Shown: one piece after another, positions 1 to 64,000 of the stretch
Layout: each line of letters begins with the position of its first letter
Numbering within the stretch: the first letter of the stretch is position 1
DNA from: Vreelandella profundi
GTDB lineage: Bacteria; Pseudomonadota; Gammaproteobacteria; Pseudomonadales; Halomonadaceae
DNA: 64,000 nucleotides
Direction: 5' to 3'
NCBI RefSeq assembly: GCF_019722725.1
Contig: NZ_CP077941.1
Coordinates: 2,604,001-2,668,000 of the forward strand
Notes under the pieces: generated by a model
Database searches by the model: none
The model's input: the letters and a program-made list of their open reading frames with translations, nothing else
What the model was told of the DNA's origin: nothing
Position numbers and translations under genes: made by a program

Positions 1-122
1 TCGCGCTGCCGATCACGCTACTTTATGCCTACGGCCATCAAACGCGGCGTACTCATGCACTGCTAGAGTTTTTGCGTAGCCAGATACCGCTACAATGGAA
101 AGCCTCCGCCGCCACGATTTAG
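1..122 (+). CDS. LysR-type regulator, C-terminal fragment (cut by window edge)
   Basis: An open frame enters from the left edge (frame 3) and ends at TAG 120-122, giving about 39 residues. The tail reads LPITLLYAYGHQTRRTHALL and then EFLRSQI. This resembles the last strand and helix of LysR-type substrate-binding domains, where a 'lP.y.lYp..r..s.rvraf.dFL' pattern is usual; the complete LysR protein at 18714-19610 ends in the same way. The DNA-binding part lies outside the window, so the target is unknown. The AEC carrier gene 78 bp downstream on the same strand could be co-transcribed. The identification rests on a short stretch and is tentative. Confidence 0.5.
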   Translation, partial: ALPITLLYAYGHQTRRTHALLEFLRSQIPLQWKASAATI

Positions 123-200
123 TGTAATTGGCGTGTTTGCCTTGCCAGCTAGTCCACTGATTAACGACAATAGCTAGCTGACGACTGCCAAGGACCGTAA

Positions 201-1076
201 ATGCTTGCCGAACTTTTTGCCGTTATGGCGCCCATACTAGCCGGTGCAGGACTTGGCTTTCTATGGATACGTTTAGGCCAGCCCTACCCGGTCGACTTTA
301 TCACCCGGCTAGTGTTTAACATCGGCACACCATCGCTAGTACTAGCCTCGCTGGCGGGTGCTGACATTGACGCTGCCACGTTTGGCCAAACAATGCTGGC
401 CTCAGCGCTGGTGATCATCACCATGGGAGTGGCCACCTTTCTGGTGGCAAAACTGTTGCGCCGGAACTGGCGCGTATTGCTTTCTCCCATGATGTACCCC
501 AATACCGGCAACATGGGTTTACCCGTAGTGCTTTACGCCTTCGGGAGCGCAGGGTTTGCTTACGGCATCACGGTCATGGTCACCGTATCACTATTTCAGT
601 TCACCCTAGGCGCTGCGCTTAACAGCCAGGGCAATCCGCTCAAAACCCTTATCAAAACGCCCACGGTTTACGCCATTATCATTTCTATGGCGCTGCTACT
701 GACCGGCACCTCACTGCCGCCGTGGCTGGCAAACACGGTGGACTTAATGTCAGGGTTCACGGTACCGCTTATGCTGATTACGCTGGGCGTGTCGCTGGCC
801 AGCATTCAGGTTAAAAACCTAAGCTCAGGTTTGGGCTTTAGCCTTGTGCGCGTGCCGCTCGCCGCGACAGCCGCTTGGTTTATCGCCGACTGGGTCGGCC
901 TACCACCGCTGGCACAAAGCATTTTAGTGGTGCAGATGTGCATGCCCGTGGCGGTGTTCAACTATCTGTTTGCTCAGCGTGCCCAGCGTGAACCCGCCTA
1001 TGTGGCAAGCCTCGTGTTTTGCTCTACATTGCTTGCATTGATTTATCTGCCGGTGCTGCTTGCCTTGCTCATGTAA
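201..1076 (+). CDS. AEC family transporter (auxin efflux carrier-like permease)
   Basis: A 291-residue protein made almost entirely of hydrophobic helices in two halves. It opens with LAELFAVMAPILAGAGLGFL and has the pattern of the AEC (auxin efflux carrier / malate permease-like) family, including the mid-protein segment MMYPNTGNMGLPV, whose N-x-G-N-x-G-L-P core is a family hallmark. Ten membrane spans are expected for the family. AEC carriers in bacteria move organic or amino acids, but the substrate cannot be read from the sequence. An AAGGA site 8 bases before the ATG supports the start. It follows the tail of a LysR-type gene. Confidence 0.85.
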   Translation: MLAELFAVMAPILAGAGLGFLWIRLGQPYPVDFITRLVFNIGTPSLVLASLAGADIDAATFGQTMLASALVIITMGVATFLVAKLLRRNWRVLLSPMMYPNTGNMGLPVVLYAFGSAGFAYGITVMVTVSLFQFTLGAALNSQGNPLKTLIKTPTVYAIIISMALLLTGTSLPPWLANTVDLMSGFTVPLMLITLGVSLASIQVKNLSSGLGFSLVRVPLAATAAWFIADWVGLPPLAQSILVVQMCMPVAVFNYLFAQRAQREPAYVASLVFCSTLLALIYLPVLLALLM

Positions 1077-1184
1077 GCTGGTCCTTTAAGCGAGCTTAGC
1101 GGGAACCCCCGCACGGCAGAAGAGTCACTGCTAGACTACTGATTATGTTGATTTGCTTAGACACCATCACCAGAGGGCTACGCT

Positions 1185-2366
1185 ATGCATGATGTGAACC
1201 AGACGAGTCTAACCTCCCGTTTACTAATTCCCGCCGTTGGTGGATTAGTGTTGGCGAGCATGATTAGCACAGCGCAGGCCGACATTGTTCAAGAAAGGCT
1301 TGAAACCGACCATATCAACCTTTCACTTGAACGTGTCGCCGATGGTTTTGAGCACCCATGGGCGGTGGCTTTTTTACCCGATGGCCGTTACCTGGTGAGT
1401 GAACGACGCGGGCAATTAAAGCTAGTCGACCCTGACAGTGGCGATATCAGAACGCTGGAAGGCATGCCCGAAGTGAGTAACCAAGGCCAGGGTGGTTTAT
1501 TGGACGTGGTGCTACATCCCGGTTTTGCACAGAATAGTGGCGATGACAGCCACGACTGGATTTACTTTACCTGGAGCAAGGCCGATGGCAGCAACAGCCG
1601 AGCGGCACTTTCTCGCGTCAAATGGCAGGGCAATAAACTGGGTGAGGTTGAGCACTTATTTACACAAGATCGCGCCTCAGGGCCTGGGCGTCACTACGGC
1701 TCACGTCTCGCATGGCTGCCTGACGGCACGCTATTAATGAGCATCGGCGACCGCGGCAGTGATCCGTCTCGCGCTCAGGCAGGCGATGACCATGCAGGCT
1801 CCACCCTGCGCCTTACCGAAACAGGCGGCGTCCCTGATGACAATCCCTTTGTGGGTGATGATGCGACCCTAGATGAGATTTACTCTATGGGTAATCGTAA
1901 TATTCAGGGCATGACGGTAATGCGTAACGGCGAGGCCTGGGTCTCAGAGCATGGCCCGAGCACTGGCGACGAGCTTAACCATATAAAAGCAGGCCTTAAC
2001 TACGGCTGGCCAGAGGTCAGTCAAGGCAATGACTACGCCACGAATGAGCCTATTGGTGAAACCTCGCTGCCCGGCATGACCGACCCGGCCTACGTGTTTG
2101 AAGGTCGTTTTGCGCCAGCGGGGCTTGCTGAAGTGACCAGCGCTACGTTTGGCGAATGGGAAGGCAACTTACTTGCCGGCGGATTAGGCAGCGAAAAACT
2201 ACTGCGCCTGCGCTTAGAGAACGGCAGCGTTGTCGAAGAGGAGTTGATCCTGGAAGGCCAGGTAGGGCGTATCCGAGATGTGCGCCAAGGCCCGGATGAC
2301 GCTATCTATGTGCTAACGGATGACCCAAAGGGCGGCTTATATCGCCTGCGTCCAATCGATCAATAG
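1185..2366 (+). CDS. PQQ-dependent aldose sugar dehydrogenase (YliI/Asd-like), periplasmic
   Basis: A 393-residue protein with a signal peptide (hydrophobic core LLIPAVGGLVLASMI, likely cleaved after AQA near residue 32). The rest matches the soluble glucose/sorbosone dehydrogenase six-bladed propeller: HPWAVAFLPDGRYLVSERRG near the start, GRHYGSRLAWLPDG and SIGDRG in the middle, GNRNIQGM, then WVSEHGPSTGDELNHI and LNYGWPEVSQG. These correspond to the calcium/PQQ-binding and catalytic regions of E. coli YliI. The family oxidises aldoses in the periplasm using PQQ. No PQQ biosynthesis gene is in this window, so the cofactor's source is unknown. A GAGGG lies 8 bases before the ATG. Confidence 0.87.
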   Translation: MHDVNQTSLTSRLLIPAVGGLVLASMISTAQADIVQERLETDHINLSLERVADGFEHPWAVAFLPDGRYLVSERRGQLKLVDPDSGDIRTLEGMPEVSNQGQGGLLDVVLHPGFAQNSGDDSHDWIYFTWSKADGSNSRAALSRVKWQGNKLGEVEHLFTQDRASGPGRHYGSRLAWLPDGTLLMSIGDRGSDPSRAQAGDDHAGSTLRLTETGGVPDDNPFVGDDATLDEIYSMGNRNIQGMTVMRNGEAWVSEHGPSTGDELNHIKAGLNYGWPEVSQGNDYATNEPIGETSLPGMTDPAYVFEGRFAPAGLAEVTSATFGEWEGNLLAGGLGSEKLLRLRLENGSVVEEELILEGQVGRIRDVRQGPDDAIYVLTDDPKGGLYRLRPIDQ

Positions 2367-2443
2367 CCGCCCCCCTTTACTCACGGGCAGAACCTCTAAC
2401 GCTGCCCGTCACTACCATGCATTAAGGCCACCATGGATATCGC

Positions 2444-3889
2444 ATGCGACTACGCAATTTAATTATTTTGACGGTGATTGTGCCGCTGTTTGTGATCCTG
2501 GTGGTATTTAGTTTAGTCGCCATTAAGTCGCTGGAAGACAACGTACGCTCCAAACTACAGACCGAAGTCGAAATTATTACCCGCGCGCTAAGCACCTCAC
2601 TTAGCTACTCCATCACGCCGGGCAGCGATACATCGCTTGAAGAAGCCTTACAGTCGGCGTTCTCTTTTCACCGCATTTACGGTGCCTATGTGTTTGATAC
2701 CGATGGGCGCGATATTTATGGACTGGGTCTAGGCAAAGACATTTTTAGCCGTGAAGAGATCCAGCAGGTGATTGAGCGCGACGATCTGTATAGCAACTAC
2801 CGCGAACACGACGGCTGGAACTATTACTCCGCCTTAACGCCATTACGCGCCCAAAATGGTACCGTGTACGGCGTGCTACAGGTCAACCGGCTCAATACCG
2901 GTATTGAAACTTACACGGGCTTTATTAGCATAGTCGCGGTGCTAGTATTCGTGGTGGGTGCAGGGGGAATCGTGTTCAGTATTTGGTGGGGGTTCCGCCG
3001 CTATATAGAACGCCCTCTTAATCGATTGCTACACGTAATGCTACTGGTGGAAGACGGTGACCGAAGCCAGCGTGCGGCCGAAGATGGCCCCACCGAATAT
3101 CGCCGCCTTGCATCGGGATTAAACGGCATGCTCGATGCGATGACGGAGAAGGATCACGATATCGAAGATCGTCAGCGGCGCGAAATTGAGCTTGAGAAAC
3201 GTTTGCGAAAATCGAAAAAACTCGCTGAATTAGGCGTGCTGGCCGCGGGCGTTGCCCATGAGATAGGCGCTCCGCTGACGGTCATTAATGGCCAGGCACA
3301 GCGCCTAGCACGACGCGATGTGATTGGCGATGACGAACGCGCCCGGCTGGGCCGAATTCGCGGCGAGGTGGAGCGTATTGTTGAAATCGTGCGCCAGCTA
3401 ATGGAATTAGGCCGCCAGCATAACGTCGAGAAAGGTAGCCAGGCGCTCGATAAACTGATCAAGAGTGCCAGCGATCTAGTGGAAGATGAACTGGAGCCAC
3501 GCAATATTCGCCTGGTCATTGAATTACCGTCGCCGACACCCAACCTACTAGCGGACGGTCAACAAATTATTCAGGTACTTACCAATTTACTGCGCAATGC
3601 GGCACAAGCACCCGATGTCAGCTGCATTCGCCTACACGCCCAGCAGAACGCTCATGAGCTAATCATATGGGTAGAAGATGATGGCCCAGGCATCCCTACT
3701 CCCCATCATCTTCAAGTGTTCGATCCATTTTTTACCACCAAGCCCGTTGGCCAAGGCAGCGGCTTGGGGCTTTCCATGGTACACCGCATTATTAACGACC
3801 ACGGCGGTACGATTGGCGTATTTGACAGTGCCCTTGGCGGCGCTGGATTTGAAATTACGCTCCCCCTTGGTGAAACCGCATCCGCGTGA
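2444..3889 (+). CDS. Sensor histidine kinase, NtrB/ZraS-like, membrane bound
   Basis: 481 residues. A first membrane helix (about 5-27) is followed by a periplasmic sensor of about 130 residues, a second helix (about 158-185), a HAMP-like linker, and the kinase core. The H box is GVAHEIGAPLTVI with the phospho-acceptor His near residue 272. The N box is QVLTNLLRNAAQA and the G boxes are DDGPGIP and GQGSGLGLSMV. The fold resembles NtrB/HydH/ZraS kinases that pair with sigma-54 activators, which fits the next gene: its possible GTG at 3886 overlaps this stop, and its likelier start is 11 bases downstream. The signal sensed is unknown. Confidence 0.9.
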   Translation: MRLRNLIILTVIVPLFVILVVFSLVAIKSLEDNVRSKLQTEVEIITRALSTSLSYSITPGSDTSLEEALQSAFSFHRIYGAYVFDTDGRDIYGLGLGKDIFSREEIQQVIERDDLYSNYREHDGWNYYSALTPLRAQNGTVYGVLQVNRLNTGIETYTGFISIVAVLVFVVGAGGIVFSIWWGFRRYIERPLNRLLHVMLLVEDGDRSQRAAEDGPTEYRRLASGLNGMLDAMTEKDHDIEDRQRREIELEKRLRKSKKLAELGVLAAGVAHEIGAPLTVINGQAQRLARRDVIGDDERARLGRIRGEVERIVEIVRQLMELGRQHNVEKGSQALDKLIKSASDLVEDELEPRNIRLVIELPSPTPNLLADGQQIIQVLTNLLRNAAQAPDVSCIRLHAQQNAHELIIWVEDDGPGIPTPHHLQVFDPFFTTKPVGQGSGLGLSMVHRIINDHGGTIGVFDSALGGAGFEITLPLGETASA

Positions 3890-3900
3890 GGACAACATTT

Positions 3901-5304
3901 GTGACCCATCAGGAACACCTTTTACCGTTGCTAGTGGTGGAAGACGACACCGCGATACGTGAGCTATTAGAAGAAGAGCTGCAGGATGCCGGCTACACAA
4001 CGCTAGGTGTCCCTAGCGCAGAAGAGGCGGTTGCCTTACTGAGCCATACCACGGTTTCGCTAGTCATCACGGACGTGCGCCTGCCCGGCATGACCGGCAT
4101 CCAGCTGCTGCAACAGCTACGCCAAGCAGGCAGTGAGCTGGGTATTATTGTTATTACGGCATTCGGTACCATTGACCAAGCCGTCGAAGCGTTAAAACTG
4201 GGCGCTGACGATTTTTTGACCAAGCCGCTGGACCTTGACGCCATTCGCGATGCGGTGTTCCGCGTATTGGAAAGGCAGCGTTTAGCCGTCTCCCACGATA
4301 CCAACGTCAGTCACTTCCACGGCATTGTGGGCAAGAGCCCGGTGATGCAGGCGCTATTTCACGATGCGTCACGCCTCGCCAAAAGCGATGCTCCGATTCT
4401 AATTTTAGGCGAAAGCGGTACCGGTAAAGAGCTTTTGGCCCGCGCTATTCACCAGGAAAGCCCTCGCAATGACCAACCGTTTGTACCGGTCAACTGCGCA
4501 AGCATTCCAGCCGACTTGATGGAAAGTGAATTCTTTGGCCATGTTAAAGGCGCGTTTACCGGCGCTAACGAAGCACGCAGAGGCCTATTTCATAGCGCCC
4601 AAGGTGGCAGCTTATTTCTAGACGAAATTGGTGAAATGCCGATTAATCTTCAAGCCAAGCTACTGCGCGCACTGCAAGAAAAAACCGTGCGCCCGGTAGG
4701 CGGCGAGCGTGAAGAGCCGGTCGATGTGCGCATCATTGCCGCAACGCACCGCAACTTAAGCAAAGAAATAGAGCAAGAAAACTTCCGCAGTGACTTGTTC
4801 TACCGCCTAGAGACTTTCTCGCTAAGCATTCCGCCGCTGCGCGAACGCGGCACCGATATTGAGCATCTCGTCTTTGCACTGATCGACAAGCATGCTGAAG
4901 CTCAGGGTAAGCAGATAGAAAAATTTGAGCCGGAAGCACTCAACAGCCTGCTTAACTATCCCTATCCTGGCAACGTCCGCGAGCTAGAAAACGCCATTAT
5001 GCGCGCGGTGACGTTGAGTGAAGACGGCTCACTCAGCCATAAAGATTTACCCGAGCGGCTGCGCGCGAAGTCAGCCTCAGACGCAGGGGCTCCGCTAGTA
5101 GCGACGCTAAGCGGCGAAGTGCTCGCCGCAAGCCAGGTATCAACGCCCACGTCTACCCGCTGGCCAAGCTTAGAAGAAGTCGAAAAGCGCTACATCAACA
5201 AAGTATTGGAAGCCACCGGCGGCAATAAACGTCGTACGGCCGAGGTGCTGGGCATTGCTCGCAGAACGCTCTATCGTCGCTTAGAAGACAACGAAGAATC
5301 GTAG
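3901..5304 (+). CDS. Sigma-54-dependent response regulator, NtrC family
   Basis: 467 residues in three parts. The receiver domain (about 5-120) has phospho-acceptor Asp in VITDVRLPG and Lys in LTKPLD. The AAA+ sigma-54 interaction domain (about 140-380) has Walker A GESGTGKELLARAIH, the GAFTGA loop in VKGAFTGANEARRG, and Walker B FLDEIGEMP. The C-terminal Fis-type helix-turn-helix includes GNKRRTAEVLGIARRTLYRR. It should activate RpoN promoters when phosphorylated by the upstream kinase. I chose the GTG at 3901 because GAGG sits 9-10 bases upstream; the alternative GTG at 3886 overlaps the kinase stop but has no ribosome site. No target promoter is evident nearby. Confidence 0.92.
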   Translation: MTHQEHLLPLLVVEDDTAIRELLEEELQDAGYTTLGVPSAEEAVALLSHTTVSLVITDVRLPGMTGIQLLQQLRQAGSELGIIVITAFGTIDQAVEALKLGADDFLTKPLDLDAIRDAVFRVLERQRLAVSHDTNVSHFHGIVGKSPVMQALFHDASRLAKSDAPILILGESGTGKELLARAIHQESPRNDQPFVPVNCASIPADLMESEFFGHVKGAFTGANEARRGLFHSAQGGSLFLDEIGEMPINLQAKLLRALQEKTVRPVGGEREEPVDVRIIAATHRNLSKEIEQENFRSDLFYRLETFSLSIPPLRERGTDIEHLVFALIDKHAEAQGKQIEKFEPEALNSLLNYPYPGNVRELENAIMRAVTLSEDGSLSHKDLPERLRAKSASDAGAPLVATLSGEVLAASQVSTPTSTRWPSLEEVEKRYINKVLEATGGNKRRTAEVLGIARRTLYRRLEDNEES

Positions 5305-5341
5305 GCATAGCGCCAGCCAACGCGTTAATCGCTATAAAAAG

Positions 5342-5355
5342 CCACAAACCACAAA
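5342..5355. repeat. Tandem 7-bp duplication
   Basis: CCACAAA occurs twice head to tail in the gap after the NtrC-like gene. This is one of several short tandem duplications in non-coding DNA of this window. Confidence 0.6.
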
Positions 5356-5371
5356 ATCAAAAAAGACACAT

Positions 5372-5397
5372 AAAAAAAACCCCCGCGGGCGCGGGGG
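5372..5397 (-). terminator. Rho-independent terminator (minus strand)
   Basis: A 7-bp all-GC stem CCCCCGC/GCGGGGG with a 4-base loop (5380-5397) is followed, reading the minus strand, by eight T (A-tract 5372-5379). It would end transcripts coming from the minus-strand lipoprotein gene, about 145 bases beyond its stop codon. Confidence 0.8.
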
Positions 5398-5404
5398 CGA
5401 AAAA

Positions 5405-5461
5405 GATGATAAATCGTGTGGAGCAGCCGCAGGGAACAGACAGCTGATTCGACTTATCATC
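5405..5461 (-). other. Long stem-loop in the 3' region of the lipoprotein gene; possible 3'UTR RNA
   Basis: GATGATAAATCG (5405-5416) pairs with CGACTTATCATC (5450-5461) in 11 of 12 positions, with a 33-base loop. On the minus strand this stem lies directly before the terminator at 5372-5397, so a processed or independently started RNA of roughly 100 bases could end there. No convincing promoter was found. This is structure only; an RNA product is inference. Confidence 0.35.
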
Positions 5462-5511
5462 GTAGGGACCGGTACTTTCTGTTCAAACGCTGGCCTTAGC
5501 CTTAAGGCTGC

Positions 5512-5545
5512 GCTAAAAACAGAACTTAGCTAAAAACAGAACTTA
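5512..5545. repeat. Perfect 17-bp tandem duplication beginning at a stop codon
   Basis: GCTAAAAACAGAACTTA occurs twice head to tail (5512-5528 and 5529-5545). The last three bases of the right copy are the stop codon (TAA on the minus strand) of the lipoprotein gene, so the duplication starts exactly at that stop. Confidence 0.9.
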
Positions 5546-6076
5546 CGAATTACTTGATGTTTCATCATCGTCATTGGCATTGCTGTCACCAGGCATTGGA
5601 TCCGTGCCTTCACCGAAACCCGCCTCATCTTCATCTGGATTCATGGTGCCTTCAGCAGGCTCATCCATAGTACCTTCGGGCATTGTCTCGTCTGTGGACA
5701 TAGGATCCTCAGAAGACATAGTATCTTCAGAAGACATAGAACCCTCAGCGCCAGCACCTATGCTTTGATTCATTGAGCCCTGAGAAGCAGGATCTTCATT
5801 TAGACCGGGATCCTGTTCCATGGCTGGCTCTTCGCTCATGCCGGCAGCGGGTTCAGCCGTAGTGTCTTGCTCTAATGGGGCAGACTCTTCAGCAGGCTGC
5901 GGTACCGCAGCGTCTTCACCGCTGTCTCCGCAACCCGCTAATACAATTACGCTGGCAGCGGTTGCCATCATACATAGGGTCAGCCAGTGAGGACGCTTGA
6001 CTGACGGTTGATCTAAAGTGGTTTGATTATCGGTCATAGCCAGATCGTTATTAACGCGGTCACATTGCTTGTCCAT
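5543..6076 (-). CDS. Acidic, low-complexity lipoprotein of unknown function
   Basis: 177 residues from the ATG at 6076, which has a strong GGAGGTGG site 6 bases upstream; a longer reading from TTG would swallow that site. After a cytoplasmic lead of about 30 residues comes a hydrophobic segment ending in a lipobox, VIVLAGCGDSG, so the mature protein is predicted to be lipid-anchored at Cys. The rest is nearly all Asp, Glu, Ser, Met, Pro and Gly. It includes a repeated MSSED-type hexapeptide encoded by an 18-bp triplicate at 5697-5750. Such composition suits a disordered envelope protein in a halophile. I do not recognise a family. It has its own terminator and is divergent from proV. Confidence 0.7.
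   Translation of the reverse strand: MDKQCDRVNNDLAMTDNQTTLDQPSVKRPHWLTLCMMATAASVIVLAGCGDSGEDAAVPQPAEESAPLEQDTTAEPAAGMSEEPAMEQDPGLNEDPASQGSMNQSIGAGAEGSMSSEDTMSSEDPMSTDETMPEGTMDEPAEGTMNPDEDEAGFGEGTDPMPGDSNANDDDETSSNS
5697..5750. repeat. In-frame 18-bp tandem repeat, three copies
   Basis: Units GACATAGGATCCTCAGAA, GACATAGTATCTTCAGAA and GACATAGAACCCTCAGCG lie head to tail inside the lipoprotein gene. They encode degenerate six-residue repeats around MSSED on the minus strand. Confidence 0.85.
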
Positions 6077-6486
6077 AATTACCACCTCCAAACTTGAAAC
6101 TATTTAGCTCGCTATCAGCCAGCCTTAACTTAAAACATTACTCATACGCCTTCCTTACACTTCGCGTGCCACTTATCTTTTTAAAATTAAATAATTATTA
6201 AAAAACAGCATCTTATAAAATAAAAATTATAATTTATCTTATTTATCGCTCACATTTAAGTGGGTAAAAAATGGCACATGTGGCGTTAGTTGCCGCGTTG
6301 AACGGGCCGTTGTGACACACAGCGCCCACCCATGTATAATAATTATTAATAAATTACTCAGCTGAATCTCTTATTTTTTTATGAATACCGTGTATCGCTG
6401 CCTCCATTGTCGTGATCCCTCTCATCCAGGTGGTCTAACCGGAGTGACGCTACACGGCTAATCTGCTCAACAAAAAGGCATCGTCG
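6077..6486. other. Intergenic region between the lipoprotein gene and proV
   Basis: 410 bp between divergent genes. The stretch around 6175-6250 is strongly AT-rich (runs of A, T and TTAA) and stands out from the GC-richer surroundings. The proV promoter described separately lies at 6312-6340. The stretch 6345-6486 would be the proV leader, about 140 bases. I found no ORF or tRNA in this gap. Confidence 0.6.
6312..6340 (+). promoter_or_regulatory. Near-consensus sigma-70 promoter for proVWX
   Basis: -35 GTGACA (five of six to TTGACA, 6312-6317), a 17-base spacer, and -10 TATAAT (6335-6340, perfect). Transcription would start near 6347, leaving a leader of about 140 bases before proV. An AT-rich stretch lies just upstream, as at many osmotically controlled promoters; that regulation is inferred. 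Confidence 0.65.
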
Positions 6487-7689
6487 ATGGATCAAACACG
6501 ACCCGTCAAAATTCAAGTGCGCGGTTTAAGCAAAGTCTTTGGCAAGCATCCCCAAAAAGCCATTGAGCTTCGCAATCAAGGCATGAAGCGTCCAGAGATT
6601 CTGGAAAAAACAGGCCAGACACTCGGGCTTTCTAATATCTCCTTTGATGTCTATGAGGGAGAGCTGCTTGTCATCATGGGACTATCAGGCTCCGGCAAAT
6701 CAACGCTGATCCGCTGCCTCAACCGTCTTATTGAAACCACTGAAGGTGAGATCATCATCGACGGTGAGAACATTCCAACCTTAAAAGAAAAGGCGCTGTT
6801 AGAATGCCGTCGCCGCCACTTTTCAATGGTATTTCAAAATTTTGCGCTTTTCCCTCACCGGACCGTTCAGCAGAATGCTGAATTTGGCCTAGAAATTCGC
6901 GGCGTTGAGAAGACAGAACGGCATAAAATTGCCCACCGTTCGCTCCAGCAGGTTGGTCTTGAAGGATGGGAGGATGCTTATCCCAACCAGCTTTCTGGCG
7001 GCATGCAGCAGCGCGTTGGCTTAGCGCGCGCGCTGGCCAACGATGCGACGGTGCTGTTAATGGACGAGGCCTTTTCGGCACTCGACCCGCTGATTCGCAA
7101 AGACATGCAGCAAGAGCTTTTGCAGCTACAGTCTAAAATGCAAAAGACCACGGTGTTCATCACTCACGATCTTGATGAGGCGCTCAACATTGGCGACCGG
7201 ATCGTGCTGCTGAAAGATGGCGAAGTCGTGCAAATTGGCACGCCCGAAGAGATTCTCACCCAGCCGGCAGATGACTATGTGCGGCGCTTTATCCAAGGCG
7301 TTGACCGCGCGCGCATATTAACCGCTGAAAGTGCTATGCGCCCATTGCGCTCGACCGCTCGCGATAGCGATGGCCCGCGCACTGCGCTACACCGTATGCG
7401 TGACCATAGCATCGACTCTATTTATGTTATCGACCGTGACCGTCGCCTGCTCGGTTTATTAGAGGCCGATGCGGCTAGCCGCGCGATTGAGGAAGGCTCC
7501 AGCTCAATCATCCCCTACTTAACCCAAGATTTCCGCAAAGTCCCCATGGACGAACCGCTGCACAATCTGTTTGCCATGTTCAGTGAAAAAAGCTTCCCCA
7601 TCGCCGTGACTGATCAGCAACAGCAGCTGCTTGGCGTGGTGGTAAAAGGCGCGGTACTTGATGAACTGGCACGAGCAGGAGAGCAATAA
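6487..7689 (+). CDS. proV: Glycine betaine/proline ABC transporter, ATP-binding protein
   Basis: A 400-residue ATPase of the ProV/OpuAA type. The long N-terminal lead (SKVFGKHPQKAIELRNQG) is typical of this family. Walker A is GLSGSGKST near residue 65, the signature is LSGGMQQRVGLARAL, and Walker B is VLLMDEAFSALDP. Two CBS-type repeats follow from about residue 285 to the end; in OpuA these sense ionic strength. It energises uptake of betaine-type solutes through ProW. AAGG lies 8-9 bases before the ATG. The stop TAA shares its last A with the proW start (TAATG), so translation is probably coupled. Confidence 0.93.
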   Translation: MDQTRPVKIQVRGLSKVFGKHPQKAIELRNQGMKRPEILEKTGQTLGLSNISFDVYEGELLVIMGLSGSGKSTLIRCLNRLIETTEGEIIIDGENIPTLKEKALLECRRRHFSMVFQNFALFPHRTVQQNAEFGLEIRGVEKTERHKIAHRSLQQVGLEGWEDAYPNQLSGGMQQRVGLARALANDATVLLMDEAFSALDPLIRKDMQQELLQLQSKMQKTTVFITHDLDEALNIGDRIVLLKDGEVVQIGTPEEILTQPADDYVRRFIQGVDRARILTAESAMRPLRSTARDSDGPRTALHRMRDHSIDSIYVIDRDRRLLGLLEADAASRAIEEGSSSIIPYLTQDFRKVPMDEPLHNLFAMFSEKSFPIAVTDQQQQLLGVVVKGAVLDELARAGEQ

Positions 7690-8519
7690 TGGATATCCCT
7701 CGCATTCCGCTTGGCAGTTGGATCGAAACGGGCCTCACATGGCTAACCAGCGAATACTCATCGGTAACCCGGGGCATCTCGCGCTTCACTCAAACCGGCA
7801 TTGATGTCTTAAACGACAGCTTAATGTGGCTACCTGAATGGGCGTTGCTGGCGCTGATCGCGCTCTTGTGCTGGAAACTGGCTGGCACTCGCTTAGCCAT
7901 CGGCGCCATTGCGGGCCTAGCGCTGATTTGGAATCTGGGGCTTTGGAATCCCATGATTGAGACGCTCACGCTGGTCGTTTTTGCCACCTTCGTTGCCGTG
8001 ATTATCGCGCTACCGGTAGGCATTACCGCGGCTTTATCGGACCGACTTTATCGGTTCATTATGCCGACGCTGGATTTCATGCAGACCATGCCGGCCTTCG
8101 TATATTTGATTCCCGCGATTCCCTTTTTCGGCATTGGCTCGGTATCGGCCATTTTCGCGACCGTTATTTTCTCCATGCCGCCAGCGATACGATTTACAAC
8201 GCTAGGCATTCGCCAAGTACCGGTAGAGCTGATTGAAGCCGCCGACGCCTATGGCGCAACGCGGAGCCAGAAACTATTTAAAGTACAGCTGCCGCTCTCG
8301 TTACCGACGGTGATGGCTGGTATCAACCAAACCATTATGCTCGCCCTTTCCATGGTGGTGATTGCCGCAATGATTGGTGCAGATGGTTTAGGCAGCGAGG
8401 TGTGGCGCGCCATTCAACGCCTGCGCCCCGGTGATGGTTTTGAAGCAGGTATTGCGGTCGTCATTCTGGCGATGTTGCTTGATCGCTTAACGCAGTCGCT
8501 CAGAAAAACGCGTCAATAA
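7689..8519 (+). CDS. proW: Glycine betaine/proline ABC transporter, permease
   Basis: A 276-residue inner-membrane protein with a binding-protein-dependent transport domain. Several hydrophobic helices surround a coupling loop (EAADAYGATRSQKLFKVQLP) that matches the EAA motif contacting the ATPase. It is shorter than E. coli ProW (about 350 residues), mainly because the N-terminal extension is reduced. It overlaps proV by one base with GGAGAG just upstream. It forms the channel of the ProVWX system with the neighbouring genes. Confidence 0.92.
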   Translation: MDIPRIPLGSWIETGLTWLTSEYSSVTRGISRFTQTGIDVLNDSLMWLPEWALLALIALLCWKLAGTRLAIGAIAGLALIWNLGLWNPMIETLTLVVFATFVAVIIALPVGITAALSDRLYRFIMPTLDFMQTMPAFVYLIPAIPFFGIGSVSAIFATVIFSMPPAIRFTTLGIRQVPVELIEAADAYGATRSQKLFKVQLPLSLPTVMAGINQTIMLALSMVVIAAMIGADGLGSEVWRAIQRLRPGDGFEAGIAVVILAMLLDRLTQSLRKTRQ

Positions 8520-8574
8520 CGCAATTAGCAGTAGAACGACACATTAATAAATCTATACCCAAGGGAGAACGTGA

Positions 8575-9450
8575 ATGAAACATCGCACATTGAACCTCCG
8601 TATCCGTATGGCCTCGCTGGCACTATTAGCCGGCACCGGTATCGCGGTTAGCAGCGCGGCGCAAGCCGAAGAAGACAAAGGCTCGATTAACCTGGCCTAT
8701 GTGGAGTGGTCATCTGAAGTTGCTTCCACCAACGTTATTGCTGCCGTGCTTGAACAAGCGGGCTATGAGGTTGACCTTACTTCTCTCTCAGCAGCAGCCA
8801 TGTTCCAAGCACTTTCTACGGGTGATGCAGACGCTATCGTTGCCGCTTGGCTGCCGACCACTCACGCCGAATACATGAACCGCTTAGGTGATAACATTGA
8901 AAATCTGGGCGCTAATTTAGACGGTACTAAACTTGGCCTCGTCGTACCCGAGTACGCCGATATCGACTCCATTGCTGATCTTAACGATAACGCCGACAGT
9001 TTTAATGGCGAGATCATCGGTATTGACCCCGGTGCAGGCTTAATGGCGCTGTCCGAAAAGGTTGTGGATACCTATGACCTCGATCTGGATCTGCGTAGTG
9101 GTAGTGGTGCCACCATGACAGCGGCACTCTCTAGCGCCATCAACAACGAAGAAAACATCGTTGTTACCGGTTGGACGCCTCACTGGATGTTCGCTCGTTT
9201 TGACCTTAAATACCTAGATGATCCGGAAAATGTCTACGGCGGTGCGGAGCAGATCCATACGGTCGTTCGTCAAGGTCTCGAAGATGACATGCCTGAAGCC
9301 TATGCAATTCTCGATGCCTTCGAGTGGACACCGGAGCAGATGGGCGAAGTCATGCTTCTCAACCAGGAAGATGGAAGCGATCCTTATGAAAATGCCAAAC
9401 AGTGGGTTGAAGACAACCAAGACGTAGTTGAGCAGTGGCTGGACAGCTAA
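8575..9450 (+). CDS. proX: Glycine betaine/proline ABC transporter, substrate-binding protein
   Basis: 291 residues with a signal peptide (core MASLALLAGTGIAV, likely cut after AQA near residue 31). The mature part fits the OpuAC/ProX fold: INLAYVEWSSEVASTNVIAA near the N-terminus, AAWLPTTHAEYM, GIDPGAGLM, and TGWTPHWMFARFDLKYL. The aromatic residues in these segments are the usual quaternary-ammonium cage. AGGGAG precedes the ATG. It is 55 bp after proW and is followed by a strong terminator, so it closes the operon. The stop codon region is duplicated (9437-9464). Confidence 0.92.
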   Translation: MKHRTLNLRIRMASLALLAGTGIAVSSAAQAEEDKGSINLAYVEWSSEVASTNVIAAVLEQAGYEVDLTSLSAAAMFQALSTGDADAIVAAWLPTTHAEYMNRLGDNIENLGANLDGTKLGLVVPEYADIDSIADLNDNADSFNGEIIGIDPGAGLMALSEKVVDTYDLDLDLRSGSGATMTAALSSAINNEENIVVTGWTPHWMFARFDLKYLDDPENVYGGAEQIHTVVRQGLEDDMPEAYAILDAFEWTPEQMGEVMLLNQEDGSDPYENAKQWVEDNQDVVEQWLDS

Positions 9451-9464
9451 GGCTGGACAGCTAG
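9437..9464. repeat. 14-bp tandem duplication across the proX stop codon
   Basis: GGCTGGACAGCTAA (9437-9450, ending in the stop TAA) is followed directly by GGCTGGACAGCTAG (9451-9464), 13 of 14 identical. The last codons and the stop of proX are thus copied into the untranslated region. Confidence 0.9.
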
Positions 9465-9478
9465 AAAAGCTTGTCGAT

Positions 9479-9516
9479 ACGACGGCAGAGGGCTTTTGCC
9501 CTCTGCCGTCGTTGTA
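9479..9516 (+). terminator. Terminator of the proVWX operon
   Basis: A perfect 15-bp stem (ACGACGGCAGAGGGC with its complement, 9479-9493 and 9498-9512) around a TTTT loop. The T-run after it is weak (TGT), but the stem is very strong. It separates proVWX from the BCCT gene. Confidence 0.85.
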
Positions 9517-9673
9517 AATCTATTTATTATGCAAGGCGACGCATAATACGTTGAATGCTCTGCCAACAGATTTGCTATTGTGGCCGCCTAACCACGCATC
9601 ATTCGATGTCGGTCGACGACCACATTTTGGTTTCTGTACGACCTATTTTTCTGCTCGCCATAGAGAGGCTCCT

Positions 9674-11314
9674 GTGGATAACCACGACGATAAACGCTCC
9701 CCTGAAGAGCCAAGCTCTGAGGGCATACGCGCCCCAGATGGCGCGGCTAACCTTATCGACACGGATTACGTGATCGGTCAGGACAACATTACCACCACTA
9801 CCATGGGTTTCAATCTTGACCTACACGGTAAGGTGTTCAGCATTTCGGCGATAGTCGTCCTGCTGTTTGTGGTATTAACACTGGCGCTGCAAGACACTAT
9901 CGCGCCTATTTATGACGCTATTTTCGGTTTTCTGACCGGTAATTTAGCGTGGTTTTTCATGTCAGCGGCGAATATATTCGTCATTCTCTGCATTGGCCTG
10001 ATTTTCTCGCCATTAGGTAAAATTCGCATTGGTGGTGCCGATGCCAAGCCTGACTATACCTACATGGGCTGGTTTTCAATGCTGTTTGCCGCGGGCATGG
10101 GCATTGGCCTGATGTTCTTCGGCGTCAATGAGCCGCTAACGCATTTTGGCACGTCTCTAAATGGCGGAGACTGGGCGCCACTAGGCGGTGCCGAAGGTGA
10201 TCCTGCCGGTGCTGCAACACTTGCCATGGCGGCGACTATCTATCACTGGGGTTTACACCCTTGGGCGATTTACGCGATTGTGGCGCTGTCGCTAGCGCTG
10301 TTCGCATTTAACAAAGGCCTGCCACTTTCCATGCGTTCCGTGTTTTACCCAATTTTGGGTGAGCGCGTTTGGGGCTGGCCAGGCCATGTGATTGATATTT
10401 TAGCGGTGTTTGCGTCGCTATTTGGCTTGGCGACGTCGTTGGGGTTGGGTGCCAGTCAAGCAGCCGCGGGTCTAACCTACCTGTTCGGCGCCCCTGAAAG
10501 CGATGTCACGATGATCCTGCTCATTGTCGGCATTACGGTTGTCGCCATTGGCTCAATTGTGGCGGGCGTCGACAAGGGCGTGCAGTTGCTCTCCAAGATC
10601 AACATCGCCATGGCGGCGCTGCTGCTTTTGTTTGTGATTGTAGTCGGCCCGACGATGCTGATTTTAACCGGCTTCTTTGAGAACCTCTGGAGCTATGCGG
10701 TTCACTTGCCGGCGCTATCAAACCCGTTTGGCCGTGAAGACGCGAGCTTCAGCCAAGGCTGGACGGCCTTCTACTGGGCGTGGTGGATTTCCTGGTCCCC
10801 TTACGTCGGCATGTTTATCGCGCGGGTATCACGCGGTCGTACGGTACGTGAGTTTTTGATTTCAGTGCTGCTAATACCTTCGGTGGTATCGGTACTGTGG
10901 ATGACCACCTTTGGCGGCACTGCCATTGATCAATTTGTGAGCCAGGGTATTACGGCCGTTCGTGATGCAGGCGTCGATCTACAGCTCTTCATCATGCTGG
11001 AGCAGCTGCCGCTGTCGCAAATCACCTCTTTCATCGCTATTTTGCTGGTGATTATCTTCTTTGTGACGTCGTCTGACTCAGGCTCTCTTGTCATTGACTC
11101 AATCACGGCTGGCGGCAAAGTAGATGCGCCTACGCCACAGCGCGTGTTCTGGGCGATCATTGAGGGTGCCATTGCGATTGCTCTGCTACTAGGCGGTGGC
11201 CTAACCGCGCTGCAGACCATGGCGGTATCTACCGGCTTCCCGTTCACTATTATCCTGCTGGTGGCGTGTTATGCCATCGTCAAAGGATTAATGAGCGAGC
11301 CTAAAGCGGTTTAA
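9674..11314 (+). CDS. BCCT family betaine/carnitine/choline transporter
   Basis: 546 residues from the GTG at 9674, which has AGAGAGG just upstream; the reading extended to 9551 adds 41 residues unlike any transporter start. A polar N-terminal tail of about 45 residues precedes 12 expected membrane helices. Family motifs are clear: GMGIGLMFFGVNEPLTHF, the tryptophan-rich WAWWISWSPYVGMFIARVSR of helix 8, and VTSSDSGS. BCCT carriers import betaine-type osmolytes with Na+ or H+. Its position beside proVWX suggests a second, independently transcribed betaine route. The exact substrate is not readable. Five tandem TAA-containing repeats follow the stop. Confidence 0.93.
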   Translation: MDNHDDKRSPEEPSSEGIRAPDGAANLIDTDYVIGQDNITTTTMGFNLDLHGKVFSISAIVVLLFVVLTLALQDTIAPIYDAIFGFLTGNLAWFFMSAANIFVILCIGLIFSPLGKIRIGGADAKPDYTYMGWFSMLFAAGMGIGLMFFGVNEPLTHFGTSLNGGDWAPLGGAEGDPAGAATLAMAATIYHWGLHPWAIYAIVALSLALFAFNKGLPLSMRSVFYPILGERVWGWPGHVIDILAVFASLFGLATSLGLGASQAAAGLTYLFGAPESDVTMILLIVGITVVAIGSIVAGVDKGVQLLSKINIAMAALLLLFVIVVGPTMLILTGFFENLWSYAVHLPALSNPFGREDASFSQGWTAFYWAWWISWSPYVGMFIARVSRGRTVREFLISVLLIPSVVSVLWMTTFGGTAIDQFVSQGITAVRDAGVDLQLFIMLEQLPLSQITSFIAILLVIIFFVTSSDSGSLVIDSITAGGKVDAPTPQRVFWAIIEGAIAIALLLGGGLTALQTMAVSTGFPFTIILLVACYAIVKGLMSEPKAV

Positions 11315-11370
11315 GTACGGTCTTAAGTACAATCTTAAGGACTATCTTAAGGACTGTCTTAAGTACTATC
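11311..11370. repeat. 12-bp tandem repeat, five exact-length copies, forming five in-frame stops
   Basis: Units of consensus TTAAGKACTATC start at 11311, 11323, 11335, 11347 and 11359. The first holds the natural stop TAA (11312-11314). Because 12 is a multiple of three, each later unit places another TAA in the same frame. Confidence 0.95.
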
Positions 11371-11380
11371 GCTGCTATGC

Positions 11381-11415
11381 AAACGGGCAACCCTCTGGGT
11401 TGCCCGTTTTGCTTT
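11381..11415. terminator. Bidirectional terminator between the BCCT and exonuclease genes
   Basis: AAACGGGCAACCC (11381-11393), loop TCT, then GGGTTGCCCGTTT (11397-11409) and further T. A 13-bp perfect stem with A and T flanks can serve both convergent genes. Confidence 0.85.
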
Positions 11416-11435
11416 CTAGCCTTTCAACCTTATGT

Positions 11436-12161
11436 TCAGCACCATAGATCTTTCAATGGCGTTTCCGGTCGATAGTGAGTGGCAATCTGTGCCTGCAGCA
11501 ACTCCGCCGTCGCCAAGGCATCCACCAGCGCATGGTGCCCTTGATAAACAGGCAGCCCATAGCGCTCACGGCTAGCATTCAGGCGTATTGAAACCGGTGG
11601 GCGGCCCAGCCAACGACGAAAGCGGGCCCATAGCGTTTGACGATGTAGCCTAGCTTCCAGTGACATCGTATCAATCATTGGAAACAGCACCCCTTCCCCA
11701 CGACGCGCATTAACGGCCGCATCTAAAAAGGGCCGCTCAATATTGCGAAAATGCACCACGACTAAGCGCCCGGCTAGCTGCATCAACAGCTCGTCTAGTA
11801 TTGCTTCTAAGTCCGGTGCCTGCGCAATTTCGGAGTGCGTAATGTGATGATAGGCAATGGACGCTTCTGCCAACGGGCGCGAGGGGTTAACGACCCAATA
11901 GCGTCGTTCGGCAAGCTTTATACGGTCTAGCGTAAACGGCACAATGCCAACGCTTACGATCGCATGCCGCCTCTCATCGAGCCCGGTGGTTTCCATATCT
12001 AGCGCCACCATGGGCACCTGTGAAATGGGGGTATCAGGGTCTGGAAGTAACGTCCCAAAGAAATTTTGAATAGCCGGATTATGTGCTTTCTCTAACCGCT
12101 GAGCCATATAGCCTGCCCAGTCGGCCTGGGTTATTTTTTGCCGTGGGCGTATTCCATGCAT
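11436..12161 (-). CDS. 3'-5' exonuclease, DnaQ/DEDDh family
   Basis: 241 residues. The nuclease domain starts near residue 50 with MVALDMETTGLDERRHAIVS (Asp-x-Glu, Exo I). It ends with an Exo III segment in GHHALVDALATAEL (His and Asp), giving the DEDDh set. It lacks polymerase III epsilon's interaction tail, so it is more likely a stand-alone exonuclease of the PolC/epsilon-like type. The start codon lies one base after the stop of the CNB-CBS-DUF294 gene, so the two are translated as a unit. This pairing recurs in gammaproteobacteria (known from memory, not tested here). Confidence 0.85.
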   Translation of the reverse strand: MHGIRPRQKITQADWAGYMAQRLEKAHNPAIQNFFGTLLPDPDTPISQVPMVALDMETTGLDERRHAIVSVGIVPFTLDRIKLAERRYWVVNPSRPLAEASIAYHHITHSEIAQAPDLEAILDELLMQLAGRLVVVHFRNIERPFLDAAVNARRGEGVLFPMIDTMSLEARLHRQTLWARFRRWLGRPPVSIRLNASRERYGLPVYQGHHALVDALATAELLQAQIATHYRPETPLKDLWC

Positions 12162-12162
12162 C

Positions 12163-14073
12163 CTAACGCCCCTGCCGCTGAGCGGGCATTGGGTAGCGGA
12201 ATTTTAAAAATTTCTGTGCGTTACTGAGCACTTGGAAAGCATCTTTCAGCGTGTGACGTTCGCTATCTTCAACATTTTCTGGCTCGATATTGTTATCCGG
12301 CAGTCGATCCTCCTGCAGATCAATCATCTGATGGCGCAGCCGCGACATACATAAAAACTCAAACGCGTAGCTCAACTTGTCGCTCATGCCGGTCGCCAAT
12401 AGCTGCGTTTGGCTGATGTCGTTCAAACGCTGAAATGAGTTTTGGGCTTTAGAACCACATGCCAAGGCGTGTATTCGAACCAAATCTACCATCGGCGCGG
12501 TGCCTCTCCGCTTAAGATTGATAGAGTTATTGTGCTTACCGTCTTGCTCCATCACAAAGGTGCGAAAAAATCCCAACGGCGGCGTGCGGTTTAACGCATT
12601 ACGCGCCATAGCGGCTAAAAATAGAGGCGACTGGGGCGCCGTCTGGGCAATCTGATCTTGCAGCGCTTCCACATAGTGATCCTCGCCATAGCAGCTATCC
12701 AAATCGAAGAAAATCGAGCTATGTAGCAGTCTTTCCGGCGTTGGATTGGCCATCCAATCTTGGAAGTAACGTTTCCAAACGCTCAGCGGCTGGCGCCATT
12801 GCGTATTGGTGGCCATCACGTCGCCTTTGCAATAGGTGTAGCCACAGGCATCTAGGCCATCGCTGACAATTTTTGCCATGGCGAGAAAATACTCATCGTG
12901 CTGCTCAGGGTTAAACTCATCAGAAAGGATCAACGCATTGTCCTGATCCGTGACAATGCTCTGTTCGTTGCGCGCCATAGAGCCATTAACCATAAAGCAA
13001 TAAGGAACAGGCGGAGGCCCAAGCTCGGCTTCAGCCATTTCCAACAGTCTTCTTGTGAAACTACGCCCAATCGTTGAGAGTGCGCTGCCGACCATCTGAG
13101 AGTTAGCGCCCTCTTGCACCATACGCACAAACGCGGCTCTCACATCCGGCGCTAAGCGCGCAAGCCCCTGAGCGCTTGATTGGTTAAAGATATTGCTGAC
13201 CAAATAGAGTCCGCTGTGTGTTTCATAGCGGATAATATCGGATAAATGTACGACGCCGACGGGGCGCTGGCGATACAGCACTGGCAAGTGGTGGACGTTA
13301 TTACGCAGCATCGTCAGCATGGCTTCGTTGACGGAAGCATCGGATTGAACAGTGATGAGCCGTGAGGAAATCACCTCGCCTACCGGCGTTTGCGGCGATA
13401 GGCCATCAGCCACCACGCGGGTACGAAAATCGCTATCGGTAAGAATGCCGCACATTTGCCAGGTGCGGCCTTCGCTGTCTTGGAAGCTGAAGCGCGGGTT
13501 ATCACTGCCTTCTTTGATGACCAGTAGCGCAGAGGCCTGTGCTTCACTCATCTGCTGTGCGGCAAGCTGAACGCTGGTCGAGGTTTCAACCATCACCGGA
13601 TACCGGGTAAGCAGCTTGCGTATCCGCGTGACCATCATATCGTTAGACTTTTTTTGCTGCTCAGCGATCGTTTCTAATCTTGGCCGCTCAAGCTCGACAA
13701 AGTCGGCGAAATTATCGTCTTCTTCACATAGCCGCTGGAACACCGCATTAGGAATAAAGTAGATCAACGTATCTTCGATAGCCTCTGCGGGGAAGCGCAC
13801 TTTATGATTACGCAGCAGGCTAAAGTGACCAAAAATATCGCCCTCACCCAAGCGGTTATATAGCTCTCCCTTGCTGCGATAGACCTCAACAGCGCCGCTA
13901 CGGATATAGCACAAATCGTTGAGCGTCTCGTTAAGCACTAAAATCGTGCTGCCATTTTTGAAGTAGCTGACTTCTACCTGCTCGGCAATCGCATCAAGAA
14001 GATCATCCGACAGGCCGTCGAAAGGCGGGAACCGCCCCATATGCTGGCGTATTTCTAACAGCTCAACGTCCAT
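12163..14073 (-). CDS. CNB-CBS-DUF294 putative nucleotidyltransferase (signal-transduction type)
   Basis: 636 residues. An N-terminal cyclic-nucleotide-binding fold (about 10-125; GEGDIFGHFSLL) is followed by paired CBS domains (about 155-285; VREVISSRL-like turns, HHLPVLYRQRPVGVVHL). Then comes a DUF294 nucleotidyltransferase domain with GSMARNEQSIVTDQDNAL, the G-S-x-A-R...D-x-D active-site pattern of GlnD/GlnE-like transferases, and finally the DUF294 C-terminal helical domain. It may nucleotidylate a protein in response to bound nucleotides, but the substrate is unknown. AGGAG precedes the ATG. It is the first gene of an operon with the downstream exonuclease. Confidence 0.87.
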   Translation of the reverse strand: MDVELLEIRQHMGRFPPFDGLSDDLLDAIAEQVEVSYFKNGSTILVLNETLNDLCYIRSGAVEVYRSKGELYNRLGEGDIFGHFSLLRNHKVRFPAEAIEDTLIYFIPNAVFQRLCEEDDNFADFVELERPRLETIAEQQKKSNDMMVTRIRKLLTRYPVMVETSTSVQLAAQQMSEAQASALLVIKEGSDNPRFSFQDSEGRTWQMCGILTDSDFRTRVVADGLSPQTPVGEVISSRLITVQSDASVNEAMLTMLRNNVHHLPVLYRQRPVGVVHLSDIIRYETHSGLYLVSNIFNQSSAQGLARLAPDVRAAFVRMVQEGANSQMVGSALSTIGRSFTRRLLEMAEAELGPPPVPYCFMVNGSMARNEQSIVTDQDNALILSDEFNPEQHDEYFLAMAKIVSDGLDACGYTYCKGDVMATNTQWRQPLSVWKRYFQDWMANPTPERLLHSSIFFDLDSCYGEDHYVEALQDQIAQTAPQSPLFLAAMARNALNRTPPLGFFRTFVMEQDGKHNNSINLKRRGTAPMVDLVRIHALACGSKAQNSFQRLNDISQTQLLATGMSDKLSYAFEFLCMSRLRHQMIDLQEDRLPDNNIEPENVEDSERHTLKDAFQVLSNAQKFLKFRYPMPAQRQGR

Positions 14074-14171
14074 GGAGTCTCCTAAAGCGTAACGTTCAAA
14101 AGTTAAGATGAATTGTGTAGTGGTGGCCCCTGGAGGTAAACCCTATGGGGATAATAAAAGCAGTCAACAGC

Positions 14172-14202
14172 AAAAAGCCCGGTGCTAATAGCACCGGGCT
14201 TT
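14172..14202 (-). terminator. Terminator for the DUF4168 gene
   Basis: AAAGCCCGGTGC (14174-14185), loop TAATA, GCACCGGGCTTT (14191-14202). On the minus strand the 12-bp stem runs into a five-T tract. Confidence 0.88.
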
Positions 14203-14279
14203 GAGTGGCGAAGGCCACACTGATATTAATTTTTGCGAATCAAATCAAAAATAATGCCAGCGGATATCGGTCATCGACC

Positions 14280-14672
14280 TTATGATTGACCGGCCATTTC
14301 TTGAACGCGCTGCATCATCTCTGGATCTTGCTGGATGGATTGACCAATAGCGTTGAAGGTATCAACATCTAGGCCGCTGTCTTCAACCACTTCGATCATT
14401 CGGTCGTTGGCTTCAGTGCGCACTTCCTGCTGCGCTGATTCATCTTCCGCTTCCTGCAGACGCTGAGTGTACTCTTGCGAAACTACCGCAATTTCTTGAG
14501 AAGCATCGGCAAACTGCTGGAGCTGATCGTCAGAAAAATCCTGAGCTGGCGCTGCTTGCTGTGTGGCCATCGGATCTTGTGCTGGGTCTTGCTCTTGCTG
14601 GGCTTGGGCAGTAGCCGTCATCAGACCAGTAGCAAGTAGGGCAGCAGAGAACAGAGCAGTTATACGTTGCAT
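14280..14672 (-). CDS. DUF4168 family secreted protein
   Basis: 130 residues from the ATG at 14672, placed 9-10 bases after GAGG; a longer reading begins inside that site. The signal peptide MQRITALFSAALLATGLMTA ends near TAQAQQ. The mature part has a Gln/Ala/Asp-rich linker and then a helical DUF4168-type domain (FSDDQLQQFADASQEIAVVS, later GLDVDTFNAIGQSIQQDPEM). The family occurs in the envelope of halophilic and other proteobacteria and has no assigned function. It is a single-gene unit with its own terminator, divergent from the DMT exporter gene. Confidence 0.82.
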   Translation of the reverse strand: MQRITALFSAALLATGLMTATAQAQQEQDPAQDPMATQQAAPAQDFSDDQLQQFADASQEIAVVSQEYTQRLQEAEDESAQQEVRTEANDRMIEVVEDSGLDVDTFNAIGQSIQQDPEMMQRVQEMAGQS

Positions 14673-14822
14673 AATAAGAAACCTCATTCACACGTTATGG
14701 ATGTGCCAACTGTGACGCGCCGTATCCAAGCAGGTTCAATTTATGATGTAAAAGTTAGTAACAAAAAGAACAATAAGTAACTTCAACGCGCTTATGCCCA
14801 TCTTCCCAGGAAAATTAAAGCA

Positions 14823-15749
14823 ATGAATTTCAATAGCTTGAAAAGAATAGACCGAACCTCGTTAGGACTGACGGCAATGCCCATTCTTTTTGTGCTGCTA
14901 TGGAGTACCGGCTTCATTGGTGCGAAATTTGGCTTGCCCTATGCCGAACCTTTTACGTTTTTGTTTATTCGTTTTGTCCTAACGCTATTGCTGCTAGCTC
15001 CTCTCGTCGTGGCGATGCGTATTCCCTGGCCATCATCCCCGGCGCTGTGGGCGCATATCGCGATAGCGGGCTGCTTGGTTCACGGGGCCTACTTAGGCGG
15101 CGTTTTTTATGGCATCAGTTTAGGCATGCCCGCAGGCCTTGCGGCCCTTCTCGTCGGTCTTCAGCCGCTACTGACCGCGGCATTTGCGGGGCCGCTTTTA
15201 GGTGAACGGCTTACTCGCCGCCAGTGGCTGGGGTTAATGCTGGGATTAATCGGCATCGTCTTAGTGCTGGGCAGTAAGCTTGAGATTGGCGAATCGCTTT
15301 TCGATGGCTTCGGCATAAGCGCGCTGCTGTGTGTCACAGCTGCTTTAATAGGTATTTCAGTGGGCACGCTGTACCAAAAACGCTACTGCACCAGTATGCC
15401 GCTGCTTTCAGGGGCTGTTATTCAATATTTGGCAGCGGGCATTTTGCTGGGCGGTGGGGCACTGCTGTTTGAAACACGCGAGGTCGAATGGACCATTACC
15501 TTTGCGCTGACGCTTGGATGGCTGGTGCTGATTCTTTCAGTCGCCGCTATTTTGCTGCTCATGGCATTGATAAAAAAGGGCGAAGCCTCGCGGGTAGCAA
15601 GCCTTTTTTATCTGGTTCCACCGGTCACAGCGCTTCAAGCGTGGTGGCTATTTGACGAACGCCTCCCACTGTTAGGGCTGGGAGGCATGCTGATTGCCTT
15701 GCTCGGCGTGGTCATGGTAATTCGAAAACCCAGACACAAGGCAACATAG
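14823..15749 (+). CDS. DMT superfamily (EamA) transporter
   Basis: 308 residues with two EamA repeats giving ten expected helices. The first repeat opens with FVLLWSTGFIGAKFGLPYAE and contains GLAALLVGLQPLLTA. The second carries LFYLVPPVTALQAWWLFDER, a typical EamA end. The family exports metabolites such as amino acids, and the substrate is unknown. AGGA lies about 12 bases before the ATG. The gene stands alone, divergent from the DUF4168 gene and converging on mtgA with only an 11-bp gap. Confidence 0.88.
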   Translation: MNFNSLKRIDRTSLGLTAMPILFVLLWSTGFIGAKFGLPYAEPFTFLFIRFVLTLLLLAPLVVAMRIPWPSSPALWAHIAIAGCLVHGAYLGGVFYGISLGMPAGLAALLVGLQPLLTAAFAGPLLGERLTRRQWLGLMLGLIGIVLVLGSKLEIGESLFDGFGISALLCVTAALIGISVGTLYQKRYCTSMPLLSGAVIQYLAAGILLGGGALLFETREVEWTITFALTLGWLVLILSVAAILLLMALIKKGEASRVASLFYLVPPVTALQAWWLFDERLPLLGLGGMLIALLGVVMVIRKPRHKAT

Positions 15750-15760
15750 CGGCAAAACGT

Positions 15761-16477
15761 TTACAGGTTATTCAAATAGCCTGGGCCACCTAAATTGCGC
15801 ATTTGCTGGCGTATCCACTGGCTGCGCCGTTCAACCTGGGCGTCTGGGCGGGCAGCGCTACGCGTACGTGGACTAGGCAAAATAGCGGCAAGCAGGCTTG
15901 CTTGCCGCTCAGTAAGACTGCTGCCAGAAACGCCAAAATAATGCTGAGAAGCCGCCTCTAAGCCAAACACACCGCTATCCCACTCGGCCACGTTAAGATA
16001 CACCTCCAGAATACGCTGCTTGCTCCATAGCGCTTCAATCAGCAGCGTAAACCACGCCTCTAAGCCCTTTCGCGCCCAGCTTCGCCCAGTCCATAGAAAA
16101 ACGTTCTTGGCCGTTTGTTGGCTAAGCGTACTAGCACCGCGCAGCCGCCCACCGTCTTGGCTAGCCTGCAATGCCCGCCGCAGCTCCACTAAATCAAATC
16201 CACCGTGATGAGGGAAACGCTGATCTTCTGCGGCAATAACCGCTAGCTTGGCATTCGCAGAAAGCGAATCCCAGCTGCGCCACTGCCGCTGTATGCGAAT
16301 TGGCTCGCTGTTAATCCAACTCTGCACTTTGCGTTCGACCATGACCATTGATCCCGGCGGGGGAACCGCGCTAAAAAGCAGCACAATCGCCACTGAGAGG
16401 AGCGCAAACGCTAGAACGCCGCGCCATACAAAACGCCATAGCAGACGCATGAAACGACGCAGCGAGCGATTGAGCAT
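15761..16477 (-). CDS. mtgA: Monofunctional peptidoglycan glycosyltransferase
   Basis: 238 residues: an N-terminal membrane anchor (FVWRGVLAFALLSVAIVLLF), then a GT51 domain with the catalytic Glu in AVIAAEDQRFPHHGGFDL. RGASTLSQQTAKNVFLW, EAWFTLLIEALWSKQRILEV and YLNVAEWDSGVFGLEAAS follow. It polymerises lipid II into glycan strands at the outer face of the inner membrane and lacks the transpeptidase half of PBP1 enzymes. The length matches MtgA (about 240). It is transcribed alone, 26 bp after fghA on the same strand, so readthrough is possible. Confidence 0.95.
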   Translation of the reverse strand: MLNRSLRRFMRLLWRFVWRGVLAFALLSVAIVLLFSAVPPPGSMVMVERKVQSWINSEPIRIQRQWRSWDSLSANAKLAVIAAEDQRFPHHGGFDLVELRRALQASQDGGRLRGASTLSQQTAKNVFLWTGRSWARKGLEAWFTLLIEALWSKQRILEVYLNVAEWDSGVFGLEAASQHYFGVSGSSLTERQASLLAAILPSPRTRSAARPDAQVERRSQWIRQQMRNLGGPGYLNNL

Positions 16478-16503
16478 CCCGTTATCCTATTTTTAATTAG
16501 ATC

Positions 16504-17358
16504 TTAACGCTTCATGAGGTGGTCTGCATGATAGCGCAGATGGTCCTCAATAAACGAGGCAATGAAGAAGTAGCTGTGATCATAGCCAGGTTGACGGCGC
16601 AGCGTTAGAGGATGATCGTGCTCCTCGCAAACGGCCTCTAAACGCTCTGGCTGCAGCTGCTCTTCCAGGAATTGATCCGCTTCGCCTTGGTCGATAAACA
16701 GACGCTGGCGCGATGCGCCGTTAGCCACAAGTTCGCAAGCATCATACTGGCGCCAACGTGACTGATCCTCGCCCAGATAGGCAGTAAACGCTTGCTGGCC
16801 CCACGGGCAGTTCATCGGATTGACGATCGGAGAAAACGCCGAGACTGAACTGAAGCGCCCAGGATGACGCAACGCAAGAATTAGCGCCCCGTGCCCACCC
16901 ATAGAGTGGCCGCTAATCGATTCGCGCCCGTTGACCGGAAAATGTTGGCGTACAACAGAAGGCAGCTCTTCCACTAAATAATCGTACATTCGATAGTGAG
17001 GCTTCCATGGCGCTTCGGTTGCATTCACATAAAAGCCCGCGCCTGAACCTAAATCGTAGCTTTCATGTTCGCCGGGCAAATCAGTGCCTCGTGGGCTGGT
17101 ATCGGGGCAAACAATAGCAATACCTAGTTCGGCTGCCACGCGATGAGCGCCCGACTTCTGCATGAAATTTTCATCATTGCACGTCAGCCCAGAGAGCCAC
17201 CAAAGCATAGGCACACGATCATTTTCGGCTTGAGGCGGTAGGTAAACCGAAAAAATCATGTCGCAGTCCAGCGCACGGGAGTAGTGGCGGTAGCGCTTAT
17301 GCCAGCCACCGAAACTGCGATTGGCGGACATCAGTTCTAAAGTTTCACTCATGCTCAT
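16504..17358 (-). CDS. fghA: S-formylglutathione hydrolase
   Basis: 284 residues of the esterase D family. The nucleophile elbow is GHSMGGHGAL, with the acid in FIDQGEADQFL and the His in GYDHSYFF. It hydrolyses S-formylglutathione to formate and glutathione, the second step of glutathione-dependent formaldehyde removal, after the product of the adjacent adhC gene. AGGAA precedes the ATG; a second ATG two codons later is possible. It lies 84 bp downstream of adhC on the same strand, with only a repeat in the gap, so an adhC-fghA operon is likely. Confidence 0.95.
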   Translation of the reverse strand: MSMSETLELMSANRSFGGWHKRYRHYSRALDCDMIFSVYLPPQAENDRVPMLWWLSGLTCNDENFMQKSGAHRVAAELGIAIVCPDTSPRGTDLPGEHESYDLGSGAGFYVNATEAPWKPHYRMYDYLVEELPSVVRQHFPVNGRESISGHSMGGHGALILALRHPGRFSSVSAFSPIVNPMNCPWGQQAFTAYLGEDQSRWRQYDACELVANGASRQRLFIDQGEADQFLEEQLQPERLEAVCEEHDHPLTLRRQPGYDHSYFFIASFIEDHLRYHADHLMKR

Positions 17359-17425
17359 GGGCAGGTTCCTCTAAATGCAGCAAACGCGGTAGGTCTCCCC
17401 GCCGCGTTTTAAACATGCTAGCGAT

Positions 17426-18555
<1,130 letters not shown>

Positions 18556-18669
18556 CTAACTCCTAATGCATCGCCAACAGCAGGCAATGCCCGCCTGTTT
18601 GACGTAATTGGTGTGATTGCAGTGTAGATCAGCTGGGAGGCCTTGATAAACCGGGATATACTCACAAGA

Positions 18670-18689
18670 TTATTGCCACACAGCAACAA
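18670..18689. promoter_or_regulatory. Candidate operator between adhC and the LysR gene
   Basis: TTATTGC, a six-base spacer, then GCAACAA form a near-perfect inverted repeat, 6 of 7 paired. It lies 25 bases before the LysR start in the divergent promoter region. LysR-type proteins commonly bind such dyads (T-N11-A-like). Assignment is inference. Confidence 0.35.
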
Positions 18690-18713
18690 TCGTCGTTACG
18701 GCAAGGAAATAGC

Positions 18714-19610
18714 ATGCAGCACTGGAATCGCATCGAAGCATTTGTGGAAGTAGTGCGATTGGGCACATTTTCTGCCGCTGCTCGGCATCTAAACGTATCG
18801 ACTTCTCACATCAGCCGTTTAGTCAGCCAGCTAGAAAACCAGCTGGGCGTGCAGCTACTGTATCGCACCACGCGGCAAATTCGCTTGACCGATGCCGGGG
18901 CTATCTACGTTGAGCACTGTCGTCATCTGTTTGATGGGCTACGCGATGCCGAGCAAGCGATTAGCGAACTCCAGGCCACGCCCAACGGGCTACTTAAACT
19001 CACCTCAGCCACTACCTTTGGCGAGCGCTTTATCGCCCCGCTAGTTAACGACTTTCAGCGCCTACATCCACAGCTCGACATTCACATGCACTTTACTAAT
19101 CGCCCGGTCGAGCTAATTGATGAGGGGTACGATATTGCGATTCGGATGGGGGTATTAAAGGACTCTAGCTTGATCGCTAGGCGCCTGTGCGACCGGCGCG
19201 AATATATCGTCGGCTCTAAAGAATATTTTCGCCAAGCACCCCGCCCTCACACGCTGGGAGAGCTAAGCCAGCACCGCTGCCTGATTGGCTCGCGGCCTAA
19301 CTGGCTATTTGATATGAACGGCCAGCGCCGCGAAGTGCGTATCGAAGGCCGCTGGACAGGCAACTCCGGCCCCGCCCTACTTGATGCCGCCCGCAAGGGG
19401 CTGGGGCTTGCACAGTTACCCGACTATTATGTTGCACCTTACCTTGCCAGCGGCGAACTAATAGCGGTGCTTGAGCCTTTTCAACACCACGATACCGCGG
19501 TATGGGCGGTGTATCCCCGCCATCGTCACCTATCGCCGAAGATCCGCCAAATGGTTGATTATCTGGTGGCCAATATCGACACTACGCTGCAACGTCATGC
19601 TGCTATTTAG
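18714..19610 (+). CDS. LysR-type transcriptional regulator
   Basis: 298 residues. The N-terminal winged helix-turn-helix reads [20 protein letters not shown], then [20 protein letters not shown]. The substrate-binding domain spans about 90-290 and ends in [20 protein letters not shown]. It is most like the CrgA/DsdC-type group of LysR proteins that control an adjacent divergent gene. Here that neighbour is the adhC-fghA operon, so a role in formaldehyde response is plausible but unproven. AAGGAA lies 7 bases before the ATG. Its stop overlaps the stop of the convergent sdaA gene. Confidence 0.9.
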
Positions 19611-20977
19611 CACTCAATCGCGTTAACCGCGAGCCCGCCTTTCGACGTTTCTTTATATTTGTCCTGCATATCGCGGCCCGTATCGCGCATCGTACGGATC
19701 ACTTTATCGAGCGATATAAAGTGCTCACCATCGCCGTGCATAGCCATACGCGCAGCGTTGATCGCCTTGACGGACGCTATCGCATTGCGCTCAATACAGG
19801 GTACTTGCACCAACCCACCCACCGGGTCGCAGGTTAAGCCAAGATTATGCTCCAAGCCGATCTCTGCGGCATTTTCCACCTGCCCAGGGGAGCCGCCCAG
19901 CACTTCAGCAAGCCCGGCAGCGGCCATTGCGCAGGCTGAGCCTACTTCGCCTTGACAGCCAACCTCAGCACCAGAAATAGAGGCGTTCTTTTTGCACAAA
20001 ATACCTACGGCGCCGGCAGTGAGCAGGAAGTCCACTACGTCAGCCTCGCTGGCCTCAGGCTCAAATTTCAAATAGTACGCCAACACAGCGGGCACAATGC
20101 CTGCCGCACCGTTGGTGGGCGCGGTGACCATACGCCGCCCGGCGGCATTCTCTTCGTTCACCGCCAGCGCAAAGACGTTGACCCAATCCATCACCGTAAA
20201 GCTCGATACAATCAGGCGCTGGTTTTCAGGCGGATGAAGCAACTGCTGATGCAGTAGCTGCGCGCGCCGGCGCACATTTAGGCCACCCGGCAAATGTCCT
20301 GTCGCGCGTAAGCCATTCTCAATGCTGTCACTCATGGCGTGCCAAATACTGAGCAGCTCCTCACGAATAGCCGCTTCGCTACGCCAGGCTTTTTCGTTCG
20401 CTAGCATTAGCTGGCTAATGCGCAGCTGATGCTGCTGACACAGGCCAAGCAACTCGGCGGCCGTATTGAAAGGATAAGTCAACGCCGTACTGTCTTCACC
20501 GACATCCCCTTGATCGGCTTTCGCCTGGTCGACATAAAAACCGCCGCCTAGAGAATAAAACGTATTGGTCGCTACCAGCGCGTCATCGCAGTAAGCGCTT
20601 AAGACCATGGCGTTAGGATGAAATGGCAGGCAGGACTCATCCCATTCCATATCATCGGCGCGCGAAAAAGCGAGCTGCTGCCCGTTCGCAAGTACCAGAA
20701 GGGCGCCGTCATCGATAGCGTTTAGCCGCACGTCAATGCTGTCAGGATCAACGCTTTCAGGCACTTCGCCCATCAATCCCATAATGACGGCGCGATCGGT
20801 ACCATGGCCTATTCCGGTAGCCGCAAGCGACCCCTGCAGCCTAATAACGAGCCGAGTCACGGCGGTTTGCTCATTCAGTGATAGGGCGAAATCTCGCGCT
20901 GCACGCATCGGGCCTACGGTATGTGAGCTTGAAGGACCAATACCAATTCGGAAAAGATCAAATACGCTGATAGCCAT
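19607..20977 (-). CDS. sdaA: L-serine ammonia-lyase (iron-sulfur dependent)
   Basis: 456 residues from the ATG at 20977, with GAGG about 11 bases upstream; a longer reading from TTG adds six residues. The single-chain form has the beta domain first ([20 protein letters not shown]). The alpha domain carries the cluster-binding and catalytic region [20 protein letters not shown] followed by Cys-Ala-Met. It deaminates serine to pyruvate and ammonia in the cytoplasm. The length matches SdaA/SdaB (about 455). The gene is convergent with the LysR gene, with overlapping stop codons and no terminator visible between them. Confidence 0.95.
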
Positions 20978-21070
20978 AGCCAATACGCCTCGCAAAGGTG
21001 TTATTGCTTACCTGTTAGACACTGTGCAGGGCAAACCACCAAACGTCGAGTGATTAACCGCAATACCGGC

Positions 21071-21099
21071 GTGCAAGCAAATTCGTGTGACGATATAAT
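21071..21099 (+). promoter_or_regulatory. Candidate promoter for the membrane protein at 21159
   Basis: A perfect -10 TATAAT (21094-21099) with a poor -35 GTGCAA (21071-21076) at a 17-base spacing. Transcription would start near 21106, about 53 bases before the ATG. Confidence 0.45.
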
Positions 21100-21158
21100 G
21101 AACATTCAACTATGCATGTTTGTTTTGCAAAGGCGCTTCTTCTAGATAAGGATGTCGT

Positions 21159-21806
21159 ATGTCTTCCCTTCCCGCTTTGCCCATCGATTTTCGTGCGACC
21201 CTACTGCGTGCGACGCTTTATTTGCTGTTTATTGGCGCCATCGCTCAAGGCGCTTATCTAGAAGCGATCTACCTGCCCTCGGTGCGTTTTACCGAGCTTG
21301 GATTCACCGAGTTTACGCAAACGATCATTCTGGCGACCTGCTGCCTGATGTTGATTTACGTGCGCCAGGTGCTAAACGTATGGCCAACGGTGACGCTGCT
21401 TTTGTTCGCGTTTCTTGCGGCTTCGCTGGTGCGCGAGCAAGACTATTTCTTTGATGAATACGTGGGCAACGATACATGGAAGGTCGTGGTATCGCTCATC
21501 GTCATCCCTTCTATTGCGTGGGTAGTCATTCAACGCCGCCGCTTTATGGAAGAGTTCATTTACTACAGCAACACCTTTTCCTTCGGACTGTTTGCCGCCG
21601 GGTTACTCACTACTTATGTGTTTTCTCGCCTGTATGGGCGGCAAATTTTTTGGCGCGCCGTACTCGAAGACAACTACATTCGCGACTTCAAAGACATAGC
21701 AGAAGAAGTGGTGGAGCTGCTAGGTTACAGCTTAATTTTATTTGCCACGCTTGAGCTACTGCTACTTGCCCGCCGCATTTATAAAGCGCGCCAGATGCCA
21801 AACTAA
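21159..21806 (+). CDS. Hypothetical multi-pass membrane protein
   Basis: 215 residues with about five or six hydrophobic segments (LYLLFIGAIAQGAYLEAIYL, TIILATCCLMLIYV, VTLLLFAFLAASLV, VVVSLIVIPSIAWVVI, FSFGLFAAGLLTTYVF, LLGYSLILFATLELLLL). Short charged loops join them, including REQDYFFDEYV and a Glu/Asp-rich stretch before the last helix. I do not recognise a family. AAGGA sits 9 bases before the ATG, and a perfect -10 box and a downstream terminator bracket it, so it looks like a real single-gene unit. The functional context is silent: sdaA is upstream and an AbgT carrier downstream. Confidence 0.75.
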   Translation: MSSLPALPIDFRATLLRATLYLLFIGAIAQGAYLEAIYLPSVRFTELGFTEFTQTIILATCCLMLIYVRQVLNVWPTVTLLLFAFLAASLVREQDYFFDEYVGNDTWKVVVSLIVIPSIAWVVIQRRRFMEEFIYYSNTFSFGLFAAGLLTTYVFSRLYGRQIFWRAVLEDNYIRDFKDIAEEVVELLGYSLILFATLELLLLARRIYKARQMPN

Positions 21807-21827
21807 CGGTTTCCTTTCTCGATTTCT

Positions 21828-21867
21828 AAACGCCGCCTTGGGCTTTCCAAGGCGGCGTTTCATTTTT
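21828..21867 (+). terminator. Terminator after the membrane protein gene
   Basis: AAACGCCGCCTTGG (21828-21841), loop GCTTT, CCAAGGCGGCGTTT (21847-21860), then CATTTTT. Perfect 14-bp stem. Confidence 0.9.
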
Positions 21868-21983
21868 CAAATCTCGTCATGCAAAAAGCCATTTGCGGCC
21901 CGCGACGCTTCAACGTAATGTCGCTCGCTAGGCTATTTCGGCACGTCTTTACTAAAAAAATCCACATTGACGATATAAACCTT

Positions 21984-23555
21984 ATGAATAAAACCGAAAA
22001 TGATAGAAAAAACCTGCAGCGAAGCTTTTTTACGCGTTTTTTGGATAGCGTCGAGTGGCTAGGGAATCTGCTGCCCCACCCCGTTACGCTCTTTGCGATA
22101 CTGTGTGTATTGGTCGTGGTAGCTAGCGGCATTGCCGCGGCGCTGGGCGTCTCTGTGGCCGACCCTAGGCCCGCCAATGAGGGTGAATGGATTGCCGTCA
22201 ATTCATTGCTTAATGCCGAAGGTTTGCGGCGCCTAATCACCGAAATGGTCACTAACTTTACCGGATTTGCCCCACTGGGCACGGTACTCGTGGCCATGCT
22301 GGGCGTTGGGGTTGCCGAACACTCGGGGCTACTTTCCGCCAGCATGCGCGCCCTAGTGCTTAACCGCTCACCGCGCATCGTGACCTACGCCGTAGTCTTT
22401 GCAGGCATTATGTCCAACACCGCCGCAGAGCTTGGCTACGTGGTACTTATCCCACTAGCCGCCATGATCTTCCACTCGTTGGGACGCCACCCATTGGCTG
22501 GCTTAGCAGCGGCATTCTGCGGCGTGTCCGGAGGCTATAGTGCCAACCTGCTCATCGGCACGGTTGACCCGTTGCTATCTGGGATTACCCAAGAAGCCGC
22601 GCATCTGTTAGACCCAACTTATATGGTCGGCGCCGAGGCTAACTGGTTCTTTATGTTCGTCAGCACCTTCTTTGTCACCATCATTGGTGGGCTAGTGACC
22701 GAGTATATTGTGGAGCCCAAACTCGGCAAATTTGATCCTGCTTACGCTGAAGATGACATCGACCAGCAGCGCATGGAAGGACTATCCAGCATTGAAAAAC
22801 GAGCCTTGAAAGGTACTGGCCTAGCAATGCTGGTGATTGTTGCGCTGCTTGTTGCCACTATAGCCCCTGAGAACGGGATTCTACGCGACCCGGAAACAGG
22901 TCTTGTCAGCGGCTCGCCTTTCTTACGCGGCATTGTGGTTATTGTGGCGGTTTTATTCACCGTCCTCGGCTTCGTTTACGGTCGACTTGCCGGCACTATG
23001 CATAATGATTGCGATATCGTAAACGCCATGGCTAAGAGCATGAGCAGCCTCGGGCTGTATATTGTCCTGGTATTTTTTGCCGCTCAGTTTGTGGCGCTAT
23101 TCAACTGGAGTAATTTTGGCACCGTCACCGCCGTCGCGGGAGCAAGCCTATTAGAATCGCTTGGGTTAAGCGGACCAGGCTTATTTGCCTTGTTCATTGT
23201 GATGTGTGCGATTATCAACCTATCGCTTGGTAGCGCATCTGCTCAGTGGGCCGTAACGGCACCGATTTTTGTGCCCATGCTAATGCTGATGGGCTATGCG
23301 CCAGAAGTCATCCAAGCGGCCTACCGGATCGGCGATTCAGTGACCAACCTGATTACGCCCATGATGAGCTATTTCGGATTAATCATGGCGATTGCGGCGC
23401 GCTATCGTAAAGACTTAGGTATCGGAACACTGATCGCCATCATGCTGCCCTATACGCTCTTTATGCTGATTGGCTGGAGTCTGCTGTTCTTTGTCTGGGT
23501 CTTCTTATTAGGGCTGCCCGTTGGCCCCGGATCAGCCACCTATTACACGCTGTAA
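21984..23555 (+). CDS. AbgT family transporter (p-aminobenzoyl-glutamate carrier-like)
   Basis: 523 residues from the ATG at 21984; the open frame extends to 21879, but those 35 residues do not resemble the family and 523 fits the usual 500-520. Near the start, RFLDSVEWLGNLLPHPVTLF is the characteristic AbgT opening. FAGIMSNTAAELGYVVLIPL and AAFCGVSGGYSANLLIGTVD are conserved helix motifs, and INLSLGSASAQWAVTAPIFV and RIGDSVTNLITPMMSYFGL mark the C-terminal half. Members import p-aminobenzoyl-glutamate or export antifolates; which applies here is unknown. The ribosome site is weak. It has its own terminator. Confidence 0.9.
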   Translation: MNKTENDRKNLQRSFFTRFLDSVEWLGNLLPHPVTLFAILCVLVVVASGIAAALGVSVADPRPANEGEWIAVNSLLNAEGLRRLITEMVTNFTGFAPLGTVLVAMLGVGVAEHSGLLSASMRALVLNRSPRIVTYAVVFAGIMSNTAAELGYVVLIPLAAMIFHSLGRHPLAGLAAAFCGVSGGYSANLLIGTVDPLLSGITQEAAHLLDPTYMVGAEANWFFMFVSTFFVTIIGGLVTEYIVEPKLGKFDPAYAEDDIDQQRMEGLSSIEKRALKGTGLAMLVIVALLVATIAPENGILRDPETGLVSGSPFLRGIVVIVAVLFTVLGFVYGRLAGTMHNDCDIVNAMAKSMSSLGLYIVLVFFAAQFVALFNWSNFGTVTAVAGASLLESLGLSGPGLFALFIVMCAIINLSLGSASAQWAVTAPIFVPMLMLMGYAPEVIQAAYRIGDSVTNLITPMMSYFGLIMAIAARYRKDLGIGTLIAIMLPYTLFMLIGWSLLFFVWVFLLGLPVGPGSATYYTL

Positions 23556-23575
23556 GCGCTTAGGCGATAGAACGC

Positions 23576-23611
23576 AAAAAGCCCGTCGTTCAATGAACGG
23601 CGGGCTTTTTT
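23576..23611. terminator. Bidirectional terminator between AbgT gene and rpoD
   Basis: AAAAAGCCCGTCGTTC (23576-23591), loop AAT, GAACGGCGGGCTTTTT (23595-23610), with one G-T pair. A-run and T-run flanks allow it to stop both convergent units. Confidence 0.92.
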
Positions 23612-23644
23612 ATCTTAACGGCTACTTAGCGCTTACTGACTACT

Positions 23645-25495
23645 TCACTCATCAAGGAATGAACGCAGCGGCTCAGAGCGGCTAGGATGACGCAGCTTAC
23701 GCAGCGCTTTGGCCTCAATCTGACGAATTCGCTCACGCGTTACGTCAAACTGCTTGCCCACCTCTTCAAGCGTATGGTCGGTATTCATATCAATACCAAA
23801 ACGCATGCGCAGCACTTTTGCTTCGCGGGCGGTCAAGCCGCCTAGCACGTTGCGGGTCGCTTCGATCAAGCCTTCACCGGTCGCCATATCAATAGGCAGC
23901 AGCATCGTGCCGTCTTCGATAAAGTCGCCCAAATGCGAGTCATCATCGTCACCAATCGGCGTCTCCATGGAGATCGGCTCTTTGGCGATTTTGAGTACCT
24001 TGCGCACCTTGTCTTCCGGCATTTCTAAGCGTTCGCCAAGCTCTTCCGGCGTCGGTTCGCGGCCCATTTCCTGCAGCATCTGACGCGACACGCGATTAAG
24101 CTTGTTAATCGTTTCAATCATATGCACCGGAATACGAATGGTGCGCGCCTGGTCGGCAATTGAACGAGTAATCGCCTGACGAATCCACCACGTGGCGTAG
24201 GTCGAGAACTTATAGCCGCGACGATATTCGAACTTATCGACCGCTTTCATCAAACCAATATTGCCTTCCTGGATCAAATCCAAGAACTGCAAACCACGGT
24301 TGGTGTACTTCTTAGCAATCGAGATCACCAAGCGCAGGTTAGCTTCAACCATCTCTTTCTTAGCGCGACGAGCTTTCGCTTCACCAATAGAGAGCTTGCG
24401 ATTCACCTCTTTAAGGTCGGCAACGGAAAGTTGCACCATGTCCTCTTCAAAGGCGATCTTGCGCTGAGCACGTGCAATATCGGCGCGCAGCGGCTCAAGG
24501 CGATCAGCGTACTTGCTCTGCGCTGTCTGAAAGTCATCCAGCCACGTTTTACGCGACTCGTTACCAGGAAACGACTTGATAAACGTTTTACGCGGCACCT
24601 TGGCTTTTTTCACACACAGCTGCATCACCGCTTTTTCTTGGGCGCGCACTTGCTCAACGCTGATACGCACTTGGCCCACTAGGCGCTCAAAGTGTTTAGG
24701 TACCAGCTTGATCGGTGAAAACAGTACTGCCAGACGCGTCTGCTCTGACTTCAGCTCGGCGCTACCGCGGCCATGCTTAGCAAAAGCGGCTTCAACGAGG
24801 GCGTTCTGCTCACGGATCTGCTCAAAACGCGCACGCGCCTCTTCAGGATCCGGACCGCCTTCGCTGGCCGTAGAATCGTCGTCTTCGTCCCCATCCTCGC
24901 CTTCAGCGCCCTCTTCAACTTCGGGCTCCGGCTCAGGCTCGGGCACTTCGGCTTCGGCAACGCCTGGAATACCTTCATCAGGATCGATGAAACCAGAAAA
25001 CAGATCCGACAGTCGCCCAGGCGCTTCTTCATCCTGAGTGGCATCGTAGGCATTCAAAATAGAGACGACGGCACCCGGCAAATACGCCAGGGACGACATC
25101 ACTTCACGGGTACCCTCTTCGATCCGCTTAGCGATTGCAATTTCGCCTTCGCGGGTCAAAAGCTCGACCGTCCCCATTTCACGCATATACATGCGCACTG
25201 GGTCAGTGGTGCGGCCCACGTCGCTATCAACAGCGGCGAGCGCGGCTACGGCTTCTTCCGCAGCGGACTCGTCCGCGGAATGATCCGACATCATCAAAGT
25301 GTCTTCATCAGGCGCTTCTTCAGCGACACTTATACCCATGTCGTTGATCATGCCAATGATTTCTTCCACTTGATCCGGGTCGGCAATATCCTCGGGTAGA
25401 TGGTCGTTGACCTCGGCATAGGTCAGGTAGCCCTGTTCCTTACCGCGTGCGATCAACTCCTTCAGACGTGTCTGCTGCTGCGCATTTCCAGCCAT
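23645..25495 (-). CDS. rpoD: RNA polymerase sigma-70 factor RpoD
   Basis: 616 residues. Region 1.1 is at the start ([20 protein letters not shown]), region 1.2 has [20 protein letters not shown], and region 2 has [20 protein letters not shown] and [20 protein letters not shown]. Region 3 follows, and region 4 ends with the -35 recognition helix in [20 protein letters not shown]. The non-conserved region between 1.2 and 2.1 holds a long acidic patch (roughly residues 170-225; [20 protein letters not shown]). It is the primary sigma factor and the last gene of the macromolecular synthesis operon, 226 bp after dnaG, where an internal promoter is plausible. Confidence 0.98.
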
Positions 25496-25566
25496 AGAAA
25501 CCCTATCTCGACGAAGAAGAATGAAACACCTGGAGCGCTGAATCGATTAAACTCAACAAGCGACGT

Positions 25567-25572
25567 AGTATA
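25567..25572 (-). promoter_or_regulatory. Possible -10 box of an internal rpoD promoter
   Basis: TATACT on the minus strand, about 70 bases before the rpoD ATG, in a 226-bp gap. No good -35 lies at 16-18 bases. E. coli also has a promoter serving rpoD separately; this one is only a candidate. Confidence 0.3.
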
Positions 25573-25721
25573 GCGTAAATAGCCGGTTTTTTTCCAGCAA
25601 AACGTATTTGCGCAACCATTCAGGTGTGTTAGGTTGTTCGGTTAGGTCAGCGCTAAGTGGCTGACCTCATATCTGGTGCTGAAACGGTAAGAATTCAACC
25701 CCTATCGCTTAAAACACCGCC

Positions 25722-27581
25722 TTATTGGCGCTGCGCAAGCTCCATTATCAAGCTTGCCAAACGCTGGCGCTGCTCCTTATCTAACTTTTGCCCGGCGCGC
25801 TCCTGCGCCAGCAACGCCTCGTACTCCTCCTGCGGAGAACGCTGGCGATGAACGTACTGCAAGTGCTCGACCAAGCCATGCAGCTCGGCCTCCCGATCCG
25901 CTTTTGCGATCAACAAATCTCGCTTAGCGAAGGCCGCCAACGCCTGCCCCTGCTGGCTACCTTGAAAATGCGCCAATACCACTTGCGGGCTGCGATAACG
26001 CCCTGCTTTAAGCAGCGTAATCAGCTCTTGGCATAGAGGCGCATCATCATCGTCAGGCAGCCAATCCAAATGATCCGGCAACGCGCCGACCAAATTAGGC
26101 TCATGCAGCAACAGCTGCACCACACGCCCCACGGGCGAAAGCACCTGAGAGCGTGAGCGCGACGATCGATCAGGCGCCGCATGTGAAACGCTCGGCACCG
26201 CTGATGACACTGATTCGGATTCCAGCTGATCAACAGGCGGTGCTTTCTGCAACGCGTGCTGCTGGGCCGCTTGAACGCGCCTTTCGAGCAACACTTTCAG
26301 CTGCTCTTGGGCCAACCCGCTGCGTTGAGCCAACGACTCAAGCAATAGCGATTTGAGCATCCCTTCAGGCACTTTGTTCAATGCTTCCAGCACTTGACTG
26401 GCAAATCGCTCGCGCCCTTCGACCGTATTTAAGTCGCGCCCCTGAGCCGCCTGTTCGAACAAAAACTCCGACAGCGGCATGGCACAGGTCACGCGGTCTT
26501 GAAATGCCTGGGTGCCTTCACGGCGCACTAACGAGTCCGGATCATCACCTTCTGGCAAAAATAAAAAGCGCGCTTCACGGCCATCAAGCATTTGCGGCAG
26601 TGCCGTTTCCAGCGCTCGGCTAGCCGCCTGGCGACCGGCGCGATCACCATCGAAACAAAACACCACGCGGCTCACCAGCCGAAACAGGCGAGTCAAATGA
26701 TCTTCGGTGGTAGCAGTGCCAAGCGTTGCCACGGCGTTATGGATGTCGTACTGCGCTAATGCCACCACGTCCATGTAGCCCTCGACAATCACCAACTGCT
26801 CAAGCTTGTTCGACGCCTGACGCGCCTCAAACAAGCCGTACAACTCGCGGCCTTTATGAAACACCGGTGTTTCAGGCGAGTTGAGGTACTTGGGCTGATC
26901 ATCACCCATGACTCGGCCGCCGAAAGCAATGGTTCGCCCGCGCAGATCACGAATCGGGAACATCACCCGGTCGCGAAAGCGATCGTAGGTACGCCCAGAC
27001 TCTTCACGATGAATCAGCAGGCCGTATTCCACCTGAACCGGCTCACCAATTCCACGCTCGCTGAGATGCTGCTTTAGCGCCTCCCATCCCGCCGGGGCAT
27101 AGCCGATACCATAGGTCTTGATCACATCGTCCGAGAGCCCACGATCCAACAAGTAACCCTGGGCCGACTTACCTTCCTGCATTTTCAACCGCTCACGATA
27201 AAAGCTCGCGGCAAGCTCAAGCAGGTTAACGCCCTCTTTGCGTTTTTTTTCACGCTGCTGGGCACGCGGGTCATCAGCCCCCTCGCGGGGCACTTCAATA
27301 CCCAAACGCCCGGCTAGCTGCTCTATGGCTTCGGGAAACGGTAGCTTGTCGTACTCCATCAAGAAGCGTAGTGCATTACCATTAGCTCCGCAGCCAAAGC
27401 AGTGATAGAACTGCTTATCAGCACTGACCGTGAACGATGGAGTTTTCTCTTGATGGAAGGGACAGAGCCCAGAATAGTTACGGCCGGCCTTTTTAAGCTG
27501 CACACGCTCACCAACCACCTCAACCACATCTACGCGGCCTAACAGGTCGTCAATGAAACGCTGTGGAATTTGGCCTGCCAT
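25722..27581 (-). CDS. dnaG: DNA primase
   Basis: 619 residues. The N-terminal zinc domain has C-P-F-H and C-F-G-C (LCPFHQEKTPSFTVSADKQF then YHCFGCGANGNA). The RNA polymerase core includes PIRDLRGRTIAFGGRVM, and the TOPRIM segment has VIVEGYMDVVALAQ and FCFDGDRAGRQAA with the acidic metal-binding residues. The C-terminal part, after a variable linker, is the DnaB-helicase-binding domain. It makes primers at the replication fork. It lies between rpsU and rpoD in the classical order, preceded by an attenuator-like terminator at 27703-27732. Confidence 0.98.
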   Translation of the reverse strand: MAGQIPQRFIDDLLGRVDVVEVVGERVQLKKAGRNYSGLCPFHQEKTPSFTVSADKQFYHCFGCGANGNALRFLMEYDKLPFPEAIEQLAGRLGIEVPREGADDPRAQQREKKRKEGVNLLELAASFYRERLKMQEGKSAQGYLLDRGLSDDVIKTYGIGYAPAGWEALKQHLSERGIGEPVQVEYGLLIHREESGRTYDRFRDRVMFPIRDLRGRTIAFGGRVMGDDQPKYLNSPETPVFHKGRELYGLFEARQASNKLEQLVIVEGYMDVVALAQYDIHNAVATLGTATTEDHLTRLFRLVSRVVFCFDGDRAGRQAASRALETALPQMLDGREARFLFLPEGDDPDSLVRREGTQAFQDRVTCAMPLSEFLFEQAAQGRDLNTVEGRERFASQVLEALNKVPEGMLKSLLLESLAQRSGLAQEQLKVLLERRVQAAQQHALQKAPPVDQLESESVSSAVPSVSHAAPDRSSRSRSQVLSPVGRVVQLLLHEPNLVGALPDHLDWLPDDDDAPLCQELITLLKAGRYRSPQVVLAHFQGSQQGQALAAFAKRDLLIAKADREAELHGLVEHLQYVHRQRSPQEEYEALLAQERAGQKLDKEQRQRLASLIMELAQRQ

Positions 27582-27605
27582 TTACTACGGCACCCTTGCG
27601 CATAG

Positions 27606-27621
27606 CGCTGAATCGCTGAAT
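27606..27621. repeat. 8-bp perfect tandem duplication upstream of dnaG
   Basis: CGCTGAAT occurs twice head to tail at 27606-27613 and 27614-27621, about 25-40 bases before the dnaG start, in its leader. Confidence 0.7.
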
Positions 27622-27702
27622 TTCAAGACACTGCTTAGGGTCATCGGACCCACTGCCAGATCACCTTAAACAGCGTTGGACTTGAACGACATCAAATATG
27701 CC

Positions 27703-27732
27703 GAAAAACAAACGGCCACCTAGTGGCGGCCG
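27703..27732 (-). terminator. Attenuator-like terminator between rpsU and dnaG
   Basis: On the minus strand CGGCCGCCAC and GTGGCCG form a stem with a small bulge, followed by TTTGTTTTT. The E. coli operon also has a partial terminator in this gap that keeps dnaG expression low. Here the position is the same, which supports the reading. Confidence 0.75.
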
Positions 27733-27787
27733 CTTGGCATCCCTCTTGAGACGACCAGCTAACTGCGCAGGCCCCCTCGGGTACGGA

Positions 27788-28003
27788 TCAATAGAGCCGT
27801 TCGAAACGCTTAGTTTCACGCTGGACTTTCTTAGCGTGACGCTTCACGGCAGCTGCCGCTTTACGTTTACGCTCAGCAGTCGGCTTCTCATATTGCTCGC
27901 GACGACGTACTTCAGAGAGGACGCCAGCTTTTTCGCAAGAACGCTTGAAGCGACGCAGGGCGACGTCAAACGGCTCGTTATCACGTACTTTTACAGAAGG
28001 CAT
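27788..28003 (-). CDS. rpsU: 30S ribosomal protein S21
   Basis: 71 residues beginning [20 protein letters not shown] and ending in the basic tail [17 protein letters not shown]. It is the full S21 length; 30 extra upstream codons in frame have no place in the family. S21 sits on the small ribosomal subunit near the anti-Shine-Dalgarno helix. It is first in the rpsU-dnaG-rpoD operon and divergent from tsaD, as in most gammaproteobacteria. Confidence 0.98.
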
Positions 28004-28227
28004 TAAGCACTCACCTACCTTAAAATTTTGAGTTCGGATAGTACGTACACAGCGAAAATAGCGATTTACATCGCGATCAAGAACACAGTGCACGACCCAG
28101 TTTTATAGCGCACAGTAGTCTAGTCGCCGCTGGCTATCTTTGCAAATGCTTACGCCCGCCCGCAGCGACAATGCTAAACTACAGCTCTCATCATTTTTAC
28201 CTTTATACCGACAAAGAGTCCCTTTTT

Positions 28228-29286
28228 ATGCGCGTACTGGGCATTGAAACGTCCTGCGACGAAACTGGCGTCGCGTTATATGACACGTCGAAAACAGGTG
28301 GCCAGGGGCTCCTCGCGGATGCGCTGTATAGTCAAATAGCCATGCACGCCGAGTTTGGTGGCGTAGTGCCCGAACTCGCGTCGAGAGATCATACGCGCAA
28401 ACTGCTGCCACTCATTGAGCAAGTGCTGAGCGATGCCCAACTGACGCGCCATGATTTGGACGGGATCACCTATACCGCAGGCCCCGGCCTTGTCGGCGCA
28501 CTGATGGTTGGTGCCAGTACGGCTCATGGCATGGCGCGCGCCTTAAACATTCCAGTGCTTGGCGTGCACCATATGGAGGGCCACCTGCTGGCGCCGATGC
28601 TGGAAGAACATCCGCCCGAGTTTCCATTCGTCGCGCTATTGGTATCTGGCGGCCATACCCAGCTGGTCGAAGTGCAGGGGCTAGGTTGCTATCAACTGCT
28701 TGGCGAGTCGGTAGATGATGCAGCCGGCGAAGCCTTTGACAAAGCGGCCAAAATGCTCGGCCTGACCTACCCAGGCGGGCCCGAGGTAGCCAAGCTGGCG
28801 GAAAAGGGCAATCCTAAACGTTTTCGCTTTCCGCGCCCAATGACTGACCGCCCAGGGCTAGACTTCAGCTTTTCAGGCCTAAAAACGCATACTATGACGG
28901 CCATTCGCCAGTTAAACGACGCCGGAGAGCTCGACGATCAAGCGCGCGCCGACGTAGCCCGGGCCTTTGAAGAGGCCGTTGTTGATACGCTGGTCATTAA
29001 ATGCCGCCGCGCGCTGGATCAAACGGGGCTTAAGCGCCTAGTGGTGGCAGGGGGAGTGAGTGCTAATCAACGGTTACGTGAACGGCTTCAGGCCGAGTGT
29101 GAAAAACGCCAGGCGCGCGCCTACTATCCACGTGGACGATTCTGTACTGACAATGGCGCCATGATTGCCTACGTCGGTGCTCAGCGGCTGGCGGCGGGCG
29201 AGCATGATACCCAAGGAATGATGCAGGCAACCCCCCGATGGCCGCTGGACCAGCTGACGCCACCGACGACTGTAAGCCAGCCATAG
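28228..29286 (+). CDS. tsaD: tRNA N6-threonylcarbamoyladenosine transferase
   Basis: 352 residues from the ATG at 28228 ([20 protein letters not shown], the universal start of the family); an upstream ATG would add 19 unrelated residues. The metal-binding motif HHMEGH is present near residue 111, with [28 protein letters not shown] and [16 protein letters not shown] following, as in all Kae1/TsaD proteins. With TsaB and TsaE it transfers threonylcarbamoyl to A37 of ANN-decoding tRNAs. It is divergent from rpsU and converges on plsY with a 2-bp gap. Confidence 0.98.
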
Positions 29287-29288
29287 CG

Positions 29289-29861
29289 CTAGGAGCCGCG
29301 TAAAGGCGGCTCTTCGCCCCGCCGCAGGCGTCGAATATTAAGGCCATGACGGGCCAGCACCAGCAGGCTAAAACCGCTCACCACCATCACATAGTCAGGC
29401 GCCAGCCAGCCACAGGCGAGCGGCGCGATGAGCGCACTTATAAGCGATGCCAGCGCGGCTGCTCTTAGTCGCCATGCTAATATTGACCACAGCACGGCGC
29501 TCAATAACGCAACGCTGGGCACCAATACCAGCAGCACGCCAAACGTACTCGCCACGGCTTTGCCGCCGCGAAAACCATGCCATAGCGGAAAGCTGTGACC
29601 CAGTAGCACCGCCAGCCCAACTAACCCTTGCAGCCACACCGGGCAGCTCATCAGCTTAGCGCCCAGCACCGCAGGGATGCTTTTCAGGGCATCCAGCAAC
29701 AATGTAGCGGTTGCTAAGCGGGGGCCGTACAGACGCAGTACGTTGGAGAATCCAGGGTTAAACGAGCCGTATCGGCGGGGATCGCCCACGCCCGCCAAGC
29801 GGCAAATGCTTAGCGCTGCCAGCCAACTGCCGCTTAAGTAGCCCACCAAAATCCACCCCAT
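29289..29861 (-). CDS. plsY: Acyl-phosphate:glycerol-3-phosphate acyltransferase PlsY (divergent motifs)
   Basis: 190 residues with five expected membrane helices. The first conserved loop reads YGSFNPGFSNVLRLYG, where most PlsY proteins have GSGNPGATN. The second reads FRGGKAVASTFG instead of GGKGVAT. The position (between tsaD and folB, as in E. coli ygjD-ygiH-folB) and the overall pattern support PlsY, which makes lysophosphatidic acid from acyl-phosphate in the inner membrane. Whether the changed motif residues alter activity cannot be judged here. Confidence 0.85.
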   Translation of the reverse strand: MGWILVGYLSGSWLAALSICRLAGVGDPRRYGSFNPGFSNVLRLYGPRLATATLLLDALKSIPAVLGAKLMSCPVWLQGLVGLAVLLGHSFPLWHGFRGGKAVASTFGVLLVLVPSVALLSAVLWSILAWRLRAAALASLISALIAPLACGWLAPDYVMVVSGFSLLVLARHGLNIRRLRRGEEPPLRGS

Positions 29862-29951
29862 CGCTCTGTGCTCGCTTTATGGCCTGGCTCGCTGTCGTTA
29901 AACTCCATCCTAACGTACAATCGCTCGCTTGTTGCAGCAGGGGATCGTGAG

Positions 29952-30332
29952 ATGGACCGCATTTTAATTGAAGCGTTAACGGTCGATACCGTCATTGGCG
30001 TCTACGACTGGGAGCGCTCTATTCAGCAGACGCTGAGCCTAGATCTAACGCTGGCGACCGATATTCGCGCGGCAGCCGCCACCGATGATCTGCACCTTAC
30101 GCTAGATTACGCGGCTATCTGCCAGCGTATTCAGCAGTTTGCCGATGCGCATCAGTTTGCCCTGGTCGAAACGTTCGCCGAACGCTTGTCAGAGTGCCTG
30201 AGAACAGAGTTTCCGATCACCTGGCTGCGCTTAAGGGTACGTAAACCCGGCGCCGTTCCCAATGCTGCCAGCGTCGGCTTAGAAATTACTCGCGGCAGCC
30301 TGCCAGAGGTAACCCAGGAGCCACGCGCATGA
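29952..30332 (+). CDS. folB: Dihydroneopterin aldolase
   Basis: 126 residues from the ATG at 29952 (MDRILIEALTVDTVIGVYDW); the reading from 29868 adds 28 residues outside the family. Glu of YDWERSIQQTLSLDL and Lys of RVRKPGAVPNA are the usual active-site residues. It cleaves dihydroneopterin to hydroxymethyl-dihydropterin in folate synthesis. It overlaps folK by 4 bases, so the two consecutive pathway steps are translated together. Confidence 0.95.
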   Translation: MDRILIEALTVDTVIGVYDWERSIQQTLSLDLTLATDIRAAAATDDLHLTLDYAAICQRIQQFADAHQFALVETFAERLSECLRTEFPITWLRLRVRKPGAVPNAASVGLEITRGSLPEVTQEPRA

Positions 30333-30850
30333 ATTTGGTGACCGTCAGTTTAGGCAGCAACATTAGCCCGACTCGGCATATTCGCTGCTGCCTTGATGCA
30401 CTGACTGACACCTTCGGCTCGCTTCAAATTTCGCGTGTATTTGAAAGTGAGCCGGTCGGTTTTACCGACAGCCGCCATTTCTATAACGCGGTAGTGGCCT
30501 TTCACAGCGACTGGACACCTGGCAAGTTACAGGCGTGGGGCAAACAGCTTGAAACTAAGCATGGCCGCCTACCTAGCACCGCTAAGCTAAGCCCTCGCAC
30601 GCTCGATATTGATCTGCTAACCGTTGGCGACACCTGCGGCATTATCGACAGCGTATCGCTTCCACGAAGCGAGATCACCAATAGCGCCTTTGTTTTGCAG
30701 CCGCTTGCTGAGCTACTGCCGAATGAACGCCACCCTCTCTGTGGCACCCCTTATGCAGCGCTATGGGAAGCCTTTGAGCTAGGTGAGCAGCGCCTGTGGC
30801 CGATCAAATTCACCTGGCGAGACCACGTAATCTCACGCAGTGATGGCTAG
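30329..30850 (+). CDS. folK: Hydroxymethyl-dihydropterin pyrophosphokinase
   Basis: 173 residues. It opens VTVSLGSNISPTRHI and contains SPRTLDIDLLTVG, the metal-binding D-x-D of HPPK, with FVLQPLAELLPNERHP after it. It pyrophosphorylates 6-hydroxymethyl-dihydropterin using ATP, directly after FolB in the pathway. Its ATG lies within the end of folB (4-base overlap), and it converges on cca with a 38-bp gap. Confidence 0.95.
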   Translation: MNLVTVSLGSNISPTRHIRCCLDALTDTFGSLQISRVFESEPVGFTDSRHFYNAVVAFHSDWTPGKLQAWGKQLETKHGRLPSTAKLSPRTLDIDLLTVGDTCGIIDSVSLPRSEITNSAFVLQPLAELLPNERHPLCGTPYAALWEAFELGEQRLWPIKFTWRDHVISRSDG

Positions 30851-30888
30851 CTACACAACGCTTCAACATCGACACATAACACCACCGA

Positions 30889-32013
30889 CTAATCCAACGC
30901 AGCCGCCACGGCCTGGCCGCGGTGCTCACGTAAGGCACTTCCAAGCGCCGCTCCCTGATACCCCTGAGCAATAAGCGACTGCGGGCTTACCTTGCCAGCG
31001 GCTTGCCATGCGCGCTCAAGCCGTGCCTGCTGCTCCGGCGCGAGCAATGCAACCAACGCCAACTGCTCTTCTACCTGTGCAGGCTTGCGCCAGCCGTCCA
31101 AGCGCTCCAGCCAGTGCAGCACGCCCGGGCCATCCAACTTATCGCCAAGCATCCCATGGGTAAGCGCCGCGTGGCGAGCAAGCTGGGCCACCGTGTTAGG
31201 CAGCTTTAGCCGTACGGCCAGCGCCTCACGCTCATTGACGCTAAGGGGCGACACCAGCTGGGCATAGCGCCAGTGGGCCACGGCTAACGCACTCCCTGCG
31301 GGAGTATGAGCCAGTGCCGCAAGGCCCTTCTCTAACGCTTGGCCGGACAGTTCTGACCACCAAATAGCGAGCGCCGCGCAGCGCTCAAGCGTCGTGAAAT
31401 AAATCTCAGGACTTGGCTCACCCAGCGCTTTTTCGGTTTCCACCCATACACGCTCGGCTGCAAGGTGTCCAAGCTCACCACTTAGGCTCACTTGACGCAT
31501 CAGCGCCAGCGTCTCGGGGGCAATAGTGAAGCCAAGCAAGGAATAGCGGGCCAAAAAGCGCGCCGTACGCAGCACTCGCAGCGGGTCTTCGCTAAACGCT
31601 GGCGAAACATGCCGCAGTAGCCGTTGCTCAATATCGCCCTGGCCATTAAACGGATCGGTCAATTCACCCTGTTGACTTTGCGCGATGGCATTAATCGTTA
31701 AATCGCGCCGCAATAGATCCTCTTCCAGCGTGACATCGGGGCTTGCATGCACCTCGAAGCCTGCATAGCCATGACCAGATTTACGCTCGGTGCGCGCCAG
31801 TGCATACTCTTCAGCGCTTTCCGGGTGCAAGAACACTGGAAAGTCTCGCCCCACCGGCTTAAAGCCGCGTTTGCGCATGGCATCGGGCGTCGCACCGACA
31901 ACCACCCAGTCATTATCAACCACCGGCCAACCCAACAGCGCATCGCGCACTGCGCCACCGACTCGATATACATTTAGACCCGCCAAGCGCGGGTCAGCAT
32001 GCTGCTCTTTCAT
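30889..32013 (-). CDS. cca: CCA-adding tRNA nucleotidyltransferase, form without HD domain
   Basis: 374 residues from the ATG at 32013, which has GAGG 5 bases upstream; the adjacent ATG at 32016 is equally possible. The class II polymerase head shows [20 protein letters not shown] followed by [10 protein letters not shown], and [13 protein letters not shown] and [12 protein letters not shown] follow. I cannot find the H-D pair of the phosphohydrolase domain that E. coli Cca carries, and the protein is about 40 residues shorter. It adds or repairs the CCA end of tRNAs. Its start overlaps the apaH stop. Confidence 0.94.
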
Positions 32014-32861
32014 CATCGCCTCGGCTTGCTCTGTGCACGGCCTGAGCATGCGGGGGCTTCGGCGTGCGCCACGCTAGTTCGCTCGCCGCTATCTAAATTG
32101 AGTGCGGTCAAACGACCTCCCCATACGCAGCCGGTATCAAGTGCCTCAACGGAAATCTTCGCCTGTGGTGTTTTACCTTCTAGCGCTGCCCAGTGGCCAA
32201 ACAGCAGCTGCGTATCATCGTCTCGCGGGTACTGAAACCAGGGCAGAAATCCTGCTGGGGCGCTATCTAGCCCTTCTTTAGCGGCGAAGTCCAAGCGCCC
32301 CTGGGCATCGATAAAGCGCATTCTTGTTAACACATTAACAATTAAGCGAAGTCGATCGATGCCGTCGATGTCGTCTTGCCACGTATCCGGCTGATTGCCA
32401 AATAGCTCCGCCAAGAACTGTCCAGATGCCTCACTCGCCAGTGCGGCCTGCACTTCTCGCCCTCTCAACTCAGTTTGTGCCACGCTCCATTGGGGCAGCA
32501 CGCCGGCGTGCGTCATCAGCGTATTGTTTTCGCAAACGCTAAGCGGCAGGCTTTGCAGCCAATCCAGCAGCGTCTCGCGATCAGGGGCGCCCAGCAATTG
32601 GCTAAAGGTGTCGTTTTTTTTAAGCTTGCCGCCACCGCGTGCTAACACTAGCAAATGAAAGTCGTGATTGCCCAATACGCTGCGCGCAGCATTGCCTAGC
32701 GCTCGCACTTCGCGCAGGCATTCTAATGATCCGGGGCCACGATTGATTAAATCGCCCACTAACCAGAGCGTATCGCGTGCGGGATTAAAACTGATGCGCT
32801 CTAGTAGCGTCACGAATTCAACGTGACAGCCGTGTAAATCGCCGATCGCATAGGTGCTCAT
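32013..32861 (-). CDS. apaH: Symmetrical bis(5'-nucleosyl)-tetraphosphatase (Ap4A hydrolase)
   Basis: 282 residues. The metallophosphatase motifs are intact: YAIGDLHGC at the start, [23 protein letters not shown], and [11 protein letters not shown]. It splits Ap4A into two ADP and also removes Np4A caps from RNA. In E. coli apaH follows apaG directly; here the two are separated by 1.9 kb of opposite-strand accessory genes. It overlaps cca. Confidence 0.96.
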
Positions 32862-32889
32862 GCGGGAGGCCTTTTATGAAATAAGTGGG

Positions 32890-32913
32890 CTAAATACTAC
32901 CTTAAATACTACC
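32890..32913. repeat. 12-bp tandem duplication in the apaH upstream gap
   Basis: CTAAATACTACC (32890-32901) is followed directly by TTAAATACTACC (32902-32913), 11 of 12 identical, about 30-50 bases upstream of the apaH start. Confidence 0.8.
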
Positions 32914-33107
32914 ATCTCACCTGCTGCTTGCACGCGCCGCTTACTCACTCTATTGGCTAAGCATTGATCAAATGAACTGGTGAAAACGCGGCACCTGCGC
33001 CACTATAGCCATAGTAAACTTATCGTCATTACACGCATCACGCTGACGTCTTTAGCGACGCCCAGCGCAGCAACTACCTTGCGACCGTTAAGGAAAACGA
33101 TACCCAC

Positions 33108-33284
33108 ATGACAATGGACTATACCCGCCGCGGACTACTGCGCGCGGCGACCCTGGCTGGCATTGGCGCAGCGCTGCTACCTGGCACAACGCTACTGCCT
33201 GCCGCCAACGCCGCCGCTAAAGCGCCTGTGCACCCCAAGCCGGTGATAGTGAAAGGCTGGCTGCTTAATGACAGTGATCGCTAA
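33108..33284 (+). CDS. 58-residue Tat-signal mini-protein coupled to a GMC oxidoreductase
   Basis: Start ATG 33108, stop TAA 33282-33284. The N-terminus MTMDYTRRGLLRAATLAGIG carries the twin-arginine motif TRRGLLR, a long hydrophobic core and a likely cleavage after ANA. Only about 23 residues would remain (ending GWLLNDSDR). The stop shares its final A with the start of the GMC oxidoreductase (TAATG). Fructose-dehydrogenase-type enzymes use a Tat-signal small subunit to carry a signal-less flavin subunit across the membrane. This ORF may be a minimal version of such an escort, or its remnant. AAGGA lies 11 bases upstream, a rather long spacing. Confidence 0.7.
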   Translation: MTMDYTRRGLLRAATLAGIGAALLPGTTLLPAANAAAKAPVHPKPVIVKGWLLNDSDR

Positions 33285-34729
33285 TGTATATTGATTTTGA
33301 GGACATTAGCGAGCACGGTGATGAAATCGACGTGTGCATCATTGGCGCTGGCGCGGCGGGCATTTCCATGGCGGTTACGCTGGCCGAACGCGGGCATCGA
33401 GTATTGCTCTGCGAGGGTGGCGATGCCGACTACAGCGAGCGCTCCCAGGACAGCTATCGAGGCGAAACGGTCGGCGATCCTTACATTCCCCTATATGGCG
33501 CACGCTTACGCTATTTAGGCGGGTCGACCAACCACTGGGGCGGCATTTGTCGCCCGCTTGATCGCTACGACTTTACCGCTAAGTCGGCATCCAGTGAGAC
33601 TGACTGGCCAATTGCGCGCGACGCAATCTCGCCTTATTACAGCACCGCGGCCAGCATACTTGATTTAATGCCGACGCCTGCCGACCAGCCCATCGCTGGT
33701 TCAGGGTTTAAGCGCATCTATTTTTCACTCGGCAACCCAACGCGGCTAAAAGAAAAATATGCCGCCACGCTTAGCGAATCAGCCACGCTTCAGTGCTGCC
33801 TAACGGCCAACTTAGTAGCGCTGGAAACGCTTGACGGCGAAGTCACTAGCGCAACGTTTAAAAACTACGCCGGCGACTCTCGCCAGGTGCGGGCACGTTA
33901 TTTTGTATTGGCCTGCGGCGGCATCGAAAATTCCCGCCTACTGCTGTGGTGCAATCAACAGGCAAATGGGCAGTTGATCCCCCAAGATGCCACGCTAGGC
34001 CGTTACTGGATGGAGCACCCGCATGCCACGGTGGGCAAGGCCCTCATGTTCGAGCCTGCGGCTCTGGGCTTGGAAGACGAGTACAATGTGTTTCTTTCCC
34101 CGGATGCACAGGCCATCGCCTCACGCCAGATACTTAACTGCGGGCTGCGCTTACACCGTATGAACGCTGAGGCCACCCAAGCATTAGTGGATGAGCTGGC
34201 TGAGCAAGCACCGACCCTAGCTGGGCGGCTGCACACTTGGCAAGCTCAAGGGCGCGTGATGCACGGCGCAGTGCTAAGAGCGGCCTGGGAACAAGAGCCT
34301 CGCTATGACAACCATATAGAGCTGAGCGATGACGTTGATAGCCTAGGCGTGCCGCGCAGCCGGTTGGTATGGCAGCAGTCGAATCTTGATCGCCATACGA
34401 TTCGCGAAAGTATGCTGATGCTGGGGGAATATCTGCGAGAGAATGATCTCGGCCGGCTGCAATTGGCAGATTGGCTAGCAGAGACGCCGGTCCAGCTCCC
34501 TTCAGATGGAGAGCTTGCCGGGCGCCACCACATGGGCGGCACGCGCATGAGCCTAGATGCAGAGCAAGGCATCGTCAATCCCGACTGCCGTCTGTTTGCT
34601 CAGGATAACGTCTATGTCGCGGGGTCCAGCGTATTTGCCAGTGTCGGTCACGCCAACCCTACACTGACGCTAGTTCAACTGGCACTACGCCTTTGCGATC
34701 ATCTAGACAGCCGATTGACGAGCGCCTAA
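33284..34729 (+). CDS. GMC family FAD-dependent oxidoreductase, likely exported as a complex
   Basis: 481 residues. The dinucleotide-binding start is DVCIIGAGAAGISMAVTLAE. The flavin region has RYLGGSTNHWGGICRPLD, the mid-protein segment is FVLACGGIENSRLLL, and the C-terminal catalytic block is FASVGHANPTLTLVQLALR, with His and Asn near residues 455-457. It resembles fructose/gluconate/sorbitol dehydrogenase large subunits, which oxidise sugars or polyols and pass electrons to the respiratory chain. There is no signal peptide; export would rely on the Tat partner just upstream. No cytochrome subunit gene follows. The pair sits on the strand opposite to its neighbours. Confidence 0.88.
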   Translation: MYIDFEDISEHGDEIDVCIIGAGAAGISMAVTLAERGHRVLLCEGGDADYSERSQDSYRGETVGDPYIPLYGARLRYLGGSTNHWGGICRPLDRYDFTAKSASSETDWPIARDAISPYYSTAASILDLMPTPADQPIAGSGFKRIYFSLGNPTRLKEKYAATLSESATLQCCLTANLVALETLDGEVTSATFKNYAGDSRQVRARYFVLACGGIENSRLLLWCNQQANGQLIPQDATLGRYWMEHPHATVGKALMFEPAALGLEDEYNVFLSPDAQAIASRQILNCGLRLHRMNAEATQALVDELAEQAPTLAGRLHTWQAQGRVMHGAVLRAAWEQEPRYDNHIELSDDVDSLGVPRSRLVWQQSNLDRHTIRESMLMLGEYLRENDLGRLQLADWLAETPVQLPSDGELAGRHHMGGTRMSLDAEQGIVNPDCRLFAQDNVYVAGSSVFASVGHANPTLTLVQLALRLCDHLDSRLTSA

Positions 34730-34753
34730 AGCGCTCGCATCAGCGGGTCACGA

Positions 34754-35131
34754 CTAATGAAGCTGGAGGGGAGCTGCCAGCCTAAAAGGCATAATAGGCA
34801 CTTCAAAGACTCGCTGGGTGGAGGTGTCTAACAATGTGTAAGCACCTTCCATCACGCCTACCGGCGTTTGCAGAATAGCGCGACTGGTATAGCGAAAACT
34901 CTGCCCTGGGCCTATTAACGGCTGCTGACCAACAACCCCTTTGCCGCGCACTTCTTGGCAGTCTCCGCCGCCCTGGGTAATCTTCCAGTAACGCGCCATG
35001 AGCTGAACGCTGTGAGGGCTTTGGTTATGCACCGTTACGGTATAACTAAAGACGTAGCGCAGCTCCGCATCATTGGACTCATCGGCGCGATAGCTAGGGT
35101 CAACGCCCACCTCAATCGCTAGGCCACTCAC
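34754..35131 (-). CDS. apaG: ApaG (DUF525) protein
   Basis: 125 residues of the ApaG fold, a fibronectin-type domain: VFSYTVTVHNQSPHSVQLMA, RYWKITQGGGDCQEVRGKGV, VVGQQPLIGPGQSFRYTS, and VGVMEGAYTLLD. The family can bind pyrophosphate compounds and is linked to Ap4A metabolism by its neighbour apaH in many genomes. The start overlaps the rsmA end by 4 bases. Confidence 0.95.
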   Translation of the reverse strand: MSGLAIEVGVDPSYRADESNDAELRYVFSYTVTVHNQSPHSVQLMARYWKITQGGGDCQEVRGKGVVGQQPLIGPGQSFRYTSRAILQTPVGVMEGAYTLLDTSTQRVFEVPIMPFRLAAPLQLH

Positions 35132-35955
35132 CCTTCGCCGCCCTGATCGCCGCTCGCCTGCTCATCCGCAGCGACACGATTGGCAATGGCAACGTACTCG
35201 GCCACGGTTAAGGTCTGCGGCCGGCGCACTGGATCAATACCAAGATCTTCCAACGTCGTGGGGCTGACGCGCCCTTTGAAGTTATTGCGCAGCGTTTTGC
35301 GCCGCTGGCCGAAAGCAAGCTTAACCAGCTCAAACAATAGCGCCGGATCATCGGCGGTGTATGGAAGCGCCTCGTGAGGCGTTAAGCGCACAATCGCCGA
35401 ATCAACTTTAGGCTGCGGAACGAATGCTTCGGGCGGAACAATAAACAGCTGCTCAACGTGGCAATAGTATTGCGCCATAACAGAAAGGCGCCCCCAGTCC
35501 GTGCCGCCTGGCTCTGCCGCTAAACGCTCAACTACTTCTTTTTGTAGCATAAAGTGCATATCGGCAATGGCATCGCCAGCCGCTAACAAGTGCACAATTA
35601 GCGGCGTGGAAATATTGTAAGGAAGATTACCCACTACCCGCAGCGCAGGCCCATCGCCTTTTAGCGCAGCAAAATCAAACTTGAGCGCATCGCCTTCATG
35701 GATAACAAAATCGGGATAGTTAAAAAACTGCACGCGCAAACCGGGAATTAGATCACGGTCAAGCTCAATGACCTCCAGGTGCCCGGCGGCTTCAAGCAGC
35801 GGCTCGGTCAGCGCGCCCTGCCCTGGGCCAATTTCAACTAAGCGGTCCGTTGAGCGAGGGCCAACGGCGCGTACAATCCGCGAAATAATGCCAAGATCAC
35901 GTAAAAAATTTTGACCAAAGCGTTTACGAGCGCGGTGCTGGGGCACATGAGACAT
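35128..35955 (-). CDS. rsmA: 16S rRNA dimethyladenosine methyltransferase
   Basis: 275 residues from the ATG at 35955, with AAGGA 9 bases upstream; ten further residues upstream are unlikely. KRFGQNFLRD opens the domain, VEIGPGQGALTEPLL is the SAM-binding motif, and VVGNLPYNISTPLIVHLL holds the catalytic N-L-P-Y. The C-terminal domain includes AFGQRRKTLRNNF. It dimethylates A1518 and A1519 of 16S rRNA late in 30S assembly (also ksgA). It lies between pdxA and apaG in the conserved order. Confidence 0.97.
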   Translation of the reverse strand: MSHVPQHRARKRFGQNFLRDLGIISRIVRAVGPRSTDRLVEIGPGQGALTEPLLEAAGHLEVIELDRDLIPGLRVQFFNYPDFVIHEGDALKFDFAALKGDGPALRVVGNLPYNISTPLIVHLLAAGDAIADMHFMLQKEVVERLAAEPGGTDWGRLSVMAQYYCHVEQLFIVPPEAFVPQPKVDSAIVRLTPHEALPYTADDPALLFELVKLAFGQRRKTLRNNFKGRVSPTTLEDLGIDPVRRPQTLTVAEYVAIANRVAADEQASGDQGGEG

Positions 35956-36018
35956 CAAGCGGTGTTCCTTGGAAAGCAGTTTCAATCAGGAGTATGGGTA
36001 GCTGTCGAGGCAAATATC

Positions 36019-37083
36019 TTAACTATCTGGCCCGCCGCGCTGCGCGGCTAAACGGCGCGCCAGCGTCATCGCTACCTTTAAGCTGCTGGGGTCTGCCAAG
36101 CCTTTGCCTGCCAACCCCAACGCAGTGCCATGATCCACAGAGGTACGCACTAGCGGCAAACCCAAAGTAATATTGGCAGCTTGGCCAAAGCCTGCATATT
36201 TGAGCACGGCCAGCCCTTGGTCATGATACATCGCCAGCACTGCGTCAACACCCGCCAAATGCCTGGGCGTAAATAGCGTATCAGCAGGCAGCGGGCCGTG
36301 AATATCCATTCCCTCTGCGCGCAGCGCATCAAGCGCCGGAATAATAATATCGAGCTCTTCGCGCCCTAAGTGCCCATCCTCACCGGCATGGGGATTTAAG
36401 CCACACACAGCGATACGCGGCTTAGCAATTTTAAACTGACGCTGCAAATCGGCCGCGAGCAAATGGCTGATGCGCGTAACTCGCTCATAGGTGATGGCAT
36501 CGGCAACGTTGCGTAACGGCAAATGCGTGGTCACTAACGCAACACGTAGATCACCACTGCCCTGCCAGCTTGGCGAATTTGCATGCAGCGCTGCGTCCGT
36601 GGCCAGCATCATGACCACTTCATCAACGCCGCAGGCATCGCGCAGCCATTCGGTATGGCCGGTAAAACCAGCGTGGCCGCCTTCAATGATCACACCTTTG
36701 TGCAGCGGTGCCGTTACCATCGCCGCCGCCTGCCCTCGCTGGCAGGCATCGACCGCAAGCGCCAAGGTGGCTAACACGTAGTCAGCATTGGCCGGATTGA
36801 GCACGCCAGGTATTGCAGGCGCGCTAAGCGCCACCGGCCAAACGGGCAAGCGATGGTTGCCCGCCGGGCATTCGCCTGGCGCGCACTCAACAATCTGGAT
36901 ATCCAACCCCAGCAAGGCAGCGCGCTGGCGCAGCATTTCAGGATCGCCAATGGCCACGGTATTGGCGGGCAGCAGGCCCTGCGCCGCCAGCATGAGCGTC
37001 AGCTCAGGGCCAATGCCCGCCGGTTCGCCGGTAGTGATAATCACCGGCGCAGCGCTCGCGTCCATCAATGCGCTAGCAGGCAT
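36019..37083 (-). CDS. pdxA: 4-hydroxythreonine-4-phosphate dehydrogenase
   Basis: 354 residues. IITTGEPAGIGPELTLML is the family start, with CGLNPHAGEDGHLGREELDI in the middle and LAMYHDQGLAVLKYAGFGQA near the end, holding the zinc-binding His residues. It oxidises 4-phosphohydroxy-threonine in pyridoxal-phosphate synthesis. Its ATG overlaps the surA stop by one base, and the usual surA-pdxA-rsmA order is kept. Confidence 0.96.
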   Translation of the reverse strand: MPASALMDASAAPVIITTGEPAGIGPELTLMLAAQGLLPANTVAIGDPEMLRQRAALLGLDIQIVECAPGECPAGNHRLPVWPVALSAPAIPGVLNPANADYVLATLALAVDACQRGQAAAMVTAPLHKGVIIEGGHAGFTGHTEWLRDACGVDEVVMMLATDAALHANSPSWQGSGDLRVALVTTHLPLRNVADAITYERVTRISHLLAADLQRQFKIAKPRIAVCGLNPHAGEDGHLGREELDIIIPALDALRAEGMDIHGPLPADTLFTPRHLAGVDAVLAMYHDQGLAVLKYAGFGQAANITLGLPLVRTSVDHGTALGLAGKGLADPSSLKVAMTLARRLAAQRGGPDS

Positions 37084-38108
37084 CAGAGGCGAATATCAAC
37101 AAAGGCCTGCGAGCGAATTTCCTGCTGCCACGTTTCCAGCTCTTCATTAGCACGGCGTTGGAAAATCGCTTGGCGCACCTGCTCACGCTGGCTTTCTTGC
37201 GTAACGTCCTGACGGCGACGCTCCTCAACCTGGATCACGTGATAACCAAACTGCGAACGCACAGGCGCTGATACTTGATTAATATCAAGGCCGCGCATGG
37301 CTTCTTCAAACGCGGGTACAGTCTGACCGGGGCGTACCCAGCCAAGCTCGCCGCCATTGAGCGCGCTGCCGCTGTCGTCACTATATTCGCGCGCTAATGA
37401 AGCAAAATCAGCGCCGCGTGATAAACGCTCGCGAACGTCTTCAGCCCGTGCGCGCGCCTGATTTTCATCGCGGGTGGGGGTCAGCGCAACCAGCACGTGG
37501 CGCGCCCGGCTTTCCTCAATAAAATTCTGGCTGTCCGACTGGCCAGGCTGCTGGCTTAAGAAGCGGTCAACGTCGCGATCGCTTACCGTTACGCGATTGC
37601 TGATTTGACGCTGCTGCACTTGGCGCATCAGCATTTCGCGGCGCACCTCATCGCGCACGCTAGCCAGCGTAATGCCATCGGCCTCTACCGCATCGGCAAA
37701 TTCATCTAGGGTCATGTTGTTAGATTCAGCAATAGAGCGTACCTGCGCATTCAGCTCGGTATCGTTAATGCTGAGATTGGCATCTTCCGCCATCTGCATC
37801 TGAATCTCTTCCATCACCATGCGCTCAAGCACCTGCCTCTCTAACTGAGAACGCGGGGGAAGATTGCCACCGCGTGTCTGGGCCTGCTGCTCAACTTGCG
37901 CCATCCGTCCGTTTAAATTGCTGCGCATAATGACGTCGTCATTTACCACCGCGACCACGCTATCTAACGCTTGGCGCTGAGTAGACTGGAAGTTTTGCGC
38001 ATTCACTGTAAGCGGAGCGAGCGCAACGCCTGCACCCACACACAGCGCCAGCAGGCTGCCGGCAGAGAGCTGTTTCATACTGCCTAGCAGGGGCTTTTTC
38101 ATTTTCAT
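37083..38108 (-). CDS. surA: Periplasmic chaperone SurA, single-parvulin form
   Basis: 341 residues from the ATG at 38108. The signal peptide has core SLLALCVGAGVALAPL, cut near VNAQ. The SurA N-terminal domain follows (ALDSVVAVVNDDVIMRSNL, then about 150 residues). Only one parvulin-type domain is visible (RARHVLVALTP ... NGGELGWVRPGQTVPAFEEA ... SQFGYHVIQVEERR), most like the second domain of E. coli SurA. E. coli SurA has two such domains and about 430 residues. It escorts outer-membrane proteins to the Bam complex. It is directly downstream of its client lptD. Confidence 0.93.
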   Translation of the reverse strand: MKMKKPLLGSMKQLSAGSLLALCVGAGVALAPLTVNAQNFQSTQRQALDSVVAVVNDDVIMRSNLNGRMAQVEQQAQTRGGNLPPRSQLERQVLERMVMEEIQMQMAEDANLSINDTELNAQVRSIAESNNMTLDEFADAVEADGITLASVRDEVRREMLMRQVQQRQISNRVTVSDRDVDRFLSQQPGQSDSQNFIEESRARHVLVALTPTRDENQARARAEDVRERLSRGADFASLAREYSDDSGSALNGGELGWVRPGQTVPAFEEAMRGLDINQVSAPVRSQFGYHVIQVEERRRQDVTQESQREQVRQAIFQRRANEELETWQQEIRSQAFVDIRL

Positions 38109-38146
38109 AACAAACGTCTCTTTCATTAGCCAATCGATGGATGTCG

Positions 38147-40597
38147 TTATAGTGCAGTCGGACGATAGCCAGGAATGGTCTGTTCAAAATAGCTATCTGC
38201 GTCCTGTCCAACGCCGCCTAAACCACGGAATACGAAGCGTAAAAACAAGCCGCGATCTTTAAAATCGTCGTCAATGCGGGCGGTGTCGTCGTCGTCTATC
38301 CATTCGCGCCAAACGACCTGAACGCCATAGCAGCAATTGTTCCACTGGACACCTGCCAGTTGCTCAAGCGGGCGATTATTGGTCTGATCGTGCAGGTAGC
38401 TGCCAATCAAATCAATGCTAGGACTAGCTTTCCAGGCAAACGACAAATCCCACTCTTCACGGCTGTAGTCGCGAAAGCCGTCATCATCAGGCAGAACGCC
38501 TGGGTCGAACCCTTCGATCTCCCAACGGTAGCCAAGGTTCACTACGTGCCCTTCAGGATGGCGATAACGCACGTCCACGCTTGAGCGTTCGGTACGTTCA
38601 CGATGATCATCGTAGAGCCATTCATAGCCACTGCTCCAGCGATCACTGATTTGCCAATCTAACCGAGAGACCACCGGCGAGCGATCCCTTGTGGCCTGAT
38701 AGCGGCTTTCAGGATTAATGTTGGGGTTATCTTCAGGCCGATCCGGCAGCGAATTGGGATCACCCTCGCTATCGATACGACGCTCATCAAAATAAGCGCT
38801 TTGCCCTATGCCAAACGATAGCCGGTCACGCCCGGAGGCATCTTCCAGCAGCCGCGACTGAACCCCGTACGACAGCCGATTCAGGTCGCCGACGCGGTCG
38901 GCGCCGGAAAAGCGCTTCGCTGACCATAGCTGATCCCAAGAGAATGCACGCTCACGGCTATCAAAGTCTGGCAGCTCGGTTTGGTCGGTACGCGGTACAT
39001 AGGCATAGTTGAGCCGTGGCTCTAGCGTTTGCCGATACTCTCGCCCGCCGAGGGCAAGCTCACGTTCAAAAACCAGCCCGCTGTCGATAGACGTCAGCGC
39101 GATGCTGCGCGTAGGCGTTGTGCCACGATCCGTTTCGCGCTCGCCGTAGTCCAGCTCATAGGCAGTGTTCCAAAACTCTGTACGCGGCTCAACGTAGCCC
39201 CACGGCTGCTCAAACCGCCAGCCTACCGCCGGGGTCAGATGCAGTCGGCTACCAATGGCCGCTTCGCGCTCGGGCACGCGACGCTCGTCCACATCCCGCC
39301 AGAAATATGTCGCGTTCGAGCGCCATTCGGTATACAGCCCGCTGTTAAACTGCCAATCAGCGTTAGCGCTTAGGCTAGGTAACCGGTAGAACGGTTTATC
39401 GTTATCGCTAAGCGGGTCTTCCAAGCGCTGAAAGCCCTGTGCGCGAGCGTCTAACTGCCAGCGCTGGCCGCGATAATCCACCTGGGCTAATCGCTCCATG
39501 CTCACGCGGTCACTGTTGCCAAACTCACCGCCAAAGTCATCAAAATAGCGCCCGTCGCTGGCCGCACCGTAGCGTAACTGATAATTGCTACGTTCATTAA
39601 CCCGCCCGGCATGACGCGCATCGATATACCAGCGGTCATCACCTTCAAAGCGGTTAGCGTCTCCGCCCGAGCCGCCGTCGTCACTGTTTAAATAGCCGCC
39701 TTCTACGGTGCCTGCGCTTTCAGAAAACAGGTAGCGATATTCACCGTTCATCAGCAGTCCGCGATCGGTCATCCAGCGCGGCGTGATGGTGGCATCATGG
39801 TTAGGTGCAATGTTCCAATAAAACGGCTGAGCGTAGTCAAATCCGTCCGCTGAAAAACCAATGGAGGGCGACAGCAGACCGGTATGACGGCGGTCATCGA
39901 TAGGAAAGCGCAGCCAGGGCCAATAAAAGATAGGAATATCTTTAACTTCTAAACGCGCATTGCGCGCAGTGCCAAAGCCTTGAGCCTGATCAAGTACGAT
40001 ATTGCTACTTACCAGCTGCCAGCTATTTTCACCCGGGTCGCAGGTCGTAAAGCTTGCGTCTTGCAAGCGGTACAGCCCCTCGCCCGTCTGCTCCAGTTGC
40101 CTAGCTTCCCCACGCAGGTGCTGATCATAGAGCACATATTGACTGTTATTCAGCGTCGCTCGATCTTCATTTAGCCTTAGCATAGCCTTTTCGCCGCGTA
40201 CCAGGGCTTGCCCGTCGCGCAGCGCAATATTGCCTTCGGCATCGACCTGTTGACGGTCGGCAGGCAAAAAGATTTGCTCGGCCTGTAGCTCTTCATTACC
40301 GCGCCGCAAAACCACGTCACCGCGCAGCAGCGATTCGCCGTTGGCGGCGTAATCGACATCACTGGCTTCAAGAGACAGTGCTTCGGGGTTATCGTCGGCT
40401 GGCAAGCGGTAATTTGGCATCACGTAACGCCCACGGCAAAGTTGGGTAGACGCTTCAGCTTCTCCCCAGGCTTGCCAATCCAGCGCTTCAGCGGGCATGG
40501 TTTGACCTTGAGCCACCGCCGTAAACGAGGCGCCAGCGAGCAAACTGCCCACTAACGTATGCGCAACCGGCAACGTGCGCGAAAATCGCTTGCCCAT
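38147..40597 (-). CDS. lptD: LPS-assembly outer-membrane protein LptD
   Basis: 816 residues from the ATG at 40597, with AAGGA 8 bases upstream. After the signal peptide, an OstA/LptA-like periplasmic domain (about 55-190; GESLLRGDVVLRRGNEELQA) leads to a large beta-barrel domain with alternating aromatic strands up to the C-terminus. Cysteines in STQLCRGRY, FTTCDPGENS and the pair in NNCCYGVQVV match the two long-range disulfides that LptD needs. It inserts lipopolysaccharide in the outer leaflet with LptE. It heads the lptD-surA-pdxA-rsmA-apaG run. Confidence 0.96.
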   Translation of the reverse strand: MGKRFSRTLPVAHTLVGSLLAGASFTAVAQGQTMPAEALDWQAWGEAEASTQLCRGRYVMPNYRLPADDNPEALSLEASDVDYAANGESLLRGDVVLRRGNEELQAEQIFLPADRQQVDAEGNIALRDGQALVRGEKAMLRLNEDRATLNNSQYVLYDQHLRGEARQLEQTGEGLYRLQDASFTTCDPGENSWQLVSSNIVLDQAQGFGTARNARLEVKDIPIFYWPWLRFPIDDRRHTGLLSPSIGFSADGFDYAQPFYWNIAPNHDATITPRWMTDRGLLMNGEYRYLFSESAGTVEGGYLNSDDGGSGGDANRFEGDDRWYIDARHAGRVNERSNYQLRYGAASDGRYFDDFGGEFGNSDRVSMERLAQVDYRGQRWQLDARAQGFQRLEDPLSDNDKPFYRLPSLSANADWQFNSGLYTEWRSNATYFWRDVDERRVPEREAAIGSRLHLTPAVGWRFEQPWGYVEPRTEFWNTAYELDYGERETDRGTTPTRSIALTSIDSGLVFERELALGGREYRQTLEPRLNYAYVPRTDQTELPDFDSRERAFSWDQLWSAKRFSGADRVGDLNRLSYGVQSRLLEDASGRDRLSFGIGQSAYFDERRIDSEGDPNSLPDRPEDNPNINPESRYQATRDRSPVVSRLDWQISDRWSSGYEWLYDDHRERTERSSVDVRYRHPEGHVVNLGYRWEIEGFDPGVLPDDDGFRDYSREEWDLSFAWKASPSIDLIGSYLHDQTNNRPLEQLAGVQWNNCCYGVQVVWREWIDDDDTARIDDDFKDRGLFLRFVFRGLGGVGQDADSYFEQTIPGYRPTAL

Positions 40598-40602
40598 GTT
40601 CG

Positions 40603-40632
40603 TTATCCTTGGCATCCAGAATCGGTATTATA
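40603..40632. promoter_or_regulatory. Divergent promoter region of lptD and amgK
   Basis: A 70-bp gap holds the near-palindrome GTATTATAC. On the plus strand TATTAT (40626-40631) with -35 TTATCC (40603-40608, 17-base spacer) could drive amgK. On the minus strand a perfect TATAAT (40632-40627) could drive lptD, though its -35 is poor. The two -10 boxes overlap, so the promoters may exclude each other. Confidence 0.45.
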
Positions 40633-40667
40633 CAGCCCGCATGATGCCCGACCAGCAAGGAGCTTGC

Positions 40668-42379
<1,712 letters not shown>

Positions 42380-42392
42380 ATCCCAACGCCGT

Positions 42393-42418
42393 GACGCGAC
42401 TGTCGTTAAACGATAGTC
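42393..42418 (+). other. Hairpin between murU and the OsmC-like gene
   Basis: GCGACTGTCGTT and AACGATAGTCGC pair over 12 positions (one G-T) with a 2-base loop. No T-run follows, so it is not a clear terminator; it could slow decay of the amgK-murU mRNA or act as a protein-binding dyad. Confidence 0.5.
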
Positions 42419-42517
42419 GCGAAGACAATGATTCAGAGAAACAGTGAAGAGAGGCGCGCGAGCCAAGAAATGTTATGCTGCGCGACTTACCTTTCGCGCC
42501 TAGATGAGGAGAGCCAC

Positions 42518-42946
42518 GTGAAAGCACGGGTAAAATGGACCGACGGGCGACAATTTGTGGCGGAATCCGGCAGTGGCCATAGCGTTGTGATCGACGGCCC
42601 GCCGGATCACGGCGGCCGCGACACCGGCCCTCGCCCCATGGAAATGTTGCTGATGGGCATGGGCAGCTGCACTGCTTTTGATGTTCTTAATATTCTTGAT
42701 AAGGCACGTGCTGATGTCACTGACTGCGTAGCGGAGCTTGACGCTGAGCGCGCGGATGACGTGCCCGCCGTATTTACCAAGATCCACGTACATTTTGTGG
42801 TGACCGGACGCGGCCTGAAAGAGAAACAAGTTGAGCGTGCTGTTGGGCTCTCCGCTGAAAAATACTGCAGCGCGTCGATCATGTTGGGCAATGGCGGCGT
42901 CGACATCACTCACTCTTTTGAGATTATTGAGGAGGTTCGGGCATGA
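42518..42946 (+). CDS. OsmC family protein (YhfA-like)
   Basis: 142 residues from the GTG at 42518, with GAGGAGA 6 bases upstream; an open frame to 42428 adds 30 unlikely residues. [20 protein letters not shown] contains the OsmC/YhfA-type Cys. The second Cys of the peroxidase pair is in [11 protein letters not shown]. Members are thiol peroxidases or of unknown role; YhfA-type proteins are not well characterised. It overlaps speD by 4 bases after a GAGGAGG site, so the two are translationally coupled. Confidence 0.88.
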
Positions 42947-43737
42947 CAGACAGTCTCCGACTCCACGGGTTTAACAACCTGACCAGTTCGTTGAGCTTCA
43001 ACATTTACGACATCTGCTATGCCAAAACTGAAGAGCAGCGAGAGGCATACATCGACTATATCGATGAGCTTTATAACGCTGAACGTTTGACGCAGATTCT
43101 CAAGGATGTCACCAATATTATCGGCGCTCACGTGCTGAATATTGCCCGTCAAGACTATGAGCCTCACGGCGCTAGCGTGACGATTCTGATTGCCGAGCAT
43201 GAGCTAGACGACGCGGCTCCGGATCAGATCAAGCCCGGTCCTGGACCGCTGCCAGAAACAGTCGTTGGCCATCTGGATAAAAGCCACGTCACGGTTCACA
43301 GCTACCCGGAGTCGCATCCTGACAACGGCATCAGCACCTTTCGCTTAGATATCGATGTTTCCACCTGTGGCCACATCAGCCCGCTCAAGGCGCTTAACTA
43401 CCTGATCCATAGCTTTGATTCAGACATTGTTACCATGGATTACCGTGTACGTGGCTTTACGCGCGACGTAGATGGCAAAAAATTGTTTATTGATCATGCG
43501 ATTACCTCCATCCAAGACTACCTTGCTGAAGACACCAAGCATGCGTATCAGATGATGGACGTTAATGTTTATCAAGAAAATATGTTCCATACCAAAATGC
43601 TGCTCAAAGACTTTGAGCTGGACAACTACCTGTTCGGCACCTCGCGCCGAGATATCACGTTTGAGGAAGCGCGTGATATTGAGAGCCGCCTGCGTAAAGA
43701 AATGCTGGAAATCTTTTACTCCCGCAATCTGGATTAA
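42943..43737 (+). CDS. speD: S-adenosylmethionine decarboxylase proenzyme
   Basis: 264 residues of the E. coli-type (class 1A) enzyme: [20 protein letters not shown] at the start, the self-cleavage site in [16 protein letters not shown] where the Ser becomes the pyruvoyl group, and [20 protein letters not shown] with the catalytic Cys. [20 protein letters not shown] and [18 protein letters not shown] close the protein. It supplies the aminopropyl donor for spermidine; no speE is in this window. GAGGAGG precedes the ATG, and a strong terminator follows. Confidence 0.97.
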
Positions 43738-43755
43738 ACGCGGCGACCAAACACC

Positions 43756-43782
43756 AAAAGCCGGCTTTCGCCGGCTTTTTTT
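43756..43782. terminator. Bidirectional terminator between speD and lpxL
   Basis: AAAAGCCGGC (43756-43765), loop TTTC, GCCGGCTTTT (43770-43779), then TTT. It serves both convergent transcripts. Confidence 0.93.
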
Positions 43783-43799
43783 ATCGCGCTACTTATTGA

Positions 43800-44714
43800 T
43801 TAATAAAGGCTGGGCTCGCCCTCAGGGCGCGTCTTAAACCGCCGATGCAACCACAGGTACTGCTCCGGATGCTTGCGGATAGCAAGCTCGATAAACTGAT
43901 TAACCCTTGCTGCGTCTGCTTGTTCATCGCCGCTTGGGAAACCATCAAAGGCGGGCAGGCACTCAATGGTGTAGGTCCGGTTATCCGGATTACGATGGAA
44001 CATCAGCGGCACCACGGGCGCACCGGTCATGCGCGCAATTTTAGCCGTCAAACGAATCGTCGATGCCTGCTGCCCAAATAGTGGCGCAAACACGCTAACA
44101 TCACGGCCAAAATCTTGGTCTGGCGAATACCATACAACGTGCCCTGCCCTAATACGCCTTACCACGCCTCGTAGATCATGACGATCAATCGCCTGACCAA
44201 AAATACGCGAGCGGGCACGCGTCATAAAGCGCTCAAAAAGCGGATTGTTATGCGGGCGATACACCACGTCGGCTGGGGAAAATAGCGAGTGCAGCGCACC
44301 GCCTAAATCCAGCGTCGAGAAATGAATACCGACAACCAGCACTCCTTTGCCTTGAGATTTAGCGCGCGCAAGATACTCTTGGCCGATATAAGCCACTCGG
44401 TGCCGCAAGCCTTCTGCATCGCGACACCAGCCGGTCGCGGTTTCAATCAGACCAACGCCATTCGCGATAAACGTGTCTTTAACCAACTGGCGCTGCTCAT
44501 TAGCACTCTTTTCGGGAAAGCACAGCCTAATATTGGTGCGGGTAATATGCCTGCGCCGCTTAGCAACGCGCCACACGATAAGCCCAAGCGCTTTGCCAAT
44601 CGCCATTTTCAGCCGCCATGGAAGCCAGGAGACAAAGTACATAGCGCCAATGGCCAGCCAGGTGGGCCAATAATAGGGGTGCGCGAAAGAGCGCGGATAA
44701 CGTGTTTTGGACAT
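43800..44714 (-). CDS. lpxL: Lipid A biosynthesis lauroyl acyltransferase (LpxL/HtrB family)
   Basis: 304 residues with one N-terminal membrane helix (WPTWLAIGAMYFVSWLPWRL). The acyltransferase motif H-x4-D is in VVGIHFSTLDLGGALHSL, with YRPHNNPLFERFMTRARSR, YSPDQDFGRDVSVFAPLFGQ and APVVPLMFHRNPDNRTYTIE after it. It adds a secondary acyl chain to Kdo2-lipid IVA at the inner membrane. LpxL and LpxM share this layout, so the exact acyl position is uncertain. It is 12 bp downstream of alr on the same strand. Confidence 0.88.
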   Translation of the reverse strand: MSKTRYPRSFAHPYYWPTWLAIGAMYFVSWLPWRLKMAIGKALGLIVWRVAKRRRHITRTNIRLCFPEKSANEQRQLVKDTFIANGVGLIETATGWCRDAEGLRHRVAYIGQEYLARAKSQGKGVLVVGIHFSTLDLGGALHSLFSPADVVYRPHNNPLFERFMTRARSRIFGQAIDRHDLRGVVRRIRAGHVVWYSPDQDFGRDVSVFAPLFGQQASTIRLTAKIARMTGAPVVPLMFHRNPDNRTYTIECLPAFDGFPSGDEQADAARVNQFIELAIRKHPEQYLWLHRRFKTRPEGEPSLY

Positions 44715-44726
44715 AAAAATAACCGT

Positions 44727-45827
44727 TTAAACAGAACGCTCATTATAGCGTCGCGGTGCTCGGGGCAGCACGCCCGTTAGCAGCGTATAGCTAATCGTAT
44801 CGCAGTAGCGGGCAATTTCATCAACCCGCAGCACTTCACCATTTTGGGCTCGGCCCCACAGCACCACGTCACTGCCAATCGCCGCATCCGATACGTCGGT
44901 GACATCAACGGTGAGCATATCCATAGATACTTTTCCGGCAATGGGGCAGCGCTGGCCGTTTACCAGCACCGGCGTACCGTCTACCGCGTGGCGGTCGTAG
45001 CCATCGCCATAGCCGCAGGCGACAACGGCAATTCGCGAGCGCCGCGGCGCTCGCCATCGCCCGCCATAGCCTACCGGCTCACCCTCTTCAAGCTCCCGCA
45101 GGGCAATGATTTTTGAACGCAGGGTCATGACCGGCTGCAGCTGTTGAGTGACCTCATTAGCGACTTCTAAGGGATCGCTGCCGTAAAGCATTACGCCGGG
45201 GCGGTTCCAATCACCATGCGCCACCGACCAGGCCAACGTGGCCGGTGAATTAGCTAAACACAGTGGCGCGTCCAGCGCACTGGCTAGCGCCTGTAGCTGC
45301 TCCATCTGCTGGTTGAAATAGCGATTGTCCTGGGCATCCGCGCTGGAGAAATGGCTCATCAAATGCAGGGTAGCAACACTAGGCGCGGCCTTAAGTTGAC
45401 GCCAAATACCCTCAGCTTCATGCGGCGCAAAGCCCAAACGGTGCATGCCTGAGTCAACTTTCAACCACACAGGAATCGGCTGATCGGGGCTAGCCGCTAG
45501 CAGCGCATCAACCTGCCACTGACTGTGAACGGCAATCCAAAAGCCATGGGCGTCCACTAGCGGCAGCTCATCGGCCGTGAATATTCCTTCAAGCAGCACG
45601 ATAGGCTGCGTAATGCCGCCTTCGCGCAGCGTTAGGGCTTCTTCAATGCAGGCGACCGCAAATGCAGGCGCAAGGCTCTCCAACGCACGGGCGCACGCTA
45701 ATGCGCCGTGACCATAGGCATCGGCTTTAATAACCGCCACAGAGCGGCTCTGAGGCGCGCAGCGACATGCCAGCTGATAGTTATGGCGTAACGCATCCAG
45801 ATCAATCTCAGCGACGAGTGGGCGCAT
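44727..45827 (-). CDS. alr: Alanine racemase
   Basis: 366 residues from the ATG at 45827 (MRPLVAEIDLDALRHNYQLA); the frame stays open to 45884, but that part runs across the rpoS terminator. AVIKADAYGHGALACARAL carries the PLP-binding Lys, and VSMDMLTVDVTDV and GYGDGYDRHAVDGTP belong to the C-terminal domain. It makes D-alanine for peptidoglycan. It lies after rpoS on the same strand but behind a terminator, so it probably has its own promoter. Confidence 0.96.
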   Translation of the reverse strand: MRPLVAEIDLDALRHNYQLACRCAPQSRSVAVIKADAYGHGALACARALESLAPAFAVACIEEALTLREGGITQPIVLLEGIFTADELPLVDAHGFWIAVHSQWQVDALLAASPDQPIPVWLKVDSGMHRLGFAPHEAEGIWRQLKAAPSVATLHLMSHFSSADAQDNRYFNQQMEQLQALASALDAPLCLANSPATLAWSVAHGDWNRPGVMLYGSDPLEVANEVTQQLQPVMTLRSKIIALRELEEGEPVGYGGRWRAPRRSRIAVVACGYGDGYDRHAVDGTPVLVNGQRCPIAGKVSMDMLTVDVTDVSDAAIGSDVVLWGRAQNGEVLRVDEIARYCDTISYTLLTGVLPRAPRRYNERSV

Positions 45828-45867
45828 GTGTTTTCTCACTGACGTGATTTCATTGTAAAAAATTAGC

Positions 45868-45910
45868 ATTAAAAAGCCGAGCAAGCACCTAATGGCACTT
45901 GCCCGGCTTA
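45868..45910 (-). terminator. Terminator of rpoS
   Basis: On the minus strand AAGCCGGGCAAG pairs with CTTGCTCGGCTT (one mismatch, 12-base loop) and then runs into TTTTT. It ends the nlpD-rpoS transcript 35 bases after the rpoS stop. Confidence 0.88.
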
Positions 45911-45944
45911 GTGAAATAACGTGACTAGACTGTGGTTAGCCGGC

Positions 45945-46919
45945 TTAAGTCTCGAACAGCGCTTCCAGAGAAAGGCCCTGCTTTTCTAGCGAACGGCGCA
46001 GCTTCTTGAGCGCCTCCACTTGAATCTGACGAACGCGCTCGCGGGTTAGGCCAATTTCAGCACCCACTTCTTCAAGGGTTGCCGACTCATGACCACGCAG
46101 CCCAAAGCGACGCACCACCACTTCACGCTGTTTTTCGCTAAGCTCGTCCAGCCAAAGATCGACATGCTCTTTAACATCGCCGTCAACCAAGCAGGCTTCC
46201 GGGCCTTGCACCTCATCATCAGCCAACGTATCAATAAGAGGTTTATCGCTTTCCCCGCCCATTGGGTAGTCAACCGATGACACGCGCTCATTGAGGCCGA
46301 GCATTTTCTTCACTGCCTCAACCGGCTTATCCAGATGCTCGGCGATTTCTTCGGCGGTGGCCTCATGGTCAAATTTCTGCGTTAACTCACGCGCCGCCCG
46401 CAGGTAAATATTCAGTTCCTTGACGACATGAATCGGCAAGCGAATCGTGCGCGTCTGGTTCATCAGCGCACGCTCGATGGTTTGACGAATCCACCAGGTG
46501 GCATAGGTCGAAAACCGAAAGCCGCGTTCAGGGTCAAATTTCTCTACCGCGCGAATCAGGCCTAAGTTGCCCTCTTCAATCAGATCCAGCAGCGTTAGGC
46601 CGCGGTTGAGATAGCGACGCGCGATTTTGACCACCAGTCGAAGGTTGGACTCAATCATCCGCGAGCGCCCCATCGGGTCACCCTTACGCGCTAGGCGGCC
46701 ATAATAAACTTCTTCTTCAGGCGTCAATAATGGCGAAAAACCGATTTCGTTGAGATAGATTTGCGTCGCATCCAAGCTTTGGGTCGATTGACGACCCTCA
46801 CGCCCTAGCGCTTTTTCAAAAGCATCTTCTTCTACCGCAATTTCATCATCGGTATCGTCAAGCGCTTCCTCCGCAGCATCCAGGTCAACCTCCTGTAGAT
46901 CTTTCTCCAACATACTCAT
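45945..46919 (-). CDS. rpoS: Stationary-phase/general stress sigma factor RpoS
   Basis: 324 residues. An acidic N-terminus precedes region 1.2 ([20 protein letters not shown]). Region 2 has [20 protein letters not shown] and [20 protein letters not shown], and region 4 has [20 protein letters not shown]. It is shorter than RpoD and lacks region 1.1 and the large non-conserved insert, as expected. It directs stationary and stress transcription, including osmotic stress. It follows nlpD in the classical order with a 165-bp gap holding a 14-bp tandem duplication. Confidence 0.97.
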
Positions 46920-46990
46920 GGCCCTACCCCCTGATGTCGCCTACCCGCCATTTAGAAGACCAAAGGTGAACGCACGAATGCGCTCACTAT

Positions 46991-47018
46991 ATTGTTATGT
47001 GACGATTGTTATATGACG
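46991..47018. repeat. 14-bp tandem duplication in the nlpD-rpoS gap
   Basis: ATTGTTATGTGACG (46991-47004) and ATTGTTATATGACG (47005-47018) lie head to tail, 13 of 14 identical, about 70-100 bases upstream of the rpoS start. Confidence 0.85.
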
Positions 47019-47084
47019 CTCGAATACAGTCATTCGGGTAACTTTCAAGCAAAATACCTGTGTCTCACGTTGCCCACGAGAGGG

Positions 47085-48146
47085 TTAGCGGGAAGGTAAG
47101 AAGTCCATGGGATTTTGCGGCTGCCCGTCACGGCGCACTTCGAAATGCAGCCTGACATTTTCGGCGTCGCTATCTCCCATGGAGGCGATCACCTCACCGG
47201 CTTCCACGACGTCGTTTTCTTTGACGCGCAGGCTATCGTTATGTGCATAGGCGCTGAGGAACTGATCGTTATGCTTGAGAAGAATGAGGTTACCGTAGCC
47301 TCTGACGCCACTGCCCGCATAGACCACAATGCCGGGACCCGCTGCTTTGACAGGTTGCCCCTTTTCGCCACGGATATCAATCCCGGCGGTGATGCTATCA
47401 CCCTGCCCAAATTCTCCTTCTACGTTGCCATTCGTAGGCCATTGCCATGCGATGTTTTCAGCAGGCGTATAGGTCCGTGAGGAACGATCGACACTCGCTG
47501 TTTGAGTGGCCGCCGCTGCTGCTGGCTTGGGCTCTGGCTTAGCCTCAGGTTGCGGTGCCGGCTGCTCAGCGGGCGCAGAGGTTGGCTCAGGCTCAGCAAC
47601 AGCGGCGACGACTTCCGGCTCAGGAGTGGAGGCAACCGTTGGCGAGGTGCCTGTTGATCCCTCGGCCACTTGCTCTGCCGCATTGCGCTCAGCGGTCAGT
47701 CGCTGGTTGCGCTGAATCGCAGACTCATCGGGCAGCAGCCAATCTAGCTCCTGGTCATCGCGGGCGACAGAGGCAGTCTGAGGACTCAAGCCGGTCGCAA
47801 CAGCACCGCCGCCACTTGAGGACGTCGCCGCGGGCTGATTGCTGGCCACGGATGCTGACTGAGCAGCCCCTTCACGCAGTGCAATCGTTTGCCCTGGACG
47901 GATTTGGTACGGAGCGGCGATATTATTCATCGCCGCCAGCTGGCGATAGTCTAAATTATGCTGCCATGCAATGCCGTACAGCGTATCGCCCGCTTTCACC
48001 GTGTATTGAGGCGAACTTTCTACTGCATCACTCGCGTCGCTCAAATCACGCACTTGAGGCGAACCGCCCTGCTGGCTAGCGCAACCGGCAATGGCCAGGG
48101 TCAGCGCCGATAGCATAAGCACTTTATGTATATAATCTTTACGCAT
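47085..48146 (-). CDS. nlpD: Murein hydrolase activator NlpD (LysM-LytM lipoprotein)
   Basis: 353 residues from the ATG at 48146, with AAGGAG 9 bases upstream. The lipobox is TLAIAGCASQQ. A LysM domain follows (YTVKAGDTLYGIAWQHNLDY), then a long Ala/Pro/Glu/Gln linker, and a C-terminal LytM/M23 domain with GIDIRGEKGQPVKAAGPGIV and VRLHFEVRRDG. As in E. coli NlpD the zinc-site residues are incomplete, so it probably activates an amidase at the division site and does not cut peptidoglycan itself. The rpoS promoter usually lies inside nlpD; here the gap after it is intact. Confidence 0.95.
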   Translation of the reverse strand: MRKDYIHKVLMLSALTLAIAGCASQQGGSPQVRDLSDASDAVESSPQYTVKAGDTLYGIAWQHNLDYRQLAAMNNIAAPYQIRPGQTIALREGAAQSASVASNQPAATSSSGGGAVATGLSPQTASVARDDQELDWLLPDESAIQRNQRLTAERNAAEQVAEGSTGTSPTVASTPEPEVVAAVAEPEPTSAPAEQPAPQPEAKPEPKPAAAAATQTASVDRSSRTYTPAENIAWQWPTNGNVEGEFGQGDSITAGIDIRGEKGQPVKAAGPGIVVYAGSGVRGYGNLILLKHNDQFLSAYAHNDSLRVKENDVVEAGEVIASMGDSDAENVRLHFEVRRDGQPQNPMDFLPSR

Positions 48147-48153
48147 GGAAATC

Positions 48154-49113
48154 TTACTCCTTTTCAGCGCCAGGCTTGTTATCGATTGGCTGGCGGTCTG
48201 CACGTCGATTGAGTAACACCACGATCAGTGCACCAAAAGCCATTAGCGCGACAACGCCAGCTACCTGTGCCGAGGCACCGGTCAATACGGCATAGTCAGC
48301 GGGTAATAAATAGCGGTGTTCAAGAGGTATCATTTGTCCTTCGGGACCTATTTGATAACGCAGCAGTTCGCGCCATGGCCAGAGCACCGGTAACGAGCCG
48401 ACGATAAAACCCAATAGCAGCTGCATGGTTGAAGTGTGATGGCGCCGAAGAAGCCATGATAACAGCCGCGAAAAAAGCGCCAGCCCGACCACACACCCCA
48501 TTCCAAACAGCACAATAATACCGAGATCCAGGCTACGTATCGCCCCCATGATGGTGCCGTAGAGCCCCATTGTCAGCAATAAAAAGCTACCTGACACGCC
48601 CGGCAACAGCATGGCGCTGATGGCGATACAGCCTGCGACCATCACCACCACTGCCTCATTGCCAATCAGCAAGACCAGCGGCATCATGCCTGGCAACGCC
48701 TGGGCCAACAATAGGCCAACCAATAGTGGCAATAAGTACCATAACTTCCAGCCACTGCTCGCCTGCCCCACCACTAGCGCCGAAGCCGCCACTAAGCCAA
48801 AAAAGAAGCCGTCTAATAGCAGCGGATGCGCTTCCATCAACCACAGCGCTAAATGTGCGACGCTAAACAGGCTGATCCCAACCCCGGCTAACAGTGGTAC
48901 TAGAAAGGCCAGATTCAAATGCACACTTAGGGCTCGCCAGCCCCCTCGCCGCCATACGCCGATAGCGCTTGGGCTAAACCGCTTGATCGTTTCAATCAGC
49001 TCTTCATAAATTCCGCTAATAAAGGCAATCGTGCCTCCCGATACGCCGGGAACCGCATCGGCGGCGCCCATCCCAGCACCACGCAAAAATATCCCCCAGG
49101 GTCGCCGCTTCAA
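48154..49113 (-). CDS. DUF368 membrane protein (undecaprenyl-phosphate translocase-type, PopT-like)
   Basis: 319 residues with about eight to ten membrane helices. The opening GAGMGAADAVPGVSGGTIAF and the internal ISAMLLPGVSGSFLLLTMGL are the two inverted GVSG repeats that define DUF368. Family members (PopT) have been implicated in recycling undecaprenyl phosphate across the inner membrane. The gene sits between pcm (4-base overlap) and nlpD (7 bp), inside the surE-pcm-nlpD-rpoS cluster, where E. coli has nothing. Its placement with cell-wall genes fits the proposed role. Confidence 0.87.
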   Translation of the reverse strand: MKRRPWGIFLRGAGMGAADAVPGVSGGTIAFISGIYEELIETIKRFSPSAIGVWRRGGWRALSVHLNLAFLVPLLAGVGISLFSVAHLALWLMEAHPLLLDGFFFGLVAASALVVGQASSGWKLWYLLPLLVGLLLAQALPGMMPLVLLIGNEAVVVMVAGCIAISAMLLPGVSGSFLLLTMGLYGTIMGAIRSLDLGIIVLFGMGCVVGLALFSRLLSWLLRRHHTSTMQLLLGFIVGSLPVLWPWRELLRYQIGPEGQMIPLEHRYLLPADYAVLTGASAQVAGVVALMAFGALIVVLLNRRADRQPIDNKPGAEKE

Positions 49114-49742
49114 TCCACTACTCCTTGCAGTAAAGGTACAAAACGAACGGGTTCAAGCCGACGTTTTTCAAAGGCACCACCAATTCGCTTTACCTGGGTA
49201 AGCCACTGGCTGCCATCGGGTTCTTCTAACGGCGCAATCAGTACGCCGTCGTGAGTCAACTGCTCTAATAATGAAGCGGGCAACGTTTGCGCGCAGGCGG
49301 TGAGCAAAATAACGTCAAAGGGAGCAACCTCGGGCCAGCCGTAACCCCCGTCGGCGACCGCCAATGTTGCCGGTGCTGCTAGCCGACGCAAACGCTCTAC
49401 GGCACGTTCATGCAGTGCATTAATACGCTCAATGGAATACAGCTGCTCTACTAAGCGCGAGAGTATTAATGTTTGGTAGCCAGAGCCAGTGCCCAGTTCC
49501 AACACGCGACGCGGCGCTGCGCGCAGCACAAGCTCCGTCATGCGCGCCACAATCCATGGCTGCGACAACGTTTGCCCGTAGCCAATCGGCAGGGCAGTGT
49601 CTTCATAAGCGCGGTGAGCCAGCGCCTCATCAACAAACAGATGACGCGGCTCATTCGCCATCACATCCAGCACCCGGGCATCATCGATCCCTTGCTGCAT
49701 AAGGCGCTCAACCATTCGGTCACGCGTACGCTGAGAGGTCAT
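49110..49742 (-). CDS. pcm: Protein-L-isoaspartate O-methyltransferase
   Basis: 210 residues from the ATG at 49742 (MTSQRTRDRMVERLMQQGID), the usual family start and length; an in-frame ATG at 49787 overlapping surE is an alternative. RHLFVDEALAHRAYEDTALP and IGYGQTLSQPWIVARMTELV precede the SAM motif VLELGTGSGYQTLILSRL. It repairs isoaspartyl residues in aged proteins. The start shows no strong ribosome site in either version, so coupling to surE is possible. Confidence 0.93.
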   Translation of the reverse strand: MTSQRTRDRMVERLMQQGIDDARVLDVMANEPRHLFVDEALAHRAYEDTALPIGYGQTLSQPWIVARMTELVLRAAPRRVLELGTGSGYQTLILSRLVEQLYSIERINALHERAVERLRRLAAPATLAVADGGYGWPEVAPFDVILLTACAQTLPASLLEQLTHDGVLIAPLEEPDGSQWLTQVKRIGGAFEKRRLEPVRFVPLLQGVVD

Positions 49743-49773
49743 TCCACGACCGCGCAGCTCATCGGGTAATAAG

Positions 49774-50520
49774 TTAGGCAAAAACATTCAACCAATTTTG
49801 AACATCGTTTAGCGCGAGGTGACGCGTAAGATCGGTTTGCAGCGGCGTAATCGACACATAGCCCGCTTCTATCGCAGCAAAGTCGGTATCTTCACCGTCA
49901 TCCGCATTCGCCGACACGGGGGCGATCCAGTAGCGCGTCCGCCCACGCGGATCCTTTACTTCTAACGGCTTATCTGCCGGTCCGCGATACCCTAAGCGCG
50001 TCACCTTCACACCCTTAATATCTTCCCAGGGTATGTCGGGCACATTAACGTTGAGCAGCGTACGGGGTGGCAGCGAAAGCTGCTCCGCCGCGCCTATCAG
50101 CGTGGCGGCGACTCTTGCGGCCGTAGCAAAATGGCGTTCGCCGCATAGCGATATCGCAACCGCCGTCATACCCAGGTTACGCCCTTCCATGGCGGCTGCG
50201 ACCGTTCCTGAATAAAGCACGTCGTCGCCAAGATTACTACCGTGATTAATGCCTGCAATCACTAAATCAGGCTTTTGCTCCCATACGCCGTGCACACCTA
50301 AGTAAACACAGTCTGCGGGCGTACCATCGACGCTATAAAAGCCATTGTCCAACGCTGTCAAAGAGAGCGGCCGCGACAGCGTGAGCGAATTACTCGCGCC
50401 ACTTCGGTCGCGATCAGGCGCCACGACGCGAATATTAGCGTGGGCCAGCAGCGCATCATGCAACGCACGCAGGCCGGGGGCATGGACACCGTCATCATTT
50501 GAAAGCAGCAGTCGCCGCAT
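49774..50520 (-). CDS. surE: 5'/3'-nucleotidase, stationary-phase survival protein
   Basis: 248 residues. [20 protein letters not shown] is the metal-binding start, with [31 protein letters not shown], and [20 protein letters not shown] conserved. It removes phosphate from nucleoside monophosphates in stationary phase. It lies 92 bp after truD, and the pcm gene follows on the same strand. Confidence 0.97.
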
Positions 50521-50612
50521 TGTAGCTCTCCTCGATATACCGGCAATGGCCGCCGTTCAATTCGCAACGCTTAATTTGTAATGCGTAAGTCACAACGTTC
50601 AGTTCATCGCCA

Positions 50613-51644
50613 TCAGCTTGCCGCGATCAGTTCACTCAGCACCGCGGTAGCAAAACTTCCCCGCGGCAATGCAAAGGAAAGCCGAACGGCCTCGGCTTCC
50701 CACGTAAGCTGTGGCTCTAATAACCGCATCCGCAGCGCACGGCGGGCTTGCTTTACGCCACTTCGTTCCAACCCTTCACAAAGCGCCGGATATTGCTGCA
50801 ACAGCCGTGACTCGTAGCCGGCGACCTCGCCCTGACTAGGCTCGCCAACGCCCCACAAAATTCCAGTGGGATGAACATCTAACGCGGCGGCACGCGCACT
50901 CAGCGTGTCATCGGTTTGGTCAATGCTAAACACGCTTTGCGTACCGTCCAGCATGAGGGTGTCGCCTGCAAGAGGCTGACGCCAAGTGCCATCCGCCAAG
51001 CGTTCGCTGAGCAGCTGGTTAAATAAGAAACTGCGTGCGGTAGAAAGCATCATACCCTGCCGATCGTCGCGCTTTCGCCAACCTCGGTTAAGTAACGCTT
51101 CGGCACGCTGAAGGTTGCGACCCTCAGGACCAAAGCGCTGGGGGCCGAAATAGTTAGGCACGCCATGCTGGCAAAGCGTTTCCCAGCGGCGGGTAAAATC
51201 TTCCTGATGAATCGCCTCACCGCTGATCCGCAGCACGAATCTATTGGTGCGATGAACTCCACGCTTGAGTTTACGCGGATGGCGCACCTGCTCGACGACC
51301 GTAACGCCCAGCGAATTAAGCGATTGTTCCAGATCCGCCGGCGCATCGCGACCCGGCAGGTGCACGCTTAGCCATTGGCGCGTCACGGCAATGCGGTCTT
51401 TCATACCGGAATAACCAATATCGCGGGGCGTAACGCCGCACAGCCGACTCAGCGTATTGACGACGTCTAACGTCGTTTGATTACGCTTTTCTACTCTCAG
51501 CCAAAGATGCTCGCCATGCGCTTCTGGAATAAAATCAAGCTGCTCATCTACCCAGAAATCTTCTGGCTGAGCGCGGTACTGACCTGGCTGCGGGGGGCCG
51601 AACTGAGCATCAAGATAGCGCTGCCATGTCGGCATATTAATCAT
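50613..51644 (-). CDS. truD: tRNA pseudouridine(13) synthase
   Basis: 343 residues; the first Met (51644) or the Met three codons later may be the start. [20 protein letters not shown] holds the catalytic Asp. [21 protein letters not shown] and [15 protein letters not shown] follow. It makes pseudouridine at position 13 of tRNA-Glu. It overlaps ispF by 8 bases, the normal order in gammaproteobacteria. Confidence 0.96.
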
Positions 51645-52134
51645 TAAGCGTCTCTATTCGATTTAGCAGCACCACGGCTTCCGCAGCGATGCCTTCGCCG
51701 CGCCCGGTAAAACCCAGCCGTTCGGTGGTGGTGGCTTTAACGTTAACCTGGCCAAGCGCAATATTAAGGTCGCTTGCGATAACGGCGCGCATTGCCTCGA
51801 TATGCGGCGCCATTTTGGGCGCCTGTGCCATCAGCGTGGCATCAAGGTTAACCACGCCATAGTCCTGCCCTCTCACAAGCCCGACCACATGGCGCAGCAG
51901 GTCACGACTATCAGCGCCTGCCCAGGCGGGGTCGGTATCCGGAAAGTGGCGACCAATATCACCCAGTGCGCACGCACCCAGGAGTGCATCGCTAATGGCG
52001 TGTAGCAACACATCGCCATCGGAGTGGGCAACAAAACCATGCTCAAACGGCAGTTTTACGCCGCCTATCATTAGGTGGTCGCCGGGGCCGAAGCGGTGTA
52101 CATCAAATCCATGGCCAATACGCATTACAGGCAC
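51637..52134 (-). CDS. ispF: 2-C-methyl-D-erythritol 2,4-cyclodiphosphate synthase
   Basis: 165 residues. [20 protein letters not shown] starts the fold with metal ligands Asp and His. [20 protein letters not shown] is the second conserved segment, and [20 protein letters not shown] ends it. It cyclises the isoprenoid precursor in the MEP pathway. It overlaps both truD (8 bases) and ispD (10 bases). The Met at 52125 is an alternative start. Confidence 0.97.
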
Positions 52135-52847
52135 CTTTCTGACGTTTCATCGGTTTGGGAGGCAAGCGCCTGGGACGCAATGATCGCGGCAGCCAGCGCT
52201 AAATCATCCGGATGCGTGACTTTCAAATTATCGCGCCGGCCGCTGACCAATTGAGGGCTTGCACCCAGCGCTTCAACCGCCGAGGCTTCATCGGTCACGA
52301 CCGTGTTGTGGCGGCGAGCCGTTTCCAAGGCACGCAGAAGCAAGGCATAGCGAAATCCTTGAGGCGTCAGCGCATGCCATAGGCCATCACGAGACTCGGT
52401 GCGAACGCTCAGGCCTTGCTGATTACCACGTTTCATGGTGTCGGCAACGGGCATCGCTAGCAGTGCACCGCCGGGATGATTGGCCGCGGCGCGATAAAGT
52501 GCCAGTAAGTCACCGTGCGTGATACAGGGGCGCGCCACGTCGTGCACCATCACGATATCGTCACCCTGAGCCTCGATGGCATGCAGCGCATTCAATACGC
52601 TGTCCATCCGCTCACTGCCGCCCGACACGCGCTGCCAATCGGCAAACGGCACCAAATCTGGGGCAAACCAGCGGTCGTCATCATCAAGGCACAGCACCAG
52701 CCGAGCGCTTGGAAATGCGCCATGCAGGCGCTTTAGCGTATGCGCCAGTATCGGTTGGCCGGACAGCGTTAAATACTGCTTGGGTTTACTGGCGCCCATC
52801 CGGCGACCCTGGCCCGCGGCAGGCACTATCAGCCACGTTTGACTCAC
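52125..52847 (-). CDS. ispD: 2-C-methyl-D-erythritol 4-phosphate cytidylyltransferase
   Basis: 240 residues. [20 protein letters not shown] is the nucleotide-binding start, with [11 protein letters not shown] and MPVADTMKR later, and [16 protein letters not shown] at the end. It transfers CMP to MEP in the third step of the MEP pathway. It lies between ftsB (4-base overlap) and ispF. Confidence 0.96.
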
Positions 52848-53182
52848 GGAGGCGGCTCTTGCGGAGCGATTAAGCCGGCGTTAATGCCAATCAGCTCATT
52901 TTTGATCGCCACACCGGGCACCCAGAAAAACTGCTCGTCGGTACGCACCATCCCCATATCGCTGCGCGCCCGCTCTTCGATAGCATCCAGACCGGTTTTT
53001 AAATCCGTCACCTCAGCCGCAAGCCGCGCATTGCGCTCACGCATGGGCAGATTGGTCGCTTCCTGTACCGCTACTCGCTGCTCTACATTCTGCAAATCTC
53101 GCCAGCCGCCGTTGCCCAGCCATAGCTCATATTGAAGCAGTGCTACTACTGCGAGCAGCGCCATCACTAGCCATTTACGCAT
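52844..53182 (-). CDS. ftsB: Cell division protein FtsB
   Basis: 112 residues: a short cytoplasmic start, one membrane helix (WLVMALLAVVALLQYELWLG), then a periplasmic coiled coil (LQNVEQRVAVQEATNLPMRE) and the conserved segment GLDAIEERARSDMGMVRTDE. It forms the FtsQLB complex at the septum. It is the first gene of the ftsB-ispD-ispF-truD-surE-pcm-nlpD-rpoS run. Confidence 0.95.
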   Translation of the reverse strand: MRKWLVMALLAVVALLQYELWLGNGGWRDLQNVEQRVAVQEATNLPMRERNARLAAEVTDLKTGLDAIEERARSDMGMVRTDEQFFWVPGVAIKNELIGINAGLIAPQEPPP

Positions 53183-53257
53183 CGCTGCTCTCCTCTGTAA
53201 GTCCGCTAAATTTAAAACGCATTATGCCATTAAGGGGCAACACCAGCGAGCCGCCGT

Positions 53258-54406
53258 TTATTTAAATGGCAGCGCATCATGAGCCGCCTCGCGGTAGGCG
53301 CGCACCTGCTCACCCTCTTCGTGGCAAAACTGCCCAACGGCTGCGGCAAGCCCTGGGTGGCTGATGTAATGCAGTGAGCGCACTCGCTGCGGTGTAAAGC
53401 CGCGCACGAGCTTGTGCTCGCCCTGGGTACCAGGATCAAATAGCGTCAGGCCGTGCTGCAAGCAGTACTCGATGCCCTGGTAATAACAGGCTTCAAAATG
53501 CAGGCAGTCAGCAACGACCTCGCTTCCCCAGTAGCGCCCGTAGAGCGAATCGGTGCCACGAAAATAGAGCGCCGCCGCGACCGGGCGCCCTTCACTGTGC
53601 GCCTGAACTAATACCAGCGCGTCCGGCATGGTTTGGCGCAGGCGTTCAAAAAAATCATGATTGAGATACGGCGCGCGTCCACGCTCGTGGTAGGTCATCG
53701 TATAGCAGCGAAAGAAATGCGCCATCGCCGCTGGCGTAATGGCATCACCTTCTAGCCTTGTCACGCTTAAGCCCTGGTCTGCGACCAGGCGTCGCTCACG
53801 CTTGATCATCTTGCGCCGCTTGGAGGTGAGCGTCGCAAGAAAGCCATCAAAATCACCAAAGCCTCGATCGCGCCACTGAAACTGCACGCCTTCACGAGTG
53901 ATGAGATCAGGACACTGCGCCTGCCAGGCAGTGACATCAGCCTCATTGGCAAATAATAAATGCCAGCTGGAAAGCGCCTCACTCACGCACTGCTCACGCC
54001 ACGCCTGCGCCAAAAAAGCACGTATTGCACCGGCATCAACCTGCTTAGCGATCAGCGTACGAATCCCCGGCACTGGCGTGAACGGCACGGCACTGAGTGC
54101 TTTAGGATAGTAGCGGCCACCGGCGCGCTCTAAGGCTTCCGCCCAGCCCCAATCAAATACATACTCACCGTAAGAATGATGTTTACGGTACATCGGCATC
54201 GCTGCGACTAGCTGCTCATCCTGCCAGACGCTCAGGTGACAAGGCTCCCAACCCGTCGCCATGCTGACGGAGCCACTGGCCTCTAAAGCGTGTAAAAAAG
54301 CGTGGCGCAAAAATGGCTGATCGTTATCTACCAGTGAATCCCATTGGCTTGCCGTGACGGCCGCCATAGTGGGTAGAATGGTGAGCGAAAGCGGGCGTAA
54401 CGACAT
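53258..54406 (-). CDS. FemAB-like acyltransferase (DUF482, peptidoglycan-biosynthesis-like)
   Basis: 382 residues from the ATG at 54406, with GGAGA upstream; the frame continues into a strong inverted repeat that is more likely leader. Sequence typical of PF04339: ALEASGSVSMATGWEPCHLS, MYRKHHSYGEYVFDWGWAEA, SKRRKMIKRERRLV, and FDPGTQGEHKLVRGFTPQRV. The family has a GNAT fold and resembles FemAB peptide-bridge enzymes, but its bacterial role is unproven. It is a single gene upstream of which the ALDH gene is divergent. Confidence 0.85.
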   Translation of the reverse strand: MSLRPLSLTILPTMAAVTASQWDSLVDNDQPFLRHAFLHALEASGSVSMATGWEPCHLSVWQDEQLVAAMPMYRKHHSYGEYVFDWGWAEALERAGGRYYPKALSAVPFTPVPGIRTLIAKQVDAGAIRAFLAQAWREQCVSEALSSWHLLFANEADVTAWQAQCPDLITREGVQFQWRDRGFGDFDGFLATLTSKRRKMIKRERRLVADQGLSVTRLEGDAITPAAMAHFFRCYTMTYHERGRAPYLNHDFFERLRQTMPDALVLVQAHSEGRPVAAALYFRGTDSLYGRYWGSEVVADCLHFEACYYQGIEYCLQHGLTLFDPGTQGEHKLVRGFTPQRVRSLHYISHPGLAAAVGQFCHEEGEQVRAYREAAHDALPFK

Positions 54407-54423
54407 AGCATCTCCGGTGAGTA

Positions 54424-54475
54424 CAGGGCTTGCAGAGCGTGCAGGGCTAGCGCACTGTCCACTCTGCAAGCCCTG
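54424..54475. repeat. Perfect 14-bp inverted repeat, FemAB-like/ALDH divergent region
   Basis: CAGGGCTTGCAGAG (54424-54437) and its exact complement CTCTGCAAGCCCTG (54462-54475) are separated by 24 bases, which contain a further small stem (GTGC/GCAC) and a second GCAGGGCT. It lies in the leader of the FemAB-like gene. Confidence 0.85.
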
Positions 54476-54566
54476 GCCTGCGCCACTTTACACTAACTGT
54501 TTAGATGGACGCTTTATATGAACAGTTTAATCACTCCACGCCGAAAGCGGCGCACAAGGATGGGCC

Positions 54567-55922
54567 ATGACGCGCGATCTAACGGATTATTTTCAAACGC
54601 AGCGCCAAGCTGCGGACCAACTGCCCTACCCGACGCTAAAAATTCGGCGTGATCGGCTAGCACGCTTAGCCCGCATGACCAAGCACCATCAGCTAGACAT
54701 TATACGTGCGATTCAAACGGATTTCGGCCAACGCAGTGACGTCGAAATACGCATGGCAGAAATTAGCGCGGTGCTGCATGCGATTCACTATGCCAGGCGA
54801 CACCTATGGCGCTGGATGCGGCCAGGCATGGCAAGCATGTCGTGGCGGCTGCTACCCGCTCGCGCACGCATTGCGCCTCAACCGCTGGGCGTGATTGGCG
54901 TGATGTCGCCCTGGAACTACCCCTGGAGCTTGGCATTAATGCCCATTGTGGACGCCTTTGCCGCTGGCAACGTCGCCATGCTCAAGCCCAGCGAGCACAC
55001 CGCCAACACCAGCGCTCTGCTTAAGCGCTTAGCCTCGCAATACTTCACGCCTGAAGAACTGTGCGTGGTAGAAGGCGGCGTAGAAATGGCGCGTCGCTTT
55101 AGCGAACTCCCGTTTGGCCATCTAGTGTTTACCGGCTCCACCGCCGTTGGGCGCCAGGTAGCCCAAGCCGCCGCGCGAAATCTAACCCCAACGACGCTGG
55201 AGCTAGGCGGTAAATCGCCGGCAATTGTGGCCGGCGATGCGGATCTTAATCAAGCCGCCGCTGCGATTATCTTCGGCAAAGGAATGAATGCCGGACAAAC
55301 CTGTATCGCCCCTGATTACGTGCTGGTTGAAAGCCGTCATCTTAGCGCCTTAGTAACGGCGTTAAGCCATGCGATTGAGCAGCAGCGGCCTAATGATCAC
55401 GCCGTCACGCATGCGATCAATACGGTTCACCAAGATCGCCACGAGCATATGCTGCAAGAAGCCCGCGACCACGGCTGCAGGATCATTGATCATGGTGCCC
55501 ATGCACCGGCACTGATTATTGACCCTCACCAAGGGCTGCAGGTCATGCGTGAAGAAATTTTTGGCCGCTGCCTCCCCGTCATTGGCGTGAGCGATATGCC
55601 AGCGGCAGTCAGCTACGTCAATGCTCGACCACACCCGCTGGCGCTGTATGTGTTTACGCACGATAAGAGCTTGCAAGAGCAGCTATTGCGCACCACTCGC
55701 TCCGGTGCTCTGGTGTTTAACGCAACGCTCCTTCATCACGCGGTGCCTTCTCTGCCGTTTGGCGGCGTAGGCGAAAGCGGTATGGGTGCTTATCATGGCC
55801 GTCACGGTTTTGAGCGCTTCAGTCATTTACGCGGCGTGTTTTATCAAGCTAAACGCACACCTAGTCGCATGCTCTATCCGCCGTATCGGCGCTGGCTCAT
55901 AAAGCTCATTGGGCTGGGCTAA
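54567..55922 (+). CDS. Aldehyde dehydrogenase, coniferyl-aldehyde dehydrogenase type
   Basis: 451 residues of the short, class-3-like ALDH group. PLGVIGVMSPWNYPWSLALM is the cofactor entry, LVFTGSTAVGRQVAQAAARN and TLELGGKSPAIV follow with the catalytic Glu, and GKGMNAGQTCIAPDYVLVES holds the catalytic Cys. The end RWLIKLIGLG is hydrophobic, as in enzymes of this class that may touch membranes. It oxidises aldehydes with NAD(P); the coniferyl-type label reflects family resemblance, and the real substrate is unknown. A 24-bp tandem repeat follows the gene. Confidence 0.9.
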   Translation: MTRDLTDYFQTQRQAADQLPYPTLKIRRDRLARLARMTKHHQLDIIRAIQTDFGQRSDVEIRMAEISAVLHAIHYARRHLWRWMRPGMASMSWRLLPARARIAPQPLGVIGVMSPWNYPWSLALMPIVDAFAAGNVAMLKPSEHTANTSALLKRLASQYFTPEELCVVEGGVEMARRFSELPFGHLVFTGSTAVGRQVAQAAARNLTPTTLELGGKSPAIVAGDADLNQAAAAIIFGKGMNAGQTCIAPDYVLVESRHLSALVTALSHAIEQQRPNDHAVTHAINTVHQDRHEHMLQEARDHGCRIIDHGAHAPALIIDPHQGLQVMREEIFGRCLPVIGVSDMPAAVSYVNARPHPLALYVFTHDKSLQEQLLRTTRSGALVFNATLLHHAVPSLPFGGVGESGMGAYHGRHGFERFSHLRGVFYQAKRTPSRMLYPPYRRWLIKLIGLG

Positions 55923-55930
55923 AGCTTATG

Positions 55931-55978
55931 CGTTAATGACCGATAGTTAATATGGGTTAATGATCGATAGGTAATAGG
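55931..55978. repeat. 24-bp imperfect tandem duplication after the ALDH gene
   Basis: Two 24-bp units at 55931-55954 and 55955-55978 share 20 of 24 bases (core GTTAATGAYCGATAG). They start 8 bases after the ALDH stop codon and fill most of the gap to the hybrid kinase gene. Confidence 0.8.
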
Positions 55979-56033
55979 CTATTGATATAGCGACCTTGTG
56001 GTATTTTTACTCATTCACTGCCGCGGAATCATC

Positions 56034-58655
56034 ATGCAAGCCCCCAATACCCCTCATAATGAAACACAGCGTTTGGCGGCTTTGCATGCTCTTCAGGTAC
56101 TCGACACACCTAAACAGCAAGCGTTTGAGCGTATGACGCAATTGGCCCGCGACCTGTTTGACGTTCCTATCGCGCTGGTCTCGTTAGTCGATAAAGAGCG
56201 CCAATGGTTTAAATCACATCAGGGGCTCGACGTCTGTGAAACCAGCCGCGAGCTGTCTTTCTGTGCGCACGCGATTGCCCATGATGCGCCGCTGGTGATT
56301 GAAGACACGCTTCAAGATGAGCGCTTTTTCGACAACCCCCTGGTCGGCGACCTCCCGCATATCCGCTTTTACGCAGGCTATCCGCTACGACCAACAAATG
56401 GTATGGCGATAGGCACGCTGTGCCTCATCGACAGCCAGCCTCGTCTCTTCAGCGAACGCGATGTAAAGCTACTAGGAAGCTTAGCAGGACAGGTGGAAGA
56501 ACTGCTTCGCCAACACCAGCTTCAAGCAGAACTAACCCGTACAGCGAGCCACTTTGAAGCACTGTTTACTAAAAGCGCGACTGCCAAAATACGTATTGAT
56601 CACACGGGTATTATTATTGGCATCAATCCTTTCGCGCTAGCGCTTCTCGGCTATGTAGAAGCCGAGCTAATTGGCCAAAATGTTGCCATGTTAACGCCAC
56701 CCAACATCGCCGCTCAGCACGACAGTTTTATTTCTCGCTATATCCAAGGCGGCGAACCGACAGTGATTGGCCGCGGCCGGGAAGTCGAAGCGCTGCATAA
56801 AAGCGGCCACCATATTCCCGTGCATCTTGCTATCAACGCCATTCACGATGATCAGGGCGCAGTGGTAGAGTTTTTAGGCGTGCTGACCGATCTCACCGGG
56901 ATTTATGACGCCAACCGCCGAATACGCAAAGAAGAAAATCTGCTTAAGGTGCTCCACCAAGGCATTACCGACTATCAAGCGCTAATGTCGGGTGAGCGCC
57001 TGTGGACGTTTCTCATGGAAGCGCTGCGCGAGCTTACCGATAGCGACTACGCATTGATTGGTGAAGTGATGCCCACTGACACCACCAATGCCCTCAAAAT
57101 TCACGCGATTACCGACCTCTCATGGAGTGAAGAATCTAAACATTTAATGGAGCAGTTGCGCAGCGGCAATATGACGCTGACCAATCCTAACTCGCTGTTA
57201 GGTAGAGTATTCGCCTCGGGCGACGTGATTATGACCAATGACGTTTATCGTCATACAAAGCGAGGCGGCTTCCCTTCCGGACACCCGCGTATCGACAACT
57301 ACTTGGGCGTGCCTATTTTTAACGGTGGCCAGTTAATTGGCATGTTCGCCATTGCCAATAGCAAGCAGCCACTCAATCAGGCGCTGCTCGACTGGCTTCA
57401 GCCGTTTACCGACACCTGCGCGCTACTGATCAATCTCTACCGGCAAATGGCCGAACGTGATCAGGTGATGAGCGATCTAGGCGCTGCCCGCGATCTCGCC
57501 GAAAAAGCCAACCAAGCCAAAAGCGAATTTCTTTCCTCGATGAGCCACGAGCTGCGCACCCCGCTCAATGCCATCATTGGCTTTTCCCAACTGCTGGGTA
57601 AGGCGCGGCGCGACCCGCTGAGTGACAAACAGCAGCGCCAAGTGGGTCAAATAGAAAAAAGCGGCCAGCATCTGCTAAGTTTAATCAATGAGGTGCTGGA
57701 TTTAGCCCGAATTGAAGCCGGTCATGTGCCGCTCTCCATTGAGCCTATATTGATACAGAACGTGCTTGATGATGCGTGCAGTACGCTTGAAGCGACAATA
57801 GAAGCCGCGGGGATTACGCTCACCTGCCTGCCGTTCTCAGAACCATGGTACGTGGCTGCTGACTACACGCGCACGAAACAGGTGCTACTCAACCTGCTTT
57901 CTAATGCTATCAAGTACAACCGCCAGCATGGCACGATCAGCATTGCTGCCGAGGCGCTTGATACTGAGCTGCGTATCAGCATTATCGACTCGGGCACCGG
58001 CATTGCCATCGAGCGCCAACACGAGCTTTTTGAACCCTTCAATCGCTTGGATGCAGAACACGGCTCTATCGAGGGTACAGGCATCGGGCTCGCCATTACG
58101 CGAGAGCTGGTTGAGCGTATGCAAGGGCGCATTGGTGTGACCAGCCACCCAGACATCGGCTCAACGTTCTGGTTTACGCTACCGATTACCGAACGAGATA
58201 CGTCAGAAGAGCCGGCCTCTGCGTTTAAGAGTGCGGGAGCCAACGCCAGCCTTCAGCATCAGTTTCAGCTGCTTTATATTGAAGACAACCCGGCCAACCA
58301 GCGGCTGATGGAAGACATCCTTGAAGAATTCAGCCATGTACGCCTTCAGACCGTTGCCAGCGCTGAGCTAGGGCTTGAGATAATGCGCCACTCTCCGCCC
58401 GATTTAGTGCTAATGGATATCCATTTGCCCGGCATGAACGGCTTTCAGGCGCTGGATATCATGCAGCAAGATCCGCAGCTTAAGCATATTAAGGTTATTG
58501 CCTTATCTGCTAACGCTATGGAGCGCGATCGTAGCTATGGCCTGGCCGCTGGCTTCAAAGACTACTTAACGAAACCGATTGATATCGACAAACTGACATT
58601 AACGCTTAACCATTTTCTTTATGCTGCTGCTATTACGTCTAGGAAGACACCATGA
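56034..58655 (+). CDS. Hybrid histidine kinase (GAF-PAS-GAF-HisKA-HATPase-REC)
   Basis: 873 residues from the ATG at 56034; an upstream in-frame Met adds 12. It has no membrane helices, so it is cytoplasmic. A GAF domain (about 20-165; [20 protein letters not shown]) is followed by PAS (about 175-290), a second GAF (about 310-465), and HisKA with the phospho-acceptor His near 504 ([20 protein letters not shown]). The HATPase has [12 protein letters not shown] and [16 protein letters not shown]-terminal REC domain has DIHLPGMNG with Asp near 795 and LTKPID. It probably passes phosphate to the next protein's REC domain; the two genes overlap by 4 bases. Confidence 0.93.
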
Positions 58656-60418
58656 CATTCGCTCATAAACATTTACTCATCGTAGATGACAACAGCGTTA
58701 ACGTTGAGCTATTGCTTGACCTGCTGGATGAGCATGGTTTTGAAAATATTCACGGCGTCAGCGACCCTCGGCTAGTCCTTGCGCACTGCCAGCAACACCT
58801 TCCTGATCTCATTTTACTTGATATCCGCATGCCGCATCTGGATGGCTATGCAGTGATTAATCAACTGCACGAGCACTTTGCCCACCGCATGCCGCCCGTG
58901 ATCGTGTTAACTGCTCAAGTCGACGATCAAACGCGTCATCGCGCCTTAAGCTTAGGGGTGCGGGATTTTATTACCAAGCCACTTAAGCACGACGAGGTAC
59001 TGCAGCGGATCCGCAACACGCTCAGCCTTGAGCATCGCTACCAGGTACGCGACCATCAGGCGGAAACGCTTGAGCAGATGGTCGCCAAACGCACTAAAGA
59101 GCTTGATCGCCAATCGCTGACCGACCCCACGACTCAGCTTCCTAATCGACGTGCCCTGACTCAACGGCTTAAAGAAGCATCAATGGGCGGGGGCGATACG
59201 GGCCTATTATTTGTCGCCATTGACCAGTTAGACGACGTCGTGCGGCTGCATGGTTACAGTGTCGCTGACCAGCTGATGGTGCATATTAGCCGCCAGCTTG
59301 CCGAATGCCTCAATCAAGGCAGCGAGCTAGGTTTATGGGGTGGCAGCGAGCTTCTGGTGATCGTGAATAGCAGCGAACCGGCACTCCTTCAGCAGCTTGC
59401 AGAACAACTGCTGGGTTGCTTTGAACATGACCAGTCTTTTAGTCATTTATTAATACCGCTGAATGCGCGCATTGGCATTAGCTGTTCACAGGCTCGCTTT
59501 GAAACGGAACGACTTGTACACATGGCTGCGCTGGCGCTACCTCAGAAAGACTGCCCTCCTATCCAGCATTACTGCGAAGCGCTGGAAGCCCAGCAACGCC
59601 ACCGCTTGTACCTACAGCAGGCGCTACGCGGCGCCCCCCAGCGCGGCGAGATGTCTCTAGTTTTTCAGCCAAAGCTTTCGTTAACCACCCAGCAAATTAT
59701 TGGGGCTGAAGCCTTATTGCGCTGGCACCATCCTGAGCTAGGTCACATTTCACCGGCAGACTTTATTCCGCTCGCCGAAGCCAGCGGTGATATCCTCGCG
59801 ATTGGCGAGTGGGTGCTTGAAGCAACCATGCAGTACATCGTGGCATGGCGCGCCAGCAACCTGTTAAGCGACGATTTTCATATTGCTGTCAATGTGGCGG
59901 CTAGACAGCTGGCGCGTAAAGATTTTACCGAGCGCCTGCTAGCGCAGCTGGCCAAACACAATATCCCCGAGCGCTTTATCGCACTGGAAGTGACCGAATC
60001 AGGCTTAATGAGTGATATACATAATGCCAAAGCACAGCTTTCGAAACTCTCGGAGGTTAATATTGCCGTTGCTATCGACGACTTTGGCACGGGCTATTCA
60101 TCGCTGGCCTACATTAAGACCTTGCCCTTCTCTACGTTAAAAATTGATCGCGCCTTTGTGATGGATTTGGCCACCAGTGAGAAGGACCGCCAATTAGCGC
60201 GCACCATCACGCAGCTTGCCCACAGCGTGGGCTGCGACGTGGTAGCAGAAGGCATTGAAACAGCAGAGCAAGCGGCATATTTAAGTGCTATGGGCTGTGA
60301 AGCCGCACAAGGCTACTTTTACGCCCGCCCGCTGCCGGCTGAAGAATTTGTCACCTGGTGTTCCGCATGGAAGCCGATTTTTTCCACTACTAACACGGAG
60401 ACCGTTAATGGCTCATGA
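58652..60418 (+). CDS. REC-GGDEF(degenerate)-EAL response regulator, likely c-di-GMP phosphodiesterase
   Basis: 588 residues: REC (about 5-120; [20 protein letters not shown]), GGDEF (about 155-290) and EAL (about 325-575). In the GGDEF domain the active-site loop reads WGGSELLV, so the metal-binding Asp/Glu at the third position is Ser and cyclase activity is unlikely. The EAL domain is complete: [59 protein letters not shown] and QGYFYARP. It should degrade c-di-GMP when the upstream kinase signals. AGGAAG precedes the ATG. Its end overlaps the hexR start by 11 bases. Confidence 0.92.
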
Positions 60419-61271
60419 CTTGCTGGACCGCCTACGCGAACGACTGGAAGAGCTCAACCGTTCGGAGCGCAAAGTTGCGAATGTCATTCTTGAAGACCCT
60501 ACGTTAGCGACCAGCCTTAGCATCGCAAGCTTAGCTCAGTCAGCCAGCGTCAGTGAGCCTACGGTTAATCGTTTTTGCCGCAACTTTGGTGCTAAAGGCT
60601 ATCCCGATTTCAAAATCAAGCTCGCCCAAAGCCTTGCGGGCGGTACGCCTTATGTCACCCGTGCAGTAGAGCCCGGCGACTCTGCAACCCAATATACGCA
60701 TAAGATTTTTGGCGCCACGATTGCAGCGCTCGATGAAGCTCAGCGCGAGATCGACATCACCGCCGTAGAGCGCATGGTTGACTATCTTACTCAGGCTAAG
60801 CAAATTCATTTTTTTGGTCTAGGTGCTTCTGGCGCAGTTGCCCAAGATGCACAGCACAAGTTCTTTCGCTTTAACCTGCCGGTGATGGCCTACATAGACG
60901 TGCTCATGCAGCGCATGGTGGCTGCTGCCTGCCACACCGGTGACGTGGTGGTGATTATTTCCTATACCGGACGCACTCGGGAGCTGGTCGATATTGCTCG
61001 TCTGGCACGCGAAGCAGGGGCGGTCGTTCTTGGCATTACTGCCCCCAAGTCGCCGCTGGCGCAAGAGTGTACGGCAACCCTGGACGTCGCTACCCCAGAG
61101 GACACCGACCACTACATGCCGATGACCTCACGCGTTATTCAATTAACGCTGATTGACGCGCTAGCCACCGGCGTAACCTTAAGGCGTGGGGAAGACTTTT
61201 TGCCGCATCTCAAGAAAATCAAAGACAGCCTGCGAGACACCCGCTTTCCAATCGAAAAAGCGGCAAAATAA
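60408..61271 (+). CDS. hexR: HexR-type RpiR family regulator of carbon metabolism
   Basis: 287 residues from the ATG at 60408 ([20 protein letters not shown]), with GGAGA 6 bases upstream, inside the end of the EAL gene. The HTH_6 domain includes [20 protein letters not shown] and a SIS sugar-phosphate domain follows ([39 protein letters not shown]). HexR senses KDPG and controls Entner-Doudoroff and central carbon genes in many gammaproteobacteria, usually beside zwf or edd. Here none of those genes is near. Confidence 0.92.
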
Positions 61272-61316
61272 CTGTGAGCAGCGGTCGTTAGCCGCTAAAC
61301 GTTATTAGCTCACAGC
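61271..61316. other. Inverted repeat between hexR and ridA ends
   Basis: CTGTGAGC (61272-61279) and GCTCACAG (61308-61315) form an 8-bp perfect stem that includes the ridA stop codon; a smaller stem AGCGG/CCGCT lies inside. It may end both convergent transcripts, but lacks a T-run. Confidence 0.45.
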
Positions 61317-61661
61317 GGCGGTAACGGTAATTTCAACTTTGAGTTCATCGGCCGGCATCGGTGCGCACACGCAAGTGCGGGCCGGTGCGTAACTTTCTGG
61401 CACCCAGGCATCCCACACGTCGTTCATGGCGGCAAAGTCACTGCCCTCTTTTAGATAAATGGTGGCGCTCAGCAGCTGCTCACGACTGCTCCCAATCTCT
61501 TTCAACAGTGCATCTACCCGTGCCAGCATGCTTGCTGTTTGGGCCGTAATATCGCCATTACGAACGTCGGGGCCACATACTTGGCCACACAGATACGCAA
61601 CTCCCTGATGAATAACGGCACGGCTCATGCGGGCTTTCGTATCGTGACGCTGAATAGTCAT
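61305..61661 (-). CDS. RidA family enamine/imine deaminase
   Basis: 118 residues from the ATG at 61661, with AGGAG 8 bases upstream. It is a YjgF/YER057c/UK114 protein: [40 protein letters not shown] and the Arg-bearing [20 protein letters not shown]. RidA proteins hydrolyse reactive 2-aminoacrylate and other enamines, protecting PLP enzymes. The sequence is closer to the Rid subfamilies than to E. coli RidA itself, so a specific symbol is withheld. The lrp-type gene lies upstream on the same strand. Confidence 0.9.
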
Positions 61662-61742
61662 AGTTAGAACTCCTAACAAGTTGTAAAAAAGCAGTCGAAT
61701 AAAGCAGTTTAAACTGACGAGCTTGTCATTGACTATGGCTTC

Positions 61743-62231
61743 TTACCCAAGGCAGTCCGTCGGCACCGGCCGATGCTCAAAGACACGCCTCAGCACAAAG
61801 CTGGTATGCGCGCCCATCACGCCCTCAATACGGTTAATCACGTGCAGCAGCAGGTGCTGATAATCGTCCATATCGCGCACTAATAACTTGAGCTGAAAGT
61901 CAGCGGCTTGACCGGTAATGATCAAGCACTCAATGACATTAGGAACCTCACGGATGTGGCGTTCGAAGTTATCAAAACGCTCAGGCGTGTGCTGGTCCAT
62001 GGAAATATGCAAGAGCGCCATTAGCTGATAGCCAAGCTGACGCGCATCGACTTCTGCGCGATACTGGCGTATCAAACCGTTTTCTTCCAGCGCCCGCACC
62101 CGGCGTAAACAGGGCGAGGGCGAAAGTCCGATACGATCAGCTAATTCTTGATTACTGATACGCCCTTCCTGCTGAACAATATTTAAAATATGTCGGTCAA
62201 AACGATCCAGAGCAAGCGGCGTCACGGCCAT
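61743..62231 (-). CDS. Lrp/AsnC family transcriptional regulator
   Basis: 162 residues from the ATG at 62231, with AGGAG 9 bases upstream. The N-terminal helix-turn-helix reads LDRFDRHILNIVQQEGRISN followed by QELADRIGLSPSPCLRRVRA. The C-terminal RAM domain (about 70-150) has QYRAEVDARQLGYQLMALLH and VIECLIITGQAADFQLKLLV. It is Lrp-like in size and architecture. It is divergent from leuA with a 241-bp gap and precedes ridA on its own strand, so either could be a target; regulation of leuA would fit but is not shown. Confidence 0.92.
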   Translation of the reverse strand: MAVTPLALDRFDRHILNIVQQEGRISNQELADRIGLSPSPCLRRVRALEENGLIRQYRAEVDARQLGYQLMALLHISMDQHTPERFDNFERHIREVPNVIECLIITGQAADFQLKLLVRDMDDYQHLLLHVINRIEGVMGAHTSFVLRRVFEHRPVPTDCLG

Positions 62232-62472
62232 AACCAGCATCTCCTGCCAAATATGTATTATTTAAAGATATAAGCTGCCAATTATCCTCTCTACACACAC
62301 ATCTTCGCAACAAACTATCGCCGCAAATCACTTACACTATGTATGCTGCCAAAAGCAGTCACGGCGTCAGCGCAGCGTTTCAGTACCCATGTAATGCCTA
62401 GCACCGATGAGCAACGGCTTACGCTACCAGCAGCCGAATATCCATTTAACCGTTACTTTCAGGAAGATCACT

Positions 62473-64000
62473 ATGTCTGCTTTCGATCATCGCAAATATC
62501 GCCCTGCCCCCCGCGTTCCCGCCTTCAATCGCCAATGGCCGGATCGTGATCTTGATCATGCGCCGATTTGGGTGAGTGAGGATCTACGCGACGGCAATCA
62601 GGCGCTGCTTGAACCGATGACCGTTGAGCAGAAGCAGCGCTTCTGGCACCAGATTGTAAAAGTAGGCATCAAAGAAGTCATGGTAGGCTTTCCTTCGGCC
62701 AGCCAGCCCGACTACGACTTCGTGCGCTGGCTGATCGATGAAGATCAAATTCCTGAGGATGTCACCATTGCGGTGCTAGTTCAGTGCCGCGAACACTTAA
62801 TTGAAAAAACGTTTGCTTCACTAGTGGGCGCAAAACGCGCCATTGTTCATCTGTACAACTCGACATCTACCATTCAACGCGAACGCGTATTTGAAATGGA
62901 TCGCGCAGGCATTGTCGATATCGCCGTTCAGGGAGCGACGTGGGTTAAAACCTATGCCGATCGCTACCCTGATATTCAGTGGTGCTTTGAATACACCCCG
63001 GAAAGCTTTTCCAGCACTGAGATCGATTTCTCGCTGGAGATCTGCGAAGCGGTCATGGATGTATGGCAGCCCACGCCTGATAACAAGTGCATTCTCAATC
63101 TGCCCACTACGGTGGAAGTGGCGGGCCCTCATCACCATGCCGATCAGATTGAGTATTTCTGCCAGCACATCAGCCGTCGCGACAGCGTGATCATCTCGGT
63201 ACATACCCACAATGACCGCGGCGGTGCAGCGGCCTCCGCCGAGCTTGCGCTGCTGGCCGGCGCTGAACGGGTGGAAGGCACGCTGCTGGGTAACGGCGAG
63301 CGCACGGGCAACATGGATATCGTCACGCTGGCGATGAACCTTTACAGCCAGGGCATTGATCCTGAACTTGACCTGTCTAATCCTGATGAAATTATTCAGG
63401 TGGTCAATGAGTGTACGGGCATTGCGATACATCCGCGCCACCCTTGGGTAGGCGAGATGGTTTACACCGCCTTCTCAGGCAGTCATCAAGATGCGATTCG
63501 CAAATCCCTAAAGCATCAAAAGCCCGACGAGCCGTGGCAAGTGGCCTATCTGCCCATCGACCCTCACGACATTGGCCGCGATTATCAGGCGGTCATTCGC
63601 GTCAACAGTCAGTCAGGCAAAGGCGGCATGGCGTTCCTGCTTGAGCGCGATTATGGCATTAACCTGCCACGCTGGATGATGCTGGCCCTGGCTCCTTACG
63701 TTCAGCAGGAAAGTGAGCAGCGCGCCAGCGAGCTATCAAGTGCCATGGTTCGCCAAGTGATGTTCGATCACTTCACTCAGGAAGCGCCGCTCTCGCTGGG
63801 CGATTACCGCCTTTCTAAGGGCCAGCAAGAAGGCATTGAAGTCACGCTGCGCGAGGGTGATAAGCCGCTACTCCTTTCTGGCAAAGGCAATGGCGCGATG
63901 TCTGCCTTCACCGATGCGTGGCAAACCCACTCGGGCAGCAGCGTGAGTATTCTCGATTACAGCGAGCACTCGCTGGGTGCCAGCAGCGAGGCTAACGCCA
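62473..64000 (+). CDS. leuA: 2-isopropylmalate synthase (partial, cut by window edge)
   Basis: Starts at ATG 62473, with AGGAAG 6-7 bases upstream, and runs off the end after about 509 codons. The start MSAFDHRKYRPAPRVPAFNR and SEDLRDGNQALLEPMTVEQK, together with the metal-binding HTHNDRGGAAASAELALLAG, place it in the larger LeuA form (about 560 residues, as in Pseudomonas and actinobacteria). The C-terminal leucine-binding regulatory domain is just beginning when the window ends. It condenses acetyl-CoA with 2-ketoisovalerate, the first step of leucine synthesis. No leucine-rich leader peptide is visible upstream. Confidence 0.95.
   Translation, partial: MSAFDHRKYRPAPRVPAFNRQWPDRDLDHAPIWVSEDLRDGNQALLEPMTVEQKQRFWHQIVKVGIKEVMVGFPSASQPDYDFVRWLIDEDQIPEDVTIAVLVQCREHLIEKTFASLVGAKRAIVHLYNSTSTIQRERVFEMDRAGIVDIAVQGATWVKTYADRYPDIQWCFEYTPESFSSTEIDFSLEICEAVMDVWQPTPDNKCILNLPTTVEVAGPHHHADQIEYFCQHISRRDSVIISVHTHNDRGGAAASAELALLAGAERVEGTLLGNGERTGNMDIVTLAMNLYSQGIDPELDLSNPDEIIQVVNECTGIAIHPRHPWVGEMVYTAFSGSHQDAIRKSLKHQKPDEPWQVAYLPIDPHDIGRDYQAVIRVNSQSGKGGMAFLLERDYGINLPRWMMLALAPYVQQESEQRASELSSAMVRQVMFDHFTQEAPLSLGDYRLSKGQQEGIEVTLREGDKPLLLSGKGNGAMSAFTDAWQTHSGSSVSILDYSEHSLGASSEANA

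What the first reader, a model, noticed from the sequence alone, without database searches (positions are those of the whole stretch)
5342..55978. Recurrent short tandem duplications in non-coding DNA, concentrated at stop codons
Eight head-to-tail duplications with units of 7-24 bp lie in gaps (5342, 5512, 9437, 11311, 17426, 32890, 46991, 55931), plus one 8-bp pair at 27606. Four of them contain or start at a stop codon. Outside coding repeats I saw only one in-frame case (5697-5750). Unrelated sequences are duplicated, so this is not a mobile repeat; it looks like a local duplication process that is tolerated in gaps and possibly favoured after stops.
Basis: partly seen in the sequence, partly recalled or inferred. 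Interest (0 to 1): 0.75.

Follow-up and report, generated by a model that had tools for sequence, protein, structure and literature searches.

The report
Fourteen-base tandem duplications in Halomonas DNA
The genome keeps making small head-to-tail copies of its own DNA, most often about 14 bases long and different at each place, and they survive mainly where they do no harm; this gives a natural system for studying how tandem repeats are born.

Summary
The duplications are real: gap arrays are about 20 times commoner than in shuffled gaps. They belong to a wider signature. Exact tandem duplications in 347 kb of Halomonadaceae gaps peak at 12-15 bp (35 found, none in shuffles), with 10 at 9-11, 7 at 16-20 and none at 21-45; none of 10 bp or more was found in 158 kb of Pseudomonas-group gaps (one locus, 51 loci) or 37 kb of E. 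coli gaps. In genes, 19 of 23 such units are in frame and 13-14-bp units are absent, so the process acts everywhere and selection filters it. Copies favour convergent gaps and the stop side, but G000 shows no significant excess in the first 60 bases after stops (18 seen, 15.7 expected): tolerance rather than attraction. Units are mostly locus-specific and turn over quickly. The rpoS-upstream case (46991) differs: a clade-conserved 14-bp copy of an older element. The enzyme is unknown; Ku end joining, loss of the PolA nuclease domain and the known topA mutator residues are not supported. Five of seven smaller samples from other families of the order also carry arrays; G029 is at shuffle level.

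The parts
5342..5355 (.). 7-bp exact pair (CCACAAA x2), downstream of the stop at 5304
   Evidence: in the length class expected near chance; G011 differs here
5512..5545 (.). 17-bp exact tandem duplication; its second copy ends with the stop codon of the minus-strand gene 5543-6091
   Evidence: second copy absent in G011
5697..5748 (-). in-frame 18-bp unit x2.9 inside the minus-strand gene 5543-6091
   Evidence: G011 lacks part of the array; no Pfam family for the gene at E 0.001
9437..9463 (.). 14-bp duplication spanning the TAA stop (9448-9450) of the OpuAC-like gene 8575-9450
   Evidence: a decayed second copy is visible in G011
11307..11370 (.). 12-bp unit array (about 5 copies, also read as 24-bp period) covering and following the stop at 11312-11314 of the BCCT transporter gene
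   Evidence: the region is 36 bp shorter in G011
17426..17451 (.). 13-bp period incomplete pair spanning the stop (17443-17445) of the minus-strand gene 17443-18552
   Evidence: shared with G011 with one mismatch; not in the TRF list
27606..27621 (.). 8-bp exact pair in the gap between the dnaG-like gene (25722-27581) and the small gene upstream of it
   Evidence: near-chance length class
32891..32913 (.). 12-bp pair upstream of the metallophosphatase-like gene (divergent gap)
   Evidence: present in G011
43760..43778 (.).
   Evidence: present in G011; the 10-mer itself is common elsewhere
46991..47018 (.). 14-bp pair between the nlpD-like (M23/LysM) and rpoS-like genes: the conserved exception
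   Evidence: both copies kept in G011, G003, G016, G005, G007; a single copy in four other named loci; domains of the flanking genes
55927..55976 (.). 24-bp imperfect duplication 4 nt after the stop of the aldehyde-dehydrogenase-family gene 54567-55922
   Evidence: the extra 24 bp are absent from all 5 relatives aligned

Best explanation
Shown: in this genome and its relatives, short head-to-tail duplications of unrelated DNA occur with a preferred unit of 12-15 bp (mode 13-14), and many are arrays of 3-5 copies. They occur in gaps and in genes, but in genes nearly all have in-frame lengths, and sequence next to starts holds few, so survivors gather downstream of stops and in convergent gaps. 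Inferred: one mutational process acts throughout the genome and selection filters it. Births happen when a strand end is displaced or re-joined about one and a third helical turns from its origin (offset nicks, or an uncut strand-displacement flap that is ligated), and ordinary slippage then changes copy number; some births may instead use short existing repeats. Which enzyme sets the length near 14 is not known. A few copies, such as the 14-bp pair upstream of rpoS, are kept because they fall in useful sequence.
For: Exact-duplication spectrum in 347 kb of Halomonadaceae gaps: 9-11 bp 10 (shuffled 2.0), 12-15 bp 35 (0), 16-20 bp 7 (0), 21-45 bp 0. 193 distinct TRF units of 10-24 bp: 12:20, 13:32, 14:44, 15:32, 16:11. 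Genes (2,590 kb): 12:6, 13:0, 14:0, 15:10, 18:2, 21:1; 19 of 23 of 10 bp or more are in frame, against 14 of 47 in gaps (Fisher P=3.7e-5). Tandem copies make up 22 of 95 G000/G011 gap indels of 10 bp or more under a permissive test (random windows 1-5%), 15 of 52 at 12-20 bp. Turnover: 18 of 29 mappable G000 arrays are not arrays in G011, 12 of the 18 with a length difference of 11 bp or more. Side contrast.
Against: Under a stricter 80% test only 10 of 135 G000/G011 gap indels of 5 bp or more are tandem. Of 27 exact two-copy cases of 11 bp or more, 15 extend 0-2 bp beyond the unit but 12 extend 3-9 bp, so existing short repeats or remnants of third copies are involved in many. Bases more than 120 nt from the nearest stop hold no array in G000 (0 in 6.6 kb) and few elsewhere, which plain tolerance does not predict. 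The trait is uneven: G008 0.36 per kb, G020 1.89, and five Vreelandella-like loci have none in about 6.6 kb together. The contrast between lineages is one of degree for imperfect arrays: Pseudomonas-group gaps have 26 TRF arrays in 141.8 kb, four times shuffles, 10 of them with 13-14-bp units. No enzyme or sequence motif was identified.
Confidence: 0.66

Rival explanations
1. Classical replication slippage between short pre-existing direct repeats, with nothing special about the lineage except tolerance in gaps.
For: 12 of 27 exact two-copy cases extend 3-9 bp beyond the unit. In one G000 gain (16-bp unit) the shorter G011 allele carries a 4-bp direct repeat, TTAG, at that spacing.
Against: Slippage should fall off with unit length, but counts rise from 10-11 to 13-14 bp (10 at 9-11 against 35 at 12-15, P=0.003). 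It should act in Pseudomonas and E. coli too, where no exact duplication of 10 bp or more was seen in the sampled gaps. 8 of 27 cases have no extension at all.
Confidence: 0.2
2. The arrays are selected regulatory elements (tandem protein- or RNA-binding sites), so their length reflects binding geometry.
For: 6 of 7 arrays in divergent gaps of the 464-kb block persist in G011, against 2 of 8 mappable ones in convergent gaps (P=0.04). The rpoS-upstream pair is conserved.
Against: Units are mostly unrelated between loci, densest in convergent gaps that hold no start, and turn over fast there.
Confidence: 0.08
3. A stop-linked process: duplication is provoked by the end of translation or transcription.
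For: Stop-side excess, 11 stop-spanning against 2 start-spanning arrays in G000, none far from stops in the nearest-stop class, and a stop-side lean of position.
Against: No significant excess in the first 60 nt after stops in G000 (18 against 15.7) and no peak at the stop itself. In-frame duplications of the same sizes occur inside genes, 2 of 23 within 60 nt of the 3' end and 7 of 23 within 60 nt of the 5' end.
Confidence: 0.06

Closest known systems
De novo tandem duplications of E. coli topA R168C mutators (PMC6954433; abstract, introduction, part 1 of the Results and the Discussion read)
   Same: Head-to-tail duplications, 2-19 bp in galK, described as independent of existing repeats; origin unexplained.
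   Different: TopA of G000, G020 and G029 keeps R35, R168 and the tyrosine at E. coli position 319. Here the sizes peak at 13-14 bp and the trait is natural and shared by many species.
Tandem repeats of Borg elements (PMC9879509; section 2.1.3, part 1 of the Discussion and search passages read)
   Same: Mostly unique unit at each locus, fast turnover, gaps and genes, in-frame in genes.
   Different: Borg units are rich in A on the coding strand. Here units are A+T-rich with no clear strand bias (A 0.318, T 0.298 in co-directional gaps; A 0.301, T 0.314 on the leading strand; not tested for significance), and they lie on a chromosome.
TAACTGA direct repeats of Beggiatoaceae (PMC4679880; outline with abstract read)
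   Same: Abundant intergenic direct repeats that contain stop triplets.
   Different: One fixed heptamer, mostly just upstream of starts; here loci have their own units and start-proximal sites are the poorest.
Short tandem repeats in gaps of Portiera from Bemisia tabaci, a Halomonadaceae relative (PMC5322561; search passages read)
   Same: Related bacteria; [quoted passage not shown]
   Different: Reduced genome that lost dnaQ, mutL and other genes; unit lengths were not compared here.

Membership tests
topA-type duplication mutator | altered R168 (or R35) in TopA | tested here: not met
   R35, R168 and Y319 kept in the three genomes read: G000, G020, G029
topA-type duplication mutator | duplications independent of existing repeats | tested here: inconclusive
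   15 of 27 with 0-2 bp extension, 12 of 27 with 3-9 bp
Borg-type tandem repeats | locus-unique units, fast turnover | tested here: met
   40 of 57 units unique in 864 kb; 18 of 29 not arrays in G011
Borg-type tandem repeats | A-rich units on the coding strand | tested here: not met
   A 0.318 against T 0.298 in co-directional gaps
Ku/LigD end joining with fill-in | Ku present | tested here: not met
   Ku in 1 of 38 genomes (G002), not in G000
Flap-processing (PolA 5' nuclease) defect | 5'-3' exonuclease domain lost | tested here: not met
   PF02739 over the cut-off in 38 of 38 genomes; its activity is not testable here
Mobile small dispersed repeat | same unit at many loci | tested here: not met
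   40 of 57 units unique in 864 kb at one mismatch or less; 15 of the other 17 have 1-3 further hits
TAACTGA repeats | heptamer TAACTGA as unit | tested here: not met
   none of the 138 array units listed is that heptamer (read by eye)

The most novel reading that the evidence does not exclude
Halomonadaceae and some relatives carry an undescribed DNA transaction with a footprint of about 14 nt (paired offset incisions or a displaced strand of fixed length) that constantly gives birth to tandem repeats from non-repeated DNA, and so is a natural source of new repeat loci and of new regulatory copies such as the one upstream of rpoS.
Probability: 0.2. Interest if true: 0.8.

Novelty: new variant of a known kind. 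Interest (0 to 1): 0.57.

Why it matters
How a tandem repeat first arises from single-copy DNA is called unknown in the E. coli topA study (PMC6954433, Discussion). Here is a set of bacteria in which it seems to happen often, with a length preference that constrains the mechanism and a gene/gap contrast that separates mutation from selection. It makes that question testable by mutation accumulation and gene removal in a cultivable genus. I saw no report of the 12-15-bp peak or of the Halomonas trait in the listings of searches, which cover open-access papers only and of which only the best-ranked rows were shown.

Tried and rejected
Stop-specific origin: tested by placing arrays at random within the same gaps; no significant excess near stops in G000, a weak stop-side lean when genomes are pooled. 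PolA nuclease loss and Ku end joining: not supported by gene content. TopA mutator residues: unchanged. Strand-specific origin: no clear leading-strand or coding-strand bias of unit composition. Target motif: with GC-matched windows the word AAACAG is in 19 of 193 units against 3.9 expected and CTAAG in 16 against 5.2, but most units lack them, AAACAG is also above shuffles in Pseudomonas-group and E. coli gaps, and CTAAG is not enriched in Halomonadaceae gaps as a whole; no target site is claimed. Two indel estimates differ with the strictness of the test (10 of 135; 22 of 95 of 10 bp or more); both are reported. An 8-bp repeat that I first read by eye in the ancestor of one duplication was wrong; the G011 sequence shows 4 bp. 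The E. coli contrast rests on 33-37 kb of gaps; the Pseudomonas-group sample is larger but comes from one neighbourhood (rpoS) at 51 loci, a few of them Stutzerimonas, Azotobacter or otherwise labelled. Gene borders come from my own simple caller, not from annotation.
Full report
The window lies at 2,604,001-2,668,000 of a single 3.64-Mb contig (G000). Its closest hit among the held relatives is G011 (93% identical protein; about 91-95% DNA identity over most long stretches). G007, given as the same genus, has a contig of the same length (283,531 bases) as a named Vreelandella titanicae BH1 contig, so the genus is Vreelandella or close to it (formerly Halomonas, recalled). I checked the listed repeats with Tandem Repeats Finder and by reading, called genes with a simple codon-based script, and compared 864 kb of this genome, 480 kb of G011 and smaller samples of other genomes, 80 named loci of up to 21 kb around rpoS and 250 kb of E. 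coli K-12.

The repeats are real and not chance. In 298 gaps (45.4 kb) around and in the window TRF finds 30-31 arrays; dinucleotide shuffles give 1.55 on average (20 shuffles, maximum 3). Genes hold 40-42 arrays in 418 kb against 17-24 in codon shuffles. A second sample from elsewhere in the genome gives the same density (29 arrays in 43.4 kb). The window has 7 arrays in 4.8 kb, about 2.4 times the density of its surroundings (P=0.04).

The central new result is the unit length. Counting exact head-to-tail duplications by unit, each distinct unit once, 347 kb of Halomonadaceae gaps give 5, 3, 2, 6, 12, 11, 6, 1, 3, 2, 0, 1 for units of 9 to 20 bp, and none from 21 to 45; five shuffles give 2.0 at 9 bp and none from 10 bp up. 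Shorter units (4-8 bp) are dominated by chance pairs, with a modest excess that falls with length. So there is a distinct peak at 12-15 bp. 193 distinct TRF units of 10-24 bp show the same peak at 14 (orthologous near-copies such as the rpoS pair add a little). In 158 kb of Pseudomonas-group gaps and 37 kb of E. coli gaps there is no exact duplication of 10 bp or more (P=2e-8 and 0.009 against the Halomonadaceae rate). For imperfect arrays the contrast is one of degree. TRF densities per kb of gap are 0.36-1.89 in eight blocks from seven genus genomes, 0.81 in six more, 0.85 and 0.69 in 11 Vreelandella-like and 9 other Halomonadaceae loci, 0.18 in 51 Pseudomonas-group loci (four times shuffles, 10 of 26 units of 13-14 bp, orthologous sites possibly counted repeatedly) and 0.22 in 9 other gammaproteobacterial loci, 0.12 in E. 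coli and 0.06 in G029, both near shuffles. Seven genomes from other families of the same order give 10 arrays in 12.8 kb, so the trait is wider than the family.

Genes show the same process through a filter. In 2,590 kb of Halomonadaceae genes exact units are 12 bp in 6 cases, 13 in 0, 14 in 0, 15 in 10, 18 in 2 and 21 in 1; 10- and 11-bp units number 1 and 2 (codon shuffles 2.5 and 0.5), and one further unit is longer than 33 bp. 19 of 23 units of 10 bp or more are in frame, against 14 of 47 in gaps. The listed case at 5697 belongs here. In Pseudomonas-group genes (822 kb) there are 2 units of 10 bp or more and in E. coli (209 kb) none.

Position. In G000 (60 arrays) convergent gaps have 1.49 arrays per kb, co-directional 0.68 and divergent 0.37; 11 arrays overlap a stop and 2 a start; over all sampled genus blocks 30 against 5. 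In the other block set (G011, G016, G003, G008) divergent gaps are denser (0.78 per kb) than co-directional ones (0.54), so the order is not uniform. Within stop-to-start gaps the first 60 nt hold 18 arrays against 15.7 expected in G000, 33 against 27.6 with G005 and G020 added, and 13 against 9.4 in the other set (P=0.22, 0.07, 0.07), while mean relative position leans to the stop side (0.40, 0.40, 0.39; P=0.026, 0.001, 0.025). Bases more than 120 nt from a nearest stop hold no array in G000 (0 in 6.6 kb) and 5 in 11.4 kb with G005 and G020 added. I read this as tolerance downstream of genes and loss near starts, with at most a weak stop-side lean; the emptiness of distant bases is not explained.

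Turnover and history. Of 31 arrays around the window, 29 could be placed in G011 and 18 are not arrays there; 12 of those 18 differ in length by 11 bp or more. Tandem copies make up 22 of 95 gap indels of 10 bp or more between the two (15 of 52 at 12-20 bp) by a permissive test, and 10 of 135 indels of 5 bp or more by a strict one. In the window, the extra 24 bp at 55927 are absent from all five relatives aligned, the second copy at 5512 is absent in G011, the array at 11307 is longer than in G011, and the pairs at 32891, 9437 (decayed) and 17426 are shared with G011.

One listed case has another history. The 14-bp pair at 46991 lies between an nlpD-like gene (LysM, M23) and an rpoS-like gene (four sigma-70 regions). 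Both copies are kept in G011, G003, G016, G005 and G007 while the sequence around them varies. Of 21 rows aligned, four have both copies (the window, V. neptunia, V. titanicae, Halomonas ventosae NRS2HaP1), four have one close copy (V. lutescens, V. zhaodongensis, V. andesensis and Halomonas sp. RGIG5693) and the others are more diverged. So a 14-bp duplication probably happened in the ancestor of one clade and was retained. The AACAAT core resembles the A-rich Hfq site of the E. coli rpoS leader; that resemblance is recalled, not tested.

Mechanism. Shown: duplications of unrelated sequences, preferred size, filter by frame, scarcity near starts, fast turnover. Inferred: joining of a strand end displaced by about 14 nt. 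Known routes tested: Ku is absent from G000 and found in 1 of 38 genomes; the PolA 5' nuclease domain is present in 38 of 38; TopA keeps the residues whose change gives duplications or deletions in E. coli (PMC6954433). 15 of 27 clean two-copy cases have 0-2 bp of terminal homology and 12 have 3-9 bp, so slippage between short repeats may account for part; in one gain the G011 allele has a 4-bp repeat at the right spacing. There is no clear strand bias of composition and no convincing target motif.

Limits. Gene calls are my own; one genome per species is held, so polymorphism could not be seen; the Pseudomonas-group sample is one neighbourhood; syntenic G000 and G011 blocks are not fully independent, although identical units were counted once; near-identical orthologous units may be counted more than once.

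Noticed in passing
window 46991-47018 (upstream of the rpoS-like gene 45945-46919): Clade-conserved 14-bp tandem copy of an element (CGTCATATAACAAT on the rpoS strand) that is single in some other Vreelandella; possibly an Hfq or promoter site in the rpoS leader.
   Followed up: partly
L101:7574-7958 (G020): A 7-bp array TACCTGC of about 55 copies in a convergent gap; the same heptamer occurs inside the 14-bp unit TATTTCTACCTGCT of a G000 array.
   Followed up: no
gaps of Halomonadaceae samples: The word AAACAG is in 19 of 193 array units (3.9 expected with GC-matched windows); the longer word TTAAAACAG occurs 16 times in 347 kb of gaps against 5.0 in shuffles.
   Followed up: partly
G004, G006, G017, G018, G019, G022, G024: These genus genomes have three or four matches to the type IA topoisomerase family (G000 has two).
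   Followed up: no
L135, L137, L138, L139, L151: These five Vreelandella-like loci have no gap array in about 6.6 kb of gaps together, so the density seems to vary between species.
   Followed up: no
G000 and relatives, bases more than 120 nt from the nearest stop: Almost no arrays lie there (0 in 6.6 kb in G000), which simple tolerance does not explain.
   Followed up: no
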